Shown here: positions 1 to 64,000 of the stretch, in pieces
How positions within the stretch are numbered: position 1 is the stretch's first letter
Layout: each line of letters opens with the position of its first letter
NCBI RefSeq assembly: GCF_035987325.1
Contig: NZ_CP108488.1
Span: 806,001-870,000 of the forward strand
Reading direction: 5' to 3'
Length of the DNA stretch: 64,000 nt
From: Streptomyces sp. NBC_01244
GTDB lineage: Bacteria > Actinomycetota > Actinomycetes > Streptomycetales > Streptomycetaceae
Notes under the pieces: generated by a model
The model's input: the letters and a program-made list of their open reading frames with translations, nothing else
Databases searched by the model: none
What the model was told of the DNA's origin: nothing
Position numbers and translations under genes: made by a program

Positions 1-22
1 TCCCCGAACGAAGCGAGTCCGC

Positions 23-1408
23 ATGGCTACGTCCGTACCGCCGCTCCCGCCCGTGCCCCGTTTCCCGGCCGGTTTCCGCTGGGGCGTCTCCGCCTCCGCC
101 TTCCAGATCGAGGGCTCGCCCACCGCCGACGGCCGGGGGCCCTCCTCCTGGGACGCCTTCACCCGGGAGCGGGGGCGCGTCAAGGACGGCTCGCACGCGG
201 AGGTGGCCACCGACCACTACCGCCGCTACCGCGAGGACGTGGCCCTGATGGGCGGACTGGGCGTGGACGCCTACCGGTTCTCCGTCTCCTGGTCCCGGGT
301 CCTGCCCGACGGACACGGGGCCGTCAACCGGGCGGGGCTGGACTTCTACGACCGGCTCGTCGACGAGCTGTGCGCCGCGGGGATCGATCCGGTGCCGACC
401 CTTTTCCACTGGGACACCCCGCTCGCCCTGGAGGAGCGGGGCGGCTGGCTGGAACGCGACACCGCCGAGCGGTTCGCGGCGTACGCCTCGGTGGTCGCGG
501 AGCGCCTCGCCGACCGCGTGCCCATGTGGATCACCATCAACGAGCCCGCCGAGGTGACCCTCCTGGGGTACGGCCTCGGCGAACACGCCCCCGGCAAGCA
601 GCTCGTCTTCGACGCCCTGCCCGCGGCCCACCACCAGCTGCTGGCCCACGGACTGGGCGTACAGGCCCTGCGCGCGGCGGGCGCGCGCCACATCGGCATA
701 GCCGCCTCGCACAGCCCCGTGTGGGCCGCCGGCGAGGGCGAAGAGGACCGGGCCGCCGCCGCGTTGTACGACACCCTCACCAACCGCCTCTTCGCCGACC
801 CGATCCTGACCGGCGCCTACCCGGACGGCCTGGAATCCCTGCTGCCCGGCCCGGTGGCCGAGGACCTCAAGGCGATCTCGGCCCCGCTGGACTGGTACGG
901 GGTCAACTACTACAACCCGATGCTCGTCGGCGCCCCCACCCCGGCCGGCGCCTCCGCCTTCGGCGGGATCGAGATCCCCTCCGGCCTCCCCTTCGCCTTC
1001 CGGGAGATCGAGGGGTACGAGCGCACCGACTTCGACTGGCCGGTGGTCCCGGACGGGCTGCGCGAACTGCTCGCCACCCTGCGGGAGCGCTACGGCGACC
1101 GGCTGCCGCCGCTCTACATCACCGAGAACGGCTGCTCGTACGGGGACGGCCCGGATCCGGGCACCGGCCGGATCGAGGACGCGCGCCGGATCGCCTACCA
1201 CGAGGGTCACGTGCGGGCCCTGCACGAGGCGATGGCCGAGGGGGCCGATGTCCGCGGCTACTTCATCTGGTCGATCCTCGACAACTTCGAATGGGCGGAG
1301 GGCTACCGGCAGCGGTTCGGCCTGGTCCACGTCGACTACGAGACCCTCGCCCGGACCCCCAAGGAGTCGTACGCCTGGTACCGCGACCTGATCAAGAGCG
1401 GCAGGTGA
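23..1408 (+). CDS. Glycoside hydrolase family 1 beta-glucosidase
   Basis: Predicted cytoplasmic retaining beta-glucosidase/galactosidase of 461 aa, a normal length for GH1. The N-terminal substrate motif (FRWGVSASAFQIEG) is present. The acid/base glutamate lies in the TINEP motif (about E174) and the nucleophile in YITENG (about E368); the WSILDNFEWAEGY segment near the C-terminus binds the aglycone side. There is no signal peptide, so the substrate is probably an imported disaccharide or aryl-glucoside. The stop overlaps the next gene (a sugar-type MFS carrier) by 4 bp, which argues for coupled uptake and hydrolysis. Only 22 bp lie upstream in the window, so an upstream operon partner or regulator may be missing. 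The exact sugar cannot be read from sequence. Confidence 0.93.
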   Translation: MATSVPPLPPVPRFPAGFRWGVSASAFQIEGSPTADGRGPSSWDAFTRERGRVKDGSHAEVATDHYRRYREDVALMGGLGVDAYRFSVSWSRVLPDGHGAVNRAGLDFYDRLVDELCAAGIDPVPTLFHWDTPLALEERGGWLERDTAERFAAYASVVAERLADRVPMWITINEPAEVTLLGYGLGEHAPGKQLVFDALPAAHHQLLAHGLGVQALRAAGARHIGIAASHSPVWAAGEGEEDRAAAALYDTLTNRLFADPILTGAYPDGLESLLPGPVAEDLKAISAPLDWYGVNYYNPMLVGAPTPAGASAFGGIEIPSGLPFAFREIEGYERTDFDWPVVPDGLRELLATLRERYGDRLPPLYITENGCSYGDGPDPGTGRIEDARRIAYHEGHVRALHEAMAEGADVRGYFIWSILDNFEWAEGYRQRFGLVHVDYETLARTPKESYAWYRDLIKSGR

Positions 1409-2652
1409 CCGCCGGGCCGAAGATCGCGGCGGCCACGGAGGCCGCCACGCCGCCGGGCGGCCGGTGGGTGAGCGCGCTGTCCCTCGCCAACCTCGGGGTG
1501 TGGGTCGGCTGGTTCGGCCCGCTCCAGCTGCTGCTGGCACGCCAGGCCGAGTTCCTGACCCCGGAGAACAAGGCGTCCACCCTCGCCCTGGTGACGGGAC
1601 TGGGGGCGGCCGTCTCGATGGTCGCCAATCCCGTCTTCGGCGCGCTGTCCGACCGTACGACGGCGCGCGCGGGCCGCCGGATCCCCTGGGTGGTCGCCGG
1701 GGTGGCGGGCGGGGCGGTGGGCCTGGTGGTCCTCGGGCTGGCGCAGAGCGTCGCCGTGGTGATCGCGGGCTGGTGCCTGGTGCAGCTCGCCCTCAACGCC
1801 GCCTTCGCCGCGCTCACCGCGGCCGTCCCCGACCAGGTCCCGGCCCGGCAGCGCGGGCTGGTCGGCGGCTGGCTCGGCGTCTCCCAGGTCATCGGGATCC
1901 TGGTCGGCACGGCGCTGGCCACGGTCGCGGGCGGGATCACCGCCGGCTACCTGGCCTGCGCGGCCTTCTCGGTCCTCGCGGCCGTGCCGTACGTGCTGAT
2001 GCGGCGGGACTCCGTGCTCGCCCCCGCCGCACGGCCGCCCTTCCGGTGGCGCGGCTTCCTGACCGGCTTCTGGATCGACCCGCGCCGCCATCCCGACTTC
2101 GGCTGGGCCTGGCTGACCCGGTTCCTGATGAACCTCTCGTACTCCATCAGCACGATGTACCTGCTCTACTACCTGACCGACGCCGTGCGCTACCGGGGCG
2201 ACGCGGACACCGGGGTCCTGATCCTCACGGCGCTCAACGCCCTCACCCTGCTGTCCACCGTGGTGATCAGCGGCATCCGGTCGGACCGCAGCGGCCGCCG
2301 CAAGTCCTACGTGATCCGGTCCGGGCTGGTCATCGCCTCGGCCACGCTGCTGCTCGCCGTCTGGCAGACCTGGACCGGCGCGGTCGTGGCCTCGCTCGTC
2401 CTGGGCCTCGGCTTCGGCGTGTACACGGCGGTGGACTTCGCCCTGCTCACGGACGTACTGCCGACCGCGGAGGACCGGGGCAAGGACCTGGGCGTCATCA
2501 ACATCGCCAACGCGCTGCCGCAGGTGCTGGCTCCGGTGATCGCGGCCCCGGTGGTCACCCACCTCGGCGGGTACACGGCTCTGTACGCGCTGGCGGGCGG
2601 TCTCGCCGTGGCGGGATCGCTGCTGGTCAGGCGGATCCGCTCGGTTCTCTAG
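1405..2652 (+). CDS. MFS transporter, sugar:cation symporter-like
   Basis: Membrane carrier of about 415 aa with some 12 hydrophobic segments. The GTG start at 1405 is chosen because it forms a GTGA overlap with the beta-glucosidase stop; the same frame is open further upstream, but that part is antisense-like shadow of the previous gene. The loop 2-3 signature is visible (GALSDRTTARAGRRIPW), of the kind seen in GPH/sugar MFS carriers that sit beside glycosidases, and a second copy (SDRSGRRKSYV) occurs mid-protein. The likely role is uptake of the glucoside cleaved by the neighbouring GH1 enzyme; this is inferred from context, not from substrate-specific residues. Confidence 0.85.
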   Translation: MTAGPKIAAATEAATPPGGRWVSALSLANLGVWVGWFGPLQLLLARQAEFLTPENKASTLALVTGLGAAVSMVANPVFGALSDRTTARAGRRIPWVVAGVAGGAVGLVVLGLAQSVAVVIAGWCLVQLALNAAFAALTAAVPDQVPARQRGLVGGWLGVSQVIGILVGTALATVAGGITAGYLACAAFSVLAAVPYVLMRRDSVLAPAARPPFRWRGFLTGFWIDPRRHPDFGWAWLTRFLMNLSYSISTMYLLYYLTDAVRYRGDADTGVLILTALNALTLLSTVVISGIRSDRSGRRKSYVIRSGLVIASATLLLAVWQTWTGAVVASLVLGLGFGVYTAVDFALLTDVLPTAEDRGKDLGVINIANALPQVLAPVIAAPVVTHLGGYTALYALAGGLAVAGSLLVRRIRSVL

Positions 2653-2687
2653 GGGTACTCCGTGGCGGCCGGTCGCGGCGCGGGTCG

Positions 2688-3212
2688 TCACCGCTCGCGC
2701 TGTCGGGCGCGGTGCCGGCGGACGGCATCACGGCTGCCGCAGCGCGGTGAGCAGTACCGCTGGGTGCCGTTCCTCGAGGTGTCGACGACGACGTTCGCGC
2801 AGGGGTGGGCCGCGCACCGGCCGAGGCGGTGCATGCCGCGCGTGGTCAGGTGCAGTGCGGTGCCGACGCTGAACACGGCGTGCAGGACGCGTGCCAGGTC
2901 GTCGTCGACGTCGCGATAGTGCAGGTGCCAGCCCTCGCCGTTGTGGTCGGTCAGGCGTGGATACGCGGTCGCGGCGGCCATCTGCCCGTTGAGGATCTCC
3001 GCCCGCTCGTTCGGGTCGCGGGCGTCGACGACCCGGATCCAGTCGTCGAGCACGGCCCGGCAGCGGGCGTGGTCGTCGGGCCGCTCGGGGAAGAGCATCG
3101 TCATGCCGAACTCGCGGGTCCGCTCGACGATCCCGTCCCGGGTGTCGGGCCAATCGTCGGCCAGGGAGCGGGCGAGGAGCACGGCGTACTCGCCGTAAGG
3201 GTTGAGGTGCAC
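2688..3212 (-). CDS. CGNR-type zinc-finger (ABATE domain) protein
   Basis: Protein of 174 aa with an N-terminal ABATE-like domain (LNPYGEYAVLLARSLAD) and a C-terminal CGNR zinc finger. The four ligands are visible: C and C in RCAAHPCANVVVDTSRNG, and C and C in RYCSPRCGSR. The family name-motif CGNR is CGSR here, a conservative substitution outside the cysteines. Members are putative stress-linked transcription regulators, usually next to transporters. It starts with GTG at 3212 and diverges from a LysE exporter whose ATG lies only 25 bp away, so the pair must share a very compact promoter, or one promoter lies inside the other's coding region. Confidence 0.82.
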   Translation of the reverse strand: MHLNPYGEYAVLLARSLADDWPDTRDGIVERTREFGMTMLFPERPDDHARCRAVLDDWIRVVDARDPNERAEILNGQMAAATAYPRLTDHNGEGWHLHYRDVDDDLARVLHAVFSVGTALHLTTRGMHRLGRCAAHPCANVVVDTSRNGTQRYCSPRCGSRDAVRRHRARQRER

Positions 3213-3237
3213 AAGGCCATTACATCAGGGTGGGGGC

Positions 3238-3906
3238 ATGTCCCTCACCTCGTTGTCCTCACCCGTGTCCGGCGTGTCCGTCTTCGGGATGGCGCTCACC
3301 GCTCTGGTCATGGTGGTGACCCCCGGGCCCAACATGATCTACCTCGTTTCGCGCAGCATCAGCCAGGGACGCACCGCGGGCCTCGTCTCCCTGGCCGGCA
3401 CCGGCGTCGGCTTCGTCGTCTACATGCTGATGGGCAACCTCGGCCTCGCCGTCGTGTTCGTCGCGGTGCCCTGGCTGTTCATCGGCTTCAAAGCCGCGGG
3501 AGTCCTCTACCTGGTCCACCTCGCCTGGCAGGCCCTGCGGCCCGGAGGCCGAGGCATGTTCGAGGTCCGTGACATTCCCCGCGACAGCCCGGCCCGACTC
3601 TTCCGCATGGGGCTGGTGACGAACCTGCTCAACCCCAAGGCCGCGATCATGTACCTGACCCTGATCCCGCAGTTCATAGACCCGCATCGCGGGCATCCGA
3701 CCGCGCAGGGCCTGACCCTCGGTTCGGTCCAGATCGCGGTGAGCCTGACCGTCAATGCCCTGATCGTCATCGCCGCCGGCGCCATCGCCACCTTCCTCGG
3801 GCAACGCCCGAGCTGGGCCACCGCGCAACGCCGTATCACCGGCACCCTCCTGGGCGCCGTGGCACTTCTCCTTGTCCGCGAGGTGCCCGCTCGAGCCCGA
3901 GCCTGA
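3238..3906 (+). CDS. LysE/RhtB family amino-acid exporter
   Basis: Inner-membrane exporter of 222 aa with about six hydrophobic segments. The family hallmark PGPNMIYLVSRSISQGRTAG is in the first third, and NLLNPKAAIMYLTLIPQF is in the middle. I start it at ATG 3238, preceded by a purine-rich GGGTGGGGG stretch; an in-frame upstream GTG at 3202 would overlap the divergent zinc-finger gene. LysE/RhtB proteins export lysine, arginine, homoserine or threonine-like metabolites by proton antiport; the substrate here is not determined. The divergent CGNR regulator is the obvious candidate regulator. Confidence 0.87.
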   Translation: MSLTSLSSPVSGVSVFGMALTALVMVVTPGPNMIYLVSRSISQGRTAGLVSLAGTGVGFVVYMLMGNLGLAVVFVAVPWLFIGFKAAGVLYLVHLAWQALRPGGRGMFEVRDIPRDSPARLFRMGLVTNLLNPKAAIMYLTLIPQFIDPHRGHPTAQGLTLGSVQIAVSLTVNALIVIAAGAIATFLGQRPSWATAQRRITGTLLGAVALLLVREVPARARA

Positions 3907-3987
3907 CGGCGCCCAAGCACCGGCGGGCGCCCGGTGGCGGGGCCTTCCGGGCCCTCTGGCGTGAGACCCGGCACATTTCTCACCCTT

Positions 3988-4017
3988 TTGGTCCGATTTA
4001 GACCAGACTCGTATGGT
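3988..4017 (+). promoter_or_regulatory. Candidate housekeeping promoter of the VanW gene
   Basis: TTGGTC at 3988-3993 and TATGGT at 4012-4017 are separated by 18 bp and fit the vegetative -35/-10 pattern. The predicted transcript start lies about 20 nt before the ATG at 4045, leaving room for the GGGAG ribosome site. A GGTC-N7-GACC dyad overlaps the spacer. Prediction only. Confidence 0.45.
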
Positions 4018-4044
4018 TCGGATTCCGAAGCGACAGGGAGAGAC

Positions 4045-5112
4045 ATGCGACGCGCCCACGGCCGTACGGCCACCACGCGGATCGCCCTGATATCGGCCGG
4101 CACGGCCGCTGTGCTCGGCCTCGGCGGCCTTTCCGCCGGTCCCGCGGCCGCCGTGGGCACACCCGCCCCGGACCGGACCGGACCGCCCACGGCCACGGCC
4201 ACGGCCACCGACACCGCCACCGCCACCGCCCCGGCGGCCGTCGGGCAGCAGATCCTCTCCACCTTCACCGTGGCCTATCCCGCGGCGCCCTACCGGACCC
4301 ACAACATCGCGCGCGCCGTGGGACTGATCAACGGGGCCGTCGTCCAGCAGGGCGACGTCTGGAGCTTCAACCAGGCGGTGGGCGAGCGGACCGAGGAGAA
4401 CGGCTTCGTCGACGGCATCATGATCAACGACGGCCGTTACGTGAAATCCCCCGGCGGCGGCGTCTCCGCGGTCGCGACGACCATGTACAACGCCATGTTC
4501 TTCGCGGGCCTGAAGCCGCTGGAGCACGGAGCCCACTCCTTCTACATCGAGCGGTACCCGGAAGGCCGCGAGGCCACCGTCGCCTGGGGCACCCTCGACC
4601 TGCGCTGGCAGAACGACTCGGGGCACCCCGTGACCGTCCGGGCCTCCTCCACCTCCACCTCGGTGACCATCACCCTGCTCGGAACGAAGCAGTACGACGA
4701 GATTCGCGCCACCAAGGGTCCGCGCACCCACATCACCCCGCCGGCGAAGCGCACCGTCACCGGCCCCACCTGCGAGCCCCAGACCCCGCTGGAAGGGTTC
4801 GACGTCTCCGTCGACCGTGTCTTCGTCCGGGGCGGCCACGAGGTCGGCCGCGAGACGTTCCGTACGCACTACACCCCGCGCGACGAGATCATCTGCGCCC
4901 CGGAGTCCCCGACGGCCACGCCCGGCGCGACCCCGTCGGGCTCCCCCGGGACCCCGGCCGCGCCCGCCGCGCCCGGCACCTCCCCCGCTCCCACCGCGTC
5001 CCCCTCGACCACCGCTCCGAGCACGTCCGGCGCACCCACCGCGTCCGGCAACGGCAGCGGCAGCGGCAGCGGCAGCGGCAGCACCGGAACGGCGCCCACG
5101 CCTAAGGCGTGA
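4045..5112 (+). CDS. Secreted VanW family protein
   Basis: Protein of 355 aa. The ATG at 4045 is preceded by CAGGGAG and gives a clear Sec signal (MRR..., hydrophobic core, AGPAAAVG cleavage region). The mature part carries a VanW domain at roughly residues 70-190: the set NIARAVGLINGAVVQQGDVWSFNQAVGERTEENGF (in pieces: NIARAVGLING, VWSFNQAVG, GERTEENGF), then GGGVSAVATTMYNAMFFAGL and ERYPEGREATV are the conserved landmarks. The last 80 residues are a Pro/Ala/Ser/Thr/Gly-rich tail ending in a Ser-Gly repeat, as in wall-spanning linkers. VanW-domain proteins accompany some glycopeptide-resistance loci, but the domain is common in actinobacterial envelopes and its biochemical role is unsettled. 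Its end overlaps the convergent MDR gene by 11 bp. Confidence 0.85.
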   Translation: MRRAHGRTATTRIALISAGTAAVLGLGGLSAGPAAAVGTPAPDRTGPPTATATATDTATATAPAAVGQQILSTFTVAYPAAPYRTHNIARAVGLINGAVVQQGDVWSFNQAVGERTEENGFVDGIMINDGRYVKSPGGGVSAVATTMYNAMFFAGLKPLEHGAHSFYIERYPEGREATVAWGTLDLRWQNDSGHPVTVRASSTSTSVTITLLGTKQYDEIRATKGPRTHITPPAKRTVTGPTCEPQTPLEGFDVSVDRVFVRGGHEVGRETFRTHYTPRDEIICAPESPTATPGATPSGSPGTPAAPAAPGTSPAPTASPSTTAPSTSGAPTASGNGSGSGSGSGSTGTAPTPKA

Positions 5113-6073
5113 TCAGGATCTTTCCGCGCGCCTCGCCCCGGTGGATCCGGTCGATGGCCTCCGGGGCCTCGGCGAGCCGGCAGGTGAGGTGGACGGCCGG
5201 GGACAGGGTGCCGTCCTCGACGTGCCGGCGCAGGACCTCCAGGTCCGCCTGACGCTCGGCGGAGATGAACCCCTTGAGGCCGTGGCGCACGAAGGGGTTC
5301 AGCAGCGCGGCCCACAGGACCCGGCCCATGCCGCCCAGCCAGGGGCCGCCGCCCTCGCCTCCGACGATCACGAGCGTCCCGCGCGGGGTCAGGGCGCGCC
5401 GGAGGTGCGACAGGGCCCGGTTGCCCGCGGTGTCCAGGATGAGGTCGTAGCGGCGGACGCCGTCCGCGAACTCCTCGCGGGTGTAATCGATGACCTCGTC
5501 CGCGCCGAGCCCGCGCACCAGCTCCGTCTTCGTGGTGCTGCACACTCCGGTGACGTGCGCCCCGTACGCCTTGGCCAACTGCACCGCGAAGGTGCCGACC
5601 CCGCCCGCGGCGCCGATGACCAGGACCCGCTGCCCCGGCCGTACGCGCCCCGCGTCACGCAGCGCCTGGAGGGCGGTGAGCCCCGAGATCGGGAGGGCCG
5701 CCGCCGCCTCCAGGGGCATCCCGGCGGGCCTGAGCGCCAGCTTGTCCTGCCGGGCGGTGGCGTACTCCGCGAAGGAGCCCTCGCAGATGCCGAACACCTC
5801 GTCCCCCACGCGGAAGGCGCTCACCCCCTCGCCGACCGCCTCGACCCGCCCGGAGACCTCCCGGCCGCGCACGGGCACGCCGGGCGCGCGCAGTCCGTAG
5901 CCCAGGAGGCGCAGCAGGTAGGGCTTGCCGCTCATGAGGTGCCAGACCCCCGCGTCGAGCGCGGCGGCCCGGACGGCTATGAGCACCTCTCCCCTGCCCG
6001 GTCTCGGCGTTTCGATGTCCCTGAGCTCCAGTACTTCGCTCGAGCCGTACGCGTCCTGCACGATCGCCTTCAC
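5102..6073 (-). CDS. NAD(P)-dependent MDR oxidoreductase (quinone-reductase type)
   Basis: Medium-chain dehydrogenase/reductase of 323 aa. It has an N-terminal GroES-like fold (VRAAALDAGVWHLMSGKPY; RGREVSGRVEAVGEGV) and a Rossmann domain with GAAGGVGTFAVQLAKAYGA at about residue 150. The structural-zinc cysteine quartet of alcohol dehydrogenases is absent, so it belongs with zinc-independent quinone or enone reductases. The GTG start overlaps the stop of the upstream XRE regulator (GTGA), making it the third gene of a three-gene operon. The substrate is unknown. Confidence 0.85.
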   Translation of the reverse strand: MKAIVQDAYGSSEVLELRDIETPRPGRGEVLIAVRAAALDAGVWHLMSGKPYLLRLLGYGLRAPGVPVRGREVSGRVEAVGEGVSAFRVGDEVFGICEGSFAEYATARQDKLALRPAGMPLEAAAALPISGLTALQALRDAGRVRPGQRVLVIGAAGGVGTFAVQLAKAYGAHVTGVCSTTKTELVRGLGADEVIDYTREEFADGVRRYDLILDTAGNRALSHLRRALTPRGTLVIVGGEGGGPWLGGMGRVLWAALLNPFVRHGLKGFISAERQADLEVLRRHVEDGTLSPAVHLTCRLAEAPEAIDRIHRGEARGKILITP

Positions 6074-6354
6074 GGCGCCGTCCCTTCCTCGTCGGTGTCG
6101 TCCGTGTCGTCCGTGTCGCCTGCGCCGTCCGCATCGTCCGCGCCATCGGCGTACTGGAATACCTGTTCAAGGGGCACCGCGAAGACGCGGGCGATCCTGA
6201 ACGCCGTCTCCAGCGAAGGCGAGTAGCGGCCCTTCTCGATGGCGATGACGGTCTGGCGGGTCACTCCGATGCGCTCCGCCAGCTCCGCCTGGGTCATCTC
6301 CCCGCGCTCGAAGCGCAGGATCCTGATCCGGTTCGTGATGCCGGTCGGCTTCAC
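6070..6354 (-). CDS. XRE-family helix-turn-helix regulator with acidic tail
   Basis: Small DNA-binding protein of 94 aa. The GTG at 6354 is chosen because it overlaps the TGA of the upstream membrane protein (GTGA). The helix-turn-helix is EMTQAELAERIGVTRQTV followed by IEKGRYSPSLETAFRIARVF, the compact type found in YozG/SinR-like regulators. The last 25 residues are an acidic run of ADGADD/DDTDDTDEE repeats, unusual for this family and perhaps a solubility or interaction tail. It is probably an autoregulator of the operon with the adjacent membrane protein. Confidence 0.85.
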   Translation of the reverse strand: MKPTGITNRIRILRFERGEMTQAELAERIGVTRQTVIAIEKGRYSPSLETAFRIARVFAVPLEQVFQYADGADDADGAGDTDDTDDTDEEGTAP

Positions 6355-6818
6355 CACGACTGGAACCCCCAGCGGTAGGCGGCGAGCTTGACGACCGAGC
6401 CGAGCACGGCCGAAAGGACGAAGCCCAGGTAGAGGGCGTTCGAGATCCAGAAGCGGTCCGCGCCGGCCATCGAGAGGATCAGCGCGGTCACGGCGCCGAT
6501 GACGAGGAAGGACTGCCCGGCGTGCTCGCCGAGGCGGCCGATCTCCTTGTCCCGCTGGTCCTTGACGTCGGCCTCGCCGGGCCCGGCCACCGCCACGGCG
6601 ATGTTGAGGAGGATCGCGGCGGCGATGGCGCCGCCGACCGTCCAGAGCAGCGGCGTGACGTACGGGACCTCGGCGAGGGGGACGCCGTCGCCGGACCGGC
6701 CCAGCACGAGAGCCAGGTAGACCGCGTACCCGATGACCGCGACCACCCCCATGATCCATGCGCGCTTCTCTTCGAACGCCACGACCGCACCCGCTCCCAT
6801 GTAAAAGAACTTTGACAT
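6351..6818 (-). CDS. Four-segment membrane protein paired with XRE regulator
   Basis: Hydrophobic protein with about four membrane spans (VVAVIGYAVYLALVLG; TPLLWTVGGAIAAAILLNIAVAV; FLVIGAVTALILSMAG; ALYLGFVLSAVLGSVVKL). The loop DVKDQRDKEIGRLGEHAGQ is typical of small membrane proteins found beside XRE regulators in actinobacteria; the function is unknown. The start is uncertain: ATG 6818 would be nearly leaderless relative to the promoter at 6823-6851, and ATG 6800 (MGAGAVVAFEEKRAW) is the alternative. Neither has a good Shine-Dalgarno, which itself fits a leaderless transcript. The open frame extends to a TTG at 6851, but that codon is part of the -35 box. Confidence 0.72.
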   Translation of the reverse strand: MSKFFYMGAGAVVAFEEKRAWIMGVVAVIGYAVYLALVLGRSGDGVPLAEVPYVTPLLWTVGGAIAAAILLNIAVAVAGPGEADVKDQRDKEIGRLGEHAGQSFLVIGAVTALILSMAGADRFWISNALYLGFVLSAVLGSVVKLAAYRWGFQSW

Positions 6819-6822
6819 CACC

Positions 6823-6851
6823 AAGGTAAAAGGATCCATACCTGGTGTCAA
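6823..6851 (-). promoter_or_regulatory. Strong vegetative promoter, likely leaderless
   Basis: On the minus strand a perfect -35 TTGACA (6851-6846) is followed after exactly 17 bp by TACCTT (6828-6823). The expected start point falls at or just past the ATG at 6818. Two CTTTTAC direct repeats flank the start and could serve the XRE regulator. Confidence 0.65.
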
Positions 6852-6953
6852 TAATTTCTTACATCCACCTCTCGGGTCCGGGGACCGCGACCCGTGTCAC
6901 CCGGGCGCACGGCCCCGCTGGCACCACGGCCGCACCCGGGGCTTGCTGGACGC

Positions 6954-7598
6954 ATGAGACCAGAAGCGCCGGAGACCGCCCCCCGGCAGAGCCTGAGCAC
7001 CCCCAGGGCGGCGGGGCTCGCGGGGATCCTCTTCGCCGCCCTCATGGCGGCGGCGATCGTGCTGGCCCGGATCGCCCTCCCGGAGGGGGGCGGCGCGGCC
7101 GAGGTCGAGATCACCTCCGGGCAGCGGGACGCGGTGACCACGGCGCTGGAGCTCGTCCCCTTCGCGGGCATCGCCTTCCTGTGGTTCATGGGCGCGCTGC
7201 GGGAGCACTCCGGCGAGGCCGAGGACCGGTTCGTGGCCACCGTCTTCCTGGGCAGCGGGCTGATCTTCGTCGCCAGCCTCTTCGGCGCCGCCGCGGCCGC
7301 CGGGACGGTGCTGGACGCCGATCAGCCCCAGGACTTCGGCCGCCACTTCGCCTACAACCTGCTGACCACGTACGGGATGCGGATGGCCGCCGTGTTCGTG
7401 TTCGCGACCTCCACGATCGGCCGCCGGCTCGGGGTCTTTCCGCGCCCGCTGGCCCTGGCGGGGTACCTCGCCGGTCTGGTGCTGCTCGTGGCGGGCTCCT
7501 CCGTGCCCTGGTCCGAGCTGGTCTTCCCGGCCTGGGCCCTGCTCGTGAGCCTGTACATCCTGCGGTCGGGCCGGGGCCGCCCCAGCCAGGCCCCCTGA
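6954..7598 (+). CDS. Integral membrane protein of unknown function
   Basis: Protein of 214 aa with about five hydrophobic segments, including GLAGILFAALMAAAIVLARI, VPFAGIAFLWFMGAL, VFLGSGLIFVASLFGAAAAAG, MAAVFVFATSTIG and LAGYLAGLVLLVAGSS. I start it at ATG 6954; an upstream GTG is in frame, but codon use weakens there. No catalytic motif is visible. It is followed by a hairpin and then by the ferredoxin operon, so it is probably transcribed alone. Confidence 0.7.
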   Translation: MRPEAPETAPRQSLSTPRAAGLAGILFAALMAAAIVLARIALPEGGGAAEVEITSGQRDAVTTALELVPFAGIAFLWFMGALREHSGEAEDRFVATVFLGSGLIFVASLFGAAAAAGTVLDADQPQDFGRHFAYNLLTTYGMRMAAVFVFATSTIGRRLGVFPRPLALAGYLAGLVLLVAGSSVPWSELVFPAWALLVSLYILRSGRGRPSQAP

Positions 7599-7638
7599 CG
7601 GGCGCCACAACCCTCACTCCAATAGCCGCCGCCTACGA

Positions 7639-7677
7639 GCTTCCCGGCACCACCGCGCGCACGCTGGTGCGGGAAGC
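7639..7677. terminator. Hairpin between membrane gene and ferredoxin operon
   Basis: A 13-bp stem (GCTTCCC and GCACCA on the left, TGGTGC and GGGAAGC on the right) with a single bulged G and a 12-nt loop lies in the 106-bp gap. No U tract follows, which is usual in high-GC actinobacteria. It could equally be a leader structure of the ferredoxin mRNA. Confidence 0.5.
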
Positions 7678-7704
7678 CCAGGGGGGCACCGAAAGGACCA
7701 CACC

Positions 7705-7974
7705 TTGCTGAGGCTCGTCGTCGATCTCAACCGGTGCCAGGGATACGCGCAGTGCGCCTTCCTCGCCCCCGACGTCTTCGCGATGCACGGGGACGAGGGG
7801 CTGCTCTACGATCCGCAGGCCCAGGAGGCCCAGCGCGAGCGCGTGGCCCAGGCCGCCGCCGCCTGCCCCGTCCAGGCCATCCTCGTGGACGATCTGGACC
7901 GGCCGGACGGCGCCGCCGCGCGCACCCCGGCGACCGCGGCCTCCGGCGCCGGGGGCGAGGCCTCCGATGGCTGA
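7705..7974 (+). CDS. [3Fe-4S]-type ferredoxin
   Basis: Ferredoxin of 89 aa carrying only three cluster cysteines: C11 and C17 in CQGYAQC and C54 in ACPVQAI. This CX5C...CP pattern is typical of actinobacterial 3Fe-4S ferredoxins that feed cytochromes P450. The TTG start at 7705 is supported by GAAAGGA eight bases upstream; no ATG or GTG fits. The C-terminal 25 residues are an Ala/Gly-rich tail. The stop overlaps the reductase start by 8 bp, and a P450 follows, forming a self-contained electron-transfer operon. Confidence 0.9.
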   Translation: MLRLVVDLNRCQGYAQCAFLAPDVFAMHGDEGLLYDPQAQEAQRERVAQAAAACPVQAILVDDLDRPDGAAARTPATAASGAGGEASDG

Positions 7975-9361
7975 CACCGCCCTGGACCAGCTCAAGCGCT
8001 CCGGCCGGATCGTGGTCGTCGGTGCCTCGCTGGCCGGCCTGCGCGCCGCCGAGGTCATGCGGGAGAAGGGCTTCGCCGGCTCACTGACCCTGGTCGGCGA
8101 CGAGCGCCACGAGCCGTACGACCGCCCGCCGCTGTCCAAGCAGGTGCTGCTGGGCAAGGCCGAGGCCGACGGCACCCTGCTCCCCCGACGGCTCGACATC
8201 GACGCCGAATGGCGCCTGGGCGTCGCGGCCACGGGGCTCGACATGGCGGCCCGTACGGTCAAGCTCGCCGATGGCGAGGAGGTCCCGTACGACCGTCTCC
8301 TGATCGCCACCGGCGTCCGGGCCCGGCCCTGGCCGAACGAGGCAGAGGGCGAGCTCGACGGGGTCTTCACCCTGCGCACCCGCGAGGACGGGGCGGGCCT
8401 GGCCCGCGCCCTGGCGGCCGGACCGCGCCGGGTCCTGGTCATCGGCGCCGGGTTCACCGGCTCCGAGATCGCCTCGGCGTGCCGGGAGCGCGGACTGGAG
8501 GTGACCGTCGCCGAACGCGGTGACGGCCCCCTGGTCGGCGCCCTGGGCGGGGTGATCGGGGCGGTCGCCGCCGAACTCCACCGGGAGAACGGCGTGGACC
8601 TGCGGACCGGGATCATGGTGACCGCACTGGAGGGCGACTCCACCGGACGCGTGCGGGCCGCACACCTCTCCGACGGCACCACGCTGGAATGCGACGTGGT
8701 GGTCGTCTCCCTCGGAGCCCAGCGCAACACCGAGTGGCTGACCGGCTCCGGACTCGGCGCGGGTCCGCGCGGCATCGCCTGCGACGCGGGCTGCCGGGCC
8801 TTCGACCTCCGCGGGATCGTCACCGACGACATCTACGTGGCGGGCGACGTGGCCCGTTCCCCGCACGCGCTGTTCGGCTACCAGTTCCTCTCCCTGGAGC
8901 ACTGGGGCAACGCCGTGGCGCAGGCCGAGACCGCCGCCCACAACATGCTGAGCGAGGGCACCGACCGCCGGCCGCACCTGTGGGTGCCGGCGTTCTGGTC
9001 CTCTCAGTTCGGGGTGAACATCAAGTCCGTGGGCGTTCCCTCCATGGGCAGCGAGATCATGATCACCCAGGGGTCGCGGTCCGAGCGCCGGTTCACCGCG
9101 GTCTACGGCTACCAGGGCCGGGTGATCGGCGCGGTCACCTTCGACAACGGGCGCTGGCTGCAGTTCTACGAGAAGCAGATCGAGGCCTGCGCGCCCTTCC
9201 CGCCGCCGTTCACCACGGTGGACCGGCGCCCCGACGGGCAGCGGCCGATCCCGGCCGACTTCCCCGACCCCTCCCTGCCCACGCACGGCCCGACCATCAC
9301 CCTCAGCGGGTACTCGCCGGCCGACCGCCGGATCGCCACCTTCACCCCCGCCGGGCACTGA
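7967..9361 (+). CDS. FAD-dependent ferredoxin reductase
   Basis: Oxidoreductase of 464 aa that passes electrons from NAD(P)H to the ferredoxin just upstream. The FAD-binding GASLAGL motif is at the N-terminus (about residues 19-25), the NAD-binding GAGFTGSEIA lies at about residue 162, and the second FAD motif IYVAGDVARSPH at about residue 290. EPYDRPPLSKQVLLG is the conserved loop of putidaredoxin-reductase-like enzymes. It is somewhat longer than the usual 400-410 aa because of a C-terminal extension (after about residue 410) ending in YSPADRRIATFTPAGH. ATG 7967 lies inside the ferredoxin's last codons, implying translational coupling. Confidence 0.92.
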   Translation: MADTALDQLKRSGRIVVVGASLAGLRAAEVMREKGFAGSLTLVGDERHEPYDRPPLSKQVLLGKAEADGTLLPRRLDIDAEWRLGVAATGLDMAARTVKLADGEEVPYDRLLIATGVRARPWPNEAEGELDGVFTLRTREDGAGLARALAAGPRRVLVIGAGFTGSEIASACRERGLEVTVAERGDGPLVGALGGVIGAVAAELHRENGVDLRTGIMVTALEGDSTGRVRAAHLSDGTTLECDVVVVSLGAQRNTEWLTGSGLGAGPRGIACDAGCRAFDLRGIVTDDIYVAGDVARSPHALFGYQFLSLEHWGNAVAQAETAAHNMLSEGTDRRPHLWVPAFWSSQFGVNIKSVGVPSMGSEIMITQGSRSERRFTAVYGYQGRVIGAVTFDNGRWLQFYEKQIEACAPFPPPFTTVDRRPDGQRPIPADFPDPSLPTHGPTITLSGYSPADRRIATFTPAGH

Positions 9362-9385
9362 CCCGCACGTACCCGGAGGACTCCC

Positions 9386-10624
<1,239 letters not shown>

Positions 10625-10670
10625 GCAGCCGCCGGGCAGCCGCCCTGCAGACGCCGAGCAGGCCCTGAGC

Positions 10671-10702
10671 CGGGCCCCGGACCAGCCCTGGTCCGGGGCC
10701 CG
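10671..10702. terminator. Bidirectional hairpin terminator
   Basis: A perfect 14-bp GC-rich stem (CGGGCCCCGGACCA paired with TGGTCCGGGGCCCG) with a 4-nt loop sits between the convergent P450 and EF-hand genes. The position and symmetry suit termination from both sides. Confidence 0.75.
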
Positions 10703-10709
10703 CTCGCGG

Positions 10710-10961
10710 CTACCAGCCGAAGCGGCGGTCGACCTCGCGCTCGAACTCCTCGAAGGACAGCACGTCGTCGCCGTCCGCGTTCGCCCGGTCGAAAAGGGCC
10801 GAGGAGGTGTCGACGTCGCCCACGGCCCAGAAGGGCAGATCGCCCTGGGCTGCGAGGGTGGGGCCCTTGCTGCGCAGGGCCGTGATCACCTCGACCCTGG
10901 TCAGCACCCCGTCGCTGTTCAGGTCGAGCGCGTCGAAGAGCTTGCGGGCCTTCTCACTCAT
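10710..10961 (-). CDS. EF-hand calcium-binding protein
   Basis: Acidic protein of 83 aa with two EF-hand loops. Loop 1, DLNSDGVLTRVE, is canonical (D1, N3, D5, G6, E12). Loop 2, NADGDDVLSFEE, keeps D3, D5 and E12, but has N at position 1 and D where glycine is normal at position 6, so its affinity may differ. Small EF-hand proteins of this type are common in Streptomyces and are presumed intracellular Ca2+ sensors or buffers. ATG 10961 is preceded by AAAGGA. The gene stands alone, tail-to-tail with the P450. Confidence 0.88.
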   Translation of the reverse strand: MSEKARKLFDALDLNSDGVLTRVEVITALRSKGPTLAAQGDLPFWAVGDVDTSSALFDRANADGDDVLSFEEFEREVDRRFGW

Positions 10962-11080
10962 GACAGGGTCCTTTCGATGGACTGCGCGGTGCGGGAGACG
11001 ACGGGGCGCGGACCCCGGGGCGTCAGCTTATGACCCGCCTCCGCGCCCCCATCCGCCGGTGTCCCTCGCTACCTCCCTCG

Positions 11081-12214
11081 CTACCGCACACCGTCCGCCA
11101 GGGCCGTGACCGGCGCCTCGCGCTGATGCGGGACCGGCGACACCGGAGAGACCAGCGCGACCCCTGCGAGCGGCACGGACCGGGAGTCCTCCTGGTGGAG
11201 CGCGACCGTCCGCGTGGGGGCCGGGATCGAAATGCCCTCCGCCCGGAACCGGCTGTGCAGGCGTTTGATGAACTCGTGCTTGATCCGGTACTGGTCACTG
11301 AACTCGCCGACGCCGAGGATCACCGTGAAGTTGATCCTGGAGTCCGCGAAGGTGTGGAAGCGTACGGCTCCTTCGTGGTCGGGGACCGCGCCGTTGATGT
11401 CCGCCATGACCCCGTCGACCACCTCGAGGGTCACCCGCTCGACGTGCTCCAGGTCGCTCTCGTAGCCCACTCCCACCTGGACCATGATCGACAACTGCTG
11501 TTCCGGCTGGGTGAAGTTGGTCATGTTCGTGCGCGCGAGCCGCCCGTTGGGGATGATCACCAGGTTGTTCGACAGGTTGCGGACCACGGTGTTGCGCCAG
11601 TTGATGTCGACGACGTACCCCTCCTCACCGCTCGTCAGACGGATGTAGTCACCGGGCTGCACCGTCTTCGAGGCGAGGATGTGCACGCCCGCGAAGAGGT
11701 TGGCCAGGGTGTCCTGCAGCGCCAGGGCCACCGCCAGACCGCCCACGCCGAGGGCGGTGAGCAAGGGTGCGATGGACACGCCCACGGATTCGAGGGCGAC
11801 GAGCAGGCCGATCGCGAGCACCAGAACGCGCGTGATGTTGACGAATATGGTGGCCGATCCGGCCACTCCCGTCCGCGCCTGGGCCACGGACTGGACGAGG
11901 CCGGCGACGACGCGGGCCACGCCGACCGTGGCGACGAGGATCAGCAGCGCGGTCAGCGAGTGGTTCACCCACCCGGAGACGCGTGCGCTGAGCGGCAGCG
12001 TCGAGGCGGCCACGGCGGCGCCCGCGATGACGGCCGCCGCGGGTGCGAGGGTGCGCAGCGCGTCGACCATGATGTCGTCGCCGCTCCACCGGGTCCTGAG
12101 GGCGTGCTTGGACAGCCACCGCACGAGGGCGCGCAGCAGCAGCCCGGCGAGACCGCCCGCGGCCAGCGCGATGCCGGCGATCAGCCAGTCGTGCAGGACG
12201 AGGTCCCGGCTCAA
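11081..12214 (-). CDS. MscS-family small-conductance mechanosensitive channel
   Basis: Membrane protein of 377 aa with an N-terminal block of about four or five transmembrane segments. The pore-lining TM3 and beta domain follow (ALGVGGLAVALALQDTLANLFAG, then QPGDYIRLTSGEEGYVVDINWRNTVVR in pieces: PGDYIRLTSGEEG, VVDINWRNTVVRN, IIPNGRLA). It opens under membrane tension to relieve hypo-osmotic shock. The start is TTG at 12214, chosen for GGAGGA eight bases upstream. The C-terminal tail of about 40 residues is specific to this protein. Monocistronic by spacing. Confidence 0.9.
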   Translation of the reverse strand: MSRDLVLHDWLIAGIALAAGGLAGLLLRALVRWLSKHALRTRWSGDDIMVDALRTLAPAAAVIAGAAVAASTLPLSARVSGWVNHSLTALLILVATVGVARVVAGLVQSVAQARTGVAGSATIFVNITRVLVLAIGLLVALESVGVSIAPLLTALGVGGLAVALALQDTLANLFAGVHILASKTVQPGDYIRLTSGEEGYVVDINWRNTVVRNLSNNLVIIPNGRLARTNMTNFTQPEQQLSIMVQVGVGYESDLEHVERVTLEVVDGVMADINGAVPDHEGAVRFHTFADSRINFTVILGVGEFSDQYRIKHEFIKRLHSRFRAEGISIPAPTRTVALHQEDSRSVPLAGVALVSPVSPVPHQREAPVTALADGVR

Positions 12215-12486
12215 CGGACGTCCTCCGCCGCTCGCCGGACCAGGGAGGCGGGGGCCGGCCCTGCGGGCCGCCCGATGAGGGGTGTGGTCACCTTGTCACC
12301 TGTCAGTTCGTCGTGCGTGGGGCCGCGTTCGCGCATGCGTGCGCATCCGGAACGGACTGCCATCCTGCCCCATGGGCAGCGCGGCGCCGAGCTCGGGCCC
12401 CGCGGGTGCACGACTCGCTCGGGAACCCCGTCCGGTCGGGGGCTCGACGCCGTCAGGGACGGAACGCGGTCAGGTGCCCGGGCCGG

Positions 12487-13320
12487 TCAGGCGTCCGCGG
12501 CCCGGCCCGGTTCCTCGTCCCGGGGCCCGGGCGGCTCGGCCGACGCCGGATCCAGGATCCGGTTGAGGAAGCTCCTGGTCCGCTCCTGCCGGGGATCCCC
12601 GACCACTTGGGCCGCCGGGCCGTGCTCGACGATGACCCCGCCGTCCATGAACACGACCCGGTCCGCGACCTCGCGGGCGAAGCTCATCTCGTGGGTGACC
12701 ACCATCATCGTCATGCCCTCGCCCGCCAGGACCCGCATCACCGCGAGCACCTCGCCGACGAGTTCGGGGTCCAGCGCCGAGGTCGGCTCGTCGAAGAGCA
12801 TCACTTCCGGGCCCATGGACAGGGCCCTGGCGATCGCCACCCGCTGCTGCTGGCCGCCGGACAACTGGGCCGGGTACGCCTCGGACTTGTCGGAGAGGCC
12901 GACGCGGGCGAGGTTCTCCCGGGCCACGGCCTCGGCCTCGGCCTTGCTCCGGCCCAGGACGCGGCGCTGGGGCAGGGTGAGGTTCTCGCGCACGCTGACG
13001 TGCGGGAAGAGGTTGAACTGCTGGAAGACCATCCCGATGCGGCGGCGTACGGCGTCGATGTCGACGTCCAGGTCCGTCACCTCGGTTCCGCCGACGAAGA
13101 CCCGGCCCTCGCTGGGCTCTTCGAGCAGGTTCACACAGCGCAGCAGCGTCGATTTGCCCGAGCCGGAGGGCCCGATGACGCACACCACCTCGCCGCGGGC
13201 GATGTCGAGGTCGATACCGCGCAGGACGTGGTTGGCGCCGAAGGACTTGTGCAGTCCCCGGATCTCGATCTCCGGGCCGTCCTTGGCCGTCGTGTCCACC
13301 GCTGGGGTCTCCTGTGGCAT
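12487..13320 (-). CDS. Polar amino-acid ABC importer, ATP-binding subunit
   Basis: ATPase of 277 aa. Walker A is GPSGSGKST (about residue 52), the signature [15 protein letters not shown] is at about residue 152, Walker B is [15 protein letters not shown], and the switch histidine is in VVTHEMSFA. It is of GlnQ/HisP type. It lies 7 bp downstream of the permease and forms the third gene of a substrate-binding protein/permease/ATPase operon. Substrates of such systems are glutamate, glutamine, aspartate or basic amino acids; the sequence alone does not decide. Confidence 0.92.
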
Positions 13321-13327
13321 GTCTTCC

Positions 13328-14128
13328 TCACACGGCCTTGTCCGCGCGGGCCTCCAGGCGGCGCACCACGAAGCTCAGCGGCACGGTCACCAGGAGGTAG
13401 CACAGGCCCGCGACCAGGATCGGGGTGGAGTTGGCGGTCTGGCTGGCGAGGTCCCGTCCGAACTTCGTCAGTTCGCGCTCGGACAGCGTCACGCCGAGGA
13501 ACAGCACGAGCGAGGAGTCCTTGAAGAGCAGGACGAGCTCGTTGGTGAGGGGCGGGATGACGATGCGGAAGGCCTGCGGGATGACGACCGAGACCATGGC
13601 GCGGGCGTGCGAGAAGCCCAGCGAGCGGGCGGCTTCCATCTGTCCCTTGGGGACCGCCTGGATGCCGGCCCGAATCGTTTCCGCCATGTAGGCGGCGGCC
13701 ACCAGTCCCAGGCCGATCGCGACCTTGCCGTACGTGCCGCCCGGGATCTCCGTACCGGGGAACGCCAAGGGCACCGCCACGCCCACGAAGATGAAGATCA
13801 GCAGGGCCGGGAGCCCCCGGAACAGCTCGATGTAGACGCTCGCGACCCACCGGTACGGGGCCACGGAGGACAGCCTCATCATGGCGATGACCAGACCGAG
13901 GACCAGGCCGAGGAGGAACCCGGAGGTCGTGTAGACCACCGTGTTGCGCAGGGCCGTGGTGATGATCTCCGGGAAGAGCCGCAGCGCCAGGTCCTTCTGG
14001 GCGAACTGGTTCTGCAGCCTCCCCCAGTCCGCGGAGACGGCGATCAGCACCAGCACCGCGACGAAGAGCGCGTACTGCAGTCCCTGCGAGACCCGGCGGC
14101 GCTGGCGCCGGGTCAGCCGGGAGGTCAC
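13328..14128 (-). CDS. Polar amino-acid ABC importer, permease subunit
   Basis: HisM/GlnP-type permease of 266 aa with about five membrane spans. The EAA loop is visible ([25 protein letters not shown], in pieces: [11 protein letters not shown] and [13 protein letters not shown]). The GTG start at 14128 overlaps the substrate-binding-protein stop (GTGA); the open frame further upstream is a shadow. A basic N-terminal extension (LTRRQRRR) precedes TM1. Only one permease gene is present, so the channel is presumably a homodimer. Confidence 0.9.
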
Positions 14129-14973
14129 GGGGTGGTCTGGGGCAGCGGGCCGATCCACTGCTCGTAGAGCTTCTTGTAGGTGCCGTCGGCCTTCGCGTCG
14201 GTGATCGCCTTGTCGATCGCGGCCACGAGGGCGGTGTTGCCCTTCTTCACCGAGAAGCCGTACTGCTCGCCGGTCTCGATGTTCTGTCCGAGGGTGAACT
14301 CCGCCGCGTTCTTGGGGTCCTTGAGCCAGCCCTGGACCACGGGGTAGTCGATGACGACCGCGTCCACCTGGCCGGTGCGCAGTCCGTTGATGACCGCGTC
14401 CGAGCTTTCGAAGGCGACGGGGTCGAAGCCCTGGGCCTTGGCGTAGCTCTCGCCGGTGGTTTCGGCCTGCGCGCCCAGCTTCTTCGACTTCGCCTTGAGG
14501 TCGGCCAGCGAGGTGACGCCGCTCTTCTTGGTGGCGAGCAGTGCCTGCGTGGCGTCGAAGTAGGGGACGGAGAAGTCGACGTTCTTCTTGCGCTCGTCGG
14601 TGATCGTCATTCCGGCGGCCGCGAGGTCGCACTCGCCGGAGTTCAGGAAGGCTCCGGTCTTGAAGTTTTCGAAGGGCGTGTCGAGGATCTTCTGCTCGAC
14701 CTTGAGCCGGGTCGCCACCAGGTCGACCAGCGCCACGTCGAATCCGACGACCTTGCCGTCCTTCTCGAACTGGAACGGCGGATAGGGCAGGTGGGTGCAG
14801 GTCGTCAGTTTGCCCTTCTCCACGACGGGCACTCCGCCGGCCGCCTCGCTCGGGCCGTCATCGCCCGAGGAGCATCCCGCGACGAGGAACGCGCCCGCCG
14901 CCGCGGCCGCGGCGGCGACGCGGATGCGGGGACCTGCGGGGCGCTTGCGGTTTCCTCTGGCCGTCCGGAACAC
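14125..14973 (-). CDS. Polar amino-acid ABC importer, substrate-binding lipoprotein
   Basis: Protein of 282 aa with a lipoprotein signal: a basic N-terminus, an Ala-rich core and the lipobox LVAGC, followed by a SSGDDG tether. The mature part is a family-3 periplasmic-type binding protein (PYPPFQFEKDGKVVGFDVAL is the family opening; AAAGMTITDERKK and QTANVDAVV-like segments follow). It captures an amino acid outside the membrane for the downstream permease and ATPase. It is the first gene of the operon; the 209-bp upstream gap to the oligopeptide operon must hold its promoter, but no convincing -35/-10 pair was seen. Confidence 0.9.
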   Translation of the reverse strand: MFRTARGNRKRPAGPRIRVAAAAAAAGAFLVAGCSSGDDGPSEAAGGVPVVEKGKLTTCTHLPYPPFQFEKDGKVVGFDVALVDLVATRLKVEQKILDTPFENFKTGAFLNSGECDLAAAGMTITDERKKNVDFSVPYFDATQALLATKKSGVTSLADLKAKSKKLGAQAETTGESYAKAQGFDPVAFESSDAVINGLRTGQVDAVVIDYPVVQGWLKDPKNAAEFTLGQNIETGEQYGFSVKKGNTALVAAIDKAITDAKADGTYKKLYEQWIGPLPQTTP

Positions 14974-15182
14974 GGTTGACCTCCACGAGTGCGGGTCGAG
15001 CGGCGATCACGGGCGGGACCGTCCGCGGCGATCGTAAGCCACGGGCGGCGCCCGCTGAGGGATCTTCCGCCATGCGTTCCGGCGGCGCCAGGGCGGATCC
15101 CGGCCATGATCACCCGGCTGCCCGGAGGTGCCGGGCCGTCCGCCTCGCCGCCGGGGCGGGCTCGTACGAACCCGCCCCGGCG

Positions 15183-16094
15183 TCACACCCCTGCCGCCGT
15201 CGCCTTCGCTGTCGGAGCCGCCGTCGCCGTCGCCGTCAGCGGGTCCAGCTCTCGGCGGCGCCGGCTGATCGAGTCGGGGTCCCAGCCCGGACGGGGTACG
15301 GAGGCCAGCAGCAGCCGGGTGTAGGGGTGCTCTGGGTCGGTGAGGAGCTCGCCCACCGGGCGGTGTTCCATCGTGCGGCCGCGGTACATGACGAGCGCCT
15401 CGTCGCAGACGTAGCGGACCACGGCCAGGTCGTGGCTGACGAAGACCAGGCCGATCCCGGTGTCGCGCCGGATGTCGGAGAGCAGGTTGAGCACCTGTGC
15501 CTGCACGGAGACGTCGAGGGCGGACACCGCTTCGTCGAGCACCAGGACGGCGGGTTCGACGGCCAGTGCCCGTGCGATCGCGGCGCGCTGGCGCTGTCCG
15601 CCGGAGAGCCTGCGGGGCAGGGCGGCGGCCTCGCGGTCGCCGAGGCCGACTTGGGCCAGCAGTTCCCGTACCCGTGCGGCCCGGGCCGTCCGGTCGGACA
15701 GGCCGTGCAGTCTGAGCACGCCGTCGACGGTCGCGCCGATGCTGATCCGCGCGTCCAGGGAGAGGTAGGGGTCCTGGAAGACGATCTGCACTGCCTTGGC
15801 GCGGGCCAGCCGGGCAGGCCTCCCCCGTACGGAGGCCGCCAGCGGCCGGCCCTGGACCAGGATCTCGCCCGCATCGGGGCGTTCCAGGCCGATCAGCATC
15901 CGGGCCGTGGTGGTCTTGCCCGAACCGGATTCGCCCACGATGCCGAGCGCCCCGCCTGCCCGTACGGAGAACGACAGGTCGTCGACGGCGACGACCTCCG
16001 TCCCGCCGGTCCGGTAGGTCTTGCGCAGTCCGCTCACCCGGAGGAGCTCCGGAGGGAGTTCCGGGGTGGTGTCCTTGCTCGGAAGGTTGCTCAA
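15183..16094 (-). CDS. Oligopeptide-type ABC importer, ATPase 2 (OppF/DppF-like)
   Basis: ATPase of 303 aa. Walker A is GESGSGKTTTARML (about residue 54), the signature LSGGQRQRAAIARAL, Walker B VLVLDEAVSALDV and the H-loop FVSHDLAVVRYV. The C-terminus has the OppF extension (EHPYTRLLLASVPRPGWDPDS) and ends in a low-complexity Ala/Thr tail. The ATG overlaps the stop of the paired ATPase (ATGA). It is the last gene of the six-gene amidohydrolase-importer operon reading leftward from 22416. Confidence 0.92.
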   Translation of the reverse strand: MSNLPSKDTTPELPPELLRVSGLRKTYRTGGTEVVAVDDLSFSVRAGGALGIVGESGSGKTTTARMLIGLERPDAGEILVQGRPLAASVRGRPARLARAKAVQIVFQDPYLSLDARISIGATVDGVLRLHGLSDRTARAARVRELLAQVGLGDREAAALPRRLSGGQRQRAAIARALAVEPAVLVLDEAVSALDVSVQAQVLNLLSDIRRDTGIGLVFVSHDLAVVRYVCDEALVMYRGRTMEHRPVGELLTDPEHPYTRLLLASVPRPGWDPDSISRRRRELDPLTATATAAPTAKATAAGV

Positions 16095-17065
16095 CTGTCC
16101 TCCTTCAGGCCGATTTCGGCGGCGCGGTGGCAGGCGACTTCGGCCGGTCCGTGCCGCACGAGCTCCGGCACGGACCGGTCGCAGCGGCCCGGTTCGGCGA
16201 ACCGGCAGCGGGGTGCGAAGGCGCAGCCGGGGGCCGACTCCAGCAGGCCCATCGGGGCGCCGGGGATGGGGGTGAGGCGGGCCAGGGGTCCCGCGAGGGG
16301 CGGGGAGGATCCGAGCAGGCCCGCGGTGTAGGGGTGCCGGGGGGAGGCGAAGAGTTCCGCGACGGGCGCCGTTTCGACGATCCGGCCCGCGTACATGACG
16401 TAGATCCGGTCGCTGACGGAGGCGGCGAGCTCGATGTCGTGGGTGATGAGGAGGAGCCCGAGGCCGCGTTCGCGCTGGAGCCGGCCCAGGACTGCCAGGA
16501 TCTCGGCCTGGGTGCTGACGTCGAGCGCGGTGGTCGGCTCGTCGCAGAGCAGGAGCCGGGGTTCGGCGGTGAGGGCCGCGGCGATCACGACGCGCTGGAG
16601 CATGCCGCCGGAGAGCTCGTGCGGGAACTGGTTCAGGTGGCGGACGGGGTCGGGCAGGCCGACCGCGTCGAGCAGTTCGGCGGCCCTGACGTTCGCCCGG
16701 GCCTTGGACCAGCCGTGCACCAGGCGCAGCGGTTCGGTGAGGAAGTCCCCGACCCGGCGTACCGGGTTGATGGCGGCCCGGGGGTCCTGGTAGATCATCG
16801 CCGCTTTGTTGGTGCGCACCTCGCGCAGGCTCGCGGGGGTGGCGCCGACCAGGTCGGTGCCGTCCACGCGGACCCGGCCGCCGATCTCGGCGCCCTGCGG
16901 GAACAGGCCGAGTGCGGCGCGGGCGGTGACGGACTTGCCGGAGCCGGATTCGCCGACCAGGGCGACGACCTCGCCGGCCGCGACGGTGAGGCTGACCCCG
17001 TCGAGGAGGGGGCGGGCCATCGCGGGAAGGGTGACGCGCAGGGCTTGGTAGTCGAGCAGTGTCAT
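16091..17065 (-). CDS. Oligopeptide-type ABC importer, ATPase 1 (OppD/DppD-like)
   Basis: ATPase of 324 aa. Walker A is GESGSGKSVTARAAL (about residue 38), with LSGGMLQRVVIAAAL, LLCDEPTTALDV and the H-loop LLITHDIELA. The C-terminus carries the OppD-type cysteine cluster (GCAFAPRCRFAEPGRCD), which in homologues binds an Fe-S centre. It overlaps both neighbours by 4 bp and works as a heterodimer with the downstream ATPase. SGGM instead of SGGQ in the signature is common in this subfamily. Confidence 0.92.
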   Translation of the reverse strand: MTLLDYQALRVTLPAMARPLLDGVSLTVAAGEVVALVGESGSGKSVTARAALGLFPQGAEIGGRVRVDGTDLVGATPASLREVRTNKAAMIYQDPRAAINPVRRVGDFLTEPLRLVHGWSKARANVRAAELLDAVGLPDPVRHLNQFPHELSGGMLQRVVIAAALTAEPRLLLCDEPTTALDVSTQAEILAVLGRLQRERGLGLLLITHDIELAASVSDRIYVMYAGRIVETAPVAELFASPRHPYTAGLLGSSPPLAGPLARLTPIPGAPMGLLESAPGCAFAPRCRFAEPGRCDRSVPELVRHGPAEVACHRAAEIGLKEDS

Positions 17066-17952
17066 CGGGAGTCCCTCCCCGCGAGCCGGTCGCCGAGGTC
17101 TTCCCCGACGACGTTGAAGGCGACCACGACCAGGACGACCGCCACGGCCGGCGCGATCGCGGAGAGCGGCTGGCCCTGCAGGACGGCCGCCTGCCCCTGG
17201 TTGATCATGGCTCCCCAGTCGGGGGTGGGCGGCTGGACGCCGAGTCCGAGGAAGGAGAGGGCGGCGAGGTCGAGCAGCGCGTAGCCGAAGTTCACCGTCG
17301 ACTGTGCGAGCAGCGTCGGGGCGATGTTGGGCAGCAGCCTGCGGACGGTGACGTAGAGGGGCGAGTGGCCCTGTACCTGGTAGGCGGCGATGTAGGGCCG
17401 GGACTTCTCCCGGACGGCCAGGCCCCGTACGAGGCGTGCGGTGTACGGCATGTAGGCGATGGCCATGGCGATCACCGGAGCCGTCATCCCCTTGCCGAAC
17501 AGGGCCACCGCGAGGATCGCGAGGAGCAGCGCGGGGAAGGCGAACAGGACGTCGAGGACCCGGCCGACGGCGGTGTCGATCCAGCCTCCGCGCCAGGCGG
17601 TGAACAGGCCGACGGCGACACCGAGGACCGTGGAGAACAGCACGACCGCCAGGGGTCCGGCCAGGCTGGTCCGGGTGCCGACGACGAGCGCCGAGAGGGT
17701 GTCGTGGCCGCCCTGGTCGGTGCCCAGCCAGTGCTGGGCGCTCGGCCCCAGGAGGGTGTCGCCGAGCTGTCCGAAGGTGGGGTCGTACGGGGCGATCCAG
17801 GGGCCCAGGATCGCGAGGAGCACGAACAGGACGAGGAGCGCCAGGCAGGTCCGCTGGAGCCGGCCGCCGCCGAGGCGTCGCAGCCGGGCGAGCGGATCGC
17901 GCCGGGCACGGGGGGTACGGGTCGGGACGCCCGTTTCGGGAAGGGTGCTCAT
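17062..17952 (-). CDS. Oligopeptide-type ABC importer, permease C
   Basis: Permease of 296 aa with an N-terminal membrane anchor (LQRTCLALLVLFVLLAILGPW) and about five further spans. The DppC/OppC core includes LGTDQGGHDTLSALVVGTRTSL (in pieces: GTDQGGHDTLS and VGTRTSLAGP), the EAA-type loop YIAAYQVQGHSPLYVTVRRLLPN and the terminal LSFLGLGVQPPTPDWGAMI. It pairs with the permease encoded immediately upstream, with ATGA-type overlaps at both ends. Confidence 0.92.
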   Translation of the reverse strand: MSTLPETGVPTRTPRARRDPLARLRRLGGGRLQRTCLALLVLFVLLAILGPWIAPYDPTFGQLGDTLLGPSAQHWLGTDQGGHDTLSALVVGTRTSLAGPLAVVLFSTVLGVAVGLFTAWRGGWIDTAVGRVLDVLFAFPALLLAILAVALFGKGMTAPVIAMAIAYMPYTARLVRGLAVREKSRPYIAAYQVQGHSPLYVTVRRLLPNIAPTLLAQSTVNFGYALLDLAALSFLGLGVQPPTPDWGAMINQGQAAVLQGQPLSAIAPAVAVVLVVVAFNVVGEDLGDRLAGRDSR

Positions 17953-18929
17953 CGGGCGCTCCCCGCCGCGGCCGTGCGCGGATCGATCAGTGGGTGGACC
18001 AGGTCCACGAGGGCGTTGACGATGACGAAGGCGGCCACCACGAGCAGCACGATGGCCTGGACGACCTGGAAGTCGAGCTGGTCGACGGACTGCACCAGCA
18101 GGGAGCCCACGCCGGACATTCCGAAGGCGGTCTCGACGATCGCGGTGCTGACCAGCATGCCGGAGACCAGGAGCGCGGAGACGGTGACGATCGGTCCGAG
18201 CGCGTTGCGCAGGACGTGCCGCCTGATCACGGTGCGCCGTGGCGCTCCGCGGCTCAGCGCGACCTCCACGTGGTCGCGGCTCAGCTCGTCGAGCATGGCC
18301 GAACGGGTCACGCGGGTCACCAGGGCGGTGAAGGTGACGGAAAGGGCCGCCGCCGGGAGGATCACGTGGTGCAACCGGTCCATGAGGCCTTCGCCGTTGC
18401 CGATGGTGGGGAACCAGCCCAGCTCCACCCCGAACACCGACCTGAGCAGCAGGGCGGCGACGAAGGCGGGTGCGGCCGCTCCCACCGTGACGAGCAGCAT
18501 CAGGGAGCGGTCGGTGCGCGAACCCCGGCGCAGGGCCCCGATGATGCCGGAGCCGATGCCGAACACGGCGATCATCAGGCCGGATACGGCGATCAGCAGC
18601 ATGGAGGAGGGCAGCCGCGACCAGATGACCGCGGAGACGTCCTGGTGGAAGAGGTAGGAGCGGCCGAAGTCACCGTGCAGCACCCCTTCGAGCCAGTTCC
18701 AGTACCGGACCAGGAAGGGTTCGTCGAAGCCGTACTGGCTGCGGAGCGCGGCCAGGTCCTCCGGGCTGGGGCTCCGTCCCTTGACCAGGAAGCTCGCCGG
18801 GTCCCCGGGGGCCAGGAAGAGGGAGGAGAAGACGAGGAAGGAGGTGACGAGCAGGGTCGCCGCCATGCCGGCGAGCTTGCGCAGCACCCGTACGGCGCGG
18901 GTCTTCGCGGCCGTCGCCGCGGCCGTCAT
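17949..18929 (-). CDS. Oligopeptide-type ABC importer, permease B
   Basis: Permease of 326 aa. ATG 18929 overlaps the substrate-binding-protein stop by 4 bp. About six spans; TM1 is MAATLLVTSFLVFSSLFLAPGDPA, followed by the conserved YGFDEPFLVRYWNWLEGVLHGDFGRSY region (pieces: YGFDEPFLVRYW and GVLHGDFGRSY). The EAA loop is VEVALSRGAPRRTVIRRHVLRNA. It forms the pore with permease C. The long open frame to its left end beyond 18929 is antisense shadow. Confidence 0.92.
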   Translation of the reverse strand: MTAAATAAKTRAVRVLRKLAGMAATLLVTSFLVFSSLFLAPGDPASFLVKGRSPSPEDLAALRSQYGFDEPFLVRYWNWLEGVLHGDFGRSYLFHQDVSAVIWSRLPSSMLLIAVSGLMIAVFGIGSGIIGALRRGSRTDRSLMLLVTVGAAAPAFVAALLLRSVFGVELGWFPTIGNGEGLMDRLHHVILPAAALSVTFTALVTRVTRSAMLDELSRDHVEVALSRGAPRRTVIRRHVLRNALGPIVTVSALLVSGMLVSTAIVETAFGMSGVGSLLVQSVDQLDFQVVQAIVLLVVAAFVIVNALVDLVHPLIDPRTAAAGSAR

Positions 18930-20599
18930 CCCTTGGCTCCGATCTCGGCCGCCCACGGGTAGTAGAGGTAGGCGATGGAGGGCTGGACTCCGGTGATCTT
19001 CTTGCCCATGAAGACGCTGACGGGGAGGGTGTAGAGGGGCAGCCAGGGCAGTTCGCGCGAGGCTATCTTCTGTGCCTCGGCGTTGGCGGCCGCGTGCCCG
19101 GCCGGGTCGTAGGCCCCGACGGCCTTCTCGACGGCCGCGTCGAAGGCCGGGTCGGACCAGTTGCCGTAGTTGCTGAAGGCTCCGGTCTCCAGCGAGGCGA
19201 ACATGTCCAGCGGGTCGGTGATGGACGTGTACCAGAAGGTGAGGAAGAGGTCGATGCCCTCGCGGGCCGCGGGGTCGGTGAAGAGGGTCGTGTACTTCTC
19301 CGCGGAGAGGGAGTCGATCCGCGGCTTCAGTCCGATGGCGGTGGCGGCCTGGGCGACGGCCTGGGTGATGATCGTGGTCTGCGAGTCCAGGGGGCTGGTC
19401 GCGATCACGACCTCCTGGCCGTTCACTCCGGCCTCGGCGGCGAGCGCCTTGGCCTTGGCCGGGTCGTACGGGTACTTCGGCAGGTCCTTCACGAGGGCTT
19501 CGCGGGTCGCGGGGGGTGCGTCGGCCCACAGGTTGTCGGTGACGAGGGAGTCGGAGACCTCGCCGACCCCGCCGGCGCCGGCCTTGACGATGCCCTTGCG
19601 GTCGATGGCCATGAGGAGCGCCTGGCGGACCTTGGGGTTGCCGAGGGGGCCCTTGAGGTTGGCGACGACCTCGTCGGCGACGGTGGTGTTGCGGCCGAAG
19701 TAGAGCTTTCCGGCCTCGGTGGAGCCCAGTTGGGCGTAAGCGTTCGGCGGGACCATCCAGCCGCCGTCGACCTCGCCGCTCTGGAAGGCGTTGACGCGGG
19801 TGGTGGCGTCGGCGAGGAAGACGAACTTCACCTCGCCGGACTTGGCCTTCAGCTCCTGGTTCCAGTACCCGTCGAACCGCTTGAGGGTGAGGGACTGGCC
19901 GGAGGTCCAGGAAGCGAAGGAGAAGGGGCCGGTGCAGTTCACGCCGGTCTGCGGATTGCCGTAGTCCTTGCCGGACTTGGCCAGGGTGGCGGCGGACTCC
20001 ACGGTGCCGGGGCTCGCGGCCAGGTACTTGTTGAAGGTGGAGTCCGGCTTGGTCAGGGTGACGGTGACTTCCATCGGGCCGGTCTTGTCGATGGACTTGA
20101 CGTTCTTGTACTGGTTCGCCCAGACGCTGCCGGTCCCGGGGTCGAGGTTGCGGCTCAGGGAGGCGACGACGTCGTCGGCGGTGAGCACCGTTCCGTCGTG
20201 GAAGTGCACGCCGGGGCGGATCTGGTACACCCAGGTGGTCGGTGTCGGGTTGGCGTACGAGGCCGCGAGGCCCGGGGAGGTCGTCAGGTCTGGGTTCCAG
20301 CGCAGCAGGCTCTCGCAGACGTTGGCGAGGATCTGGTTGGGCGGGAAGTCGAAGGAGTACGCGTAGTCGATGGTGGTCGGCTCGGCGTAGACGGACCAGG
20401 TGAAGGAGTCGACGTTGCCGGCGGCTGCGGGCGTCTTGTCCGTGATCTTGTACGCGGTGGCCCGGTCCGCGTCCTTGTCGGGTGCGGCGCCGCTGCAGGC
20501 GCTCGTGACGAGGACGGCGGCCGCGGCAAGGGCGGCCGCGGCGCCGTTGCGGATGCGGCGGCCGCGGTGCAGCGGGGATCCCGATCGGGTTGATGACAT
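18926..20599 (-). CDS. Oligopeptide-type ABC importer, substrate-binding lipoprotein
   Basis: Family-5 binding protein of 557 aa. ATG 20599 is preceded by AGGGAG eight bases upstream. It begins with an Arg-rich n-region and an Ala core ending in the lipobox VTSACSG. Family landmarks are LLRWNPDLTTSPGLAASY, GVHFHDGTVLTADDVVASL and YLYYPW near the end. It should bind peptides, opines or similar amides outside the cell. The upstream amidohydrolase in the same operon suggests that the imported or processed substrate carries an amide, N-formyl or cyclic imide bond. Confidence 0.92.
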   Translation of the reverse strand: MSSTRSGSPLHRGRRIRNGAAAALAAAAVLVTSACSGAAPDKDADRATAYKITDKTPAAAGNVDSFTWSVYAEPTTIDYAYSFDFPPNQILANVCESLLRWNPDLTTSPGLAASYANPTPTTWVYQIRPGVHFHDGTVLTADDVVASLSRNLDPGTGSVWANQYKNVKSIDKTGPMEVTVTLTKPDSTFNKYLAASPGTVESAATLAKSGKDYGNPQTGVNCTGPFSFASWTSGQSLTLKRFDGYWNQELKAKSGEVKFVFLADATTRVNAFQSGEVDGGWMVPPNAYAQLGSTEAGKLYFGRNTTVADEVVANLKGPLGNPKVRQALLMAIDRKGIVKAGAGGVGEVSDSLVTDNLWADAPPATREALVKDLPKYPYDPAKAKALAAEAGVNGQEVVIATSPLDSQTTIITQAVAQAATAIGLKPRIDSLSAEKYTTLFTDPAAREGIDLFLTFWYTSITDPLDMFASLETGAFSNYGNWSDPAFDAAVEKAVGAYDPAGHAAANAEAQKIASRELPWLPLYTLPVSVFMGKKITGVQPSIAYLYYPWAAEIGAKG

Positions 20600-20644
20600 C
20601 GTCTGACTCCCTGAGGGATGAGCTCGGTGGGGTGGGTGACGCTC

Positions 20645-20721
20645 GGCCGGTGGCGGGTCGGCCGGAGGGGATACGGCCGGAGGGGATGCGGCCGGTGGCG
20701 GGTCGGCCGGAGGGGATACGG
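20645..20721. repeat. 45-bp imperfectly bounded tandem repeat (1.7 copies)
   Basis: A 45-bp GC-rich unit starting at 20645 recurs at 20690 and matches for another 32 bp. It fills most of the 134-bp gap between the amidohydrolase stop and the binding-protein start. Within each unit the 13-mer GGCCGGAGGGGAT is itself repeated. It looks like slippage in a non-coding spacer. Confidence 0.8.
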
Positions 20722-20733
20722 GCGGTTCGCGGC

Positions 20734-22416
20734 TCAGTCGGTCGCGGCGAAGACCAGTTCGCCGTCGATGTAGGTGCGCAGTACGCGGGTGTCGGCGATT
20801 TCCATCGGGGGGTGCGCGAAGGGGTCCCGGTCGAGGACGACGAGGTCGGCGTACTTGCCCTCCTCCACCGTGCCGGTCACCTCGTCGAGGTGGTTCACCC
20901 AGGCGCTGCCGGCGGTGTAGGCGGTGAGCGCCTGGGAGAGCGTGAGGGCCTGCTCCGGGAAGAACGGCGGCGCCGGCTCGAAGGTCCCGGTCGCGTTGGG
21001 GGCCTCGTCGGGTACGGAGCGGTTGACCGCGACGTGGATGCCCCAGAGCGGGTTGGGGCTGCTGACCGACCAGTCGCTGCCGGCGACCAGGCGGGCTCCG
21101 GCGCGCTGGAGGTCGCCGAACGGGTACTGGAGGCGGGCCCGTTCCGGTCCCAGGAAGGGGATCGTGAGCTCGTCCATCTGGGGTTCGTGGGCGGCCCACA
21201 GGGCCTGGATGTTGGCGGCCGCGTCCAGGCTCGCGAAGCGCTCGATGTCCTCGGGGTGGACGAGCTGGAGGTGGGCGAGGTGGTGGCGGTTGTCGTTGGT
21301 CCCGTTGGTCTCGCGGGCCCCGGCGAGGGCGTCGAGCACCTCGCGGACGGCCCGGTCGCCCAGGGCGTGGAAGTGGATCTGGAAGCCGGAGCGGTCGAGG
21401 CGGGCCACGGCCTCGGTGAGCACCTCGGGCTCGATGAAGCTGAGTCCGGAGTTGCCGGTGGCGCAGCCGCAGCCGTCGAGGTAGGGCTCCAGCATGCCGG
21501 CCGTGAAGTTCTCGGCGATGCCGTCCTGCATGATCTTCACGCTGGTGGCGTTGAAGCGGCCCACCTGTCCCCCGGCGCGGCGCTCCTCCAGTTCGGGTAT
21601 CTGCTCCAGGCCGCGTTCGCGGTCCCACCACAGCGCGCCGACGACGCGGGCGCGCAGGGAGCCCTCGCGGGCTGCGCGCAGGTAGACGCCGTAGTTGTCG
21701 GGGTTGCCGGGGAAGGAGCCGATCATGGCGTCCTGCCAGCTGGTGACGCCGAGGGAGAAGAGGTGCTCCTGTGCGGCCAGCAGGCCCGCGTGGGCCTCGT
21801 CGGGCGTCGCGAGGGGCACGTGGTGGGCCACCAGCTCCACGGCGCCTTCCTGGAGGGTGCCGGCCGGGCTTCCGTCTTCCTCCCGCTCGATCCGGCCGTC
21901 GGCCGGATCGGGGGTGGTGCGGTCGACCCCGGCGATCTCGAGCGCCCTGGTGTTGACCCAGGCGCCGTGGCCGTCCCGGTTGGTGAGGAGGACGGGCCGG
22001 TCCGGGACCACGGCGTCGAGCATGGCGCGGGTCGGCGTGCCCCCGGGGAAGATGTCCATCGACCAGCCGCCGCCGCGGATCCAGGCCGCCTCGGGGTGGG
22101 TCCGGGCGAATTCCGCGACCACCGCGAGGTAGCCCTCGATGGTGCGCTCCTCGCTGAGGTCGCAGCCGAGCATCTGGACGCCGGCCACCGCGGGGTGCAC
22201 GTGGGCGTCCTGGAATCCGGGGACGAGCAGTCCTCCCGCGAGGTCGACGACCTCGGTGTCGGCGTCCGCGAGCGAGCGGACGGTGGCCGCGTCGGCGACG
22301 GCGATGATCCGGCCGCCTCCGACGGCGACGGCGGCGTCGATCGGGGTCGGAGAGGTCCCGGTGAAGACCCGCCCCCCTACGAAGACGATGTCGGCACGCT
22401 GCCTGGTGTTGCCCAT
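20734..22416 (-). CDS. YtcJ-like amidohydrolase
   Basis: Metal-dependent amidohydrolase of 560 aa. ATG 22416 (GAAGGA upstream) is chosen; in-frame sequence further upstream runs through the regulator's operator. The metal motif GFQDAHVHP is at about residue 60, HFHALGDRAVREVLDA in the centre, and the late aspartate in AGSDWSVSSPNPLWG. YtcJ-family enzymes hydrolyse N-acyl, N-formyl or ring amides, but few have known substrates. It is first in an operon with a complete oligopeptide-type importer and lies opposite a TetR repressor, so substrate-inducible uptake and deacylation is the likely role. Confidence 0.9.
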   Translation of the reverse strand: MGNTRQRADIVFVGGRVFTGTSPTPIDAAVAVGGGRIIAVADAATVRSLADADTEVVDLAGGLLVPGFQDAHVHPAVAGVQMLGCDLSEERTIEGYLAVVAEFARTHPEAAWIRGGGWSMDIFPGGTPTRAMLDAVVPDRPVLLTNRDGHGAWVNTRALEIAGVDRTTPDPADGRIEREEDGSPAGTLQEGAVELVAHHVPLATPDEAHAGLLAAQEHLFSLGVTSWQDAMIGSFPGNPDNYGVYLRAAREGSLRARVVGALWWDRERGLEQIPELEERRAGGQVGRFNATSVKIMQDGIAENFTAGMLEPYLDGCGCATGNSGLSFIEPEVLTEAVARLDRSGFQIHFHALGDRAVREVLDALAGARETNGTNDNRHHLAHLQLVHPEDIERFASLDAAANIQALWAAHEPQMDELTIPFLGPERARLQYPFGDLQRAGARLVAGSDWSVSSPNPLWGIHVAVNRSVPDEAPNATGTFEPAPPFFPEQALTLSQALTAYTAGSAWVNHLDEVTGTVEEGKYADLVVLDRDPFAHPPMEIADTRVLRTYIDGELVFAATD

Positions 22417-22471
22417 CGACGCATCCTTCGGCTCGGCGGGTGAGCCCCGCACGGCTGGTTCGTTGAGGAGG

Positions 22472-22536
22472 AGTGAACGGGAGCGCAACAATGTTGTCAA
22501 CGGTGTTGCGCTGCCTCTGTTCCACATCGTTACACT
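22472..22536. promoter_or_regulatory. Divergent promoter with TetR operator
   Basis: A 31-bp dyad at 22482-22512 has arms AGCGCAACA and TGTTGCGCT around a GTTG-T-CAAC core, with only two mismatched pairs. Leftward, -35 TTGACA (22500-22495) lies inside the dyad with a 17-bp spacer to TTCACT (22477-22472), driving the amidohydrolase-importer operon. Rightward, TACACT (22531-22536) lies 10 bp before the regulator's ATG, so that mRNA may be nearly leaderless. The operator overlaps both -35 regions, as expected for repression of both genes. Confidence 0.75.
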
Positions 22537-22545
22537 GGCCCCACC

Positions 22546-23241
22546 ATGCCGAAGTCATCCGACACACCCACCCGGTCCAAGCGCGCCGGCAGCCAGCTCA
22601 CACCCGACGCGATCATCGAAGCGAGCCTGCGCATCGCGGCTCGCGGCAGCGAGGACGCCTTCACCGTCCGACGGCTCGGCGAGGAACTCGGCGCCGACCC
22701 GACCGCGATCTACCGGCACTTCCGCGACAAGGACGAGCTGTTGCTGTCGGTCGCCGACCGCATGCTCCGCGAGGTGCTCGACCGCATCCCCGAGGGGCTC
22801 GACTGGAAGGACCGGCTGCGGGCACTCGCCGAAGGTTCCCTCGAGGTCGCGCTCAGGTACCCGGTGGTCGGCTCCACCATGGCCAGCCGGACCACGCGCA
22901 GGCCCAACGAGTTCCGTGTCGTGGAGCTGATCCTCGGCGCGGTGACGGAGGCCGGCCTCGAAGGGGCCGAGGCCGCCGTCCACTACCGGATGGTCGGCGA
23001 CTCCCTCCTCGCCTACGTCGGCCAGCGCGCCGCCTACCTGCTGTTCGACGCGGACGTACGGGCCGCCGACGAGTCCTCCTGGAACCGCGAGTACCGCCTG
23101 GTCGACCCCGATGGATTCCCCAACATCACCCGGCTCGGCGCCCAGCTGGCCGAGGTCACGGAAGAGCAGATCTTCGCGACCAGGGTCGAGGCACTGATCA
23201 ACGCGATCGAGACCCGGGTCCGGGCGCTGCGCGGAGCCTGA
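22546..23241 (+). CDS. TetR-family transcriptional regulator
   Basis: Regulator of 231 aa with an N-terminal helix-turn-helix (LTPDAIIEASLRIAARGSED, then FTVRRLGEELGADPTAIYRHFRDKDELLLSVADRM in pieces) and an all-helical ligand domain. It diverges from the amidohydrolase-importer operon across a 129-bp gap containing an excellent palindromic operator, so it probably represses that operon and itself until a transported substrate or product binds. A near-identical second operator lies 67 bp beyond its stop codon. Confidence 0.92.
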   Translation: MPKSSDTPTRSKRAGSQLTPDAIIEASLRIAARGSEDAFTVRRLGEELGADPTAIYRHFRDKDELLLSVADRMLREVLDRIPEGLDWKDRLRALAEGSLEVALRYPVVGSTMASRTTRRPNEFRVVELILGAVTEAGLEGAEAAVHYRMVGDSLLAYVGQRAAYLLFDADVRAADESSWNREYRLVDPDGFPNITRLGAQLAEVTEEQIFATRVEALINAIETRVRALRGA

Positions 23242-23307
23242 TCCGGGGCCGCCGGCCCCGTTCGCCCCGCCCGCGGACACCCGTCCGCGGACATTCCCCT
23301 GCCAAAA

Positions 23308-23342
23308 GTGGCGCAACACCGTTGACAACGGCGTTGCGCCAC
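23308..23342. promoter_or_regulatory. Second copy of the TetR operator, in a convergent gap
   Basis: A 35-bp palindrome centred on 23325 has arms GTGGCGCAAC/GTTGCGCCAC and inner arms CCGTTG/CAACGG, with one mismatched pair. Over 31 bp it matches the reverse complement of the operator at 22482-22512 except in the GG/AT and C/T positions of one half and the end bases. It includes TTGACA reading rightward. It lies downstream of the regulator and downstream of the convergent peptidase, where no known gene needs an operator. It could also fold as a terminator. Confidence 0.75.
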
Positions 23343-23360
23343 CGCTCCACTCCCCTCTCG

Positions 23361-23455
23361 GCGCGGGTCACCTCAGCGCGGGTCACCTCAGCGCGGGTCA
23401 CCTCAGCGCGGGTCACCTCGGCGCAGTCACCGCTGCGGGGTCACCGCTGCGGGGT
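23361..23455. repeat. 15-bp tandem repeat array grading into a gene end
   Basis: Four tandem copies of GCGCGGGTCACCTCA (last base G in the fourth) occupy 23361-23420, followed by two or three degenerate 14-15-bp copies (CGCTGCGGGGTCAC) that run into the 3' end of the peptidase gene and duplicate its last codons and stop. Unspaced direct repeats, not CRISPR; they look like replication slippage. Confidence 0.9.
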
Positions 23456-25483
23456 CAGCCGCTCCCACAGGAAGGTGTGGACCAGCGCCTCGTTGAAGGC
23501 GCTCTGTCCGTGGTCGGTGGCGCCCGAGTGGCCGCCGCCGAGGTGCTCGTGGAAGAGGACGGGGTGACCCGACTCCCGCAGCCGGGCGGCCATCTTGCGG
23601 GCGTGCCCGGGGTGCACGCGGTCGTCGCGGGTCGAGGTCAGCAGGAGCAGCGGCGGGTACGGGGGCCCCTCGGTCCGGACCTGGTGGTACGGGGAGATCC
23701 GCTCGAGGTGGGGCCGGTCGGCCGGGCTGTCGGGGTCCCCGTACTCGGCGATCCAGCTCGCTCCGGCGAGCAGCTTGTGGAAGCGGAGCATGTCCAGCAG
23801 CGGCACGTGGGCAACGACCGCGCCGAACAGTTCGGGGTCGCGGGTGAGCATCGCGCCCATGAGGAGCCCGCCGTTGCTGCCGCCTTCGATGCCGAGCTGG
23901 GCGGGGGTGGTGACGTCCCGGGCGATGAGGTCCCGGGCCACGGCGGCGAAGTCCTCGTAGGCCCGGACCCGGTTCGCCCCGAGCGCGGCCTTGTGCCAGT
24001 CCGGCCCGTACTCGTGTCCGCCCCGGATGCCCGCCACCACGTAGGTGCCGCCGCGCGCGAGCCAGGCCCGGCCGGTGACGGCGCTGTAGGACGGGACCAT
24101 GGAGATCTCGAAGCCGCCGTAGCCGTAGAGCAGGGTGGGGCCGGGGCCGCTGCGGTCCTCGGGGCCGACGACGAAGTACGGGACCTCCGTGCCGTCCGCG
24201 GAGCGCGCGAAGTACTGGCGGACCGCGAGGCCGGCGGTGTCGAAGAGGGCCGGGCCCTGCTTGACGGTCTCGTCGGCGCCGGCCGGGGCCGTACCCCGGT
24301 AGAGGGTGGACGGCTGGAGGTGGCCCGAGACGTTCAGGAAGAACTCGTCGCTCACGTCCGGATCGGTGCCGGTGACGGACGCCGTGGACAGCGGCGGTAC
24401 GCCCGCGAGCGGGGTGCGGCTCCAGCCGTCGGGTCCCGGCCCGGGGGTCAGGATCTCCAGCCGGGAGGAGACGTCGGCGCTGGTGGTGAGGATCAGGTGG
24501 TGGCGGGTCCAGCTCCAGCCCGCGAGGGCGGTGTGCTCGTCCGGGGTGAAGAGCACGGCCGCCTCCCGCTCCCCCGCCCGGAAGGCCTCGAAGTCGAAGG
24601 CGAGCAGGCTGCCCGCGACGTGGCCGAGCCACGGGGACTTCGGCGCGACGATCAGCCACTCGCGGTGGACGGAGGCACCGGCGTCGTCCGGGACCTCGAT
24701 CCTCTCGGGCCCGGCCGCCGGATCCGGGGTTCCGTCCCCGGGGAGCAGGAGCAGCTCCTGCTTCCAGAAGTCGATCTGCCGGTGGACGAAGTCCCGTTCA
24801 AAACCGGGCGTGTCATCGTGCCAGCCGGATGCGTTGAGGTCCGTCGGCCGGCCCTCGTAGACCGTTTCCGCCTCCGCGAGGGGGGTGCCGCGCCGCCATC
24901 GGCGCACCTGGAGCGGGTAGCCGGAGACGGACATCGAACCGGGGCCGAAGTCCGTGCCGATCCAGACCCGGTCCTGGTCGATCCAGCCGATATAGGTCCT
25001 GGCCTCGGCGACTTCGAAGCCACCGGTGACGAACTCCCGCTGCTCCAGGTCGAACTCGCGCACCACACAGGCGTCCGCGCCGTCCCTGGACAGCATGACC
25101 AGGGCATGGCGGTGATCGGGAGCCAGGACGGCGGCGCCCGCCCAGGCCCACTTCTCCCCCTCGGCCTCGGCGAGCGCGTCCAGGTCGAGGACCGGCTCCC
25201 AGTCGGGCCGCTCCTCGCGGTACTCCTCCAGGGTGGTGCGCCGCCACAGGCCGCGTACGTGGTCGGCGTCCTGCCGGAAGTTGTAGAGGTGGCGTCCCCG
25301 CCGGCGCGTATACGGGATCCTGCCGTCGTCGTCGAGGGCCTCGCGGATCTCCGGCTCCAGCACCTTGAACCCTGGATCCGAAGCCAGTGCGGACACCGTT
25401 TCTTCGTTGCGCTCGCGCACCCAGGAGAGGGCGGCCTCGCCGGTGACGTCTTCCAGCCAGAGGTAGGGGTCTGCATCGCTCAT
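23441..25483 (-). CDS. Prolyl oligopeptidase family serine peptidase (S9A)
   Basis: Cytoplasmic serine peptidase of 680 aa without a signal peptide. The N-terminal part is a seven-bladed propeller that restricts access to short peptides. The C-terminal alpha/beta-hydrolase domain has the nucleophile in GGSNGGLLMGA (about S536), the aspartate in TSTRDDRVHPGHA and the histidine in GGGHSGATDHG. It cleaves after proline in small peptides. The ATG at 25483 opens MSDADPYLWLEDVTGEAALSWV, the usual family beginning. The last codons sit inside a tandem duplication, so its stop position may vary between strains. Confidence 0.92.
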   Translation of the reverse strand: MSDADPYLWLEDVTGEAALSWVRERNEETVSALASDPGFKVLEPEIREALDDDGRIPYTRRRGRHLYNFRQDADHVRGLWRRTTLEEYREERPDWEPVLDLDALAEAEGEKWAWAGAAVLAPDHRHALVMLSRDGADACVVREFDLEQREFVTGGFEVAEARTYIGWIDQDRVWIGTDFGPGSMSVSGYPLQVRRWRRGTPLAEAETVYEGRPTDLNASGWHDDTPGFERDFVHRQIDFWKQELLLLPGDGTPDPAAGPERIEVPDDAGASVHREWLIVAPKSPWLGHVAGSLLAFDFEAFRAGEREAAVLFTPDEHTALAGWSWTRHHLILTTSADVSSRLEILTPGPGPDGWSRTPLAGVPPLSTASVTGTDPDVSDEFFLNVSGHLQPSTLYRGTAPAGADETVKQGPALFDTAGLAVRQYFARSADGTEVPYFVVGPEDRSGPGPTLLYGYGGFEISMVPSYSAVTGRAWLARGGTYVVAGIRGGHEYGPDWHKAALGANRVRAYEDFAAVARDLIARDVTTPAQLGIEGGSNGGLLMGAMLTRDPELFGAVVAHVPLLDMLRFHKLLAGASWIAEYGDPDSPADRPHLERISPYHQVRTEGPPYPPLLLLTSTRDDRVHPGHARKMAARLRESGHPVLFHEHLGGGHSGATDHGQSAFNEALVHTFLWERLTPQR

Positions 25484-25571
25484 CCGCCGATTGTGCAGGA
25501 TCGGACGGCGGCCCGGGCCACGAGCGAAAATCGGTTGCCCGCCGGCGGTCGGCCGCCGACGATGGCCACTC

Positions 25572-26864
25572 GTGAGCAGATCCCGTTTCGCCTCCGTACT
25601 GCCCGACCTGGCCCCGCTGCGGTCCAGCCCCGATTTCCGGCTGCTGTTCTACCAGGGCACGGTCACCTACTTCGGCTCGTTCATGGCGATGATCGCGCTG
25701 CCGCTCCAGATCAAGCACCTGACGGACTCACCCCTCGCGGTCGGTGCGATGGGCGCGGTGGAGCTGCTCCCGATGGTGGTCTTCGGTCTTTACGGGGGCG
25801 CCCTCGCCGACGCCGTGGACCGGCGGCGGATGATCCTGCTGACGGAGGCCGGGCTCGGCGTGCTCGCCCTGATCCTCCTGGTCAACGCGGCCCTGCCGAG
25901 TCCCCTGCTGTGGCCGATGTACGTGGTCGCGGCCGGCGTATCGGCACTGACCGGCCTGCAGCGGCCGGCCATGGACTCGCTCATGGCGCGGATCGTGCCG
26001 CACGACCAGCTCACCGCAGCCGCCGCGCTGAACGGGCTGCGCTACCAGTTCGGCGCCATCGCCGGTCCTGCCGTGGCCGGTCTGGTCGTCGCGTACGCCG
26101 GGTACGTCAGCGCGTACGCGGTCACCGTCGCGGGGTTCCTCGTCTCGGTGCTGCTGTGCCTGCGGCTGCGTCCGGCTCCGCCCGCGCGGGACGCCGAGCG
26201 GCCCTCGCTGCGGGGGATCGCCGAGGGGGCCCGGTACGCGTGGAGCCGGCCCGTGCTGCTGGGCACCTACGCCGTGGACATGGCGGCGATGCTCTTCGCC
26301 TTCCCGAACGCCATCTTCCCCTTCCTCGCGGACGAGCTCGACGCCGTGTGGGCGCTGGGTCTGATGTACGCGGCGGGCGCGGTGGGCTCGCTGGCGCTGG
26401 GGCTGACCAGCGGCTGGGCCTCGCGGGTACGCCGGCACGGGCTGCTGGTGGTGTGCGGGGCCGCGGTCTGGGGCCTGGCCATCGCGGCCGCGGGCTGGTC
26501 CGGGAACATCTGGCTCGTGCTGCTGTGCCTCGCGGTCGCCGGCGCGGGCGACATGCTCAGCGGGCTCGGGCGCGCCACCATCTGGAACCAGACGATCCCC
26601 GACGAACTGCGGGGCCGGCTCGCGGGCATCGAGGTGCTCTCCTACACGGTCGGCCCGCAGCTCGGCCAGGTCCGCGCGGGCACGATGGCCGGCTGGACCG
26701 GCACCCGCCCGGCCTTCTGGAGCGGCGGGCTCGCCTGCGTGGCCTCGGTGGCGTTGCTGGCCGCCCTGCTGCCGAAGCTGATCTCCTACGACGCGGACAC
26801 CGACGAGGACGCCCTGCGGCAGCGGGCCGCCAAGGAGCCGCAGCCGAGCGGAGCACCGGCCTGA
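25572..26864 (+). CDS. MFS exporter, EntS/DUF894-like
   Basis: Twelve-segment carrier of 430 aa. GTG 25572 gives MSRSRFASVLPDLAPL; the frame is open upstream, but that region overlaps the divergent peptidase promoter. Landmarks: FRLLFYQGTVTYFGSFMAM, GLYGGALADAVDRRRMI and GLGRATIWNQTIPDELRGRL, all typical of the enterobactin-exporter-like MFS_3 group, which exports siderophores and macrolide-like compounds. No siderophore synthase is nearby, so the substrate is open. It ends 11 bp before the convergent MFS gene. Confidence 0.88.
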   Translation: MSRSRFASVLPDLAPLRSSPDFRLLFYQGTVTYFGSFMAMIALPLQIKHLTDSPLAVGAMGAVELLPMVVFGLYGGALADAVDRRRMILLTEAGLGVLALILLVNAALPSPLLWPMYVVAAGVSALTGLQRPAMDSLMARIVPHDQLTAAAALNGLRYQFGAIAGPAVAGLVVAYAGYVSAYAVTVAGFLVSVLLCLRLRPAPPARDAERPSLRGIAEGARYAWSRPVLLGTYAVDMAAMLFAFPNAIFPFLADELDAVWALGLMYAAGAVGSLALGLTSGWASRVRRHGLLVVCGAAVWGLAIAAAGWSGNIWLVLLCLAVAGAGDMLSGLGRATIWNQTIPDELRGRLAGIEVLSYTVGPQLGQVRAGTMAGWTGTRPAFWSGGLACVASVALLAALLPKLISYDADTDEDALRQRAAKEPQPSGAPA

Positions 26865-26874
26865 GCCGATGACC

Positions 26875-28143
26875 TCACCCCTCGGGGGATTCCTCCCCCG
26901 AGGCGTGGCCGCGGCCCCCGAAGGCGGACGTGGCCGCGGTGGTGGCGGTCAGGGCCAGCAGCAGTCCCCCGGCCGCCGCGGCCAGCGCCGGGCCCGGTCC
27001 CCACAGGGTCCAGGCGGCCCCGAAGAGCAGGGACCCCGCGAACCGCGCCAGGGCCTGCGCCGTCTGGAGCACCGCGAGCCCGGTGGTGCGCAGCCCGGGG
27101 GGCAGCAGCGGCCCGGCGGCGGCCATCAGTACCCCGTCGGTGGCCGCGTAGAACAGGCCGAGCAGGCCGAGGACCCCGCACACGAGCGCGGGCCCGGGCG
27201 GTACCGGGGCCAGGAGCAGCAGGCAGGCGCCGAGCAGCAGCAGGTGGCCGCCGAGGAAGACCCGGTGGCGGCCCAGCCGGTCGGCGAGCCGGCCCACGGG
27301 CACGGCGGCCAGCAGGAACACGGCCGCGGTGCCGACCGCCAGCAGCGGGAACCAGGCGGCCGGCAGGTCCAGGCGGCGCTGGAGCAGCAAGTAGAGGAAA
27401 GCGTCCCCGACGGTGAACAGGCCGAGCACGGCGGCCGTCAGACAGAGCCTGCGCAGGCCCGGGATCCGCAGGAGGGTACGGACCGATGGGGTCCCGGCTT
27501 CCGGTGCGGGCGCGGGGCTCTCCCGTACGAACAGGGCCAGCACCAGGACGCCCAGCACCGCGAGGCAGCAGCTGACGGTGAACACGGCCTCGTACCCGTC
27601 CACCGCCACCCAGAGCACGCCGAACGCGGCCAGCGGTCCCAGCAGGGCACCGGTCGTGTCCAGCGCGCGGTGCACGCCGAAGGCGCGGCCCTGCTCCCCC
27701 GGCGGGCAGGACAGTGAGATCAGCGCATCGCGCGGGGCGGTGCGCAGCCCCTTCCCGGTCCGGTCGGCGGCGAGCACCGCCGCCACCGACCAGGGGGTGG
27801 TGACCGCGAGCAGGGCGGCCTTGCAGGCGGCGGAGATCGCGTAACCGGTGCCGGCGACGAGCTTGCGGCGCTGCGTGCGGTCCGAGACCCGTCCGCCCAC
27901 GAGGCGCAGCAGCGCGGTGGCGCCCTGGCTGAGTCCGTCCAGGGCGCCGAAGGCGAGCGGGGACATCCCGAGTCCGGCCACCAGGTACAGCGGCAGGACG
28001 GCGGTGACCATCTCCGCGGAGACATCCGTGACCAGGCTGACCATGCCGAGCGCGAGCACCGTGCCGGGGACGGCCCGCAGGGGGCCCTTCGGAGCCGGAG
28101 GGTCTGCGGCGATGTCCGCCGCACGGCTGGTCGACAGGTACAC
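26875..28143 (-). CDS. MFS transporter downstream of secreted phosphoesterase
   Basis: Carrier of 422 aa with 12 hydrophobic segments and the loop signature GGRVSDRTQRRKLVAG. The GTG start at 28143 is supported by AAAGGAGG six bases upstream. That ribosome site lies inside the 257-bp repeat shared with the 51-kb locus. The gene follows the phosphoesterase stop by 11 bp and is presumably cotranscribed with it. Substrate unknown; the architecture (GMVSLVTDVSAEMVTAVLPLYL) matches a bacterial MFS group of drug or metabolite carriers. Confidence 0.87.
   Translation of the reverse strand: MYLSTSRAADIAADPPAPKGPLRAVPGTVLALGMVSLVTDVSAEMVTAVLPLYLVAGLGMSPLAFGALDGLSQGATALLRLVGGRVSDRTQRRKLVAGTGYAISAACKAALLAVTTPWSVAAVLAADRTGKGLRTAPRDALISLSCPPGEQGRAFGVHRALDTTGALLGPLAAFGVLWVAVDGYEAVFTVSCCLAVLGVLVLALFVRESPAPAPEAGTPSVRTLLRIPGLRRLCLTAAVLGLFTVGDAFLYLLLQRRLDLPAAWFPLLAVGTAAVFLLAAVPVGRLADRLGRHRVFLGGHLLLLGACLLLLAPVPPGPALVCGVLGLLGLFYAATDGVLMAAAGPLLPPGLRTTGLAVLQTAQALARFAGSLLFGAAWTLWGPGPALAAAAGGLLLALTATTAATSAFGGRGHASGEESPEG
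26880..26903. terminator. Hairpin at convergent gene ends
   Basis: A perfect 9-bp stem (CCTCGGGGG/CCCCCGAGG) with a 6-nt loop begins 16 bp after the rightward MFS stop and lies within the last codons of the leftward MFS gene. It is a likely terminator for the rightward gene. Confidence 0.55.
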
Positions 28144-28144
28144 G

Positions 28145-28401
28145 GGTGCCTCCTTTAGAACCAGGTGAGGGTGAGGGGGAAGGTGGTGGTGGCGGTGGCT
28201 CCGGTGGTGTCGGTGGCGGTGGCGGTGATCTGGAGGGTTCCGGTGGCCCAGGGTTTGCCGGTGATGCGGCCGGTGGTGGTGTCGAGGGTCAGGCCCCAGG
28301 GCAGTCCGGTGGCGGCGTAGCGGACCGGGGGCTTGCCGCCCGTGGTGGTGAGCTGGACGGTGCAGTTCTGGTTGAACTTGCAGCTCTGCGGGCCGGGGTT
28401 G
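28145..28401. repeat. 257-bp perfect inverted repeat, left copy
   Basis: Identical base for base to the reverse complement of 50782-51038. It encodes most of the Ig-like C-terminal domain of the phosphoesterase, its TAA stop and the ribosome site of the downstream MFS gene. Similarity continues with one mismatch to 28412. The pair encloses 22,380 bp. Confidence 0.97.
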
Positions 28402-29432
28402 GCCAGCTTCAGCTCGGCCGAGGTCGGGGTGGGGGTCGGCGTGGGAGTGGGGGTCGGGGTGGCGGTCGGGGTCGGGGTCGGGGTCGGGGTCGTCGAGCCG
28501 AACACCTCACTGATCGGCTGCACGTTGGCGGCGTTCCCGGCGTGCGTCGCCGTGCCGAACAGGTCCTCGAAGGTGCGCAGCAGGTGGTGGTGGTTGAAGG
28601 CCGTGGAGTAGGTACCCGTCTTGACGTTCGCTCCGTAGAAGACGGTGGCGATCTGGTTGGAGCCGAGGTAGTTGTCCTCGTCCCAGGTCAGCACCAGCAG
28701 GCTGTTGTTGGCCTTCGCCCACTGCGCGTAGGCGTCGATGTTGTTCTTCGTCCAGGTGTCGCCCGTGCCGACCGAGCAGGAGTGCATGTCGTTGCACTGG
28801 TTGGGGACGATGAACGACAGGTTCGGCAGCGCCGCGAAGTTGTTCTGCGGGAACTGCGCCCAGGTCTTGCCGGTGTTCAGCGGCACGTTCTTGAAGGCGA
28901 ACCACGGGTTGTGCTTCTGGGCGTACTGGCCGTTGGTGCAGGCCGTGGAACCCTCGCTCGGCAGGTCCTCGTTGTACGTCGCGAAGGTCTTGCCCGCCGC
29001 GATCAGCTCCTGTCCCAGGTTGGGCGCGGTCATCGACTGCGGGGTGTAGCAGCCGTCCCCGGTGATGCCCTGGGTGGCGCCGGAGAAGAGGTTGAAGTAG
29101 TTCGGCTGGCTGGGGTGGGTCAGCGCCTTCATTCCGGTCAGGCTCGCGCCGCCGCTCGCCAGCTGGTTGATGTACGGGGCGTTGGCGCTGCCCATGATCT
29201 CGCCGTACTGCTTGTTCTCGTACACGACGACGACCACGTGGTCGTACGCGGGCAGGGCGGCCGTGGCCGAAGGGGCCGCTGAACCGGTTTCGGCGGCTTG
29301 GGAGTTGGCGATGGTGAAGGCGCCCAGCAGGCCGAGGGCGCCGATGCCGGCGATCAGGGCGGACCGGTGGACCCGGTGTCTCGCGCGAGGGGTCGCGCTC
29401 GCGCTCGGTGTGGTCGGGGGGCTGAGGGGCAT
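28155..29432 (-). CDS. Secreted SapM-like phosphoesterase with Ig-like C-terminal domain
   Basis: Protein of 425 aa with an Arg-rich n-region and hydrophobic signal (ALIAGIGALGLLGAFTIA, cleavage near NSQAAE). Residues about 60-315 form a phosphoesterase domain related to SapM-type acid phosphatases: HVVVVVYENKQYGEIMG supplies the metal-site start, THPSQPNYFNLFSGATQGIT the nucleophile region, and LTWDEDNY and FNHHHLLRTFEDLFG the late ligands. A Thr-Pro linker of about 28 residues leads to a He_PIG/Ig-like domain (GLPWGLTLDTTTGRITGKPW). That last domain is identical to the one in the 49.7-51.0-kb protein. Substrate unknown; phosphomonoesters or phospholipid head groups are candidates. ATG 29432 has GAGGAGGA upstream. 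Confidence 0.85.
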   Translation of the reverse strand: MPLSPPTTPSASATPRARHRVHRSALIAGIGALGLLGAFTIANSQAAETGSAAPSATAALPAYDHVVVVVYENKQYGEIMGSANAPYINQLASGGASLTGMKALTHPSQPNYFNLFSGATQGITGDGCYTPQSMTAPNLGQELIAAGKTFATYNEDLPSEGSTACTNGQYAQKHNPWFAFKNVPLNTGKTWAQFPQNNFAALPNLSFIVPNQCNDMHSCSVGTGDTWTKNNIDAYAQWAKANNSLLVLTWDEDNYLGSNQIATVFYGANVKTGTYSTAFNHHHLLRTFEDLFGTATHAGNAANVQPISEVFGSTTPTPTPTPTATPTPTPTPTPTPTSAELKLANPGPQSCKFNQNCTVQLTTTGGKPPVRYAATGLPWGLTLDTTTGRITGKPWATGTLQITATATDTTGATATTTFPLTLTWF

Positions 29433-29515
29433 GGGTGGTTCCTCCTCGTGATGAGTGGTGGGGTGCTAGGGGTCGGGGTCGGGTCAAGGTCGGGGGCCGG
29501 TGTCAGGCCCCGGTG

Positions 29516-30574
29516 TCACGCCTCGCGGCGGGCCGCTCCGGCGACGGTGATGTTCAGGAACCGGGGCACGGACAGCCCCCGGTCGCGGAAGTCCTCCGCG
29601 ACCGCCGCCCGGACCTCCGTCAGCCGGGCCTCGGGCAGCAGGACCAGCACGCTCCGCCCCGGCCGCTGCCCGGGCGGCCAGGCGCTCAGGGCTCCGGCCC
29701 GGCGGGCGCACCCGACGGCCCGGGCCAGGTCGGCCGTACGGTCCTGCGCGCCGTCGGGGTCCGGCCGCAGGGCCAGCAGCACCAGGCGCGCGCCCGACCC
29801 GGCCGGGTCGAAGACCACGTACCGCTGGCGTTGCCGCCGGGCCTCCGGCCGGGGCACGCCGTCGCCGAGCAGCAGGGCCCTGCCCGGCCGGGCGAAGAGG
29901 GCGCCCCGGCGCAGGGCGTCGTCTCCGTCCGGCAGCGCCTCCGCCATGAGCCGGGCCAGCCGCACCCGGTCCGGGTCCTCGCCCGGCGGTGTGTGGACGT
30001 CGGCCACCGCGAGCGCCACCGCGCAGTCGGCCGCCTCCTCCGTGGCCAGCCCGGCGGCCGCGGTGAGGGAGCCCTGCACGTGCAGGTCGGTCCCGCCCCG
30101 GCCATACCCGGCCCGGGCCAGCGCGCGCAGCAGCGCGTAGGGACGGGCGGCCCAGGCCGGGGTGGCGGGCGGCGGACCGGACAGGGTCAGGGGGAGGTCG
30201 CAGCCGTCCGCCGGGTGGGCCAGGGAGCTGAGCCGTACCACGCCGTCGGCGCGCGGGGCCGCCGCGGCCGCGACCGGCCAGCCGGCCGCGGCGACGAGGC
30301 CCGGGGAGCCCAGGTGGAAGGTGTACGGGGCGCTCCAGACGGCGGCCGGGGGGCGGCCGTGGGCGGCCTCCAGGGCGTAGGCGACCAGGCGGAAGAGGGG
30401 ATCGGCGGTGGCCCGGCGGGCGAGGTCTCCTCCGGTGGGGGCCCCGGGGCCGGGGCCGGCGGCGGCCGGGTCGGGGACGGTGACGGCGGGGACGGCGGGG
30501 ACGGTGACGGCGGGGACGGTGACGGCGGGGACGACGGCGGCGACCGGGCCGGTCCGCGCGCCGGGGCCCGTCAC
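29516..30574 (-). CDS. Degenerate GHMP/galactokinase-like protein
   Basis: Protein of 352 aa. The GTG start at 30574 overlaps the methyltransferase stop (GTGA). After a low-complexity Val-Pro-Ala N-terminus (VPAVTVPAVTVPAVP) comes a region with the layout of galactokinases: RLVAYALEAAHGRPPAAVWSAPYTFHLGSPG (in pieces: AAHGRPPAAVWSAPYTFHLG), then LHVQGSLTAAAGLATEEAADCA where GHMP kinases have a Gly-Leu-Ser-Ser-Ser loop, and a final FRDRGLSVPRFLNITVAGAA. The phosphate-binding serines are not conserved (AAAGLATEE), so it may be catalytically dead or altered. It is last in the synthase operon; a role in sugar handling next to the glycosyltransferase is only a guess. Confidence 0.6.
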   Translation of the reverse strand: MTGPGARTGPVAAVVPAVTVPAVTVPAVPAVTVPDPAAAGPGPGAPTGGDLARRATADPLFRLVAYALEAAHGRPPAAVWSAPYTFHLGSPGLVAAAGWPVAAAAAPRADGVVRLSSLAHPADGCDLPLTLSGPPPATPAWAARPYALLRALARAGYGRGGTDLHVQGSLTAAAGLATEEAADCAVALAVADVHTPPGEDPDRVRLARLMAEALPDGDDALRRGALFARPGRALLLGDGVPRPEARRQRQRYVVFDPAGSGARLVLLALRPDPDGAQDRTADLARAVGCARRAGALSAWPPGQRPGRSVLVLLPEARLTEVRAAVAEDFRDRGLSVPRFLNITVAGAARREA

Positions 30575-32517
30575 AGCTCGTCCTTGCGGGCCAGCATCCG
30601 GTAGGCGTTGCCGCCGTCCGTGCGGCGGGCGGCGGCGCTGCGCAGTCCGTCGAGCACCGCCGCGGCGGCGAAGCAGGGCAGCGAGGCCAGCCGTACGGCG
30701 CCGGTCAGAACGCGCCGGCCGGTGGTGGCCGGGGGCCCCCAGGGGCGGTCCGGGTCGGGGGCCAGCCGGGTCGCGGTCAGGGCCACCGCACCGAAGAAGT
30801 CGTTGCCCTGGTGGGCGGGCCCGTGTTCCTCGGCGAGGACGGTGAAGCCCCGGTCGGCCAGCGCCTCGCGCAGGTTCGAGGAGGGGATCAGGTGCTGGTG
30901 CTGCGGCTGGAACCAGGGCAGCCAGGCCGGACCGAGCAGCCGGGCCATCCGGGACTCGGGGTCGGGGAGTTCGATGGTGAGGTAGCCGCCGGGGGCGAGG
31001 ACGGCGGCCGCCGTGTCCAGTTCGGTGAGCGGGTCCCGGGTGTGCTCCAGGTAGTGGTACATGCTGACCACCTCGTACTGGCCGGCCAGTTTGACCGCGA
31101 ACTCCGGGAACTGGCCCTGGTAGCCCGTCTCCGCCCAGCCGCGTCGCTCGGCCTCGCGGACCCCGTCGCCCATGTCGAGCCCGTCGAAGCGGGTGTCGGG
31201 CCACACGGCGCGTGCCGCGTTGCAGAAGTGGCCGTGTCCGGTGCCCACATCGAGCCAGGACACGGGATCGGTGTGCGGGCGGAGCATTTCGGCCCGGCCG
31301 CGGTAGGCGGCGCCGAGCCGGCCGAACACGGTGGCCGCGCCCTCGCCGCCGCGGCCGTCGTAGAAGTCGCGGTAGTAGAACTCCAGTCCCTCCAGGGAGA
31401 GTCGGGGGTTCTGGAACACGTGCCCGCAGGCTCCGCACTGTTCCAGGGTGAACCGGCCGGGCTTGCCCTGGAGCATGTCGGGCACCCGGACCCGGACGGT
31501 GAGCTGGAGGGAACCGCACCAGGGGCAGTCCGGCCGGCGCGGTTCGAAGAACCGGTCGGTCCCGGCGGCCAGGTCGGCCCGGTACGCCTGGACGGAGGCG
31601 GCCGGGAGGCAGTCGGCCGCCACGGACTCCGGTCGGACCGGCTCGGCCCCCGGCGTACGGGACGTCGCGGCGGCCGTGCTCAGGGCCGCGCCGAGGGAGC
31701 GTACGGGCCGGGCGGCCGTGGCCCGGGCGAGGTCTGCGGGACGCAGGGGTGTGCCGGGCCGCCCGAGGGCGAGGTAGGGCTGGATCCAGTACAGCCCCGC
31801 CGCGGCGGCCCCCCACCGTCCCTGGCGTACGGCGACACCCGCCAGCAGGGCCAGCCCGGCGAGCTGCGCGGCGGCGAGCGCGAGGGGCGGCAGTCCTTGG
31901 GCGCGCAGTTCGGCCGCCCGCGCCGGTCCGGTGGCGGCGGCTCGTGGTCCGCAGCTCAGGGCGGGTGCGATGGCCAGTCCCGTGGCGTCGGCGGCGAACT
32001 CCTTCACGCGCCGGATCACGGCCATGAGGTCCGCCGGAGTGGCGCCCGGGCCCGCCGGGTCCACCCCGGCGCGGGCGAGCACCTCCTCGGTGACGAGCAC
32101 GGCGAACCCGGCGCCGCGCCCCTCGCCGAGCCGGTCCTGCCGGTAGCCGGCCGGGTCGACCAGGCGCAGCAGGCTGAGCACCCGCTCGGCGGGCAGGTCC
32201 CCCGGCAGCAGGTCCAGTACCTGCAGCCCCTCCCGGTCGGCGTGCGCGCAGGCGGCGAGGAAGGTGGCCGTGTCGGGCTCCACCCCGTCGGCGGTGAGCA
32301 GCCGCCACCCGGCGGCGCGCGGTAGCCCGGCGTCCGCGTACGCGGCCATGGGCAGCACCGGGACCGCCCGCAGTCGGCGGGCGGCGCGGACGGTGCCCGC
32401 GCCGAGGGCGGCGAGCAGCAGGGCGGAGGTCCACCGGACGCCGGGCAGAAGGAGGGGCACGGACAGGCGCGCGGAGAGGGGCATCCGGGCGGGGAAAGGG
32501 AGCGGGGAGCGCGTCAT
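30571..32517 (-). CDS. Two-part protein: unknown N-terminal domain plus zinc-ribbon SAM methyltransferase
   Basis: Protein of 648 aa; ATG 32517 overlaps the glycosyltransferase stop (ATGA). Residues about 1-300 are unrecognised and contain two or three hydrophobic stretches (SALLLAALGAGTV; LALAAAQLAGLALLAG; GLYWIQPYLALG). Residues about 328-370 hold a zinc ribbon (CPWCGSLQL ... CGACGHVFQNPRLS). A class I methyltransferase follows with SAM motif WLDVGTGHGHFCNAA at about residue 420, acidic FDGLDMGDG, and SMYHYLEHTRDPLTEL. Such zinc-ribbon methyltransferases act on sugars or glycolipids in polysaccharide and natural-product loci. Placement after a GT1 enzyme suggests O-methylation of the attached sugar or lipid at the membrane. 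Confidence 0.75.
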   Translation of the reverse strand: MTRSPLPFPARMPLSARLSVPLLLPGVRWTSALLLAALGAGTVRAARRLRAVPVLPMAAYADAGLPRAAGWRLLTADGVEPDTATFLAACAHADREGLQVLDLLPGDLPAERVLSLLRLVDPAGYRQDRLGEGRGAGFAVLVTEEVLARAGVDPAGPGATPADLMAVIRRVKEFAADATGLAIAPALSCGPRAAATGPARAAELRAQGLPPLALAAAQLAGLALLAGVAVRQGRWGAAAAGLYWIQPYLALGRPGTPLRPADLARATAARPVRSLGAALSTAAATSRTPGAEPVRPESVAADCLPAASVQAYRADLAAGTDRFFEPRRPDCPWCGSLQLTVRVRVPDMLQGKPGRFTLEQCGACGHVFQNPRLSLEGLEFYYRDFYDGRGGEGAATVFGRLGAAYRGRAEMLRPHTDPVSWLDVGTGHGHFCNAARAVWPDTRFDGLDMGDGVREAERRGWAETGYQGQFPEFAVKLAGQYEVVSMYHYLEHTRDPLTELDTAAAVLAPGGYLTIELPDPESRMARLLGPAWLPWFQPQHQHLIPSSNLREALADRGFTVLAEEHGPAHQGNDFFGAVALTATRLAPDPDRPWGPPATTGRRVLTGAVRLASLPCFAAAAVLDGLRSAAARRTDGGNAYRMLARKDEL

Positions 32518-33689
32518 ACGAGTTCCTCCAACCGGTCGGCCGCGGCGGCGGCCCCGCCGGCCGCGGCGAATGAGGCCTGGATCCGCCGGGCGCCCCGGCG
32601 GTGGCCGGGTTCGTCCAGGACGGCCGTCAGCGCGTCGCGCAGTTCCTCGGCCCTGGTCCTGCCGAACCGCACCCGCACCCCGGCCCCGGCTTCCACGACC
32701 TGCCGGGCGACGATCGGCTGGTCGTCGCGGATCGGGGCGACCACCAGCGGCAGCCCGTGCGCGAGGGCCTCGCAGACGGTGTTGTGGCCGCCGTGGCAGA
32801 CGACCGCGTCCAGGTGGCGCAGCAGCGCAAGCTGCGGGACGCTGTCGCGCCGCAGTACGTTCCCGGGGACGGCACCGACCAGCGCGGCGGGAGCCACCAG
32901 GACCAACTGGACCTCCTTGTCGAGCCGTTCGGCGGCGCCCAGCACCGCACCGTAGAACCGGCCCCCGGCCTCCTGGTTGAGGGTTCCCAGCGAGACGAGC
33001 ACCCGCCGCCGCTCGGGATCCAGCCGTTCCCAGGGGAATCCGGGTACGGACGGCCGGGCCCCGAAGGCCGGACCGACGAAGGCGTAGTGCGGCGGGAACT
33101 TCCGATCCCCGCCGACCAGTTCGCGGCTGGAGAAGACCAGGACCAGCCGCTCCGAGAACCGCGGATCCCACGGCGCCCCGGCCGGCTCGGGATCGGCCCC
33201 GCACTCCGCCAGCAGTCCGGCGATCTGCGCGGCGACCCACTCTCCGACCTTCGGGAAGTCCGCGAAGGGAAGGGTGAGTTCGGCCGAGGTGCTGGCGGAG
33301 GTCACCCAGGGCACACCGAGCCGCCGCGCGGCCACCGGGCCGGCCAGGGCCTGCTGATCGGCGACGACCACGTCCGGCCGGAAGGCGCCGACCGCCCGGA
33401 CCACGCCGGGGAGCATCGCCCTGGCCAGGGGGACCAGCGCCTCCTCCCAGAGGAACCGCAGCGCCCCGACCCCGCGCAGATCGCGCCAGCGGGCGTGCAT
33501 CATCGCGTAGTCGCCGCCCGCCTCCGCGCCGGCGGAGAGGATCCGGGCGTGCTCGGGCAGCAGCCGGGCCAGCGCCCCGGGCGGGCCGGTCCAGGCGACC
33601 TCGTGGCCGCGGGCGGCCAGTTCGGCGCCGACCGCCACGGTCGGATTGACGTGCCCCGCGAGCGGCGGCACCGTGAAGAGCACCCTCAT
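32514..33689 (-). CDS. GT1 (UGT/MGT-type) glycosyltransferase
   Basis: Glycosyltransferase of 391 aa with a GT-B fold. The N-terminal acceptor domain opens with MRVLFTVPPLAGHVNPTVAV (catalytic histidine in GHVNP, about H13). The donor domain has the nucleotide-sugar motif CHGGHNTVCEALAHGLPLVV followed by APIRDDQP. This subfamily glycosylates macrolides, carotenoids, phenols and lipids. It is cotranscribed with two Pfa-like megasynthases and overlaps both neighbours by 4 bp, so the synthase product is probably a glycolipid. Confidence 0.88.
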   Translation of the reverse strand: MRVLFTVPPLAGHVNPTVAVGAELAARGHEVAWTGPPGALARLLPEHARILSAGAEAGGDYAMMHARWRDLRGVGALRFLWEEALVPLARAMLPGVVRAVGAFRPDVVVADQQALAGPVAARRLGVPWVTSASTSAELTLPFADFPKVGEWVAAQIAGLLAECGADPEPAGAPWDPRFSERLVLVFSSRELVGGDRKFPPHYAFVGPAFGARPSVPGFPWERLDPERRRVLVSLGTLNQEAGGRFYGAVLGAAERLDKEVQLVLVAPAALVGAVPGNVLRRDSVPQLALLRHLDAVVCHGGHNTVCEALAHGLPLVVAPIRDDQPIVARQVVEAGAGVRVRFGRTRAEELRDALTAVLDEPGHRRGARRIQASFAAAGGAAAAADRLEELV

Positions 33690-34570
33690 CGGACCAGCGC
33701 TCCCGCCCGCGGTCGCACCGTCGACGTCGGGGCCGCCGCCGTCGCCGGGCGTGCCCCCGCCGCGGCCGTGGCCGTCGCGTCGAGGTGGGCGAGTACGGCC
33801 GCGCGCAGCGCTCCGCTGTTCTCCTTGAGCACGTCGTGCCCGAGGCCCGGCAGGATCTCGACGGCGGTGACCTGCGGGGCGTGCCGGGCCAGTTCCAGGG
33901 CCCCCGGGACCAGTTCGGAGTGCTCGCCGCAGACGATCAGGACGGGGCAGCGCAGTGCGGCGTAGTCGGCCGGGGTGAAGGTGCGGCTCGCGGCGATGTC
34001 GTCGATGAGGGTGGTGCGGTTGAGCAGGTCGTCGGCGATGGCCGTGAGGTTGGCCGCCTTGCGCAGCCGCAGGGTGAGCAGCTCGGCGGGTACCGCGCTG
34101 TCCTCGAGGCTGAGGGCGGCCGCCGACAGGGTGTCCACCATGTTGTCCACCCAGGCTCCGCTGAGCGGGGGTTCGAGCAGAGTGAGCCCGGCGACCAGGT
34201 CGGGCCGGGCGAGGGCGGCGTGCAGCGCCAGGGTCCCGCCGTAGCTGTTGCCCACGAGGTGCACCCGGCGGTGTCCGAGGCCGAGCGCGCCGAGCAGGGC
34301 GAAGAGGTCCCGTACGGCGGTGCGGCTGTCGTAGCCGGTGGCCGGGCGCTCGGTACGGCCGTGGCCGCGCAGGTCGTAGAGGACCACCTCGTGCCCGCCC
34401 CGGGCCACCGGGACGGCCAGGGGGCAGTAGAAGGAGGAGAGGTTGTCGACGACCAGTCCGTGCAGGAACACGACCACGGGGCGGTCGGCGGTGTCGGGGC
34501 CGGCGGCGTGCGCGGTGGCCGGGAGCTGTTGGACGTGGAAGCGGACGGCGCCCGCGGGAACGAAGGCCAT
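33686..34570 (-). CDS. Alpha/beta hydrolase of the synthase operon
   Basis: Hydrolase of 294 aa starting at ATG 34570. The oxyanion HG is in FLHGLVVDN, the nucleophile in VGNSYGGTLALH (about S109), the acid probably in CGEHSEL and the histidine in LGHDVLKENS. The fold family includes chain-releasing esterases and thioesterases. Neither megasynthase carries a thioesterase domain, so this enzyme is the best candidate for product release or transacylation. A C-terminal 25-residue Ala/Thr/Pro tail follows. It sits 7 bp after the discrete ACP gene. Confidence 0.85.
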   Translation of the reverse strand: MAFVPAGAVRFHVQQLPATAHAAGPDTADRPVVVFLHGLVVDNLSSFYCPLAVPVARGGHEVVLYDLRGHGRTERPATGYDSRTAVRDLFALLGALGLGHRRVHLVGNSYGGTLALHAALARPDLVAGLTLLEPPLSGAWVDNMVDTLSAAALSLEDSAVPAELLTLRLRKAANLTAIADDLLNRTTLIDDIAASRTFTPADYAALRCPVLIVCGEHSELVPGALELARHAPQVTAVEILPGLGHDVLKENSGALRAAVLAHLDATATAAAGARPATAAAPTSTVRPRAGALVR

Positions 34571-34577
34571 GGCGGGA

Positions 34578-34943
34578 TCAGCCGTCCGATCCGGTCGCGG
34601 CCGCGGCGCGGGCGCCGCTCGCCGAGGCACGGGTGCGGGTGGCGTGCGTGAGGGAGGCGTGGGTGAGGGAGGCGTGGGTGATCCGGCCGATGTGCGTGAC
34701 GAGTTCGCCCACGGACATGGCGAGGATGCCGTCCATGTCCTTCTCGGACAGGAAGCCCATCAGGTCGACTTCGGCGCCGTAGCGGTGGTGGAGGAGTTCG
34801 GCGAGGGCGACGAACTCGATGCTCTCCAGGGCGAGATCCTCGTTGAACGTCGTCTTCATCGTGACCTCGTCCGCGAGGAGGTGCTCGTCACCGACGATCT
34901 CCACGAGCATGCCGGTGATCTCGGCGAGGATGTCAGCTGCCAT
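34578..34943 (-). CDS. Discrete acyl carrier protein
   Basis: ACP of 121 aa. Residues 1-85 form the four-helix carrier; the phosphopantetheine serine is S41 in LALESIEFVALAELL. Glutamate replaces the usual aspartate of the DSL motif, a common variant. Residues about 88-121 are a basic, repetitive tail (HASLTHASLTHATRTRA) that is unusual for an ACP and may be unstructured. Its ATG overlaps the second megasynthase stop by 11 bp. The PPTase domain at the end of that megasynthase could activate it. Confidence 0.88.
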   Translation of the reverse strand: MAADILAEITGMLVEIVGDEHLLADEVTMKTTFNEDLALESIEFVALAELLHHRYGAEVDLMGFLSEKDMDGILAMSVGELVTHIGRITHASLTHASLTHATRTRASASGARAAAATGSDG

Positions 34944-37900
34944 GACTGGTCTCCGTGAGGTGGAAGGGGACGGGGGACGGAGTCGCGGGCCGGTCGGTCC
35001 AGGCGACCACGTGGTCGGGGTGGGCCAGTGGCGCGTCCGCGAGCGCGAGCAAGGTGGTGCGCACCGGATACGCGTGCCCGTCCGGGGAGAGCACCCGCAG
35101 CTCGCCGGAGCCCGGGTCGCCGGTGGTCCGCCAGTCGCGCGGGCGTCCTGCGAGTCCGGTTCCGGCGGCTTTGGCGGCCGCCTCCTTGGCGCACCACAGG
35201 GCGGTGAGCGCGGCCGGGAGTCCGGCGCCCTCCTGGGCCGCCAGCCGCTCGGCCAGGGCGAGTTCGCCCGGCGCGAGGGCGATGCGGATGAGCGCGTCGG
35301 GGTCGGTGGTCACGTGTTCCACGTCGATGCCGACCGGCAGACCGGGGTGGGCGAGGGCGACCGCGATCCGGTCCTTGTGGGCGATCGTCAGGTGGACTCC
35401 CCCGGCCAGGGCGCCCCCGGCGAAGGGCCGCCCGGCCGGGTCGTTGCCGATCGGCACCTCGGCGGGGAAGACCGGCCCGGCTCCGCCGTCCCAGAGCAGG
35501 TGGCGCAGCGCGTCCTTGGCGGCGATCCGGCCCAGCAGCCAGGGTGCCCGGGCCCGCGGCCCCAGCCGCTCGTAGGCGGCGCGCTCGGCGGCGCCGAGGT
35601 AGCGGCGCATCACCAGCTCCTGCGAGGCGGGGTCGGTCCAGCGGCGGCGGGCCAGGCACCAGCCTTCGGGACGGGGTTCGCCGATGCCGCAGACCTCCGG
35701 GGTGAACTTCATCGGCCAGACCCGCTCGTCGGCGCCGAAGCGGCGGTACGTCCAGCCGTCGATCCGGGCCCATACCCGGCCGTCGGCCCGCAGCAGCTCG
35801 ATGTCGCCGCGCACGGTGACATCGCGGACTTCGCGGATCCGGGCCGTGGCCGAGACGAGCTCGTAGGGGGCCGGCGGGGGCCCCGAGAAGCGGATGCCGT
35901 CCACGGTGGCGGGGAACACCAGCCGGTCCACGGGAAGCCGCAACTGCATCCAGTGCCCGAAGAGCTGCCCGGCGGCGTCGAGCAACGCCCCCGGGTCGGG
36001 CAGCGCCCGCAGCACGCCCCGGATGCCGTCCGAGCCGACGGCCCGCACCTCGTGCACCCCGGCGAAGCGGGGGCCGTGGAACATCCACCGGTCCCGGTAG
36101 AGGGCCTCGGCGCTGACCGGGGCCGGCCGGGGCTCGCTCAGCGGGGTCGTGTCGGGGCCGGGCAGGGATCCGTAGCGTTCTCCGAGGAGGACGAACACGT
36201 CGGCGTACTCCCCGAGGGTCACGCGCACCCGCCCGGATCCGGCGGGCCGTACGGTGACCTCCAGGTCGAGGGCCGGCTCCACGGGGAGCCAGCGCAGGGC
36301 CCGTACCCGCTCGTAGCCGATGACGGCCAGGCCGGGCGGGGCGTCCCGCAGCGCGGCCTCGGCCGCCAGCTCCAGCATCGTCGTCATGGGGACGACGGGG
36401 AACCGGTCGGAGTCCTCCGTCCATCCGTCGGGCTGCAGGTAGACGCAGTGGTCCCGTACGTAGGGCAGCGTGGCGAGGGAGAGGCGCAGGGTGTGGGTCC
36501 GGCTCTGGGACTCCGGCTGGGACTGAGGCTGTGGCTGTGGCTGGGGCTGTGGCTGGGACTCCGGCTCGGGCTGTCCTTCGGTGAGGATCGCGTCCAGGGC
36601 GGAGAGGAGGACCGGCCGGGGGTCCGCGGGCGCCGGGGCGGTCGGGGTGGGGGCGGTCGGGGTGGTGGCCTGTGGCAGGAGGCCGGTCAGGGCGGCGCGT
36701 GCGGCCTCGCCGAGGCGGACCAGCGGCGAACCGAGGTCCAGGAGCACGGCTCGCCCGGCCGCCCGCGCTGCCGGTGGTCGGGCAGGTCCGGCAGGTCCGG
36801 CGCAGGCCCGGTCCGGGCCTCCCGTTCCGCCGGGGGCCGGGGCCAGGCGGTCCCAGCGCGGGGCGTGGCCCTCGGTCCACAGGGCGGCGCAGGTGCGCCG
36901 CAGGGCGGCGAGGCCGGTGAGCCGGGGCGAGGAGGCCGCCACCGAGAAGTGGGGGCGGTCGCGCAGGGTGTCTTCGACGAAGCCCGGCAGGCTGCCCGGG
37001 CCCAGCGTGACGAAGCCCCGGACGCCCGCGTCCTCGTACAGCCTCGTCGTCAGCGCACGGAAGCGGACCGGCTCGAGCAGATGGCGGACCACGAGCTCGC
37101 GCACCGCTTCGGGCTCCGGGGGGAACGGCGCGCAGGTGGTCGCCGACCAGAGGGGCAAGGTCCCGGGCTGGAGGGGCAGTCGGGCGAAGGCGGCGCGCAC
37201 CTGGCCGAGGTAGGGTTCCCACATGGGCGTGTGGAAGCCGGAACGGAAGGGGAGTTCCTGGCCGAGGACACCCTCGGCCTTCAACCGCTCGAGAGCGGTG
37301 GCCACTTCGGCGGGAGTCCCGCAGACGACCGACTGGTGCGGGCAGTTGTCGTGGCTGACCACCACGCCGTCCAGTCCGTGCAGCGCGGCCTCCGCCCGCC
37401 GGGTCCCGCACCCCAGTGCCGCGTAGACCAGGTCGGGCACCTTCACCGAACCGGGTCGCAGCGAGTCCAGGAAGGTGTCGGCCGCGTCCTGCCGGTACAT
37501 CCCGGCGGACACCATCGCCGCCCACTCCCCCAGGCTGTGGCCCGCCAGCACATCGGCCTGGATGCCGAGTTCGGGCAGCACCCGGGCGAGGAAGCGGCCC
37601 GTCGCGATGGCGTCCAGGGCCCGCTCCGTCAGCTCCTCGCCCCTGGTCAGCCGGGGCCGCTCCAGTCCGAGCCGGTCCGCCACATCGTCCAGCGCCGGGG
37701 CGAACTCGGGCTCCAGGCCCGGGAACAGGAAGGCGAGCCGGCCTCCCAGCGGCGCGGGCGTGAACCACACCTCCCCGCGCCCGCGCCACGGCCTGCCGCG
37801 CGCCACCACCTTCGCGGCGAGCGCGAGCCGCTGGGGCGTGGGACCCACGACGGCGAGCCGGCAGGACCCGTCGCCGCCGGACACCGGGGAGCCGGATGCG

Positions 37901-39645
37901 AGCCGGGCCGACAACTCGGCCGCGTCGGAGGCCGCCAGCAGCAGCACCTCTTCCCGCGCGGGAGCCCCCACCGGGGCGGCCGGGCCGCCCAGGGGCAGGA
38001 ACCGGCGTACGGGCGCCGCCGGTCGCGCGGGCGCCGACAGGCCCGGGGGCGCGGCGCGGCGCGCGGCGCCGGGAGCCTCCTCCAGCACCACGTGCGCGTT
38101 GATGCCGCCGAAGCCGAAGGCGTTCACTCCGGCCCGGCGCGGCGCCGGCCCGCGTTCCCACGGTTGGGCCGCCATCACCGGCCGCATCCGGGTCCGGGCC
38201 AGGCCGGGGTGCGGCTCTTCCAGGTGCAGGGTCGGCGGCAGCACCCCCTCGTGCACCGCGAGCGCGGCCTTGATCAGCCCGGCCATGCCGGAGGCCTGCA
38301 TGGTGTGGCCGAGCATGGACTTCACCGAGCCGAAGCCGATTGCGTTCCCGATCGCGTTCCCGGCGTCGAGGCCGGTTTCGGGGCCGGTATCGAAGCCGGT
38401 GTCGCGGCCTGCCCCGACCCCCGCACCACCGCCCGCAGACGGTCCGAACACCTGGGCCAAGGTGTTCAGTTCGGCCGTGTCCCCCACCGGAGTCCCGGTG
38501 CCGTGCGCCTCCAGCAGCCCCAGCGCGCCGGGCGCCCGCGGATCGAGACCCGCTTCCCGCCAGGCCCGTTCCAGCGCCCGTACCTGGCCGGCGACGAGCG
38601 GGCTCATCAGGCTCGCCGCCCTGCCGTCCCCGGCCACGCCGGTGCCGCGGATCACCGCGTAGATCCGGTCTCCGTCCCGCTCCGCGTCGGCCAGCCGCTT
38701 CAGCAGCACCACCCCGGTGCCCTCGGAGAGCAGGGTTCCGTCGGCGCGCCGGTCGAAGGGGCGGATCCGCTCGCTGGGGCTCAGGGCGCGCAGCTGCGTG
38801 AACACGCTCCACAGGGTGGCGATGTGGCAGTGGTGCACCGCTCCGGCGATCACCGCGTCGCAGCGGCCGCCGGCCAGCAGCCCCACCGCCTGGTCGACGG
38901 CCAGCAGGGAGGAGGCGCAGGCCGCGTCCAGGGTGTAGGCCGGTCCGTGGAAGTCGAGCCGGTTGGCGGTCCGGGCGGCCGTGAAGCTCGGTACGAGTCC
39001 GATCGAGGCGTCGGGCCGTTCGGGGCCCAGCGCCTCCTGGAAGGCGGAGCGCACCGCGGCGATCCGCCGCTCGCCGAGCTCGGGCGCCAGCTCCCGCAGG
39101 GTCTGCGCCAACTGGTGTGCCGTACGGACCCGTTGGTCGAGCCGGGCGGTGGCCACGCCCATGAAGCCGCCGCGCCCCAGCACGACCCCGATCCGCGAGC
39201 GGTCGGCAGGCAGGCGGCTCTCGCCGCCCGCGTCGGCGATGGCTTCGGCCGTGGCGTGCAGGGCCAGCATCTGGTCCGGTTCGGCCCCTTCCACGGTGGC
39301 CGGCATGATGCCGAACCGGGTCGGGTCGAAGGCCGCGAGCCCGTCCACGAAGCCTCCACGACGGCAGTAGAACCGGTCGCCGGAGACCGGTCCGGTGGCG
39401 CCGCCCGGGTCGTAGTACACCTCGGGGTCCCAGCGGCCCGGCGGGACGTCGCCTATGCAGTCCGTGCCGGCCAGGAGGTTGCGGCGGTAGGCGGCGAGGT
39501 CCGCGGCGCCCGGGAACACGGCCCCCATCCCGACGATCGCCGCATCGGTGGGCCGAGGGCCGCGGTGATGCCGCCGCTGCCCCAGACCTTGGCTTTGGCT
39601 TTGGCTTTGGCCTTGGCCTTGGCCCTGTCGATGGCGGTCAGCCAC
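34933..39645 (-). CDS. Pfa-like synthase subunit 2: KS-AT-DH-PPTase
   Basis: About 1570 aa from GTG 39645, where GAGGGGA lies nine bases upstream; GTG 39654 is a possible alternative. Domain order: ketosynthase at about 30-500 with the cysteine in DAACASSL (C243), EAHGTGTP and KSMLGHTMQASG; acyltransferase at about 590-890 with GHSLGEW (S704); dehydratase-like hot-dog at about 1050-1330 with His in VRDHCVYL (H1066); and a Sfp-type phosphopantetheinyl transferase at about 1350-1560 with GIDVEH (D1441) and WCAKEAAAK. A 35-residue Gly/Asp/Thr-rich insertion sits inside the KS just before KSMLGH, and a Pro-Gln repeat precedes the DH. It has no ACP of its own and must work on carriers of subunit 1 or the discrete ACP. 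Confidence 0.88.
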   Translation of the reverse strand: MADRHRQGQGQGQSQSQSQGLGQRRHHRGPRPTDAAIVGMGAVFPGAADLAAYRRNLLAGTDCIGDVPPGRWDPEVYYDPGGATGPVSGDRFYCRRGGFVDGLAAFDPTRFGIMPATVEGAEPDQMLALHATAEAIADAGGESRLPADRSRIGVVLGRGGFMGVATARLDQRVRTAHQLAQTLRELAPELGERRIAAVRSAFQEALGPERPDASIGLVPSFTAARTANRLDFHGPAYTLDAACASSLLAVDQAVGLLAGGRCDAVIAGAVHHCHIATLWSVFTQLRALSPSERIRPFDRRADGTLLSEGTGVVLLKRLADAERDGDRIYAVIRGTGVAGDGRAASLMSPLVAGQVRALERAWREAGLDPRAPGALGLLEAHGTGTPVGDTAELNTLAQVFGPSAGGGAGVGAGRDTGFDTGPETGLDAGNAIGNAIGFGSVKSMLGHTMQASGMAGLIKAALAVHEGVLPPTLHLEEPHPGLARTRMRPVMAAQPWERGPAPRRAGVNAFGFGGINAHVVLEEAPGAARRAAPPGLSAPARPAAPVRRFLPLGGPAAPVGAPAREEVLLLAASDAAELSARLASGSPVSGGDGSCRLAVVGPTPQRLALAAKVVARGRPWRGRGEVWFTPAPLGGRLAFLFPGLEPEFAPALDDVADRLGLERPRLTRGEELTERALDAIATGRFLARVLPELGIQADVLAGHSLGEWAAMVSAGMYRQDAADTFLDSLRPGSVKVPDLVYAALGCGTRRAEAALHGLDGVVVSHDNCPHQSVVCGTPAEVATALERLKAEGVLGQELPFRSGFHTPMWEPYLGQVRAAFARLPLQPGTLPLWSATTCAPFPPEPEAVRELVVRHLLEPVRFRALTTRLYEDAGVRGFVTLGPGSLPGFVEDTLRDRPHFSVAASSPRLTGLAALRRTCAALWTEGHAPRWDRLAPAPGGTGGPDRACAGPAGPARPPAARAAGRAVLLDLGSPLVRLGEAARAALTGLLPQATTPTAPTPTAPAPADPRPVLLSALDAILTEGQPEPESQPQPQPQPQPQSQPESQSRTHTLRLSLATLPYVRDHCVYLQPDGWTEDSDRFPVVPMTTMLELAAEAALRDAPPGLAVIGYERVRALRWLPVEPALDLEVTVRPAGSGRVRVTLGEYADVFVLLGERYGSLPGPDTTPLSEPRPAPVSAEALYRDRWMFHGPRFAGVHEVRAVGSDGIRGVLRALPDPGALLDAAGQLFGHWMQLRLPVDRLVFPATVDGIRFSGPPPAPYELVSATARIREVRDVTVRGDIELLRADGRVWARIDGWTYRRFGADERVWPMKFTPEVCGIGEPRPEGWCLARRRWTDPASQELVMRRYLGAAERAAYERLGPRARAPWLLGRIAAKDALRHLLWDGGAGPVFPAEVPIGNDPAGRPFAGGALAGGVHLTIAHKDRIAVALAHPGLPVGIDVEHVTTDPDALIRIALAPGELALAERLAAQEGAGLPAALTALWCAKEAAAKAAGTGLAGRPRDWRTTGDPGSGELRVLSPDGHAYPVRTTLLALADAPLAHPDHVVAWTDRPATPSPVPFHLTETSHGS

Positions 39646-42600
39646 GCCGTCCACTCCCCTCGCGCCCGTCGGCCGCCATCAGGACCACCTGTACGTCGGT
39701 CCCGTGCGCGAGTTCGGCGAGGAACGCGGCGCCGCCCGCCTCCGGGTCGATGAGCGCGATGCCCCGGCGGGTGTACGCGCGCGCCAGTTCGGGGCTGACC
39801 ATGCCGCCCGCCTCGGCGGACCAGGGGCCCCAGTCAAGGGAGAGCACGCGGCCCGGGAAGTTCTCAGCCCAGATGTGCGCGAGGCCGTCGAGGGCGTCGT
39901 TGGCGGCGGCGTAGTCGGTCTGCCCCCGGTTTCCGTACACGCCCGCCACGCTGCCGAACAGGGCGAGGAAACGGGGTGCGGGAGCCGTGCCGTGCTCGGC
40001 CGCGGCGGCGGCGAGGTGGCGCGCGCCGGTCACCTTGGTGGTGAACACCTCGGCGAAGACGGCCGGTTGCTTGTCGCGGAGCAGTCCGTCGTTCAGGGTC
40101 CCGGCTCCGTGCACGATCCCGTCCAGCCGGCCGTGGCGGGCCCGCACGGCGGCCACGACGCCTCGTACCGCCTCCTCGTCCGTGACGTCCGCGCAGTGGT
40201 AGCCGACGGACGCGGCCACGGTCGCGAGGGCGGCCAGGGCGGCCCGCACCTCTCGCTCGGCGAGGATCCGCGAGGCCGCGGCCTCGATCTCCGCAGGGGT
40301 GCGCAGGCCGGTGGCGATCAGTGCGGCACGCAGGGCGACGCGGTCGGCGGCGTGCCCGAACTCGTCCGCTTCGGCAACTGGTCGAGGCGTGCGCCCCATC
40401 AGCTCTACGTGGCATCCGGTGGCCCGGGCCACCGCCAGGGCGGTCCGGGCGGTGATCCCGCGGGCCCCGCCGGTGAACAGGACCACCGAGTCGGCATCGA
40501 GGGGCGGCGTTCCGTCCCCGGGGGCGAGCGGTGCGGGTACCGGCCTGGGGGTGACCCGTAGGCCCTCGGCGGTGTAGGCGACGGAGGCGGGGGCGTGGGC
40601 CTCCACGGACGTGGTGGCGCCGGCCGGCTCGGCCGGCTCGGCCGGTTCGCAGCTCAGCTCGGCGAGGAGCTGCGCCGCGATCCGCTCCGGGTCCTCCTTG
40701 GAGTGGACCTCCACGGCGCGGATCAGCTTGCCCGGATATTCGAGGGAGGCACTGCGGGCGAAGCCGTGCACTCCCGCTCCGGCGGCCCCGCCGCGGACGG
40801 TGACCAGCAGGAGCCGGTGCACACCGCCGGTCAGGGCCCGCTGCAGCCCGGGAAAGCGCTGGGGCAGGACGGGTTCCGTTCCCGGCCGCAGGGCGGCGAG
40901 ATCCAGGACCGCGTCGAACCCGGCCTCGAACCCGGCGTCGAACCCGGCGTCGTCTTCGGCCAGTTGCCGGACGTCCGCCCCGTGGGCCCGCAGGGCCCGG
41001 GTGAGCGCGGGCACGACCCCCTGACCGTCCCCGGCCTCTCCGACGAGCCCGATCCGCAGACCCCGCAGGGCCTCCGGGTCCCCGGGCGCGGGCGGCAGGG
41101 CGTGCAGCTCCACCCGGAGGCGGCCGAGCGCGGGCGGGGCCGCCGGCGCTGCCGTGGCCTCCCCTTCGACGGGCGGGGCCTCGGGCCGGGCGGTGTGGCC
41201 GGAGACCCAGTCCACGATGCCGCGCAGGGTCTTGATCCGGGACAGCTCCTCGATCGCGGACTCGGCGGAGCCGCCCGCATCCCGGGGCAGGCCGATCCGG
41301 TCGGCCAGGGCGCCGATGATCTCGACCCGCTTGATGGAGTCGATGGACAGGTCCGCTTCCAGGTCCAGCTCGGGAGCGAGCATGTCCCGCGGGTACCCGG
41401 TCCGGGTGTGGACGATCTCCACGATCACGTCCATCACCTCCTCGGCGGACCGTGACTCCGCACGGGCCGCGCCCCCGCCGCCGCCCATGTCCCCACGGCC
41501 GTCACCCCCGGGCAGGCCGTCCGCCGGGGCCTCGCCGCCTGGCATCCCCGATCCCGAGACCACACCGCCGGGCATCCCACCCCCGGGCATCCCACCCCCG
41601 GGGGCCGCACCACCGGGGGCCGCACCACCGGGGATCCCGGTCCCCACGCCCGCGCCGCCGGGCGCCCCGACCTCCAAACCCACGCCGCCGGGCGCCCCGG
41701 AAGCCGCGGCGAAGCCATCGGGCATCCCGGAGCCCGTGGCCCCGCCGCCCACCAGCCCGGAACCCGGGACGACACCGTCAAACGCCGGCCCACCCGGAGC
41801 CGTCGGCCACGGTCCGGTTGCTCCGGGACCCGCGGCCGCGCCCCCGACCCGGGCGGCGGACCAGGAGGCGTCGGAACCAGTGACCGCACCGTCAACGGCC
41901 GCCCCACCAGGAGCCGCCGACCACGCACCGAACCCCCCGACACCGGGATCCACGCCCACCGGGGCCACTCCGTGGGCACCGTGCCCGGCCCCATCGGCGC
42001 CCCCGGGCACGCCTCGGCCGTCCGGCCGGGGCTCGGACCAGGGGGCAGCCCAAGACGCGCCCTGGAGCGTCCCCGGGACGCCCTCCGCTCCCTGCGGGCC
42101 CGTGAACCCCTGCCCCCGGCCCCGGTCCGGGGGCGCCCCCACGTCCTGCGAGTCCGCGGAGCCACGGGTGGCACCCAGGAGGGAAGGAGGGATCGCGCGG
42201 GCCGGGCCGGTGGTGACCTCGAAGTGCCCGGCCGGAGCCGGCCCGCTCCAGGACGGCGCCGTCGCGGTCGACGCAAGGTAGCCGATCATGACGTCCCGCT
42301 GCGCCTGGACCAGTTCGCGCGATCCGCGAAGGTACTCCAGGACCGCCTCCTCCCGGCGATCCGCCGGGGCAGGTGCGGTGTGCTCGGCCATGTGACCGGT
42401 GCGAGCGCCCGCCCAGGAGGTCGGGCCCGCCGGCCGCTCAAGGCCCGCGCCGGGGCCGCCGTTCGCGGTCCAGAGGTACCGGCCATCCGTACCCCCCGCG
42501 ACCGAACCGGCCGCCGGCCCACCGTTCCCGGAGAGGAACGTCGCCCCCTCGGCCGCCGGAAGCCCGGCCCGGCCGTCGTGCGGGTCCGCGTACCCGCCCA

Positions 42601-45600
42601 TCGGGCCTCCCACCGGAGCGGAACCTCCACCCGAGCCACCCGCACCCGGCCCCCCGCCCGGCAGCCGGTGTCCGCCTCCGGAAGGACCACCACTCCCCGA
42701 ACCGCCCACGCCAGAGCCCGCGCCCGCACCCGCACCCGCGCCCTGCGACCAAGGCCCACCCCCGCCAGGGGCAGCGCCGTGCCCGTTGCTCGCGAGGCGG
42801 CCGTTCTCGCGGCCGTCCGCCATGGCCGCCTCCCGGGCGGAACTCCAGGCCGAGCCGGCCTCCGCAGGGCTGCCGGCCGGCAGCCAGTGCCCGACCCCGG
42901 CAGGGGCCGGCAGGCTCGCGGGGCCGGCGTTCGCGTGGGCCCCCGACTCGGCGGAACTCCCCACCTGACCGGTGCCGTTCTTCGGCTGCGCCATCTGATG
43001 GGCTCCCTTTCCTTCGGGTACCGCGACGTGGACCCGGCGGGCCGGGCGGAGGCCGCCGGGGACGGGGTTGCCGTCCCGGGTGCGGACCAGGTGGCCGTCC
43101 ACCAGCCAGCCCGGGCGGCGTGGAGCGCGCTCGGGGAGCGGGGAGGTTCGGCCGCGGAACAGGGCTTCGGGTGCCACCGGAACGCCGGCCGCGGCCAGTT
43201 CGGCCAGCGCCGTGACCAGGCGGAGCAGCCCGTGCTCGCCGGGCACGTCCAGCGGCACCGCCGTGTGGGGCCGGTCGCCCAGGATGCGGCCGACGAGACC
43301 GGACAGGACCCGGCCCGGTCCGGCCTCCACGAAGGTCCGGACTCCGGCCGCGTACATGTGCTCCACCTGCTCCACGAACCGGACCGGCTCGGCGACTTGA
43401 CGGGCCACCAGGTCCCGTACCGCATCGGCGGTCACCGGGTACGGGCCGGCCGTCGTGTTCGACCAGACCGGGACGGCGGCGTCGGCCAGTTCCGTCCCGG
43501 CGAGTTCCTCGGCCAGGGCCGTGGCCGCCCCCGCCACCACCTCGCTGTGGAACGCGCAGGCCACGGGGAGCGGGGCCGCCGTCAGGCCCGCCTCCCGCAG
43601 AGCGGCCACCGCATCGGCCACGGCGGCGGCCGGCCCTGAAATCACGCACTGCCGGGGTGCGTTGTGGTTCGCGATCACGCATCCGGCACGCGCGGCGATC
43701 TCCCGTACCTCTTCCGGCGCGGCCGTCACCGCCGCCATCGACCCCGGATCCGTCCCGGCGGCCGCGAGGATGGCTTCGGCCCGGCGCGCGCTCAGCCGCA
43801 GCAGGCTCTCCTGGTCCCACACCCCCGCCGCCCACAGCGCGGTGAGCTCGCCGTACGAGTGCCCGGCCACGCAGTCCGGCCGTACGCCCAGCTCCCCCAG
43901 CAGCAGGTGCGCCGCCGAGCCCACCAGCCCGAGGGCCGGCTGGGCCACCCGGGTGTCGGTGACCGCGGCCCGCTGGGCGGTCCGCCCCCGTGCGGTGAAG
44001 GCCGCCGGGGGGAACATCGCGGAGACCACTGCCGCCGGCGCCGCGTCCAGCAGCTCCCGCAGGGGCGGGAAGCCGGTGAACAACTCCCCCAGCATGCCGG
44101 ATCGCTGGCTGCCCTGGCCGGGGAAGAGGAAGGCCACCTGGCCTGGCTCCGCCGTGTCCTCCCGTACGTGGACCCCCTCGCCCGGCGTGAAGGCCCGCGC
44201 AAGCTCCAGCCGGGCCGCCAGCTCGTCCAGGTCGGCGGCCACGACCGCGACCCGTACCGCACCCGCCCCGGCCGCGGCCTCCGCGGCGAGGTCCCGCAGC
44301 GCCCACGGACGCCCGGCCGCGTCGTTCTCCTCCAGCCTGGCCGCCAGCCGGGCCATCGCCCGGCCCGCCGCACGCCGGTCCTCGCCGCGGAAGCAGAACA
44401 GTTCGGCCGGCCATTCCTCCACGCCGTGCCGGGGCTCCTCCGCTCCCGCGTAACCGGTCAGCACCGCGTGGTAGTTGGTGCCGCCGAACCCGAAGGCGCT
44501 CACCCCGGCGATCCGCCGTTCGGCGGGCACCGCCCACGGCCTGGCCCCGGTGTCGAAGGAGAAGGGGCTGGTCTCCGCGTTCCAGGCCGGGACCGGTGCG
44601 TCGAGGTGCAGGGTCGGCGGCCGTACGCCCGAGTGGACCGCCCGGACCGCCTTGATCAGTCCGGCGAGCCCGGCCGCGCACTTGGTGTGCCCGATCTGCG
44701 ATTTCACCGAGCCCAGGGCGCAGGCTCCGGTGGCGGCGCCGGACTCGGTGAACAGGGCTGTCAGTACGGCCAGTTCGGTGGTGTCGCCGACCACGGTGCC
44801 GGTGCCGTGCGCCTCGACGAGGCCGACCTCGCCGGGGTTGATCCCGGCCCGTGCGTAGGCCCGGTCCAGGGCCCTGCGCTGCCCCTCCGGCCGGGGTGCG
44901 GTCAGACCGAGGGAGCGTCCGTCGCTGGCGGCTCCGACCGCCTTGATCACGGCGTACACCCGGTCGCCGTCCCGCTCCGCGTCGGCGAGCCGCTTCAGTA
45001 CGAGCGCCCCCACCCCCTCCCCGAGGGCGATCCCGTCGGCGGCCGCGTCGAAGGGCCGGCAGCGGCCGCCCGGGGACAGTGCTCGGACCGAGGAGAACAG
45101 CAGGTAGTCGTTGATGCCGTTGTGGACGTCAGCGCCCCCACACAGCACCATGTCGCTGTCCCTGTCGCGCAGTTGGCGGCAGGCAAGGTCGAGCGCGGCC
45201 AGCGAGGAGGCACAGGCGGCGTCGACCGTGCAGTTCGCGCCGCCGAGGTCCAGCCGGTTCGCGACCCGGCCCGCGATGACGTTGGCGAGCACACCGGGGA
45301 AGGAGTCCTCGGTGAGTCGCGGGAGCTGCTCGTCCAGTTCGGGCGGGAGCTCGCCCAGGTATCCGGGGTACAGCGCGCGCAGCCCGTACGCGCCCGCCAG
45401 CTCGGTGCCGGCTTCCGCGCCGAACACGACCGAGGTCCGGGACCGGTCGAACTCCCGCTCCTTGCCGTACCCGGCGTCCGCCAGGGCCCGCGCGGAGATC
45501 TCCAGGGCTAGCAGTTGCACCGGTTCGATCCCGGCCAGCGAGGCCGGCGGGATGCCGTGCGCGAGGGCGTCGAAGGGCATCGGGCCGAGGAAGCCGCCCC

Positions 45601-48184
45601 AGCGGGACGGGGTGCGTTCGCCCGCCCGTGCCGGGTCGGGGTCGAAGTGGAAGGCCGGATCCCAGCGTTCGGCCGGGACCTCGGTCACGGCGTCGCTCCC
45701 GTCCAGGATCCGGGCCCAGTAGGCGGCGAGGTCCGGCGCGCCGGGGTAGGCGCACGCCATGCCGACCACGGCGACGTCCAGCGGCTCGGGCCGTGCGGCG
45801 TCGGTGGCGGCAGCGGCCATCGCGTCCGCCGTACCGCCTTCGGGGTCCGGGCCGGCGAGTTCCCGGGCGCGCTGCCTGAGCAACTCGGTCGCCCCTTGGG
45901 TGACTTCGGCGTGCAGGGCGGCGATCGTGGTGGTCCCGGAGCGCAGGGTGGCGGCCTGACCGAGCATGAACAGCCCCTCGGAGCCCTGTTGTTCCTCGCT
46001 CACCGGCTCCAGTCCGGCGCCGTCCACCCCGCGCCGCAGGCCCTTGCTGGCGATCCGGAGCCGTCCCAGGTTGAGCCGCTCCAGCTCCTCCCACACCTCG
46101 CGCGGCTCGGCGCCGCTTTCCGCGAGCCGCTGCCGGGTGGCCTCGAAGGTGTCCGCGTACGGGGTGAGCGCGCAGCGCGTGGCGTGCCCGGGCGCGGTGT
46201 GCAGCAGTACGGTGTCGGCGCACTCCAGCGCCGCCCGCTGGAAGCGGGGCACGACCGCGCCCGCGGCCACCGCTTCCTCGGTGAACAGGTACGCGGTGCC
46301 CATGAGCACCCCGATGCGCGCACCCCGTTCGGCCAGCGGGGCCGCCGCGGCGGCGGCCATCGCGGCGGAGCGGGCGTCGTGGACTCCTCCCGCGAACAGC
46401 ACGTCCAGCGCGGCCGGTTCGGGGCAGGAGAGCAGCAGCTCGATCTGCTCCTCCCACAGCGGGAACGAGGCGCGCGGCCCGACGTGGCCCCCGCATTCCA
46501 GCCCCTCGAACACGAACCGCCGTGCCCCGTCGGCGAGATACCGCTCCAGCAGGCCCGGCGAGGGCACGTGGAGATGGGTCCGGGTCCCGGCTGCCTCCAG
46601 CGGAGCCGCCTGCCCCGGGGTGCCGCCCGCGATGATCGCGTACGGCGGACGCACCTCGGCGACGGCCGCGAGCTGCTCGGCCCGCAGCTCGGCGGGGGCG
46701 AAGCCGAGCATCCCCACGCCCCAGGGCCGCTCCCCGAGCCGCGCGGCGGTCTCGGTGAGGAGGCGGCGCACCTGCGGCCCCTCCATGACCGCGAGCGCCA
46801 GGTAGGGGACCCCGCCCCCGGCGGCCACCGCTTCGGCGAAGGCCGCCTGGTCGCTGACCCGGGTCATCGGCCCCTGCGCCACCGGGAGCGGCCGCCCCGG
46901 GCCGTGGCCGCCCCCCAGCGGCCGGGCCCGTACGACGGCCTCCAGGTGTCCCGCGACGGCCGCCCGGATGGCTTGGAGGATGCCTCCGGTCGTCCGGTGG
47001 CGGACGGCCAGCCGGGCCGCCGCGGCCCCGTCCTGGCCGACCGGGAGCAGTTGTGTCCGCAGGTCCCGGGCGCCCAGCAGGCCGGCGGCCGGGCCCTGCG
47101 GCGGGGTCAGGTCGGGGCGCGCGTAGACCCGGTGGCCCTGCACCAGCTTCGTTTCGGAGCCGTCCATGGCCCGTACGGCCGCGGCCACTTCGGCGGGCAG
47201 CCCGGCCTCTCCCTCGGGCGTGAGGGCCAGTTGTACGTCGACCAGCACGCCGGCGGCTCCGCCCGCGACTGCCGCGGCCGCGGTGTGCGGCCCGATCCCG
47301 CCGTATGCCCGTACGGGCAGTCCGAACGCGGGGTCGGCGAGCAGCTGTTGGAGGAGTACGAAGGTGGTGGTCCCGCCCACCCGGCCGCCCGCCTCGTGCC
47401 CCTTGGCCACGAGCGCCTCCGCTCCCGCGGCCACCGCGAGCGCGGCCTGGGCCGGATCGGTGACCTCGGCCCACACCCGGGGCCGCCCCGCGGCGGCCGC
47501 CCAGCCGGCCACCCCGTCCGGGGTGTGGGCCGCGGGGTCGGCGAGCAGCACGGTGTCCACCTCGGCCGGCAGCTCCTCTGGGCCGATCGGGCAGCCCTCG
47601 GGCACCCGTACGCCGTAGCGGCCGGCTCCGAGACGCCGGGCGATCTCGGCCACACCGCGCCGCGCCGCCCCGGCGTCCCGGCCGAGGTCGAGCAGGCCCA
47701 GGGCGCCGGCGCGCTCCGCGGCGGTGACGATCCGCGGGTTGGGCTCCCCGAACGGGCTGACCGCGACGACAAGGTCGCGGTCGGCGGCGCGGAGGCGCCC
47801 GGGCCGCCCGGGCCGCCACGCGGAAGGCGACGGCTCGATCGACCCGGGAGCCGACCGCTCAGTCGGCTCGGCCCGCTCCGCCCGCCCTGTTGGCCCTGTT
47901 GACCCTGTTCGCCCTGTTGGCCCTGTTGGCCCTGTTCGCCCTGTTGGCCCTGTTGGCCCTGTCCGCTCGGAGCCCGACGGCCCGGTCCGCTCCCCCAGCG
48001 GCGCGGGCTCCTCCCCCGATGGTCCGGTCGTCACGGATCGTGCGGGCCCGACCGGCCGGACGGGCCGCGGAGGCCGCGGGGTGCGGGAAGGCCGCGCCGT
48101 GCGCGGAGCCGGCGGGGGCTGCTGGGGCTGCTGCTGCGGAAGGGCAGGCGAGGGCTGGGGGGACGGCTCGGGTTGGGGGGACAC
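39638..48184 (-). CDS. Pfa-like synthase subunit 1: NPD-NPD-KS-AT-ACP-KR
   Basis: About 2848 aa from GTG 48184, chosen for AGGAG five bases upstream; the in-frame ATG 48214 lacks a ribosome site. Order: Pro-rich and collagen-like N-terminus (1-135); two tandem FMN-type nitropropane-dioxygenase/PfaD-like domains (about 140-360 with KGHEAGGRVG, and 430-710 with EGLECGGHVGP and LMGTAYLFTEEA); KS (800-1235, C991 in DAACASSL); AT (1345-1660, S1443 in GHSYGE); a helical VLEYLRGSRELVQAQRDVM segment; a Gly/Pro/Ala-rich linker; one ACP (S2283 in LSIDSIKRVEI, the Pfa signature); and KR (2560-2848, FTGGARGIT, Y2758). In classical Pfa synthases the enoyl reductase PfaD is separate and ACPs are multiple; here the ER-like domains are fused at the front and there is one ACP. 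Confidence 0.9.
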   Translation of the reverse strand: MSPQPEPSPQPSPALPQQQPQQPPPAPRTARPSRTPRPPRPVRPVGPARSVTTGPSGEEPAPLGERTGPSGSERTGPTGPTGRTGPTGPTGRTGSTGPTGRAERAEPTERSAPGSIEPSPSAWRPGRPGRLRAADRDLVVAVSPFGEPNPRIVTAAERAGALGLLDLGRDAGAARRGVAEIARRLGAGRYGVRVPEGCPIGPEELPAEVDTVLLADPAAHTPDGVAGWAAAAGRPRVWAEVTDPAQAALAVAAGAEALVAKGHEAGGRVGGTTTFVLLQQLLADPAFGLPVRAYGGIGPHTAAAAVAGGAAGVLVDVQLALTPEGEAGLPAEVAAAVRAMDGSETKLVQGHRVYARPDLTPPQGPAAGLLGARDLRTQLLPVGQDGAAAARLAVRHRTTGGILQAIRAAVAGHLEAVVRARPLGGGHGPGRPLPVAQGPMTRVSDQAAFAEAVAAGGGVPYLALAVMEGPQVRRLLTETAARLGERPWGVGMLGFAPAELRAEQLAAVAEVRPPYAIIAGGTPGQAAPLEAAGTRTHLHVPSPGLLERYLADGARRFVFEGLECGGHVGPRASFPLWEEQIELLLSCPEPAALDVLFAGGVHDARSAAMAAAAAAPLAERGARIGVLMGTAYLFTEEAVAAGAVVPRFQRAALECADTVLLHTAPGHATRCALTPYADTFEATRQRLAESGAEPREVWEELERLNLGRLRIASKGLRRGVDGAGLEPVSEEQQGSEGLFMLGQAATLRSGTTTIAALHAEVTQGATELLRQRARELAGPDPEGGTADAMAAAATDAARPEPLDVAVVGMACAYPGAPDLAAYWARILDGSDAVTEVPAERWDPAFHFDPDPARAGERTPSRWGGFLGPMPFDALAHGIPPASLAGIEPVQLLALEISARALADAGYGKEREFDRSRTSVVFGAEAGTELAGAYGLRALYPGYLGELPPELDEQLPRLTEDSFPGVLANVIAGRVANRLDLGGANCTVDAACASSLAALDLACRQLRDRDSDMVLCGGADVHNGINDYLLFSSVRALSPGGRCRPFDAAADGIALGEGVGALVLKRLADAERDGDRVYAVIKAVGAASDGRSLGLTAPRPEGQRRALDRAYARAGINPGEVGLVEAHGTGTVVGDTTELAVLTALFTESGAATGACALGSVKSQIGHTKCAAGLAGLIKAVRAVHSGVRPPTLHLDAPVPAWNAETSPFSFDTGARPWAVPAERRIAGVSAFGFGGTNYHAVLTGYAGAEEPRHGVEEWPAELFCFRGEDRRAAGRAMARLAARLEENDAAGRPWALRDLAAEAAAGAGAVRVAVVAADLDELAARLELARAFTPGEGVHVREDTAEPGQVAFLFPGQGSQRSGMLGELFTGFPPLRELLDAAPAAVVSAMFPPAAFTARGRTAQRAAVTDTRVAQPALGLVGSAAHLLLGELGVRPDCVAGHSYGELTALWAAGVWDQESLLRLSARRAEAILAAAGTDPGSMAAVTAAPEEVREIAARAGCVIANHNAPRQCVISGPAAAVADAVAALREAGLTAAPLPVACAFHSEVVAGAATALAEELAGTELADAAVPVWSNTTAGPYPVTADAVRDLVARQVAEPVRFVEQVEHMYAAGVRTFVEAGPGRVLSGLVGRILGDRPHTAVPLDVPGEHGLLRLVTALAELAAAGVPVAPEALFRGRTSPLPERAPRRPGWLVDGHLVRTRDGNPVPGGLRPARRVHVAVPEGKGAHQMAQPKNGTGQVGSSAESGAHANAGPASLPAPAGVGHWLPAGSPAEAGSAWSSAREAAMADGRENGRLASNGHGAAPGGGGPWSQGAGAGAGAGSGVGGSGSGGPSGGGHRLPGGGPGAGGSGGGSAPVGGPMGGYADPHDGRAGLPAAEGATFLSGNGGPAAGSVAGGTDGRYLWTANGGPGAGLERPAGPTSWAGARTGHMAEHTAPAPADRREEAVLEYLRGSRELVQAQRDVMIGYLASTATAPSWSGPAPAGHFEVTTGPARAIPPSLLGATRGSADSQDVGAPPDRGRGQGFTGPQGAEGVPGTLQGASWAAPWSEPRPDGRGVPGGADGAGHGAHGVAPVGVDPGVGGFGAWSAAPGGAAVDGAVTGSDASWSAARVGGAAAGPGATGPWPTAPGGPAFDGVVPGSGLVGGGATGSGMPDGFAAASGAPGGVGLEVGAPGGAGVGTGIPGGAAPGGAAPGGGMPGGGMPGGVVSGSGMPGGEAPADGLPGGDGRGDMGGGGGAARAESRSAEEVMDVIVEIVHTRTGYPRDMLAPELDLEADLSIDSIKRVEIIGALADRIGLPRDAGGSAESAIEELSRIKTLRGIVDWVSGHTARPEAPPVEGEATAAPAAPPALGRLRVELHALPPAPGDPEALRGLRIGLVGEAGDGQGVVPALTRALRAHGADVRQLAEDDAGFDAGFEAGFDAVLDLAALRPGTEPVLPQRFPGLQRALTGGVHRLLLVTVRGGAAGAGVHGFARSASLEYPGKLIRAVEVHSKEDPERIAAQLLAELSCEPAEPAEPAGATTSVEAHAPASVAYTAEGLRVTPRPVPAPLAPGDGTPPLDADSVVLFTGGARGITARTALAVARATGCHVELMGRTPRPVAEADEFGHAADRVALRAALIATGLRTPAEIEAAASRILAEREVRAALAALATVAASVGYHCADVTDEEAVRGVVAAVRARHGRLDGIVHGAGTLNDGLLRDKQPAVFAEVFTTKVTGARHLAAAAAEHGTAPAPRFLALFGSVAGVYGNRGQTDYAAANDALDGLAHIWAENFPGRVLSLDWGPWSAEAGGMVSPELARAYTRRGIALIDPEAGGAAFLAELAHGTDVQVVLMAADGREGSGRRG
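47883..47963. repeat. 9-bp coding tandem repeat (nine copies)
   Basis: Nine head-to-tail copies of CCCTGTTNN, with a 27-bp higher-order rhythm in the NN positions, encode a Gly-X-Thr collagen-like stretch near the N-terminus of the first megasynthase. The period is a multiple of three, so copy changes keep the frame. Confidence 0.9.
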
Positions 48185-48679
48185 GGACGCTCCTCTTCCA
48201 GTGCGGTGTGACATGGCGCAGTGCGGGACGGAAGACCGGGAAGGCGTGGGAGAAAGGCGGCGGACGAGACGCCCTCCCGCCGGGGATCCGGGGTGGACGG
48301 CACGCGAAACGGCCGGGCGATGCGTCGGGGCAGGGTTGAACGGTGGTCAAATTCCCTGGCGCCGCGATGCATCGTGCGGTGACGGCCTCGCACTGTCAAC
48401 GGCCATCCGGAGCCGTTCACTTCGCACCCCTGACGGCACCCGCCCACCCGGACGACCTCCCGGGCGCGCCGTCGGCACGCTCCCGCCAAGGCCGTGGCCT
48501 GCGGTGTTGCGCCGGGACGGCCCGTCTCCGGCCCGCCGGCCGGCGCGCCCGCGGCGCCCGCGCTCATGCCGCATGGGTATGAGTTGTCACCAGTCCGGCA
48601 TGAACACCTTTGCGGAGTCTGATGGTTGTTCACCCGCCGCGGTCTTACAGGTACACCCTTGCCCGGTTACCGTCCGGTC
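48185..48679. other. 495-bp divergent regulatory gap between synthase operon and LysR gene
   Basis: No convincing gene is seen here; small open frames lack ribosome sites and Streptomyces codon bias. It contains a LysR-type dyad at 48336-48350, a shared CCCTGGCGCCGC block at 48354-48365, and separated inverted arms TGAACA (48601) and TGTTCA (48627) close to the regulator's start. It must hold the promoters of both the synthase operon and the regulator, but no clear -35/-10 pair was found. Confidence 0.6.
48336..48350. promoter_or_regulatory. LysR-type box upstream of synthase operon
   Basis: TTGAACGGTGGTCAA is a TTGA-N7-TCAA dyad containing the T-N11-A core of LysR binding sites. It lies 152 bp before the synthase start and is followed after 3 bp by CCCTGGCGCCGC. 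The same two elements recur before the gene at 49715. Confidence 0.6.
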
Positions 48680-49573
48680 ATGACCCCCACCCTCGCGCAG
48701 CTCCGCTACCTCGTCGCCGTCGCCGACTGCCGTTCCATCACCGGCGCGGCGGCCTCCGTGTTCGTCGCGCAGTCCGCCCTGTCCCGGGCCGTCCAAGCCA
48801 TGGAGCGCGACCTCGGCGTCGATCTCCTCGCCCGCCGGGGAAGGGGGGTGGACCTCACGCCGGAAGGGGCCCGGGTCGTCCGGCTGGCCCGTACCGTGCT
48901 CGACGCGGTGGAGGCGATCGACGATATCGGCACTCCCCACGGTCTGGGCGCCAGGGCCGCCCTGGCCGTGGTGACCACTCCCACCCTGGCCCTCGATCTG
49001 GCCTCCGAGCTGGTACATACCTTCACGGAGCGGCACCCCGGCCTCGACGTCAGACTCCACCAGTACGACAGCCGCGAAGCCGTGGTGCAGGAACTGACCC
49101 AGAGCCGGGCCGAGTTGGCGCTCGTGGATCTCCCCCTCGACGGGGAACTCTCCACCCATTACATCCAGGAGCGCGAGGTGGTGCTCATCTCCCCCGTCGG
49201 GTCCGCACTGCCCGACCCGCTGCCGTTCCGCGCACTCGACGGGCTGCCCATGGTGCTACCCACCCCCGGGACGGGCCGGCGCACCGAGATGGAGGCCATG
49301 TTCAGCTGTCTGGGCGTGCGCCCGGTGCCCTGCCTGGAGGTGGACGAACGCCTCGGCTGGGTGACCGGAGTGACCGACGGCCGCGGCTCCCTCATCTGGT
49401 ACCGCGACGTGGTCGCCAGGGCCTTCGGCAGCAGGGCGGAGATACGTTCCTTCACCCCGCCGCTCCTGCGCCCGGTGGGTATCGCACACGCCCGCCGGCC
49501 GCTGAGCCGGGCCGCCCGCGCCTTCATCGCGCACGCCCGGCACAAGGCACCCGTACGCGAGCCCTCCCGGTGA
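48680..49573 (+). CDS. LysR-family transcriptional regulator
   Basis: Regulator of 297 aa, normal for LysR. ATG 48680 opens MTPTLAQLRYLVAVADCRSI; an upstream frame extension has no family similarity. The winged helix-turn-helix covers residues about 1-60 (SALSRAVQAMERDLGVDLL recognition helix), followed by a two-lobed effector domain (about 88-285). It is divergent from the seven-gene synthase operon and precedes the secreted propeller protein. Matching LysR boxes occur in both flanking gaps, so it probably controls both. Confidence 0.92.
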   Translation: MTPTLAQLRYLVAVADCRSITGAAASVFVAQSALSRAVQAMERDLGVDLLARRGRGVDLTPEGARVVRLARTVLDAVEAIDDIGTPHGLGARAALAVVTTPTLALDLASELVHTFTERHPGLDVRLHQYDSREAVVQELTQSRAELALVDLPLDGELSTHYIQEREVVLISPVGSALPDPLPFRALDGLPMVLPTPGTGRRTEMEAMFSCLGVRPVPCLEVDERLGWVTGVTDGRGSLIWYRDVVARAFGSRAEIRSFTPPLLRPVGIAHARRPLSRAARAFIAHARHKAPVREPSR

Positions 49574-49654
49574 CCCGTGCGGGTCGCGGGCGCCACACGT
49601 CCCGGGCGGGCCGACCGGAGGTCCCTCCCGGCGGCCGGACATGCCCGTCCGGCA

Positions 49655-49669
49655 TTGAACGATGCTCAA
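49655..49669. promoter_or_regulatory. LysR-type box upstream of secreted propeller gene
   Basis: TTGAACGATGCTCAA matches the box at 48336-48350 at 13 of 15 positions, with both TTGA/TCAA arms intact. The accompanying CCCTGGCGCCGC block appears at 49685-49696, 15 bp downstream instead of 3 bp. The site is 46 bp before ATG 49715. Confidence 0.6.
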
Positions 49670-49714
49670 ACGGGGGACGATTGACCCTGGCGCCGCAACC
49701 TGACTCCCCCTCAC

Positions 49715-51028
49715 ATGGTGGGCATGTTCCGACTACTCCTCACACCCCCGCGGGCCGCCGCCCTCACCACCGCGGCCCTCGCCATGGTCCTGCCGGCAGC
49801 GGCCTGGCTGACCGGACCGGCCGCCGGGCCCGCGGACGCCGCCCCCACGGCCGCGATGCCCGCGTCCGCACCCCTGTCCGGCGCCACCAACGCTGCCGCC
49901 GCTCCCGAACGCCAGTGCACCCTCCCCGGGGGCCTGGCCGAGATCAGCGGGCTCGCCATGAGCCGCAAACACCCCGGCGTCTTCTACGCCGTCAACGACA
50001 GCGGCAACACCAACCGGGTCTTCGCCATCGACTGCAGTGGCGCCACCGGCCTGCTCAAGGCCACGTACACGGTCTCCGGGGTCGGCAACACCGACTGGGA
50101 GGGGTTGACCATCGGCAAGGACTCCTCCGGCCGCCCCGCGATCCTGGTCGGCGACATCGGCGACAACTTCGGCAGTCGCGCCGAGATCACCGTGCACTCC
50201 TTCGCCGAGCCCGACCAGCTCTCCAACGCCTCGGTGACGCCCGTGACGTACCGCTTCGCGTACGCAGACGGGAAGCACGACGCCGAATCCCTGCTCGCCG
50301 ATCCCGTCACCGGCAGGATCCACATCGCGAGCAAACTCATCGGAGCCACGGGCCAGTTGTACCAGGCGCCGCTGCCGCCGGTACCGGGGCAGCTGGGGAC
50401 CCTGACCGCCGTCCGGCCGGGCCCGGTGTTCGCCACCGACGGCGCGTTCTCCCCGTCAGGGGCCTCGTACACCCTGCGCAGCGGCGGCCCCCTGGGGGCC
50501 AACACGGCCTCGGTGTACGACACCTCTGGCACCAAGCTCGCGGACGTGGCCCTGCCCGCGCAGTCACAGGGCGAGACGGTGACCTACCTCGACTGCACCA
50601 CCCTGCTCGTCGGATCGGAGAACGACACCCAGATCTGGCGCGTCCCGCTCCCCCCGGAGGCCACCCCGGGCTGCGGCGGCACCCCGACACCCACCCCGAC
50701 ACCGACGCCGACTCCCACACCCACGCCCACACCCACCCCGACTCCCACCCCCACACCCACGCCCGGTGACCTGAAGCTGGGCAACCCCGGCCCGCAGAGC
50801 TGCAAGTTCAACCAGAACTGCACCGTCCAGCTCACCACCACGGGCGGCAAGCCCCCGGTCCGCTACGCCGCCACCGGACTGCCCTGGGGCCTGACCCTCG
50901 ACACCACCACCGGCCGCATCACCGGCAAACCCTGGGCCACCGGAACCCTCCAGATCACCGCCACCGCCACCGACACCACCGGAGCCACCGCCACCACCAC
51001 CTTCCCCCTCACCCTCACCTGGTTCTAA
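49715..51028 (+). CDS. Secreted beta-propeller-like protein with Ig-like C-terminal domain
   Basis: Protein of 437 aa with a signal peptide (ALTTAALAMVLPAAAWLTG, cleavage near ADAAPTA). Start ATG 49715 or 49724 (MFRLLL); neither has a strong ribosome site. The body has the hallmarks of a widespread secreted propeller family: EISGLAMSRKHPGVFYAVNDSG, NTDWEGLTIG and LVGDIGDNFGSR. No enzymatic residues are assignable. A Thr-Pro linker of about 26 residues joins a He_PIG/Ig-like domain whose last 80-odd residues are identical to those of the phosphoesterase at 28155-29432. A LysR box lies upstream. A surface or matrix role is plausible but unproven. Confidence 0.8.
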   Translation: MVGMFRLLLTPPRAAALTTAALAMVLPAAAWLTGPAAGPADAAPTAAMPASAPLSGATNAAAAPERQCTLPGGLAEISGLAMSRKHPGVFYAVNDSGNTNRVFAIDCSGATGLLKATYTVSGVGNTDWEGLTIGKDSSGRPAILVGDIGDNFGSRAEITVHSFAEPDQLSNASVTPVTYRFAYADGKHDAESLLADPVTGRIHIASKLIGATGQLYQAPLPPVPGQLGTLTAVRPGPVFATDGAFSPSGASYTLRSGGPLGANTASVYDTSGTKLADVALPAQSQGETVTYLDCTTLLVGSENDTQIWRVPLPPEATPGCGGTPTPTPTPTPTPTPTPTPTPTPTPTPTPGDLKLGNPGPQSCKFNQNCTVQLTTTGGKPPVRYAATGLPWGLTLDTTTGRITGKPWATGTLQITATATDTTGATATTTFPLTLTWF

Positions 51029-51038
51029 AGGAGGCACC
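50782..51038. repeat. 257-bp perfect inverted repeat, right copy
   Basis: Reverse complement of 28145-28401 with no mismatch by direct reading. It covers the Ig-like domain, the TAA stop and ten more bases including AAAGGAGG, which here has no start codon behind it. Similarity extends to 50771 with one mismatch. Confidence 0.97.
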
Positions 51039-51216
51039 GGGGATCAGCCCCTCGCCGGGTCAGCCCAGCCTCGACGCCACCTCCCGGTCGGCGACGAGGG
51101 CGTCCACGGCCGCCCTCGTCCCGCCGGTCCCCCCGGGGCCGCGAGCTCGCGGCGCACATGGAGAATGGCCGGCCCGGCCCTGGCGCGGAGGCGCTGGGCA
51201 CCACGGCGGAAACCGG

Positions 51217-51330
51217 CCTCTGGACACGCTGATCCTTCTGGCGGCCCCGGCGGCCGTGAACTACTACCCGCACATCGGGTTCACCGCGCACGACTCCGCC
51301 TGGACGATGGTCGGTCCGGCCGCCCGGGCC
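51217..51330 (+). pseudogene. Fragment of a GNAT acetyltransferase C-terminus
   Basis: The rightward frame through 51223 reads DTLILLAAPAAVNYYPHIGF and then TAHDSAWTM, which resembles the final strand-helix-strand of GNAT acetyltransferases (LLxAPAAVxYYPxIGF). No acetyl-CoA-binding R/QxxGxG/A region or start is found upstream, so only a C-terminal stub remains. It sits in the 368-bp stretch 51029-51396, which holds no intact gene. Confidence 0.45.
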
Positions 51331-51396
51331 CGAGCCCTACGTACGCGTACCCCTCCGCCCGTACCCGGCTCCAGGGAGCGCGGTGTCGCCAGCCCG

Positions 51397-52878
51397 TCAG
51401 CCCGTCCGCGCAGCGGACGGCGAGGGCGCGGCGGGGGCGGAGGCGGAGGCGGAGGCGGAGGCGGATGGGGCGAGGACGAAGTCGAGGCGGCGGACGGCGG
51501 AGCGCCGCTGGAGCACCGACAGGGCCGTGATCCCCGCGCCGAGGGCCAGCCAGCCCGCGGGCCCGGCCGTCATCACCACTCCGGTCAGGAGCAGCGGACC
51601 GGCGGACTTCTGGACGGACTGGGCCATGCCCGCCACCCCCAGGTACGACGCCCGCGCTTCCTCGGGGGCGAGTGAGACCGCCAGCTCCCAGGAACTCACC
51701 GACCGCAGCAGTTCCGCGGCCGTGACCAGCACCGCCGCGGCGAGCAGTACGACCGTCGCGGCCACGGTCCCGGCACCGGAGGTGAGGGCCAGGAGGGTGC
51801 AGCAGGCGAGCATCGTCAGCCCGTACAAGGAGACCGCCGCCGCGGCCTGGCGGGGTTCCTCGAACCTGGCGGAGACGCGGAGTTGGAGTACGACGACCAG
51901 CACGGTGTTGATGACGAGGAAGGCCGGAACCAGCGCGTGCGGTGCGTCGGTGTGTGCCACGAGCCAGAGCGGCAGGCCGACGGCCAGGACCGAGTCGTCG
52001 AGGTTCATGGGGATGTCGAGCAGGACGAAGCGCAGATAGCCCCGGTCCCGCCACGGGCTCGGCGCCCCCGCCCGGCCGGGCGCGGCATCCCCGAGTGCGG
52101 CATCTCCGGTCGCGGCATCCCCGGCCCCCGCGCCGCCCCCGGAGGCCGCGCCCCCCGTCAACGCATCCCCCGCACCCGCGGCCACCCGCCCCTCGGCTCG
52201 CGGTTCCCGGGTACGCCAGACCAGAGCCGCGGCAGCGGCGAACGAGAGCGCGTTGCCCAGGATCAGCACCTGGTACGCCGCCGGCGTCCCGACGGCGAGG
52301 CCGGCGGCGGCGATCCCCGCGCCCACCGCGTAACCGGCGTTCGCCGTACTGCGCGACAGGGCCTGATAGGTGCCGCGCCGCTCACCCGCCACCCGTGTGG
52401 CGAAGAGCATCTCCAGCGCCTTGGCCGCCCGGTCGCCGAGGTAGGTGACGGCGACCAGGGGCAGCAGCACGTCGAAGCGGGTGACCACGAGCAGTGCCCC
52501 GAGGGTTCCGAGGCGCAGCAGGTGACAGCCGATCAGCAGGGACCGTACCGGGAAGCGGCCCGCCAGGTGCCCCGCCAGGGGCGATCCGGCGATGCCCGCG
52601 ACGGCCGCGGCGCCCAGGAGGAGGCCGATCCGGCCGGCGTCCAGGCCCAAGACGAAGGTGAAGTAGAGGACCGAGGAGGCCGCCCAGACGCCCGTTCCGG
52701 TGCGGTCGAGGAGCTGGGCGAGCAGCATGATCCGAGCGTCCCGACCGCCGGGCGGCCGCCGCAACTGCGCCACCAGTCCGGGCCGTCGCTCCCGCTCCCG
52801 TACCGGCCGCACCGGCTGCACCGGCCGCTCCCGCCACCCCTGCGGACCCTTCCCGATCCCCGTACCGCGCCGCCGCAT
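51397..52878 (-). CDS. MFS exporter with MarR-like operators upstream
   Basis: Carrier of 493 aa; ATG 52878 has GGAGG seven bases upstream. After a basic Arg/Pro-rich 50-residue N-terminus come about 12 hydrophobic segments (LDRTGTGVWAASSVLYFTFVLG; GRIGLLLGAAAVAGIAGSP). A long central loop at about residues 230-275 is Gly/Ala/Asp-rich (AAPG, GDAA repeats), and the C-terminus is an Ala-Ser repeat. This group of MFS proteins includes putative drug-efflux carriers. Two strong palindromes lie in its upstream region. Confidence 0.85.
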   Translation of the reverse strand: MRRRGTGIGKGPQGWRERPVQPVRPVRERERRPGLVAQLRRPPGGRDARIMLLAQLLDRTGTGVWAASSVLYFTFVLGLDAGRIGLLLGAAAVAGIAGSPLAGHLAGRFPVRSLLIGCHLLRLGTLGALLVVTRFDVLLPLVAVTYLGDRAAKALEMLFATRVAGERRGTYQALSRSTANAGYAVGAGIAAAGLAVGTPAAYQVLILGNALSFAAAAALVWRTREPRAEGRVAAGAGDALTGGAASGGGAGAGDAATGDAALGDAAPGRAGAPSPWRDRGYLRFVLLDIPMNLDDSVLAVGLPLWLVAHTDAPHALVPAFLVINTVLVVVLQLRVSARFEEPRQAAAAVSLYGLTMLACCTLLALTSGAGTVAATVVLLAAAVLVTAAELLRSVSSWELAVSLAPEEARASYLGVAGMAQSVQKSAGPLLLTGVVMTAGPAGWLALGAGITALSVLQRRSAVRRLDFVLAPSASASASASAPAAPSPSAARTG

Positions 52879-52904
52879 CCCATTGCCTCCGAGCCCCCGC
52901 GAAA

Positions 52905-52963
52905 GTATCTCGACATCGAGATACCAGCGGAAGCCTGCCCGAGATCAATCTTGACGTCAAGAT
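52905..52963. promoter_or_regulatory. Pair of MarR-like palindromic operators
   Basis: GTATCTCGACATCGAGATAC (52905-52924) is a 9+2+9 palindrome, and ATCTTGACGTCAAGAT (52948-52963) is a perfect 16-bp palindrome. Centres are 41 bp apart, about four helical turns. Both resemble TATCTTGA/TCAAGATA-type sites used by MarR-family repressors. They lie 27-85 bp upstream of the MFS start at 52878 and also upstream of the rightward small gene at 53060. Confidence 0.65.
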
Positions 52964-53059
52964 ACTTCCGGATGCGGCCCGCCCACCGGACTGGGCCACC
53001 TCCCGCTGCATTCCGGCAGCGGATCGGGGCAGAAGCAGCCTGCGAGATGGGAGAACATC

Positions 53060-53215
53060 ATGATCGCGCTTGGCATCGTCCTGTTGATCATCGGCTACCT
53101 CCTCGGCATTTCGATCCTGTGGACGTTGGGGATCATCCTCGTCGTCATCGGGGTCGTCCTGTGGGTGCTCGGCTCCGTCGGGCACGCGGTCGGAGGGCGG
53201 CGGCACTATTGGTAG
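53060..53215 (+). CDS. 51-aa hydrophobic membrane protein (DUF6131-like)
   Basis: Short gene reading MIALGIVLLIIGYLLGISIL through a second hydrophobic helix (TLGIILVVIGVVLWVLG) to a basic GGRRHYW end. ATG 53060 is preceded by GGGAGA. Proteins with this two-helix layout and terminal HYW are widespread in Streptomyces and related actinobacteria; the function is unknown. It lies at the head of a run of small stress-type genes. Confidence 0.75.
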   Translation: MIALGIVLLIIGYLLGISILWTLGIILVVIGVVLWVLGSVGHAVGGRRHYW

Positions 53216-53263
53216 CGCGCAAGTGACGGAGCGGACGCGCACGGACGCTCGGGAGACGGTTCC

Positions 53264-53500
53264 ATGATCCAGATGTCCATACCGCTGATACCCGCGGATG
53301 ACGGCGTACTGCTGATCCCCGCCGATCACGTCACCGGACTCCTGCGCAGCCTCGCGGCCGACTGGCTGGAATCGGAGCACACCGGAGAGATGCGCGGCGA
53401 CGAGCAGACCGTCCGGGACCTGGCGGGCGTACTGACCGAACTCGCCGATCAGATCGACGTCGAATGCATCGGGTTCACTTCGGCCGCTCCACGTCCGTAG
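53264..53500 (+). CDS. Small conserved-looking acidic protein
   Basis: Protein of 78 aa (MIQMSIPLIPADDGVLLIPA...). ATG 53264 is preceded by GGGAGA at suitable spacing. The middle is helical and acidic (LLRSLAADWLESEHTGEM; DLAGVLTELADQIDVECIGF). I do not recognise a domain. Codon use is typical, so it is probably a real gene. It follows the 51-aa membrane protein by 48 bp and may be cotranscribed. Confidence 0.65.
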   Translation: MIQMSIPLIPADDGVLLIPADHVTGLLRSLAADWLESEHTGEMRGDEQTVRDLAGVLTELADQIDVECIGFTSAAPRP

Positions 53501-53546
53501 GACAGCGGCCGCGCAGAAGGAATCGGCAGGAGAGGGGCTTCGCGCC

Positions 53547-53771
53547 AGATCCTGGACCGCTCCCGGCAGCTGGAGCCGCCACCTCCGGGCGGGCCTGTTC
53601 ACGTGGGCCCTCGGCGTCGCCTGCGCGACCCTGCCCGTCTACGCCGTCGCCACGTCTTCGCCCCCACTGATCTGGGCCTTCGCCGCGGTCTGGGTGCTCA
53701 CCCCCATCCGGCTCATCCGGCTCATCCGGCTGGCGATCGGCTGGTGCCGCACGCACGACATCGCCCCGTGA
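53547..53771 (+). pseudogene. Small membrane-protein frame lacking a start codon
   Basis: The frame closed by TGA at 53769 reads SRHLRAGLFTWALGVACATL and then a second hydrophobic helix (PPLIWAFAAVWVLTPIRLIRL) with strong Streptomyces codon bias. Back to the previous in-frame stop at 53433 there is no ATG, GTG or TTG. A GGAGAGG lies at 53529. It is either a gene that lost its start or one using a rare start. Confidence 0.4.
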
Positions 53772-53814
53772 CGCCGTTCCCCTCGGAAGTCCCACGGGGA
53801 ACGGCGTCACGGGG
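53764..53814. terminator. Perfect 19-bp hairpin, bidirectional terminator
   Basis: CCCCGTGACGCCGTTCCCC pairs exactly with 53796-53814 around a 13-nt loop. It lies between rightward and leftward gene ends and includes the TGA of the preceding small frame. It is the strongest hairpin noticed in the window. Confidence 0.85.
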
Positions 53815-53862
53815 CGATGAGACGAGAGGACGGGGGGACGAGGAACGGAGCCGGGGCGGCCG

Positions 53863-54186
53863 TCAGTAGCCGAGCTCGCGCTTCAGTTCGGCCTTGTCCA
53901 TGGAGGAACGGCCGTGCAGATTGCGCCGCTTGGCCTCCGCGTAGAGCTGGTCGTACGTCGGCCCCTGCGCGCCTTGGTGCGAGCGCAGCCCGCCGCGCCT
54001 GGCCGAGGAGATGTCCTCGATGGAGCTCTTGCTCGCCGTCTCGGACTCCCCCGCACGGGCCCGCTCCTTGTTGACGGTCCGCGCGGCGATCTCCTTCGCC
54101 CGCTCGGCGCTCTCGCCGCGCTTCTCGGCGCTCTCCTTGATGTGCTCGTACTGGCGCTCCCGCTTGGCACTGGAACCACGAGGCAT
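53863..54186 (-). CDS. Hydrophilic stress-type protein with Rho-N-like C-terminus
   Basis: Charged protein of 107 aa. ATG 54186 has GAGGAG six bases upstream. Residues 1-70 are Lys/Arg/Glu-rich and probably helical or disordered (SAKRERQYEHIKESAEKRG). The C-terminal part (TYDQLYAEAKRRNLHGRSSM, DKAELKREL) resembles the Rho-N/SAP-like helix pair found in so-called plasmid-stabilisation proteins of actinobacteria, which may bind nucleic acid. A SigB-like promoter lies upstream, and the next genes are stress genes. Confidence 0.75.
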   Translation of the reverse strand: MPRGSSAKRERQYEHIKESAEKRGESAERAKEIAARTVNKERARAGESETASKSSIEDISSARRGGLRSHQGAQGPTYDQLYAEAKRRNLHGRSSMDKAELKRELGY

Positions 54187-54226
54187 GATCGCTCCTCGGA
54201 CTGGGGGACACGGGCATACGGGACGC

Positions 54227-54251
54227 CTACCCGGGGCCCCGTACCGCATTC
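54227..54251 (-). promoter_or_regulatory. SigB-like promoter (GAAT-N15-GGGTAG)
   Basis: On the minus strand GAAT (54251-54248), a 15-bp spacer and GGGTAG (54232-54227) precede the gene starting at 54186 by about 40 bp. The downstream context GGGTAGGCG is shared with two other candidate promoters in this region. Confidence 0.5.
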
Positions 54252-54370
54252 CTCGCCGGACTTCCACAGGCCCGGGCGGTCAAGATATCGGGCAATTCGC
54301 TACGGATTGCAGGCCGCCGCCCCCTGACGCATGGTGGCAGCAGTACCCCCTCAGGAAGGAAGAAATCGTC

Positions 54371-54550
54371 ATGGGCAAGGCAAAGGGCAAGGCGAAGCAG
54401 GCCAAGGGGAAGCTGAAGGAGAACCTCGGCAGCGCGATGGACGACAAGCGCATGCAGGCGGAGGGAAGCACCGAGCGGATGGCGGGCAAGGCCGAGGAAA
54501 TGGCCTCCGACGCCGCGGACAAGATGAAGAAGGCCAAGGGACAGCGCTGA
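54371..54550 (+). CDS. CsbD-family general stress protein
   Basis: Protein of 59 aa, Lys/Ala/Glu-rich and helical (MGKAKGKAKQAKGKLKENLG). It matches the CsbD pattern of KGKxKExxGxxxxDxxxxxEG. CsbD-like proteins are produced under sigma-B-type control in Bacillus and are abundant stress proteins of unknown biochemistry. ATG 54371 has AGGAAGGAAG upstream. It is followed after 2 bp by a STAS gene, suggesting one transcript with the anti-sigma antagonist. Confidence 0.88.
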   Translation: MGKAKGKAKQAKGKLKENLGSAMDDKRMQAEGSTERMAGKAEEMASDAADKMKKAKGQR

Positions 54551-54552
54551 GG

Positions 54553-54915
54553 ATGCCGGACGAGCACGGCGCGCACGATCCTGCCGGCCCGCCTCCCCCT
54601 GCCAGGGAGGCGGCCGTGGTCCGCCTGTCGGGGGAGATGGACCTCAGCCGGGTCGACGAGGTGCGCGCCGTGCTGCTCGAAGCGGTGACCCGATGGGACG
54701 GCCCCGCCGACATCGTCGTCGACCTCAGCGCTCTCACCTTCTGCGATTCCGCCGGACTGAACCTGCTGCTCCGGGCCCGCCTGCAGGCACTGGAGGGCGG
54801 CCGCACGCTGCGCCTGGCGGCGCCGAACGCCCAGATGCTGCGGCTGCTGGACATCACCGGCTCCCTCCCCCTCTTCCCCATCGACACCGTACCGCCCGGG
54901 TTTGGCGACCCGTGA
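54553..54915 (+). CDS. STAS-domain anti-sigma factor antagonist (first)
   Basis: Protein of 120 aa with a STAS fold. The phosphorylatable serine lies in LTFCDSAGLNLLLRA. In partner-switching systems the unphosphorylated form binds the RsbW-like kinase and frees the sigma factor. The ATG at 54553 follows the CsbD stop by 2 bp with only GAGG nearby, so it is probably translated by coupling. A second STAS protein and the kinase follow on the same strand. Confidence 0.88.
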   Translation: MPDEHGAHDPAGPPPPAREAAVVRLSGEMDLSRVDEVRAVLLEAVTRWDGPADIVVDLSALTFCDSAGLNLLLRARLQALEGGRTLRLAAPNAQMLRLLDITGSLPLFPIDTVPPGFGDP

Positions 54916-54923
54916 CGGGGTAG
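54900..54923 (+). promoter_or_regulatory. SigB-like promoter (GTTT-N14-GGGTAG)
   Basis: GTTT (54900-54903), 14 bp, then GGGTAG (54918-54923), 56 bp upstream of ATG 54979. The -35 is identical to the usual Streptomyces SigB form; the -10 differs from GGGTAY only in the last base. Confidence 0.55.
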
Positions 54924-54978
54924 GCGCGAGACATATCCGGTGTGTCGAGACCCGAACCACCGGGGAAGGGGGTACGCG

Positions 54979-55344
54979 ATGCCCTCGGCGGACGAAGACC
55001 GCTTCGCGGTCGACGTGCGACCCCTCGACGGGGCCACCGTCCTGACCTTGGCCGGGGAGCTCGACCACGACACCGCAGAGCCCCTGCGCGCGGCTCTGGA
55101 AGCCGCCCGGGCAAGTGGCGGGCGACGTCTGCTGGTCGATGTCAGCGAGCTGGCGTTCTGTGATTCCACGGGATTGAACGTGCTGCTGCACAACCGGCTC
55201 GCGGCCCGGGAGACAGGTGGCAGCCTCGAACTGATCGGCCTGCACCGTCCGGTCGCACGCATGTTCCACGTCACCGGCGCCGACGGGCTCTTCCCGCAGC
55301 ACCCCGATGTGGAGGCGGCCCTGGCGAGTCAGCAGCGCACGTAG
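54979..55344 (+). CDS. STAS-domain anti-sigma factor antagonist (second)
   Basis: Protein of 121 aa. ATG 54979 has GGGAAGGGGG upstream. The STAS serine is in LAFCDSTGLNVLLHNRL, and the opening TVLTLAGELDHDTAEPLRAAL is typical. It has the same length and key motif as the preceding STAS gene, but many substitutions, so it is an old paralogue, not a recent copy. It has its own SigB-like promoter and lies 12 bp before the kinase gene. Confidence 0.9.
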   Translation: MPSADEDRFAVDVRPLDGATVLTLAGELDHDTAEPLRAALEAARASGGRRLLVDVSELAFCDSTGLNVLLHNRLAARETGGSLELIGLHRPVARMFHVTGADGLFPQHPDVEAALASQQRT

Positions 55345-55356
55345 CGAGGAGCGAGG

Positions 55357-55911
55357 ATGAGCGAGCGCCGGTCATCGGAGTGGACCCGGCGTCTGCTGTT
55401 GCACGGCACCACGGACGTCGTCGGCCGATGCCGCGATTTCACCCGCCGCGCCCTCACCGAGTGGCAGTGGCTGCCGGAACCGGAAGCCGCCGACGGCACC
55501 GGCACCGGCACCGCCTACAGGCACGGCCGCGGGAACGCCGGCGAGGACGAGACCGCCGAAGCCGCGGACGACGTGCTGCTCCTGGTGTCCGAAGTGGTGG
55601 CCAACGCCTGCATGCACGCGGGCGGGCCGAATTCGCTGCTCTTGCGCTACACCGCCGAGCGGCTGCGCATCGAGGTCACGGACGCCAGTCCGGTCCTACC
55701 CGTCCACCGGCTCCCGACCGATCCTGCCCGGCCCGGCGGCCATGGGCTGCTCATCGTGAAGCGGCTGGCCCGTGCGTGGGGGGCGGATCCGGTCGACGGC
55801 GGGAAGTGCGTGTGGGTGGAGGTCGCCACTCCACCTGCCCTACGGGAGTACGGAGAAACCCCCCTCCCGGCGGCCGGGCGAGTCTCCCCGCCCGGCATGA
55901 GCGCGTCCTAG
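55357..55911 (+). CDS. RsbW-like anti-sigma kinase (HATPase_c)
   Basis: Protein of 184 aa of the SpoIIAB/RsbW type. The N box is SEVVANACMHAGG and the G box GGHGLLIVKRLARAWG. It would phosphorylate the STAS proteins just upstream and sequester the sigma factor encoded convergently. Its stop overlaps the sigma gene's stop by 4 bp (55908-55911). An acidic insertion (PEPEAADGTGTGTAYRHGRG) precedes the ATPase core. GAGCGAGGA lies upstream of ATG 55357. Confidence 0.88.
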   Translation: MSERRSSEWTRRLLLHGTTDVVGRCRDFTRRALTEWQWLPEPEAADGTGTGTAYRHGRGNAGEDETAEAADDVLLLVSEVVANACMHAGGPNSLLLRYTAERLRIEVTDASPVLPVHRLPTDPARPGGHGLLIVKRLARAWGADPVDGGKCVWVEVATPPALREYGETPLPAAGRVSPPGMSAS

Positions 55912-56813
55912 TCCCGGCCCTCGCCGCCGCTCCGGCCCGCGCCGTCGTCCTCGTCCTCGCCGTCGTCCTCCAGCATCCCGGTCCGCAGCCTGGCCATGAT
56001 GCGGCTCAGCAGTCGTGAGACGTGCATCTGGGAGAGGCCGAGCCGCTCACCGATCTCGGACTGGTTCAACTCTTGGCCGAAGCGCAGCGAGAGGATCTGC
56101 CGATCGCGGTCACTGAGCGTGGCGAGCAGCGGCTTCAGCGTCTCCAGGCATTCGATGCGGTCGTACGCCGCCTCTTCCTCCCCCAGCGGCCACCCCCGGG
56201 TGCCGCCGTCCGCCTCGGGTCCCACCGGGGCGTCCAGGGATCCCGCCATGTAGCCGTTGGCCGCCCGGCGGCCCTCGTCCAGAGCCTCCGGGGTGATCCC
56301 GAGGCACTGCGCCAGTTCCAGGTCGGTCGGGTGGCGTCCCAGTCGCTGCTCGAGCGCGTCGTGCGTTTTGGCGATGTCGAGACGGAGTTCCTGCAGGCGG
56401 CGCGGAACCTTCACGGACCAGCTGGTATCGCGGAAGAACCGCTTCATCTCGCCGGTGATGGTGGGAATGGCGAACGTGGTGAACTCGACCCCGCGTTCGA
56501 CGTCGTACCGGTTGATGGCCTTGATCAGGCCCACCGTGCCGACCTGGACGATGTCCTCCAGGGGCTCGGAACGGTTGCGGAACCGGCGTGCCGCGTATTT
56601 CACCAGGCTGAGGTTGAGCTCGACGAGCGTATTGCGCACGTACGAGTACTCCGGCGTCCCTTCGCTCAGCTCCTTCAGCCGCCGGAAGAGCGCTACGGAC
56701 AGGGTCCGCGCCTCGCCGGTGCTGACGGTGAGCGGATCCTCCGGGACAACGGGCGTCTCGGTGCGGAGGTCGATGCGGAACGGATCCGTGGTGTCGCTGG
56801 ATACGGGTGCCAT
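55908..56813 (-). CDS. SigB/SigF-family RNA polymerase sigma factor
   Basis: Sigma factor of 301 aa; ATG 56813 has GGAGGA six bases upstream. Region 2 is visible (VKYAARRFRNRSEPLEDIVQ, then GTVGLIKAINRYDVERGVEF), region 3 includes VKVPRRLQELRL and IGLTPEAL-like ITPEALDEGRRA, and region 4 includes QSEIGERLGLSQMHVSRLLS. The sequence fits the stress/development group containing SigB, SigF, SigG and SigN. A GGGTAT promoter of its own recognition type lies upstream, implying autoregulation. It sits below the PP2C phosphatase on the same strand. Confidence 0.92.
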   Translation of the reverse strand: MAPVSSDTTDPFRIDLRTETPVVPEDPLTVSTGEARTLSVALFRRLKELSEGTPEYSYVRNTLVELNLSLVKYAARRFRNRSEPLEDIVQVGTVGLIKAINRYDVERGVEFTTFAIPTITGEMKRFFRDTSWSVKVPRRLQELRLDIAKTHDALEQRLGRHPTDLELAQCLGITPEALDEGRRAANGYMAGSLDAPVGPEADGGTRGWPLGEEEAAYDRIECLETLKPLLATLSDRDRQILSLRFGQELNQSEIGERLGLSQMHVSRLLSRIMARLRTGMLEDDGEDEDDGAGRSGGEGRD

Positions 56814-56893
56814 GAGCTTCCTCCGACGGATGGGTGGGTACCGGCCGACCCGGAGCGGGGCGGCGGGAACCGTCGTGGTCCTTCCGGGGGGAT

Positions 56894-56919
56894 ATACCCA
56901 CACGGGGGAATGCTGACCC
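56894..56919 (-). promoter_or_regulatory. Autoregulatory SigB-type promoter (GGGT-N16-GGGTAT)
   Basis: On the minus strand GGGT (56919-56916), 16 bp, then GGGTAT (56899-56894), about 80 bp before the sigma start codon. It matches GNNT-N14-16-GGGTAY fully. Confidence 0.65.
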
Positions 56920-56924
56920 CCTTT

Positions 56925-59453
56925 TTACGGAACATCCCCGTCCGGTACCTCCTCCGGGCCCCCGCCCGGGCCCCCGCCCGGGACGTGGACGTCCAGAACG
57001 CAGATGTCGTCGCGGTGGGCCGTCGACAGGGAGACGAGGGTGCGGGCGAGGGTTTCGCCGCGGCCTTCCCGGAGGAGTCGCACCGCCGTCTCCGCCAGGC
57101 GGTCGAGGCCGGTCTCTATGTCCTCACCCGGCTCCTCCACGAGCCCGTCGGTGTAGAAGAGCAGGTGGTCTCCGGGCAGCAGGTCGATGGCGGCCTGCTC
57201 GTAGGGGGCTTCGAAGGTCGCCCCGAGGAGGGCACCCTGGGGCTGCTCGAGGAACTCCGCCCGGTCGCCGCGGATCAGCAGGGGCGGCAAGTGGCCTGCC
57301 CGTACCCAGGTCAGCCGCCGGTCCCAGGGCTGGTAGCGGGCCATGACCATGGTGGCGGTGGCACTGCCCGACGGGTCCGAACCGGTGTGCAACAGCAGCG
57401 TGTTGAGCCGGCGCAGGACATCGGGCAGGGGTGAGCCGGTGACCGCCATGCCCTTGGCGGTGAACCGGAGCTGGGCCATGGTCCCGACGGCGGCCAGCCC
57501 GTGACCGGCCACGTCTCCGATGACGAACAGAGCGCTCTCGTCGGGGAGTTCGATGGCGCTGTACCAGTCGCCGCCCACATTGATCCCGCTGTCGGCGGGG
57601 ACGTAGGCCACGTCGATGCACAGGCCGGCCAGTTCCAGGGACTGTTCGGGGATCGGCAGCAGGGTGTCCTGGAGACGCGCCGCGAGCGCGCGCTCGGCCT
57701 GGAGCATGCCCCGCTGGAGCAGGACGGCGCGCTCGCTCTCGTGCAGCGCGACTTCGATGTCGTGCTGTGTGGTGAGGTCCTGGAAGAAGCCGTGCACCTC
57801 GACGGGTGTGCCGTCGGCGTCCGTCTGGGCCTCTGCGACGATCCGCAGGTGGCGCACTCCGCGCCGGGTGGTGATCCGGAACCGCTGGTCGACGGCCTGC
57901 CCCTCGCTCAGCAGCCGCTCGACGGCGGCGCCCAGCTGGTGGAGGTCCTCGGTGACGACGTGGCTCGGCAGTTCCGCCAGCGGCATCGGCCCCCGGATCG
58001 GATCCCGGTCGAAGATCGCATAGACCTGATCGGACCAGGTGACGGTGTCGGTGACCAGGTTCCAGCCCGCCCAGCCGAGGTTGCCGAGGCGCTGCATGTC
58101 GGCCAGCCGGCGGGTCTCGCGCTGGCTGGTGTCGTGGCAGATCCAGGACACGACCAGGTGGTCTCCGAGCCTGGACGCCCGGACCGAGTAGACGGACTGC
58201 CGGGGGACGCCCGCGACCACTTCCTCGTAGGTGAAGGGTTCCCCCTCGTACCGGGTACCGGTGGTGAGCGTCCTGAGGTACCCCTCCCACAGGGCGGTAC
58301 CCGCCACGGTGGGGTACGTCTCCAGGATCCGGCGGCCCACGAGTTCCTTGCCGCGCCGTCCGGCCACGTCGACGGACTCGGGCGCCGCCGCGTCGATGCG
58401 GTAGTCCTCCACCTCACCCGTCTCGGAGCGCAGCGGGGTGAGCAGGGTCGCGGGGCCTGCCATGGTGTCCAGGATGAGCTGGACGGCCTCCGCGTAGCCG
58501 CCGACCACGGCTCCCGCGCCCTCGGGGTCGCGAGGTGCCGGCGCGCCCAGGGGCCCCGCGCACAGCCGGGTCGCCTGGCGCAGCAACGCCCGGATGTCGG
58601 CGGCGAAGGGGCCCGGCCGGGTGCGCAGGAACCCGATGGCGGCCCGGGGAGGGCCCTCACCGGGCACGGGGACCCAGGCGCGCGCCGGCCACCGTTCCGG
58701 CGGGTCGCCGATGAGCAGATAGCGCCGGGCGTCCTGTTCGGCGTCCTCCAGCCAGAGGGCGCGGCGGCCGGCGACCGCTTCGAGGGCGGCGACCCCGCTC
58801 AGCGGGGGAATGTGGCGCCACTGCTCGGCCAGGGCCGCGGTGATTCCGGCGCTTCCGGTCAGATCCAGGCTTCCCGCGGCCGCGACGGTGTAGATCATCA
58901 CCGCGTCCACGTCGGTGGCCGCACCGAGCACGGTCACCAGCAGCTCGGCGATGTCGTCGCCCCCGTGCGCCGCGGCCAAGCCGTCGGCGACCCGCGCCAG
59001 CAGGCCGTTCAGCTCGCCGTCGTGGTCGTGGTGACCGGCGAGATAGCGGCGGCGGCTGAACGCCGAGGTGCCCGTCCCGTTCTCCGGGCCCGTGACCGTG
59101 CGCGTGGCAGTGGCCGTAGGTGGCGTAGACGTGGCCGTGGCTGTGGCCGTGGGCAGCGAGATCCGGGCGGTCCCCCGCGGCCGGCGCACACGGAGCTGCC
59201 CGAGGGTGATCCAGCACTCTTCCAGGACGGTGCGGTCGCGCCGGCCGGCCCGTTCGAGGAGCAGGGCGTACGCCGCGTCGGCGGAGACCCCCGCCTGGGC
59301 CATGAGTACGCCCTTGGCCCGCTCGACCACGGCCGTGGTCGCGGCGACGCCTTCCAGGTCGACGACCTCCGACCGGAGTCTGGCCACGACCCTGGCGAGC
59401 GCCACCACCTCGGGTGCGGCGCCCTCACCCACGGGTGCGGCATCGCCCTTCAC
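56925..59453 (-). CDS. ANTAR-GAF-PAS-PP2C phosphatase (RsbU/SpoIIE type)
   Basis: Protein of about 842 aa. The N-terminus has an ANTAR-like RNA-binding helix set (residues about 25-90: VERAKGVLMAQAGVSADAAY, LLLERAGRRDRTV). A GAF-like sensor follows at about 145-300, then two PAS-like regions (about 320-470 and 475-600), and a PP2C phosphatase at about 610-840 with metal ligands in GGDWYSAIELPD and VIGDVAGHG and late FYTDGLVEE. There is no kinase domain. It would dephosphorylate STAS antagonists and so release the sigma factor. The GTG start at 59453 has AAGGAG only 1 nt away, so the true start may be a GTG some residues later. Confidence 0.87.
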   Translation of the reverse strand: MKGDAAPVGEGAAPEVVALARVVARLRSEVVDLEGVAATTAVVERAKGVLMAQAGVSADAAYALLLERAGRRDRTVLEECWITLGQLRVRRPRGTARISLPTATATATSTPPTATATRTVTGPENGTGTSAFSRRRYLAGHHDHDGELNGLLARVADGLAAAHGGDDIAELLVTVLGAATDVDAVMIYTVAAAGSLDLTGSAGITAALAEQWRHIPPLSGVAALEAVAGRRALWLEDAEQDARRYLLIGDPPERWPARAWVPVPGEGPPRAAIGFLRTRPGPFAADIRALLRQATRLCAGPLGAPAPRDPEGAGAVVGGYAEAVQLILDTMAGPATLLTPLRSETGEVEDYRIDAAAPESVDVAGRRGKELVGRRILETYPTVAGTALWEGYLRTLTTGTRYEGEPFTYEEVVAGVPRQSVYSVRASRLGDHLVVSWICHDTSQRETRRLADMQRLGNLGWAGWNLVTDTVTWSDQVYAIFDRDPIRGPMPLAELPSHVVTEDLHQLGAAVERLLSEGQAVDQRFRITTRRGVRHLRIVAEAQTDADGTPVEVHGFFQDLTTQHDIEVALHESERAVLLQRGMLQAERALAARLQDTLLPIPEQSLELAGLCIDVAYVPADSGINVGGDWYSAIELPDESALFVIGDVAGHGLAAVGTMAQLRFTAKGMAVTGSPLPDVLRRLNTLLLHTGSDPSGSATATMVMARYQPWDRRLTWVRAGHLPPLLIRGDRAEFLEQPQGALLGATFEAPYEQAAIDLLPGDHLLFYTDGLVEEPGEDIETGLDRLAETAVRLLREGRGETLARTLVSLSTAHRDDICVLDVHVPGGGPGGGPEEVPDGDVP

Positions 59454-59503
59454 TCCTTGAGCATGCCACGCCCGCTCCCCACCCGCTCAGGTGCGGTCCG
59501 GCT

Positions 59504-59734
59504 TCATTCATCGCGCGGTCCCACCCACCGCGCCGCCTTCCGGCCCGGCTTCTCGGGCTGCTGCGGACGGTCCAGACGGCTGGCTTCGTCCGTGTCGGCC
59601 GCGGGTGTGGTCCTTTCGTCGCGGCGACCGGTGCGTGCGGTGTCGTCACTGCGCTCGGAGTGCGCCTTGCGGCGCCGGTCCTGTTTTCCCGCGCCCTCCA
59701 GGGGTACTCCTCCCGCGCCACCCTGCTCGTCCAT
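59504..59734 (-). CDS. Small disordered hydrophilic protein
   Basis: Protein of 76 aa beginning MDEQGGAGGVPLEG, very rich in Asp, Arg, Glu, Lys and Thr, with no hydrophobic core. ATG 59734 is preceded by GAGGAGGA seven bases upstream, which is the main reason to call it. No domain recognised. It is divergent from the gene at 60003 and upstream of the phosphatase on the same strand. Confidence 0.55.
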   Translation of the reverse strand: MDEQGGAGGVPLEGAGKQDRRRKAHSERSDDTARTGRRDERTTPAADTDEASRLDRPQQPEKPGRKAARWVGPRDE

Positions 59735-59864
59735 GGCGGTCCTCCTCGGTCGACGGGAGCCGCGCGGCTCGGCGGCGGCCCCGCACGGGCGACTGCCCCA
59801 CTCCGGTCCGCGCAAACCGGTGGCACGCGCACGGTCCTGCGGTCACGGTCCCGCGGTCGGGTCT

Positions 59865-59889
59865 GCATCGGACGCGCCCGGCTGGGTAG
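59865..59889 (+). promoter_or_regulatory. SigB-like promoter (GCAT-N15-GGGTAG)
   Basis: GCAT (59865-59868), 15 bp, then GGGTAG (59884-59889), continuing as GGGTAGGCG. It is 113 bp before ATG 60003, a longer leader than for the others. Confidence 0.4.
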
Positions 59890-60002
59890 GCGCCCGGTGC
59901 GGGGTGCGGCCTCGGCCTCATGGCTGCGACGGGGGTCGCACTCCGTCGTCGAGGATGACGCACCGGGAACCGGGAATCGCGACTCACGGAGAGGAGCGGA
60001 CC

Positions 60003-60362
60003 ATGAGCACACAAGACATCTGGGTCTGGGGTCACGAGGACACCACGGGCTACTTGAAGGGGCTCGACCTCGTCGGCTACAAGGTGGAGGCCACCGACGG
60101 AAGCATCGGGAAGGTCGACAAGCACTCCGAGGAAGTCGGCGCCTCCCTCATCGTCGTGGACACCGGCATGTGGATCTTCGGCAAGCACGTCCTGCTGCCG
60201 GCCGGCGTCATCACCCGGATCGACACCGCCACAGAGACCGTCCACGTCAACCGGAGCAAGGAGCAGATCAAGAACGCGCCGGAATTCGACGAGTCGAAGT
60301 ACGACAGTGGGCCCAGCTATCTGGAGCAGTTCGCCCGGTACTACAACCAGCCCCACATGTAA
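60003..60362 (+). CDS. PRC-barrel-like stress protein
   Basis: Protein of 119 aa; ATG 60003 has GGAGAGGAG upstream. Residues about 18-85 resemble a PRC barrel: LVGYKVEATDGSIGKVDKHS, then LIVVDTGMWIFGKHVLLPAG. A C-terminal Tyr-rich end (YDSGPSYLEQFARYYNQPHM) is characteristic of this Streptomyces protein group. PRC barrels bind RNA or photosystem and stress partners in other proteins; the role here is unknown. A SigB-like promoter and stress neighbours suggest stress induction. Confidence 0.8.
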   Translation: MSTQDIWVWGHEDTTGYLKGLDLVGYKVEATDGSIGKVDKHSEEVGASLIVVDTGMWIFGKHVLLPAGVITRIDTATETVHVNRSKEQIKNAPEFDESKYDSGPSYLEQFARYYNQPHM

Positions 60363-60432
60363 ATCGGCCCCCACCCACCCGGCCGTGGTCGCGACGCGCG
60401 AGCCCTGGAGCGGCACGGATTCCCCGGGTGGC

Positions 60433-60471
60433 CGGACTCAGGTCACGGACTCAGGTCACGGACTCAGGTCA
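60433..60471. repeat. Triple 13-bp direct repeat
   Basis: Three perfect head-to-tail copies of CGGACTCAGGTCA, then a partial fourth (CGGGCTC). Unspaced and non-coding; slippage is the simplest origin. Confidence 0.9.
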
Positions 60472-60680
60472 CGGGCTCCGGCGCCGGCACCGGTCCCGGG
60501 AGGGGCCCCGGCGGAGGATGCCGATCGGGCCGCGGTACGGGCGGCGGGTCGGGCTCGGGCTGCGGTGGCGCCGGCGGTACCGGGTCCGGCCCGGGGGCCG
60601 GCACCGACCCGGCAGGGGCCCGGGTTGCGGTCCCGGGCCGGGGCCCGGCGCGGGGGTCGGGTTGGGCGGCACCGGGTCAT

Positions 60681-60708
60681 GGGGAGGCGTCCCCATGGAC
60701 GCCTCCCC
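60681..60708. terminator. Perfect 12-bp hairpin
   Basis: GGGGAGGCGTCC pairs with GGACGCCTCCCC around the loop CCAT. It lies 319 bp beyond the PRC-barrel gene, so it would be a distant terminator or a stand-alone structure. Confidence 0.5.
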
Positions 60709-61180
60709 TCCCGGTACCGATTCGGGTCGGGTGTGCGCGCAGCTCTTCGGATTCGTCACAGTGCGTCCGATCGTTCGTCCGGAAACCGGCGGACCGGACC
60801 TCGAGGCCGTCCGGCCGGGCACCGTCCGGGTGCCCGCAGGCGCGCGGGTCGCCGCCTCCCGGCAGCACGCGCGGCGTACCGCGCCTACCCGCGCCGCCGG
60901 GCCCTAGACACACCAAGTCCGACGTCGCGGAAGCCGGACCGCCGACGCCTGGCCGAAGCAGTACCGGGGACCGGGGACCGAGGCCACCGCGGGCTCCTTC
61001 TCCGCTGCCGCCGAGCGGCCCTGTGCGACTGCGCGTACGGGTGACGCGGACAGCGGGGTGCGCACGCTCGCCGGTGGGCGTCGCGAAGCATCTCTGGCGG
61101 CCGGTCACGCGCCGGCCCCGCACCGCCGATGCGGCCGGGCCGCCCTGTGCCGTGGCACCGGTCCGTCGCAGGGAGTCCCC

Positions 61181-61857
61181 GTGCACGTCCTGCTCGTCGC
61201 GAGCGCCTTCAACAGTCTCACCCAGCGGGTCCACGCCGAGCTGCGCGACCGTGGCCACAGCGTCGCCGTGGAGCTGACGCTCCCCCCGGCCGACCTGGCG
61301 GCGTGCGTCCGGCGCCACCGCCCCGAGCTGATCGTCGCGCCGATGCTGACCTCGGCGGTGCCGGAGGAGGTCTGGTCCGCCCACACGTGCCTGATCGTGC
61401 ATCCCGGTCCGGTCGGGGACCGGGGTCCCTCCTCGCTCGACCGGGCGGTACTGGACCGGGTCCCGCGGTGGGGCGTCACCGTCCTGCAGGCCAATGCGGA
61501 GATGGACGCCGGCGACGTGTGGGCCTCGCGCTCAACGAGATCGCCACGGCCTCCGGCACCGGCGTCCTCGTCCACGAGACCCGGGTGCCCGTGCCCCCGG
61601 CCGTCGCGAACGCCTGCTCGATCCTCGGCCTGGACCCGTTCTACGTGGCCAACGAGGGCAAGCTCGTGGCCTTCGTACCGCGCGAGCACGCCGAGGCCGT
61701 GCTCGACGCGATGCGGGCGCATCCGCTGGGGCGCGGGGCCACCGTGATCGGCGAGGCGGTGGAGGCCCGCCCGGGCATGGTCGTGGCCCGCACCCGGCTG
61801 GGCGGCACCCGCGTGGTGGACCTGCCGATCGGGGAGCAGCTGCCGCGGATCTGCTGA
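61181..61857 (+). pseudogene. hypX-hypE fusion relic (hydrogenase maturation)
   Basis: From GTG 61181 (GGGAG five bases upstream) the first frame reads VHVLLVASAFNSLTQRVHAE and continues with LIVHPGPVGDRGPSSLD and LQANAEMDAGDVWAS, as in the N-terminal formyl-transferase domain of HypX/HoxX. At about 61520-61530 this similarity stops, and the next frame carries LNEIATASGTGVLVHETRVP, LGLDPFYVANEGKLVAFVP and GTRVVDLPIGEQLPRIC, the conserved C-terminal end of HypE, which finishes in its functional PRIC cysteine. The reading frame shifts at the junction, so no single fusion protein is made. A deletion has removed the 3' part of hypX and the 5' part of hypE. Confidence 0.85.
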
Positions 61858-61954
61858 GCTCGGCCCGGCTCCGCCGCGCCCCTGCGCGGCGGAGCCCAGG
61901 ACCGCCGCCGCGTCCGGGGTTAGGCTCGGAGCAGGCCGCGAAAGAGAGGTTCGC

Positions 61955-62794
61955 ATGTGCCGCTGGCTCGCCTACTGGGGTTCGCCGATGCTGCTCGACG
62001 CCGTGCTCTACCGGCCCGAGCACTCGCTGATCAACCAGAGCCTCCACGCCCGGATGGGTGTCGAGACGACGAACGGGGACGGCTTCGGCATCGGCTGGTA
62101 CAGCGGGAACGGGGACGGCACGCCGGCCGTCTTCCGGGACGTCGCACCGGCCTGGAACAACCGCAACCTGCGCGAACTCGCCGCGCACGTGTGCTCGCCG
62201 CTGTTCTTCGCGCACATCCGCGCCTCAACGGGTTCGGCCGTGCAGCAGACCAACTGCCACCCGTTCCGCCACGGCCGGTGGCTGTGGATGCACAACGGGG
62301 CCATCGCGGACTTCCACCGGCTGCAGCGCGACCTGTGCCTTGCTGTCGACCCGGCCCTCTTCCCGTCCATCGAGGGCTCCACCGACTCCGAGGTGATGTT
62401 CTACCTGGCGGTGACCTTCGGGCTCGACCAGGACGTTCCGGGGGCGGTGGCCAGGATGACCGGGCTCGTGGAGCGGCTCGGCAAGGAGCACGGCGTCGCC
62501 GAACCGGTCCAGATGACCCTGGCCATCAGCGACGGAGAGCGCCTCTGGGCGTTCCGCTACTCCAGCCGGGGCGCCTCCCGGTCGCTCTTCTACAGCAGCC
62601 GCGCCGATACCATCCGCCACCTCCACCCCGAGGTGGAGTTCCTCGACCACATCTCCGACGACTCGCGCCTCGTGGTCTCCGAGCCCCTGGGGGACCTGCC
62701 CGGCGTGTGGAACGAGCTTCCCGAATCCAGCTACACGGTGATCCCGTCCGTCACGGACCGCGATTACCTGCCCTTCGTCCCGGTGCTCGACTGA
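61955..62794 (+). CDS. Class II glutamine amidotransferase (YafJ-like)
   Basis: Ntn-type amidotransferase of 279 aa. Cys2 of MCRWLAYWG is the predicted nucleophile after methionine removal. NGDGFGIGWY, FAHIRASTGSAVQQTNCHPF and WMHNGAIADF complete the glutaminase site. There is no synthase domain, so the ammonia acceptor or a peptidase-like role is unknown. EgtC of ergothioneine synthesis is related, but no egtB or egtD neighbour is present. GAGAGG lies upstream of ATG 61955. The protein ends DRDYLPFVPVLD. Confidence 0.88.
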   Translation: MCRWLAYWGSPMLLDAVLYRPEHSLINQSLHARMGVETTNGDGFGIGWYSGNGDGTPAVFRDVAPAWNNRNLRELAAHVCSPLFFAHIRASTGSAVQQTNCHPFRHGRWLWMHNGAIADFHRLQRDLCLAVDPALFPSIEGSTDSEVMFYLAVTFGLDQDVPGAVARMTGLVERLGKEHGVAEPVQMTLAISDGERLWAFRYSSRGASRSLFYSSRADTIRHLHPEVEFLDHISDDSRLVVSEPLGDLPGVWNELPESSYTVIPSVTDRDYLPFVPVLD

Positions 62795-62830
62795 CCCCCC
62801 TGCCGGAGCCCGTTCTGCGGCGGCCTCCCC

Positions 62831-62855
62831 GCGTGGGCGCCGGTCCGAGGGGTAG
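62831..62855 (+). promoter_or_regulatory. SigB-like promoter (GCGT-N15-GGGTAG)
   Basis: GCGT (62831-62834), 15 bp, then GGGTAG (62850-62855), 44 bp before ATG 62899. Confidence 0.4.
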
Positions 62856-62898
62856 ACACACTCCGCCAAGCCGCTTCGGATCCACGGAGGGGGTTCCG

Positions 62899-64000
62899 AT
62901 GTCACTGACCGTATCCACACCCTCGGCCGGACGGGAAAGAGACGCGTCCGTCCCCGGACGGGTCCCGGTCCTGACGATGGGGGTGGAGGAGGAGTTCCTG
63001 CTCGTCGACCGCGGCAGCCGGGCCCCGGTGGGGCGCGGCCCCCGCGTCATAGACGCCGCCGCGCGCACGCTCGGTCCGCTGGTCCAGCCGGAGTTCTTCA
63101 CCGCCCAGGTGGAGGTCTGCACCAGCCCCACGACGAACGCCGCGGCGCTCAGATCGGAGCTGTCCCGGATCCGGGCGGAGGTGATCCGCGCCGCGGCCGC
63201 CGAGGAGTGTCTGCTGCTGGCGGCGGGAACTCCCGTCGTACCTCCCGAGCATCCGCTGACGGTCACGCCCGACGAGCGCTACCGCAGGATGGAGTCGCGC
63301 TACGCCCGGGTCCTCGGCGACTACGACCAGGCCGTCTGCGGCTGCCACGTCCACATCGGGGTCGACTGCCGGGCCCAGGCCCTCGACCTCGCCAACCGGA
63401 TGCGCCCCTGGCTGCCCGTGCTCCAGGCCCTCGCGGCCAACTCTCCCTTCGACCGGGGCAGGGACTCCGGTTACGCCAGCTGGCGAGCCGTGGAGCACGC
63501 CCGCTGGCCGACCGTCGGGCCCGCCCCCGTCCTGGACGAAGCCGGGTACGAACACTGCGCCGAGGAGCTCGTGCGCAGCGGCACGGTGCTGGACCGGCGG
63601 ATGATCTACTGGTACGCCCGCCCGTCCGAGCACGTGCCCACGCTGGAGATCCGCGTGGCCGATGTGAACGCACGGATCGGCACGGTCGTCCTCCTGGCCG
63701 TTCTCGTACGGGGCCTGGCCGCCACCCTGCGCGCGGAGGCCGCCGAGGGTGCGCCGGCCCCCGAGCCGCATTCGGCGAGGCTCCGCGAAGCCCACCTGCT
63801 CGCGGCCGCCCACGGCCTGCACGGCGCCGGCCTGGACCCGGTCGACGGCGCCCCGGTGCCCGCGTGGACCCTGATCGCCCGACTGCGGGGCCGGGCCGCC
63901 CCCGGACTCGCGGCGTCGGGCGACTCGGAGCTCGTCGACGCCCTGCTCGAGGAGGTCCGGACCGAAGGCACCGGGGCGGCCCGGCAGCGCGCCGCGCACC
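62899..64000 (+). CDS. GCS2-family glutamate-cysteine ligase/carboxylate-amine ligase (partial)
   Basis: Runs off the right edge; 367 codons are seen. ATG 62899 has GGAGGGGG upstream. Family motifs: VLTMGVEEEFLLVDRGSRAP (metal/ATP glutamates), VCGCHVHIGVD, and PTLEIRVADVNARIGTVVLL. YbdK-like members have weak glutamate-cysteine ligase activity, while the physiological reaction in mycothiol-producing actinobacteria is usually unknown. The N-terminal 25 residues are an unconserved extension. The C-terminus is missing from the window. A SigB-like promoter lies just upstream. Confidence 0.9.
   Translation, partial: MSLTVSTPSAGRERDASVPGRVPVLTMGVEEEFLLVDRGSRAPVGRGPRVIDAAARTLGPLVQPEFFTAQVEVCTSPTTNAAALRSELSRIRAEVIRAAAAEECLLLAAGTPVVPPEHPLTVTPDERYRRMESRYARVLGDYDQAVCGCHVHIGVDCRAQALDLANRMRPWLPVLQALAANSPFDRGRDSGYASWRAVEHARWPTVGPAPVLDEAGYEHCAEELVRSGTVLDRRMIYWYARPSEHVPTLEIRVADVNARIGTVVLLAVLVRGLAATLRAEAAEGAPAPEPHSARLREAHLLAAAHGLHGAGLDPVDGAPVPAWTLIARLRGRAAPGLAASGDSELVDALLEEVRTEGTGAARQRAAH

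Follow-up and report, generated by a model that had tools for sequence, protein, structure and literature searches.

A Streptomyces operon for a Type P-like secondary-lipid synthase with a diverged KS-AT pair and glycolipid-type tailoring genes

What does a seven-gene operon that joins two megasynthases to a set of sugar-type tailoring genes produce, and is it a system of its own kind or a variant of a known lipid synthase? The operon lies within the window, the 64-kb stretch of DNA analysed here (C1:806001-870000 of a 10.0 Mb genome), where seven genes follow one another in series at 29516-48184 on the minus strand, their ends overlapping and the right-hand end at 48184 being that of the first-pass annotation. 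Coordinates and domain searches agree with the seven overlapping genes and the domain content that this annotation had claimed. Calculated from coordinates, the overlap is 17 nt between gene 1 and gene 2 and 11 nt between gene 2 and the ACP gene; the free ACP and hydrolase genes overlap by at most 53 nt (longest ORF), and the remaining three overlaps measure 4 nt apiece. Gene 1 most likely starts at the GTG at 48184, which is preceded by GGAAGAGGAG, although its domain residues are numbered here from an upstream ATG at 48214. The features are as follows.

48626-49573, plus strand: divergent LysR-family regulator gene, upstream of the operon and in the opposite direction
39638-48184, minus strand: gene 1, megasynthase A, NPD1-NPD2-KS1-AT1-linker-ACP-KR, 2848 aa from the GTG at 48184
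46925-47770, minus strand: NPD1, FabK/PfaD-like region whose GGH histidine is absent (AKGHEAGGRVGG; alignment)
45830-46924, minus strand: NPD2, FabK-type enoyl reductase, FEGxECGGH conserved (TIGR03151 and alignment)
44456-45778, minus strand: KS1, PfaA-like ketosynthase, closest to Type P (Pfam and trees)
43277-44140, minus strand: AT1, malonyl-type acyltransferase with GHSYGE, Arg at Ser+25 and CAFHS (motifs, tree)
41288-41428, minus strand: ACP, single copy, LSIDSIKRVEI
39818-40486, minus strand: KR domain, FTGGARGIT
34933-39654, minus strand: gene 2, megasynthase B, KS2-AT2-DH-PPTase, 1573 aa
38065-39543, minus strand: KS2, intact Cys-His-His, separate clade (motifs, trees)
36925-37587, minus strand: AT2, GHSLGEW and FHTP (serine and histidine retained), Leu at Ser+25 and Arg at Ser+26
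35545-36486, minus strand: DH, polyketide-type dehydratase (PS-DH), MFHGP and LLDAAGQ (Pfam, motifs)
35101-35337, minus strand: PPTase core (ACPS), fused to DH, GIDVE and WCAKEAAAK (Pfam, motifs)
34578-34943, minus strand: discrete acyl carrier protein, LALESIEFV
33686-34630, minus strand: alpha/beta hydrolase, GNSYGG, candidate releasing enzyme
32514-33689, minus strand: GT1 glycosyltransferase, macrolide/YjiC/OleD-type
31648-32517, minus strand: N-terminal part of the methyltransferase protein, about 290 aa, hydrophobic helices
30571-31647, minus strand: zinc-ribbon SAM-dependent methyltransferase domain
29516-30574, minus strand: galactokinase homologue lacking both substrate signature and ATP-site motifs

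The divergent LysR gene is a candidate regulator of the operon. Both are bracketed by a 346-nt inverted repeat (arms 28145-28490 and 50693-51038, 94% complementary, 22.2 kb apart) whose arms, the two near-full copies in the genome, encode the C-terminal He_PIG domains of one phosphoesterase-family protein and one other He_PIG protein. Inside the locus the identity of the repeat is 93.5% here, 88.1% in L021 and 76-80% in L013, L014 and L035, and the evidence that it acts as an inversion switch is mixed.

Within gene 1, Pfam places KS at residues 813-1204, AT at 1362-1637, ACP at 2263-2309 and KR at 2577-2799, the ACP scoring 19.8 bits, slightly under the cut-off of 20.8, and a long low-complexity linker filling the interval between AT1 and ACP. 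The Pfam NMO family has no match on gene 1 at 0.001, and the NPD reading rests on the match of the FabK-type model TIGR03151 to residues 444-779 and on alignment to a Beijerinckia indica protein that does match NMO. When the NPD motifs were counted over the window and 23 further loci, 22 rows yielded NPD1 and 23 yielded NPD2; the GGH histidine is kept in all 23 NPD2 rows and in none of the 22 NPD1 rows. The enoyl reductase had been described as duplicated, and two NPD regions are indeed present, but a second reductase is doubtful since no recovered row of NPD1 has the histidine, which argues against two working enoyl reductases; judged by its motif, NPD1 is probably not a working one. AT1 carries Arg at Ser+25 in 121 of 121 sequences. 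Both KS domains of the operon retain Cys-His-His, in keeping with the earlier observation that no CLF is evident. Near the N-terminus of gene 1, before NPD1, nine-base tandem repeats (47847-47972) encode a collagen-like Gly-Pro-Thr stretch.

In gene 2, Arg at Ser+25 is found in none of 115 AT2 sequences and Arg at Ser+26 in 33 of them, the window included, so AT2 cannot simply be read as lacking the malonyl arginine. The PPTase motifs of the window are intact, which makes a self-activating synthase, as first proposed, plausible here; the property is not family-wide, because the PPTase pattern W-x-[AVSG]-K-E is absent from the last 330 residues in 82 of the 120 relatives of protein B (the product of gene 2) that were listed. 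These are by name largely Actinomadura and Spirillospora, and as the region still aligns in them the PPTase may have decayed there. Furthermore, the protein B of L070 lacks KS2 and retains AT2, six of the 120 listed relatives (1035-1247 aa) have a KS without the AT2 motif, and Thermomonospora L049 gives no match to the free ACP or to the methyltransferase, the gap between its called genes being 150 nt. Taken with the 82 relatives without the PPTase pattern, these cases show a system from which KS2, AT2, the free ACP or a working PPTase can each be missing, and they weigh against the mechanism proposed below. The L070 cluster, which belongs to another family, also has a wax ester synthase/DGAT gene (2081-3481) behind its galactokinase homologue, a hint of additional acylation. 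Among the relatives of gene 2, P0332 and P0347 bear the names 'type I polyketide synthase 1' and '2' of Streptomyces sp., which suggests a deliberately described cluster.

Among the tailoring proteins, the N-terminal part of the methyltransferase is possibly a membrane anchor, going by its hydrophobic helices; it matches no Pfam family (weak hits to 4HBT_3 at 0.038 and to another family at 0.38, each in one of ten members) and only at chance level any PDB sequence. The structural model comes out closest to MtmC, KijD1 and TcaB9, which tentatively suggests a likeness to the deoxysugar C-methyltransferases; the comparison is dominated by residues 328-648, the methyltransferase domain, and says nothing on the N-terminus. 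The last protein, described at first as GHMP-like, can be placed more closely as a galactokinase homologue, its profile matching galactokinase 6tep at 3.7e-28, yet the galactokinase motifs are missing. The GEHTDY-type substrate signature and GGGFGG occur in none of 21 aligned rows and none of the 120 homologues listed, and in place of the ATP-site motif GAGLSSSA the window has AAGLATEE, GLSS remaining in four of the 21 rows (L021, L022, L036 and L089) and in none of the 120 listed relatives. The loss of these key motifs argues against a working galactokinase.

To examine the ancestry of the synthase, 51 KS domains were placed in a tree with Type P (phenolic-lipid, Ars-like; two rows), PfaA-type, PfaC-KS and modular PKS references; the Type P rows are B. 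indica pBIND02, assigned to Type P in print, and Methylosinus L065, assigned by likeness. An earlier tree of 67 rows omitted the truncated KS2 of L047, and the 51-row tree also omits the CLF rows, L093_487, L091_21555 and everything from L009, L022, L041, L048, L069 and L088. KS1 groups with Type P at 94/85, and the two with PfaA-type KS at 99/98, apart from modular PKS and PfaC-KS. This agrees with the Pfa-like, secondary-lipid ancestry proposed in the first-pass annotation, which had set a position inside modular type I PKSs as the outcome against it; KS1 was found grouped away from them. With this grouping, and with KS, ACP and KR all present, the operon is a Pfa-like secondary-lipid synthase in the broad sense. 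KS2 forms a clade of its own (100/100) of weak placement (78/49); it is left out of the group of KS1, Type P and PfaA at 99/98, which argues against a recent copy of KS1, and its position outside both the PfaC-KS and the CLF groups in the KS trees, with Cys-His-His kept, argues against either of these identities. A tree of 62 AT domains places AT1 with Type P at 96/88 and links it only weakly to the PfaA-type AT (82/39), and AT2 is again a separate clade on a long branch; the PfaBC acyltransferases group separately, against AT2 being one of them.

The same seven-gene order, which the first-pass annotation had proposed to seek elsewhere, recurs widely. A scan of named genomes with protein B as query returned 43 loci, and at 26 of them the sixteen domain probes that cover the operon all occur in order; the remaining 17 are truncated at contig ends, as judged from contig ranges, and the arrangement is therefore more than chance. 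The full-order loci include two of Yinghuangia and one of Actinomadura rudentiformis, and Streptomyces supplies the nearest named relatives of protein B. Of 295 same-genus genomes sampled, at least 85 gave a DH-PPTase match at 1e-15 or better, with few candidates scored per genome and misses possible; 21 of these 85 (own genome included in both counts) reach at least 63% identity and 64 are best at about 37-46%. In a sample of the phylum the match occurred in three of 149 genomes, again counting our own. We examined 15 loci of the divergent class, 14 (L069 and L075-L087) from 13 of these 64 genomes and the plasmid locus L060. At all 15, gene 1, gene 2, ACP, hydrolase and glycosyltransferase stand in order; the methyltransferase is present at nine, and neither its N-terminal part nor the galactokinase homologue has a match at any of them. 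Three genes that come next after the glycosyltransferase were scanned and proved to encode two ABC transporters and one FkbM methyltransferase. From this pattern the constant partners of the synthase are the ACP, the hydrolase and the glycosyltransferase, and the variable ones serve late tailoring or export. Divergent-class matches also occur on plasmids, in the records of Streptomyces sp. NBC_00984 and NBC_01243 (L060 and hit H2), and the NBC_00984 cluster is followed by a transposase gene and has a group II intron gene upstream of it; given this location and these genes, the pathway may be mobile.

On the domain content, the motif states, the ancestry of KS and AT and the conserved linkage, which are established from sequence, we propose a model in which an iterative synthase makes a long-chain lipid that is then glycosylated and methylated on its sugar, an account that we regard as likely, if by a modest measure. 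For the chain length and saturation, the glycosylation site, the methylation target and the roles of KS2-AT2, the free ACP and the pseudokinase we infer the following. The built-in PPTase would activate the ACPs, AT1 would load malonyl and KS1 would elongate on the single ACP, each cycle being reduced by KR, by NPD2 and, in trans, by the DH of protein B, to give a long saturated chain, assumed by analogy with the C22-C26 chain of Type P. KS2-AT2 and the free ACP would handle a particular acyl group, either the starter or, as we prefer, the finished chain as it leaves, and at this step a last extension may be only partly reduced, leaving a 3-hydroxyl. The hydrolase would release the chain, GT1 would place a sugar on the hydroxyl or carboxyl, and the methyltransferase, perhaps membrane-anchored, would methylate the sugar; the inactive-looking galactokinase homologue may be a scaffold or regulator. 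The glycosylated, methylated lipid first suggested is thus kept as the most economical product, with the chain itself drawn by inference, and off-loading by KS2-AT2 is only our preference. More tentatively, and at well under even odds, the operon may stand for a widespread actinobacterial class of glycolipids in which an Ars-type synthase has acquired a chain-transfer unit, KS2-AT2(-ACP), with an altered acyl pocket, and in which the galactokinase homologue without an active site and the histidine-less NPD barrel are structural or regulatory partners.

An alternative within this model concerns KS2-AT2 and the free ACP, which could instead load a starter or a second malonyl, and we would give this roughly one chance in three. 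The KS2 triad is intact, Arg at Ser+25 separates AT2 from AT1 entirely, if with the reservation of the Arg at Ser+26 noted above, and loading ATs of modular PKSs may be without the arginine; on the other side, L070 dispenses with KS2 while keeping AT2 and six relatives do the reverse, and a plain saturated chain requires no special starter. It seems unlikely to us that the operon encodes an iterative PKS whose partly reduced polyketide, such as an enediyne-like or polyene core, is then glycosylated. Such a PKS would account for the DH-PPTase end, which occurs in enediyne PKSs too, and for a glycosyltransferase of the MGT type that accompanies macrolides, but an enediyne PKS is a KS-AT-ACP-KR-DH-PPTase on one polypeptide, whereas the domains here are divided over two proteins and include two NPD domains, and KS1 falls in the PfaA/Type P group, in a tree whose references were Type P, PfaA-type, PfaC-KS and modular PKS.

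The nearest sampled synthase relatives being Type P, a phenolic-lipid pathway (alkylresorcinol or alkylpyrone) as in Azotobacter, with its type III PKS encoded elsewhere, has also to be considered, and indeed the genome has one PF00195 match above the cut-off and a second below it. That above-cut-off match lies at C1:351 kb, about 0.48 Mb away, none of the seven operon and seven flanking genes scanned matches a type III PKS family, and hydrolase and glycosyltransferase occupy the position of the two KAS III-like genes of L061, so we consider this pathway improbable. Still less credit is due to a pfa-type synthase of membrane PUFAs beside unrelated sugar genes: KS1 does sit within the PfaA-containing group and gene 1 reaches 875.6 bits with the PfaA model TIGR02813, but that is below the model's cut-off of 1010.1, the operon has a fused NPD, one DH, one ACP and no CLF, and a glycosyltransferase is linked at 15 of 15 divergent loci examined.

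If this is true, many Streptomyces hold the genes for an unnamed long-chain glycolipid. Nearly three in ten same-genus genomes carry a DH-PPTase match, yet neither a product nor a characterised cluster with the same gene order came up in our searches of open-licence PMC papers. Furthermore, the site changes of NPD1 and AT2 and the motif-less galactokinase homologue raise questions on how loading, release and tailoring are controlled in iterative lipid synthases.

Set against known systems, the operon shares its larger KS group with pfaABCD and actinobacterial Type L, and PfaA is the best NCBIfam model for gene 1; pfaABCD differs in its KS-CLF pair, in the four to six tandem ACPs of PfaA and in a separate pfaD enoyl reductase, where the operon has a single DH, one ACP in gene 1 and its NPD domains fused. 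The heterocyst glycolipid synthase (hgl, Type F), compared by description, is likewise Pfa-like and leads an alkyl chain to a glycolipid, but hglC has KS-CLF-AT and the operon no CLF. The hybrid cluster of Ottowia thiooxydans (PMC13291983), again compared by description, has fused pfaD and pfaA, no KS-CLF pair and a glycosyltransferase, coupled, unlike the operon, to PKS-NRPS genes. Shulse and Allen (2011) define an actinobacterial Type M (Frankia, Actinosynnema, Renibacterium, Streptomyces avermitilis) with the PPTase close to the synthase; the operon family may be identical with Type M, and the best 120 of 521 matches of the protein search name no Type M host. The same authors join B. indica with Azotobacter vinelandii as Type P, with behenic acid (C22) as product, and it is here that the likeness is greatest. 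On B. indica pBIND02 (L061) lie a gene for an NPD-NPD-KS-AT-ACP-ACP-KR protein, collinear with gene 1, and a separate gene for a DH-PPTase fusion, and Methylosinus L065, with the same two fusions, is likewise collinear, KS2-AT2 being the addition of the operon; the fused tandem NPD before KS and the DH-PPTase fusion, called unusual at first, are thus not so. The arsABCD genes of A. vinelandii, which stand behind its phenolic cyst lipids, are under LysR-type regulation, recalling the divergent LysR gene here, the synthase likeness itself resting on B. indica. Where B. indica has ACP-ACP and two genes annotated as KAS III-like, the operon has one ACP and a free ACP, and hydrolase and glycosyltransferase genes; it further adds a KS-AT ahead of DH-PPTase, the methyltransferase and the galactokinase homologue. 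New relative to Type P are thus the free ACP, a KS2-AT2 pair that has diverged, and tailoring of glycolipid type in place of type III PKSs, and the operon, real, conserved and uncharacterised as far as we searched, is a variant of the Type P-like secondary-lipid synthase and not a separate kind of system.
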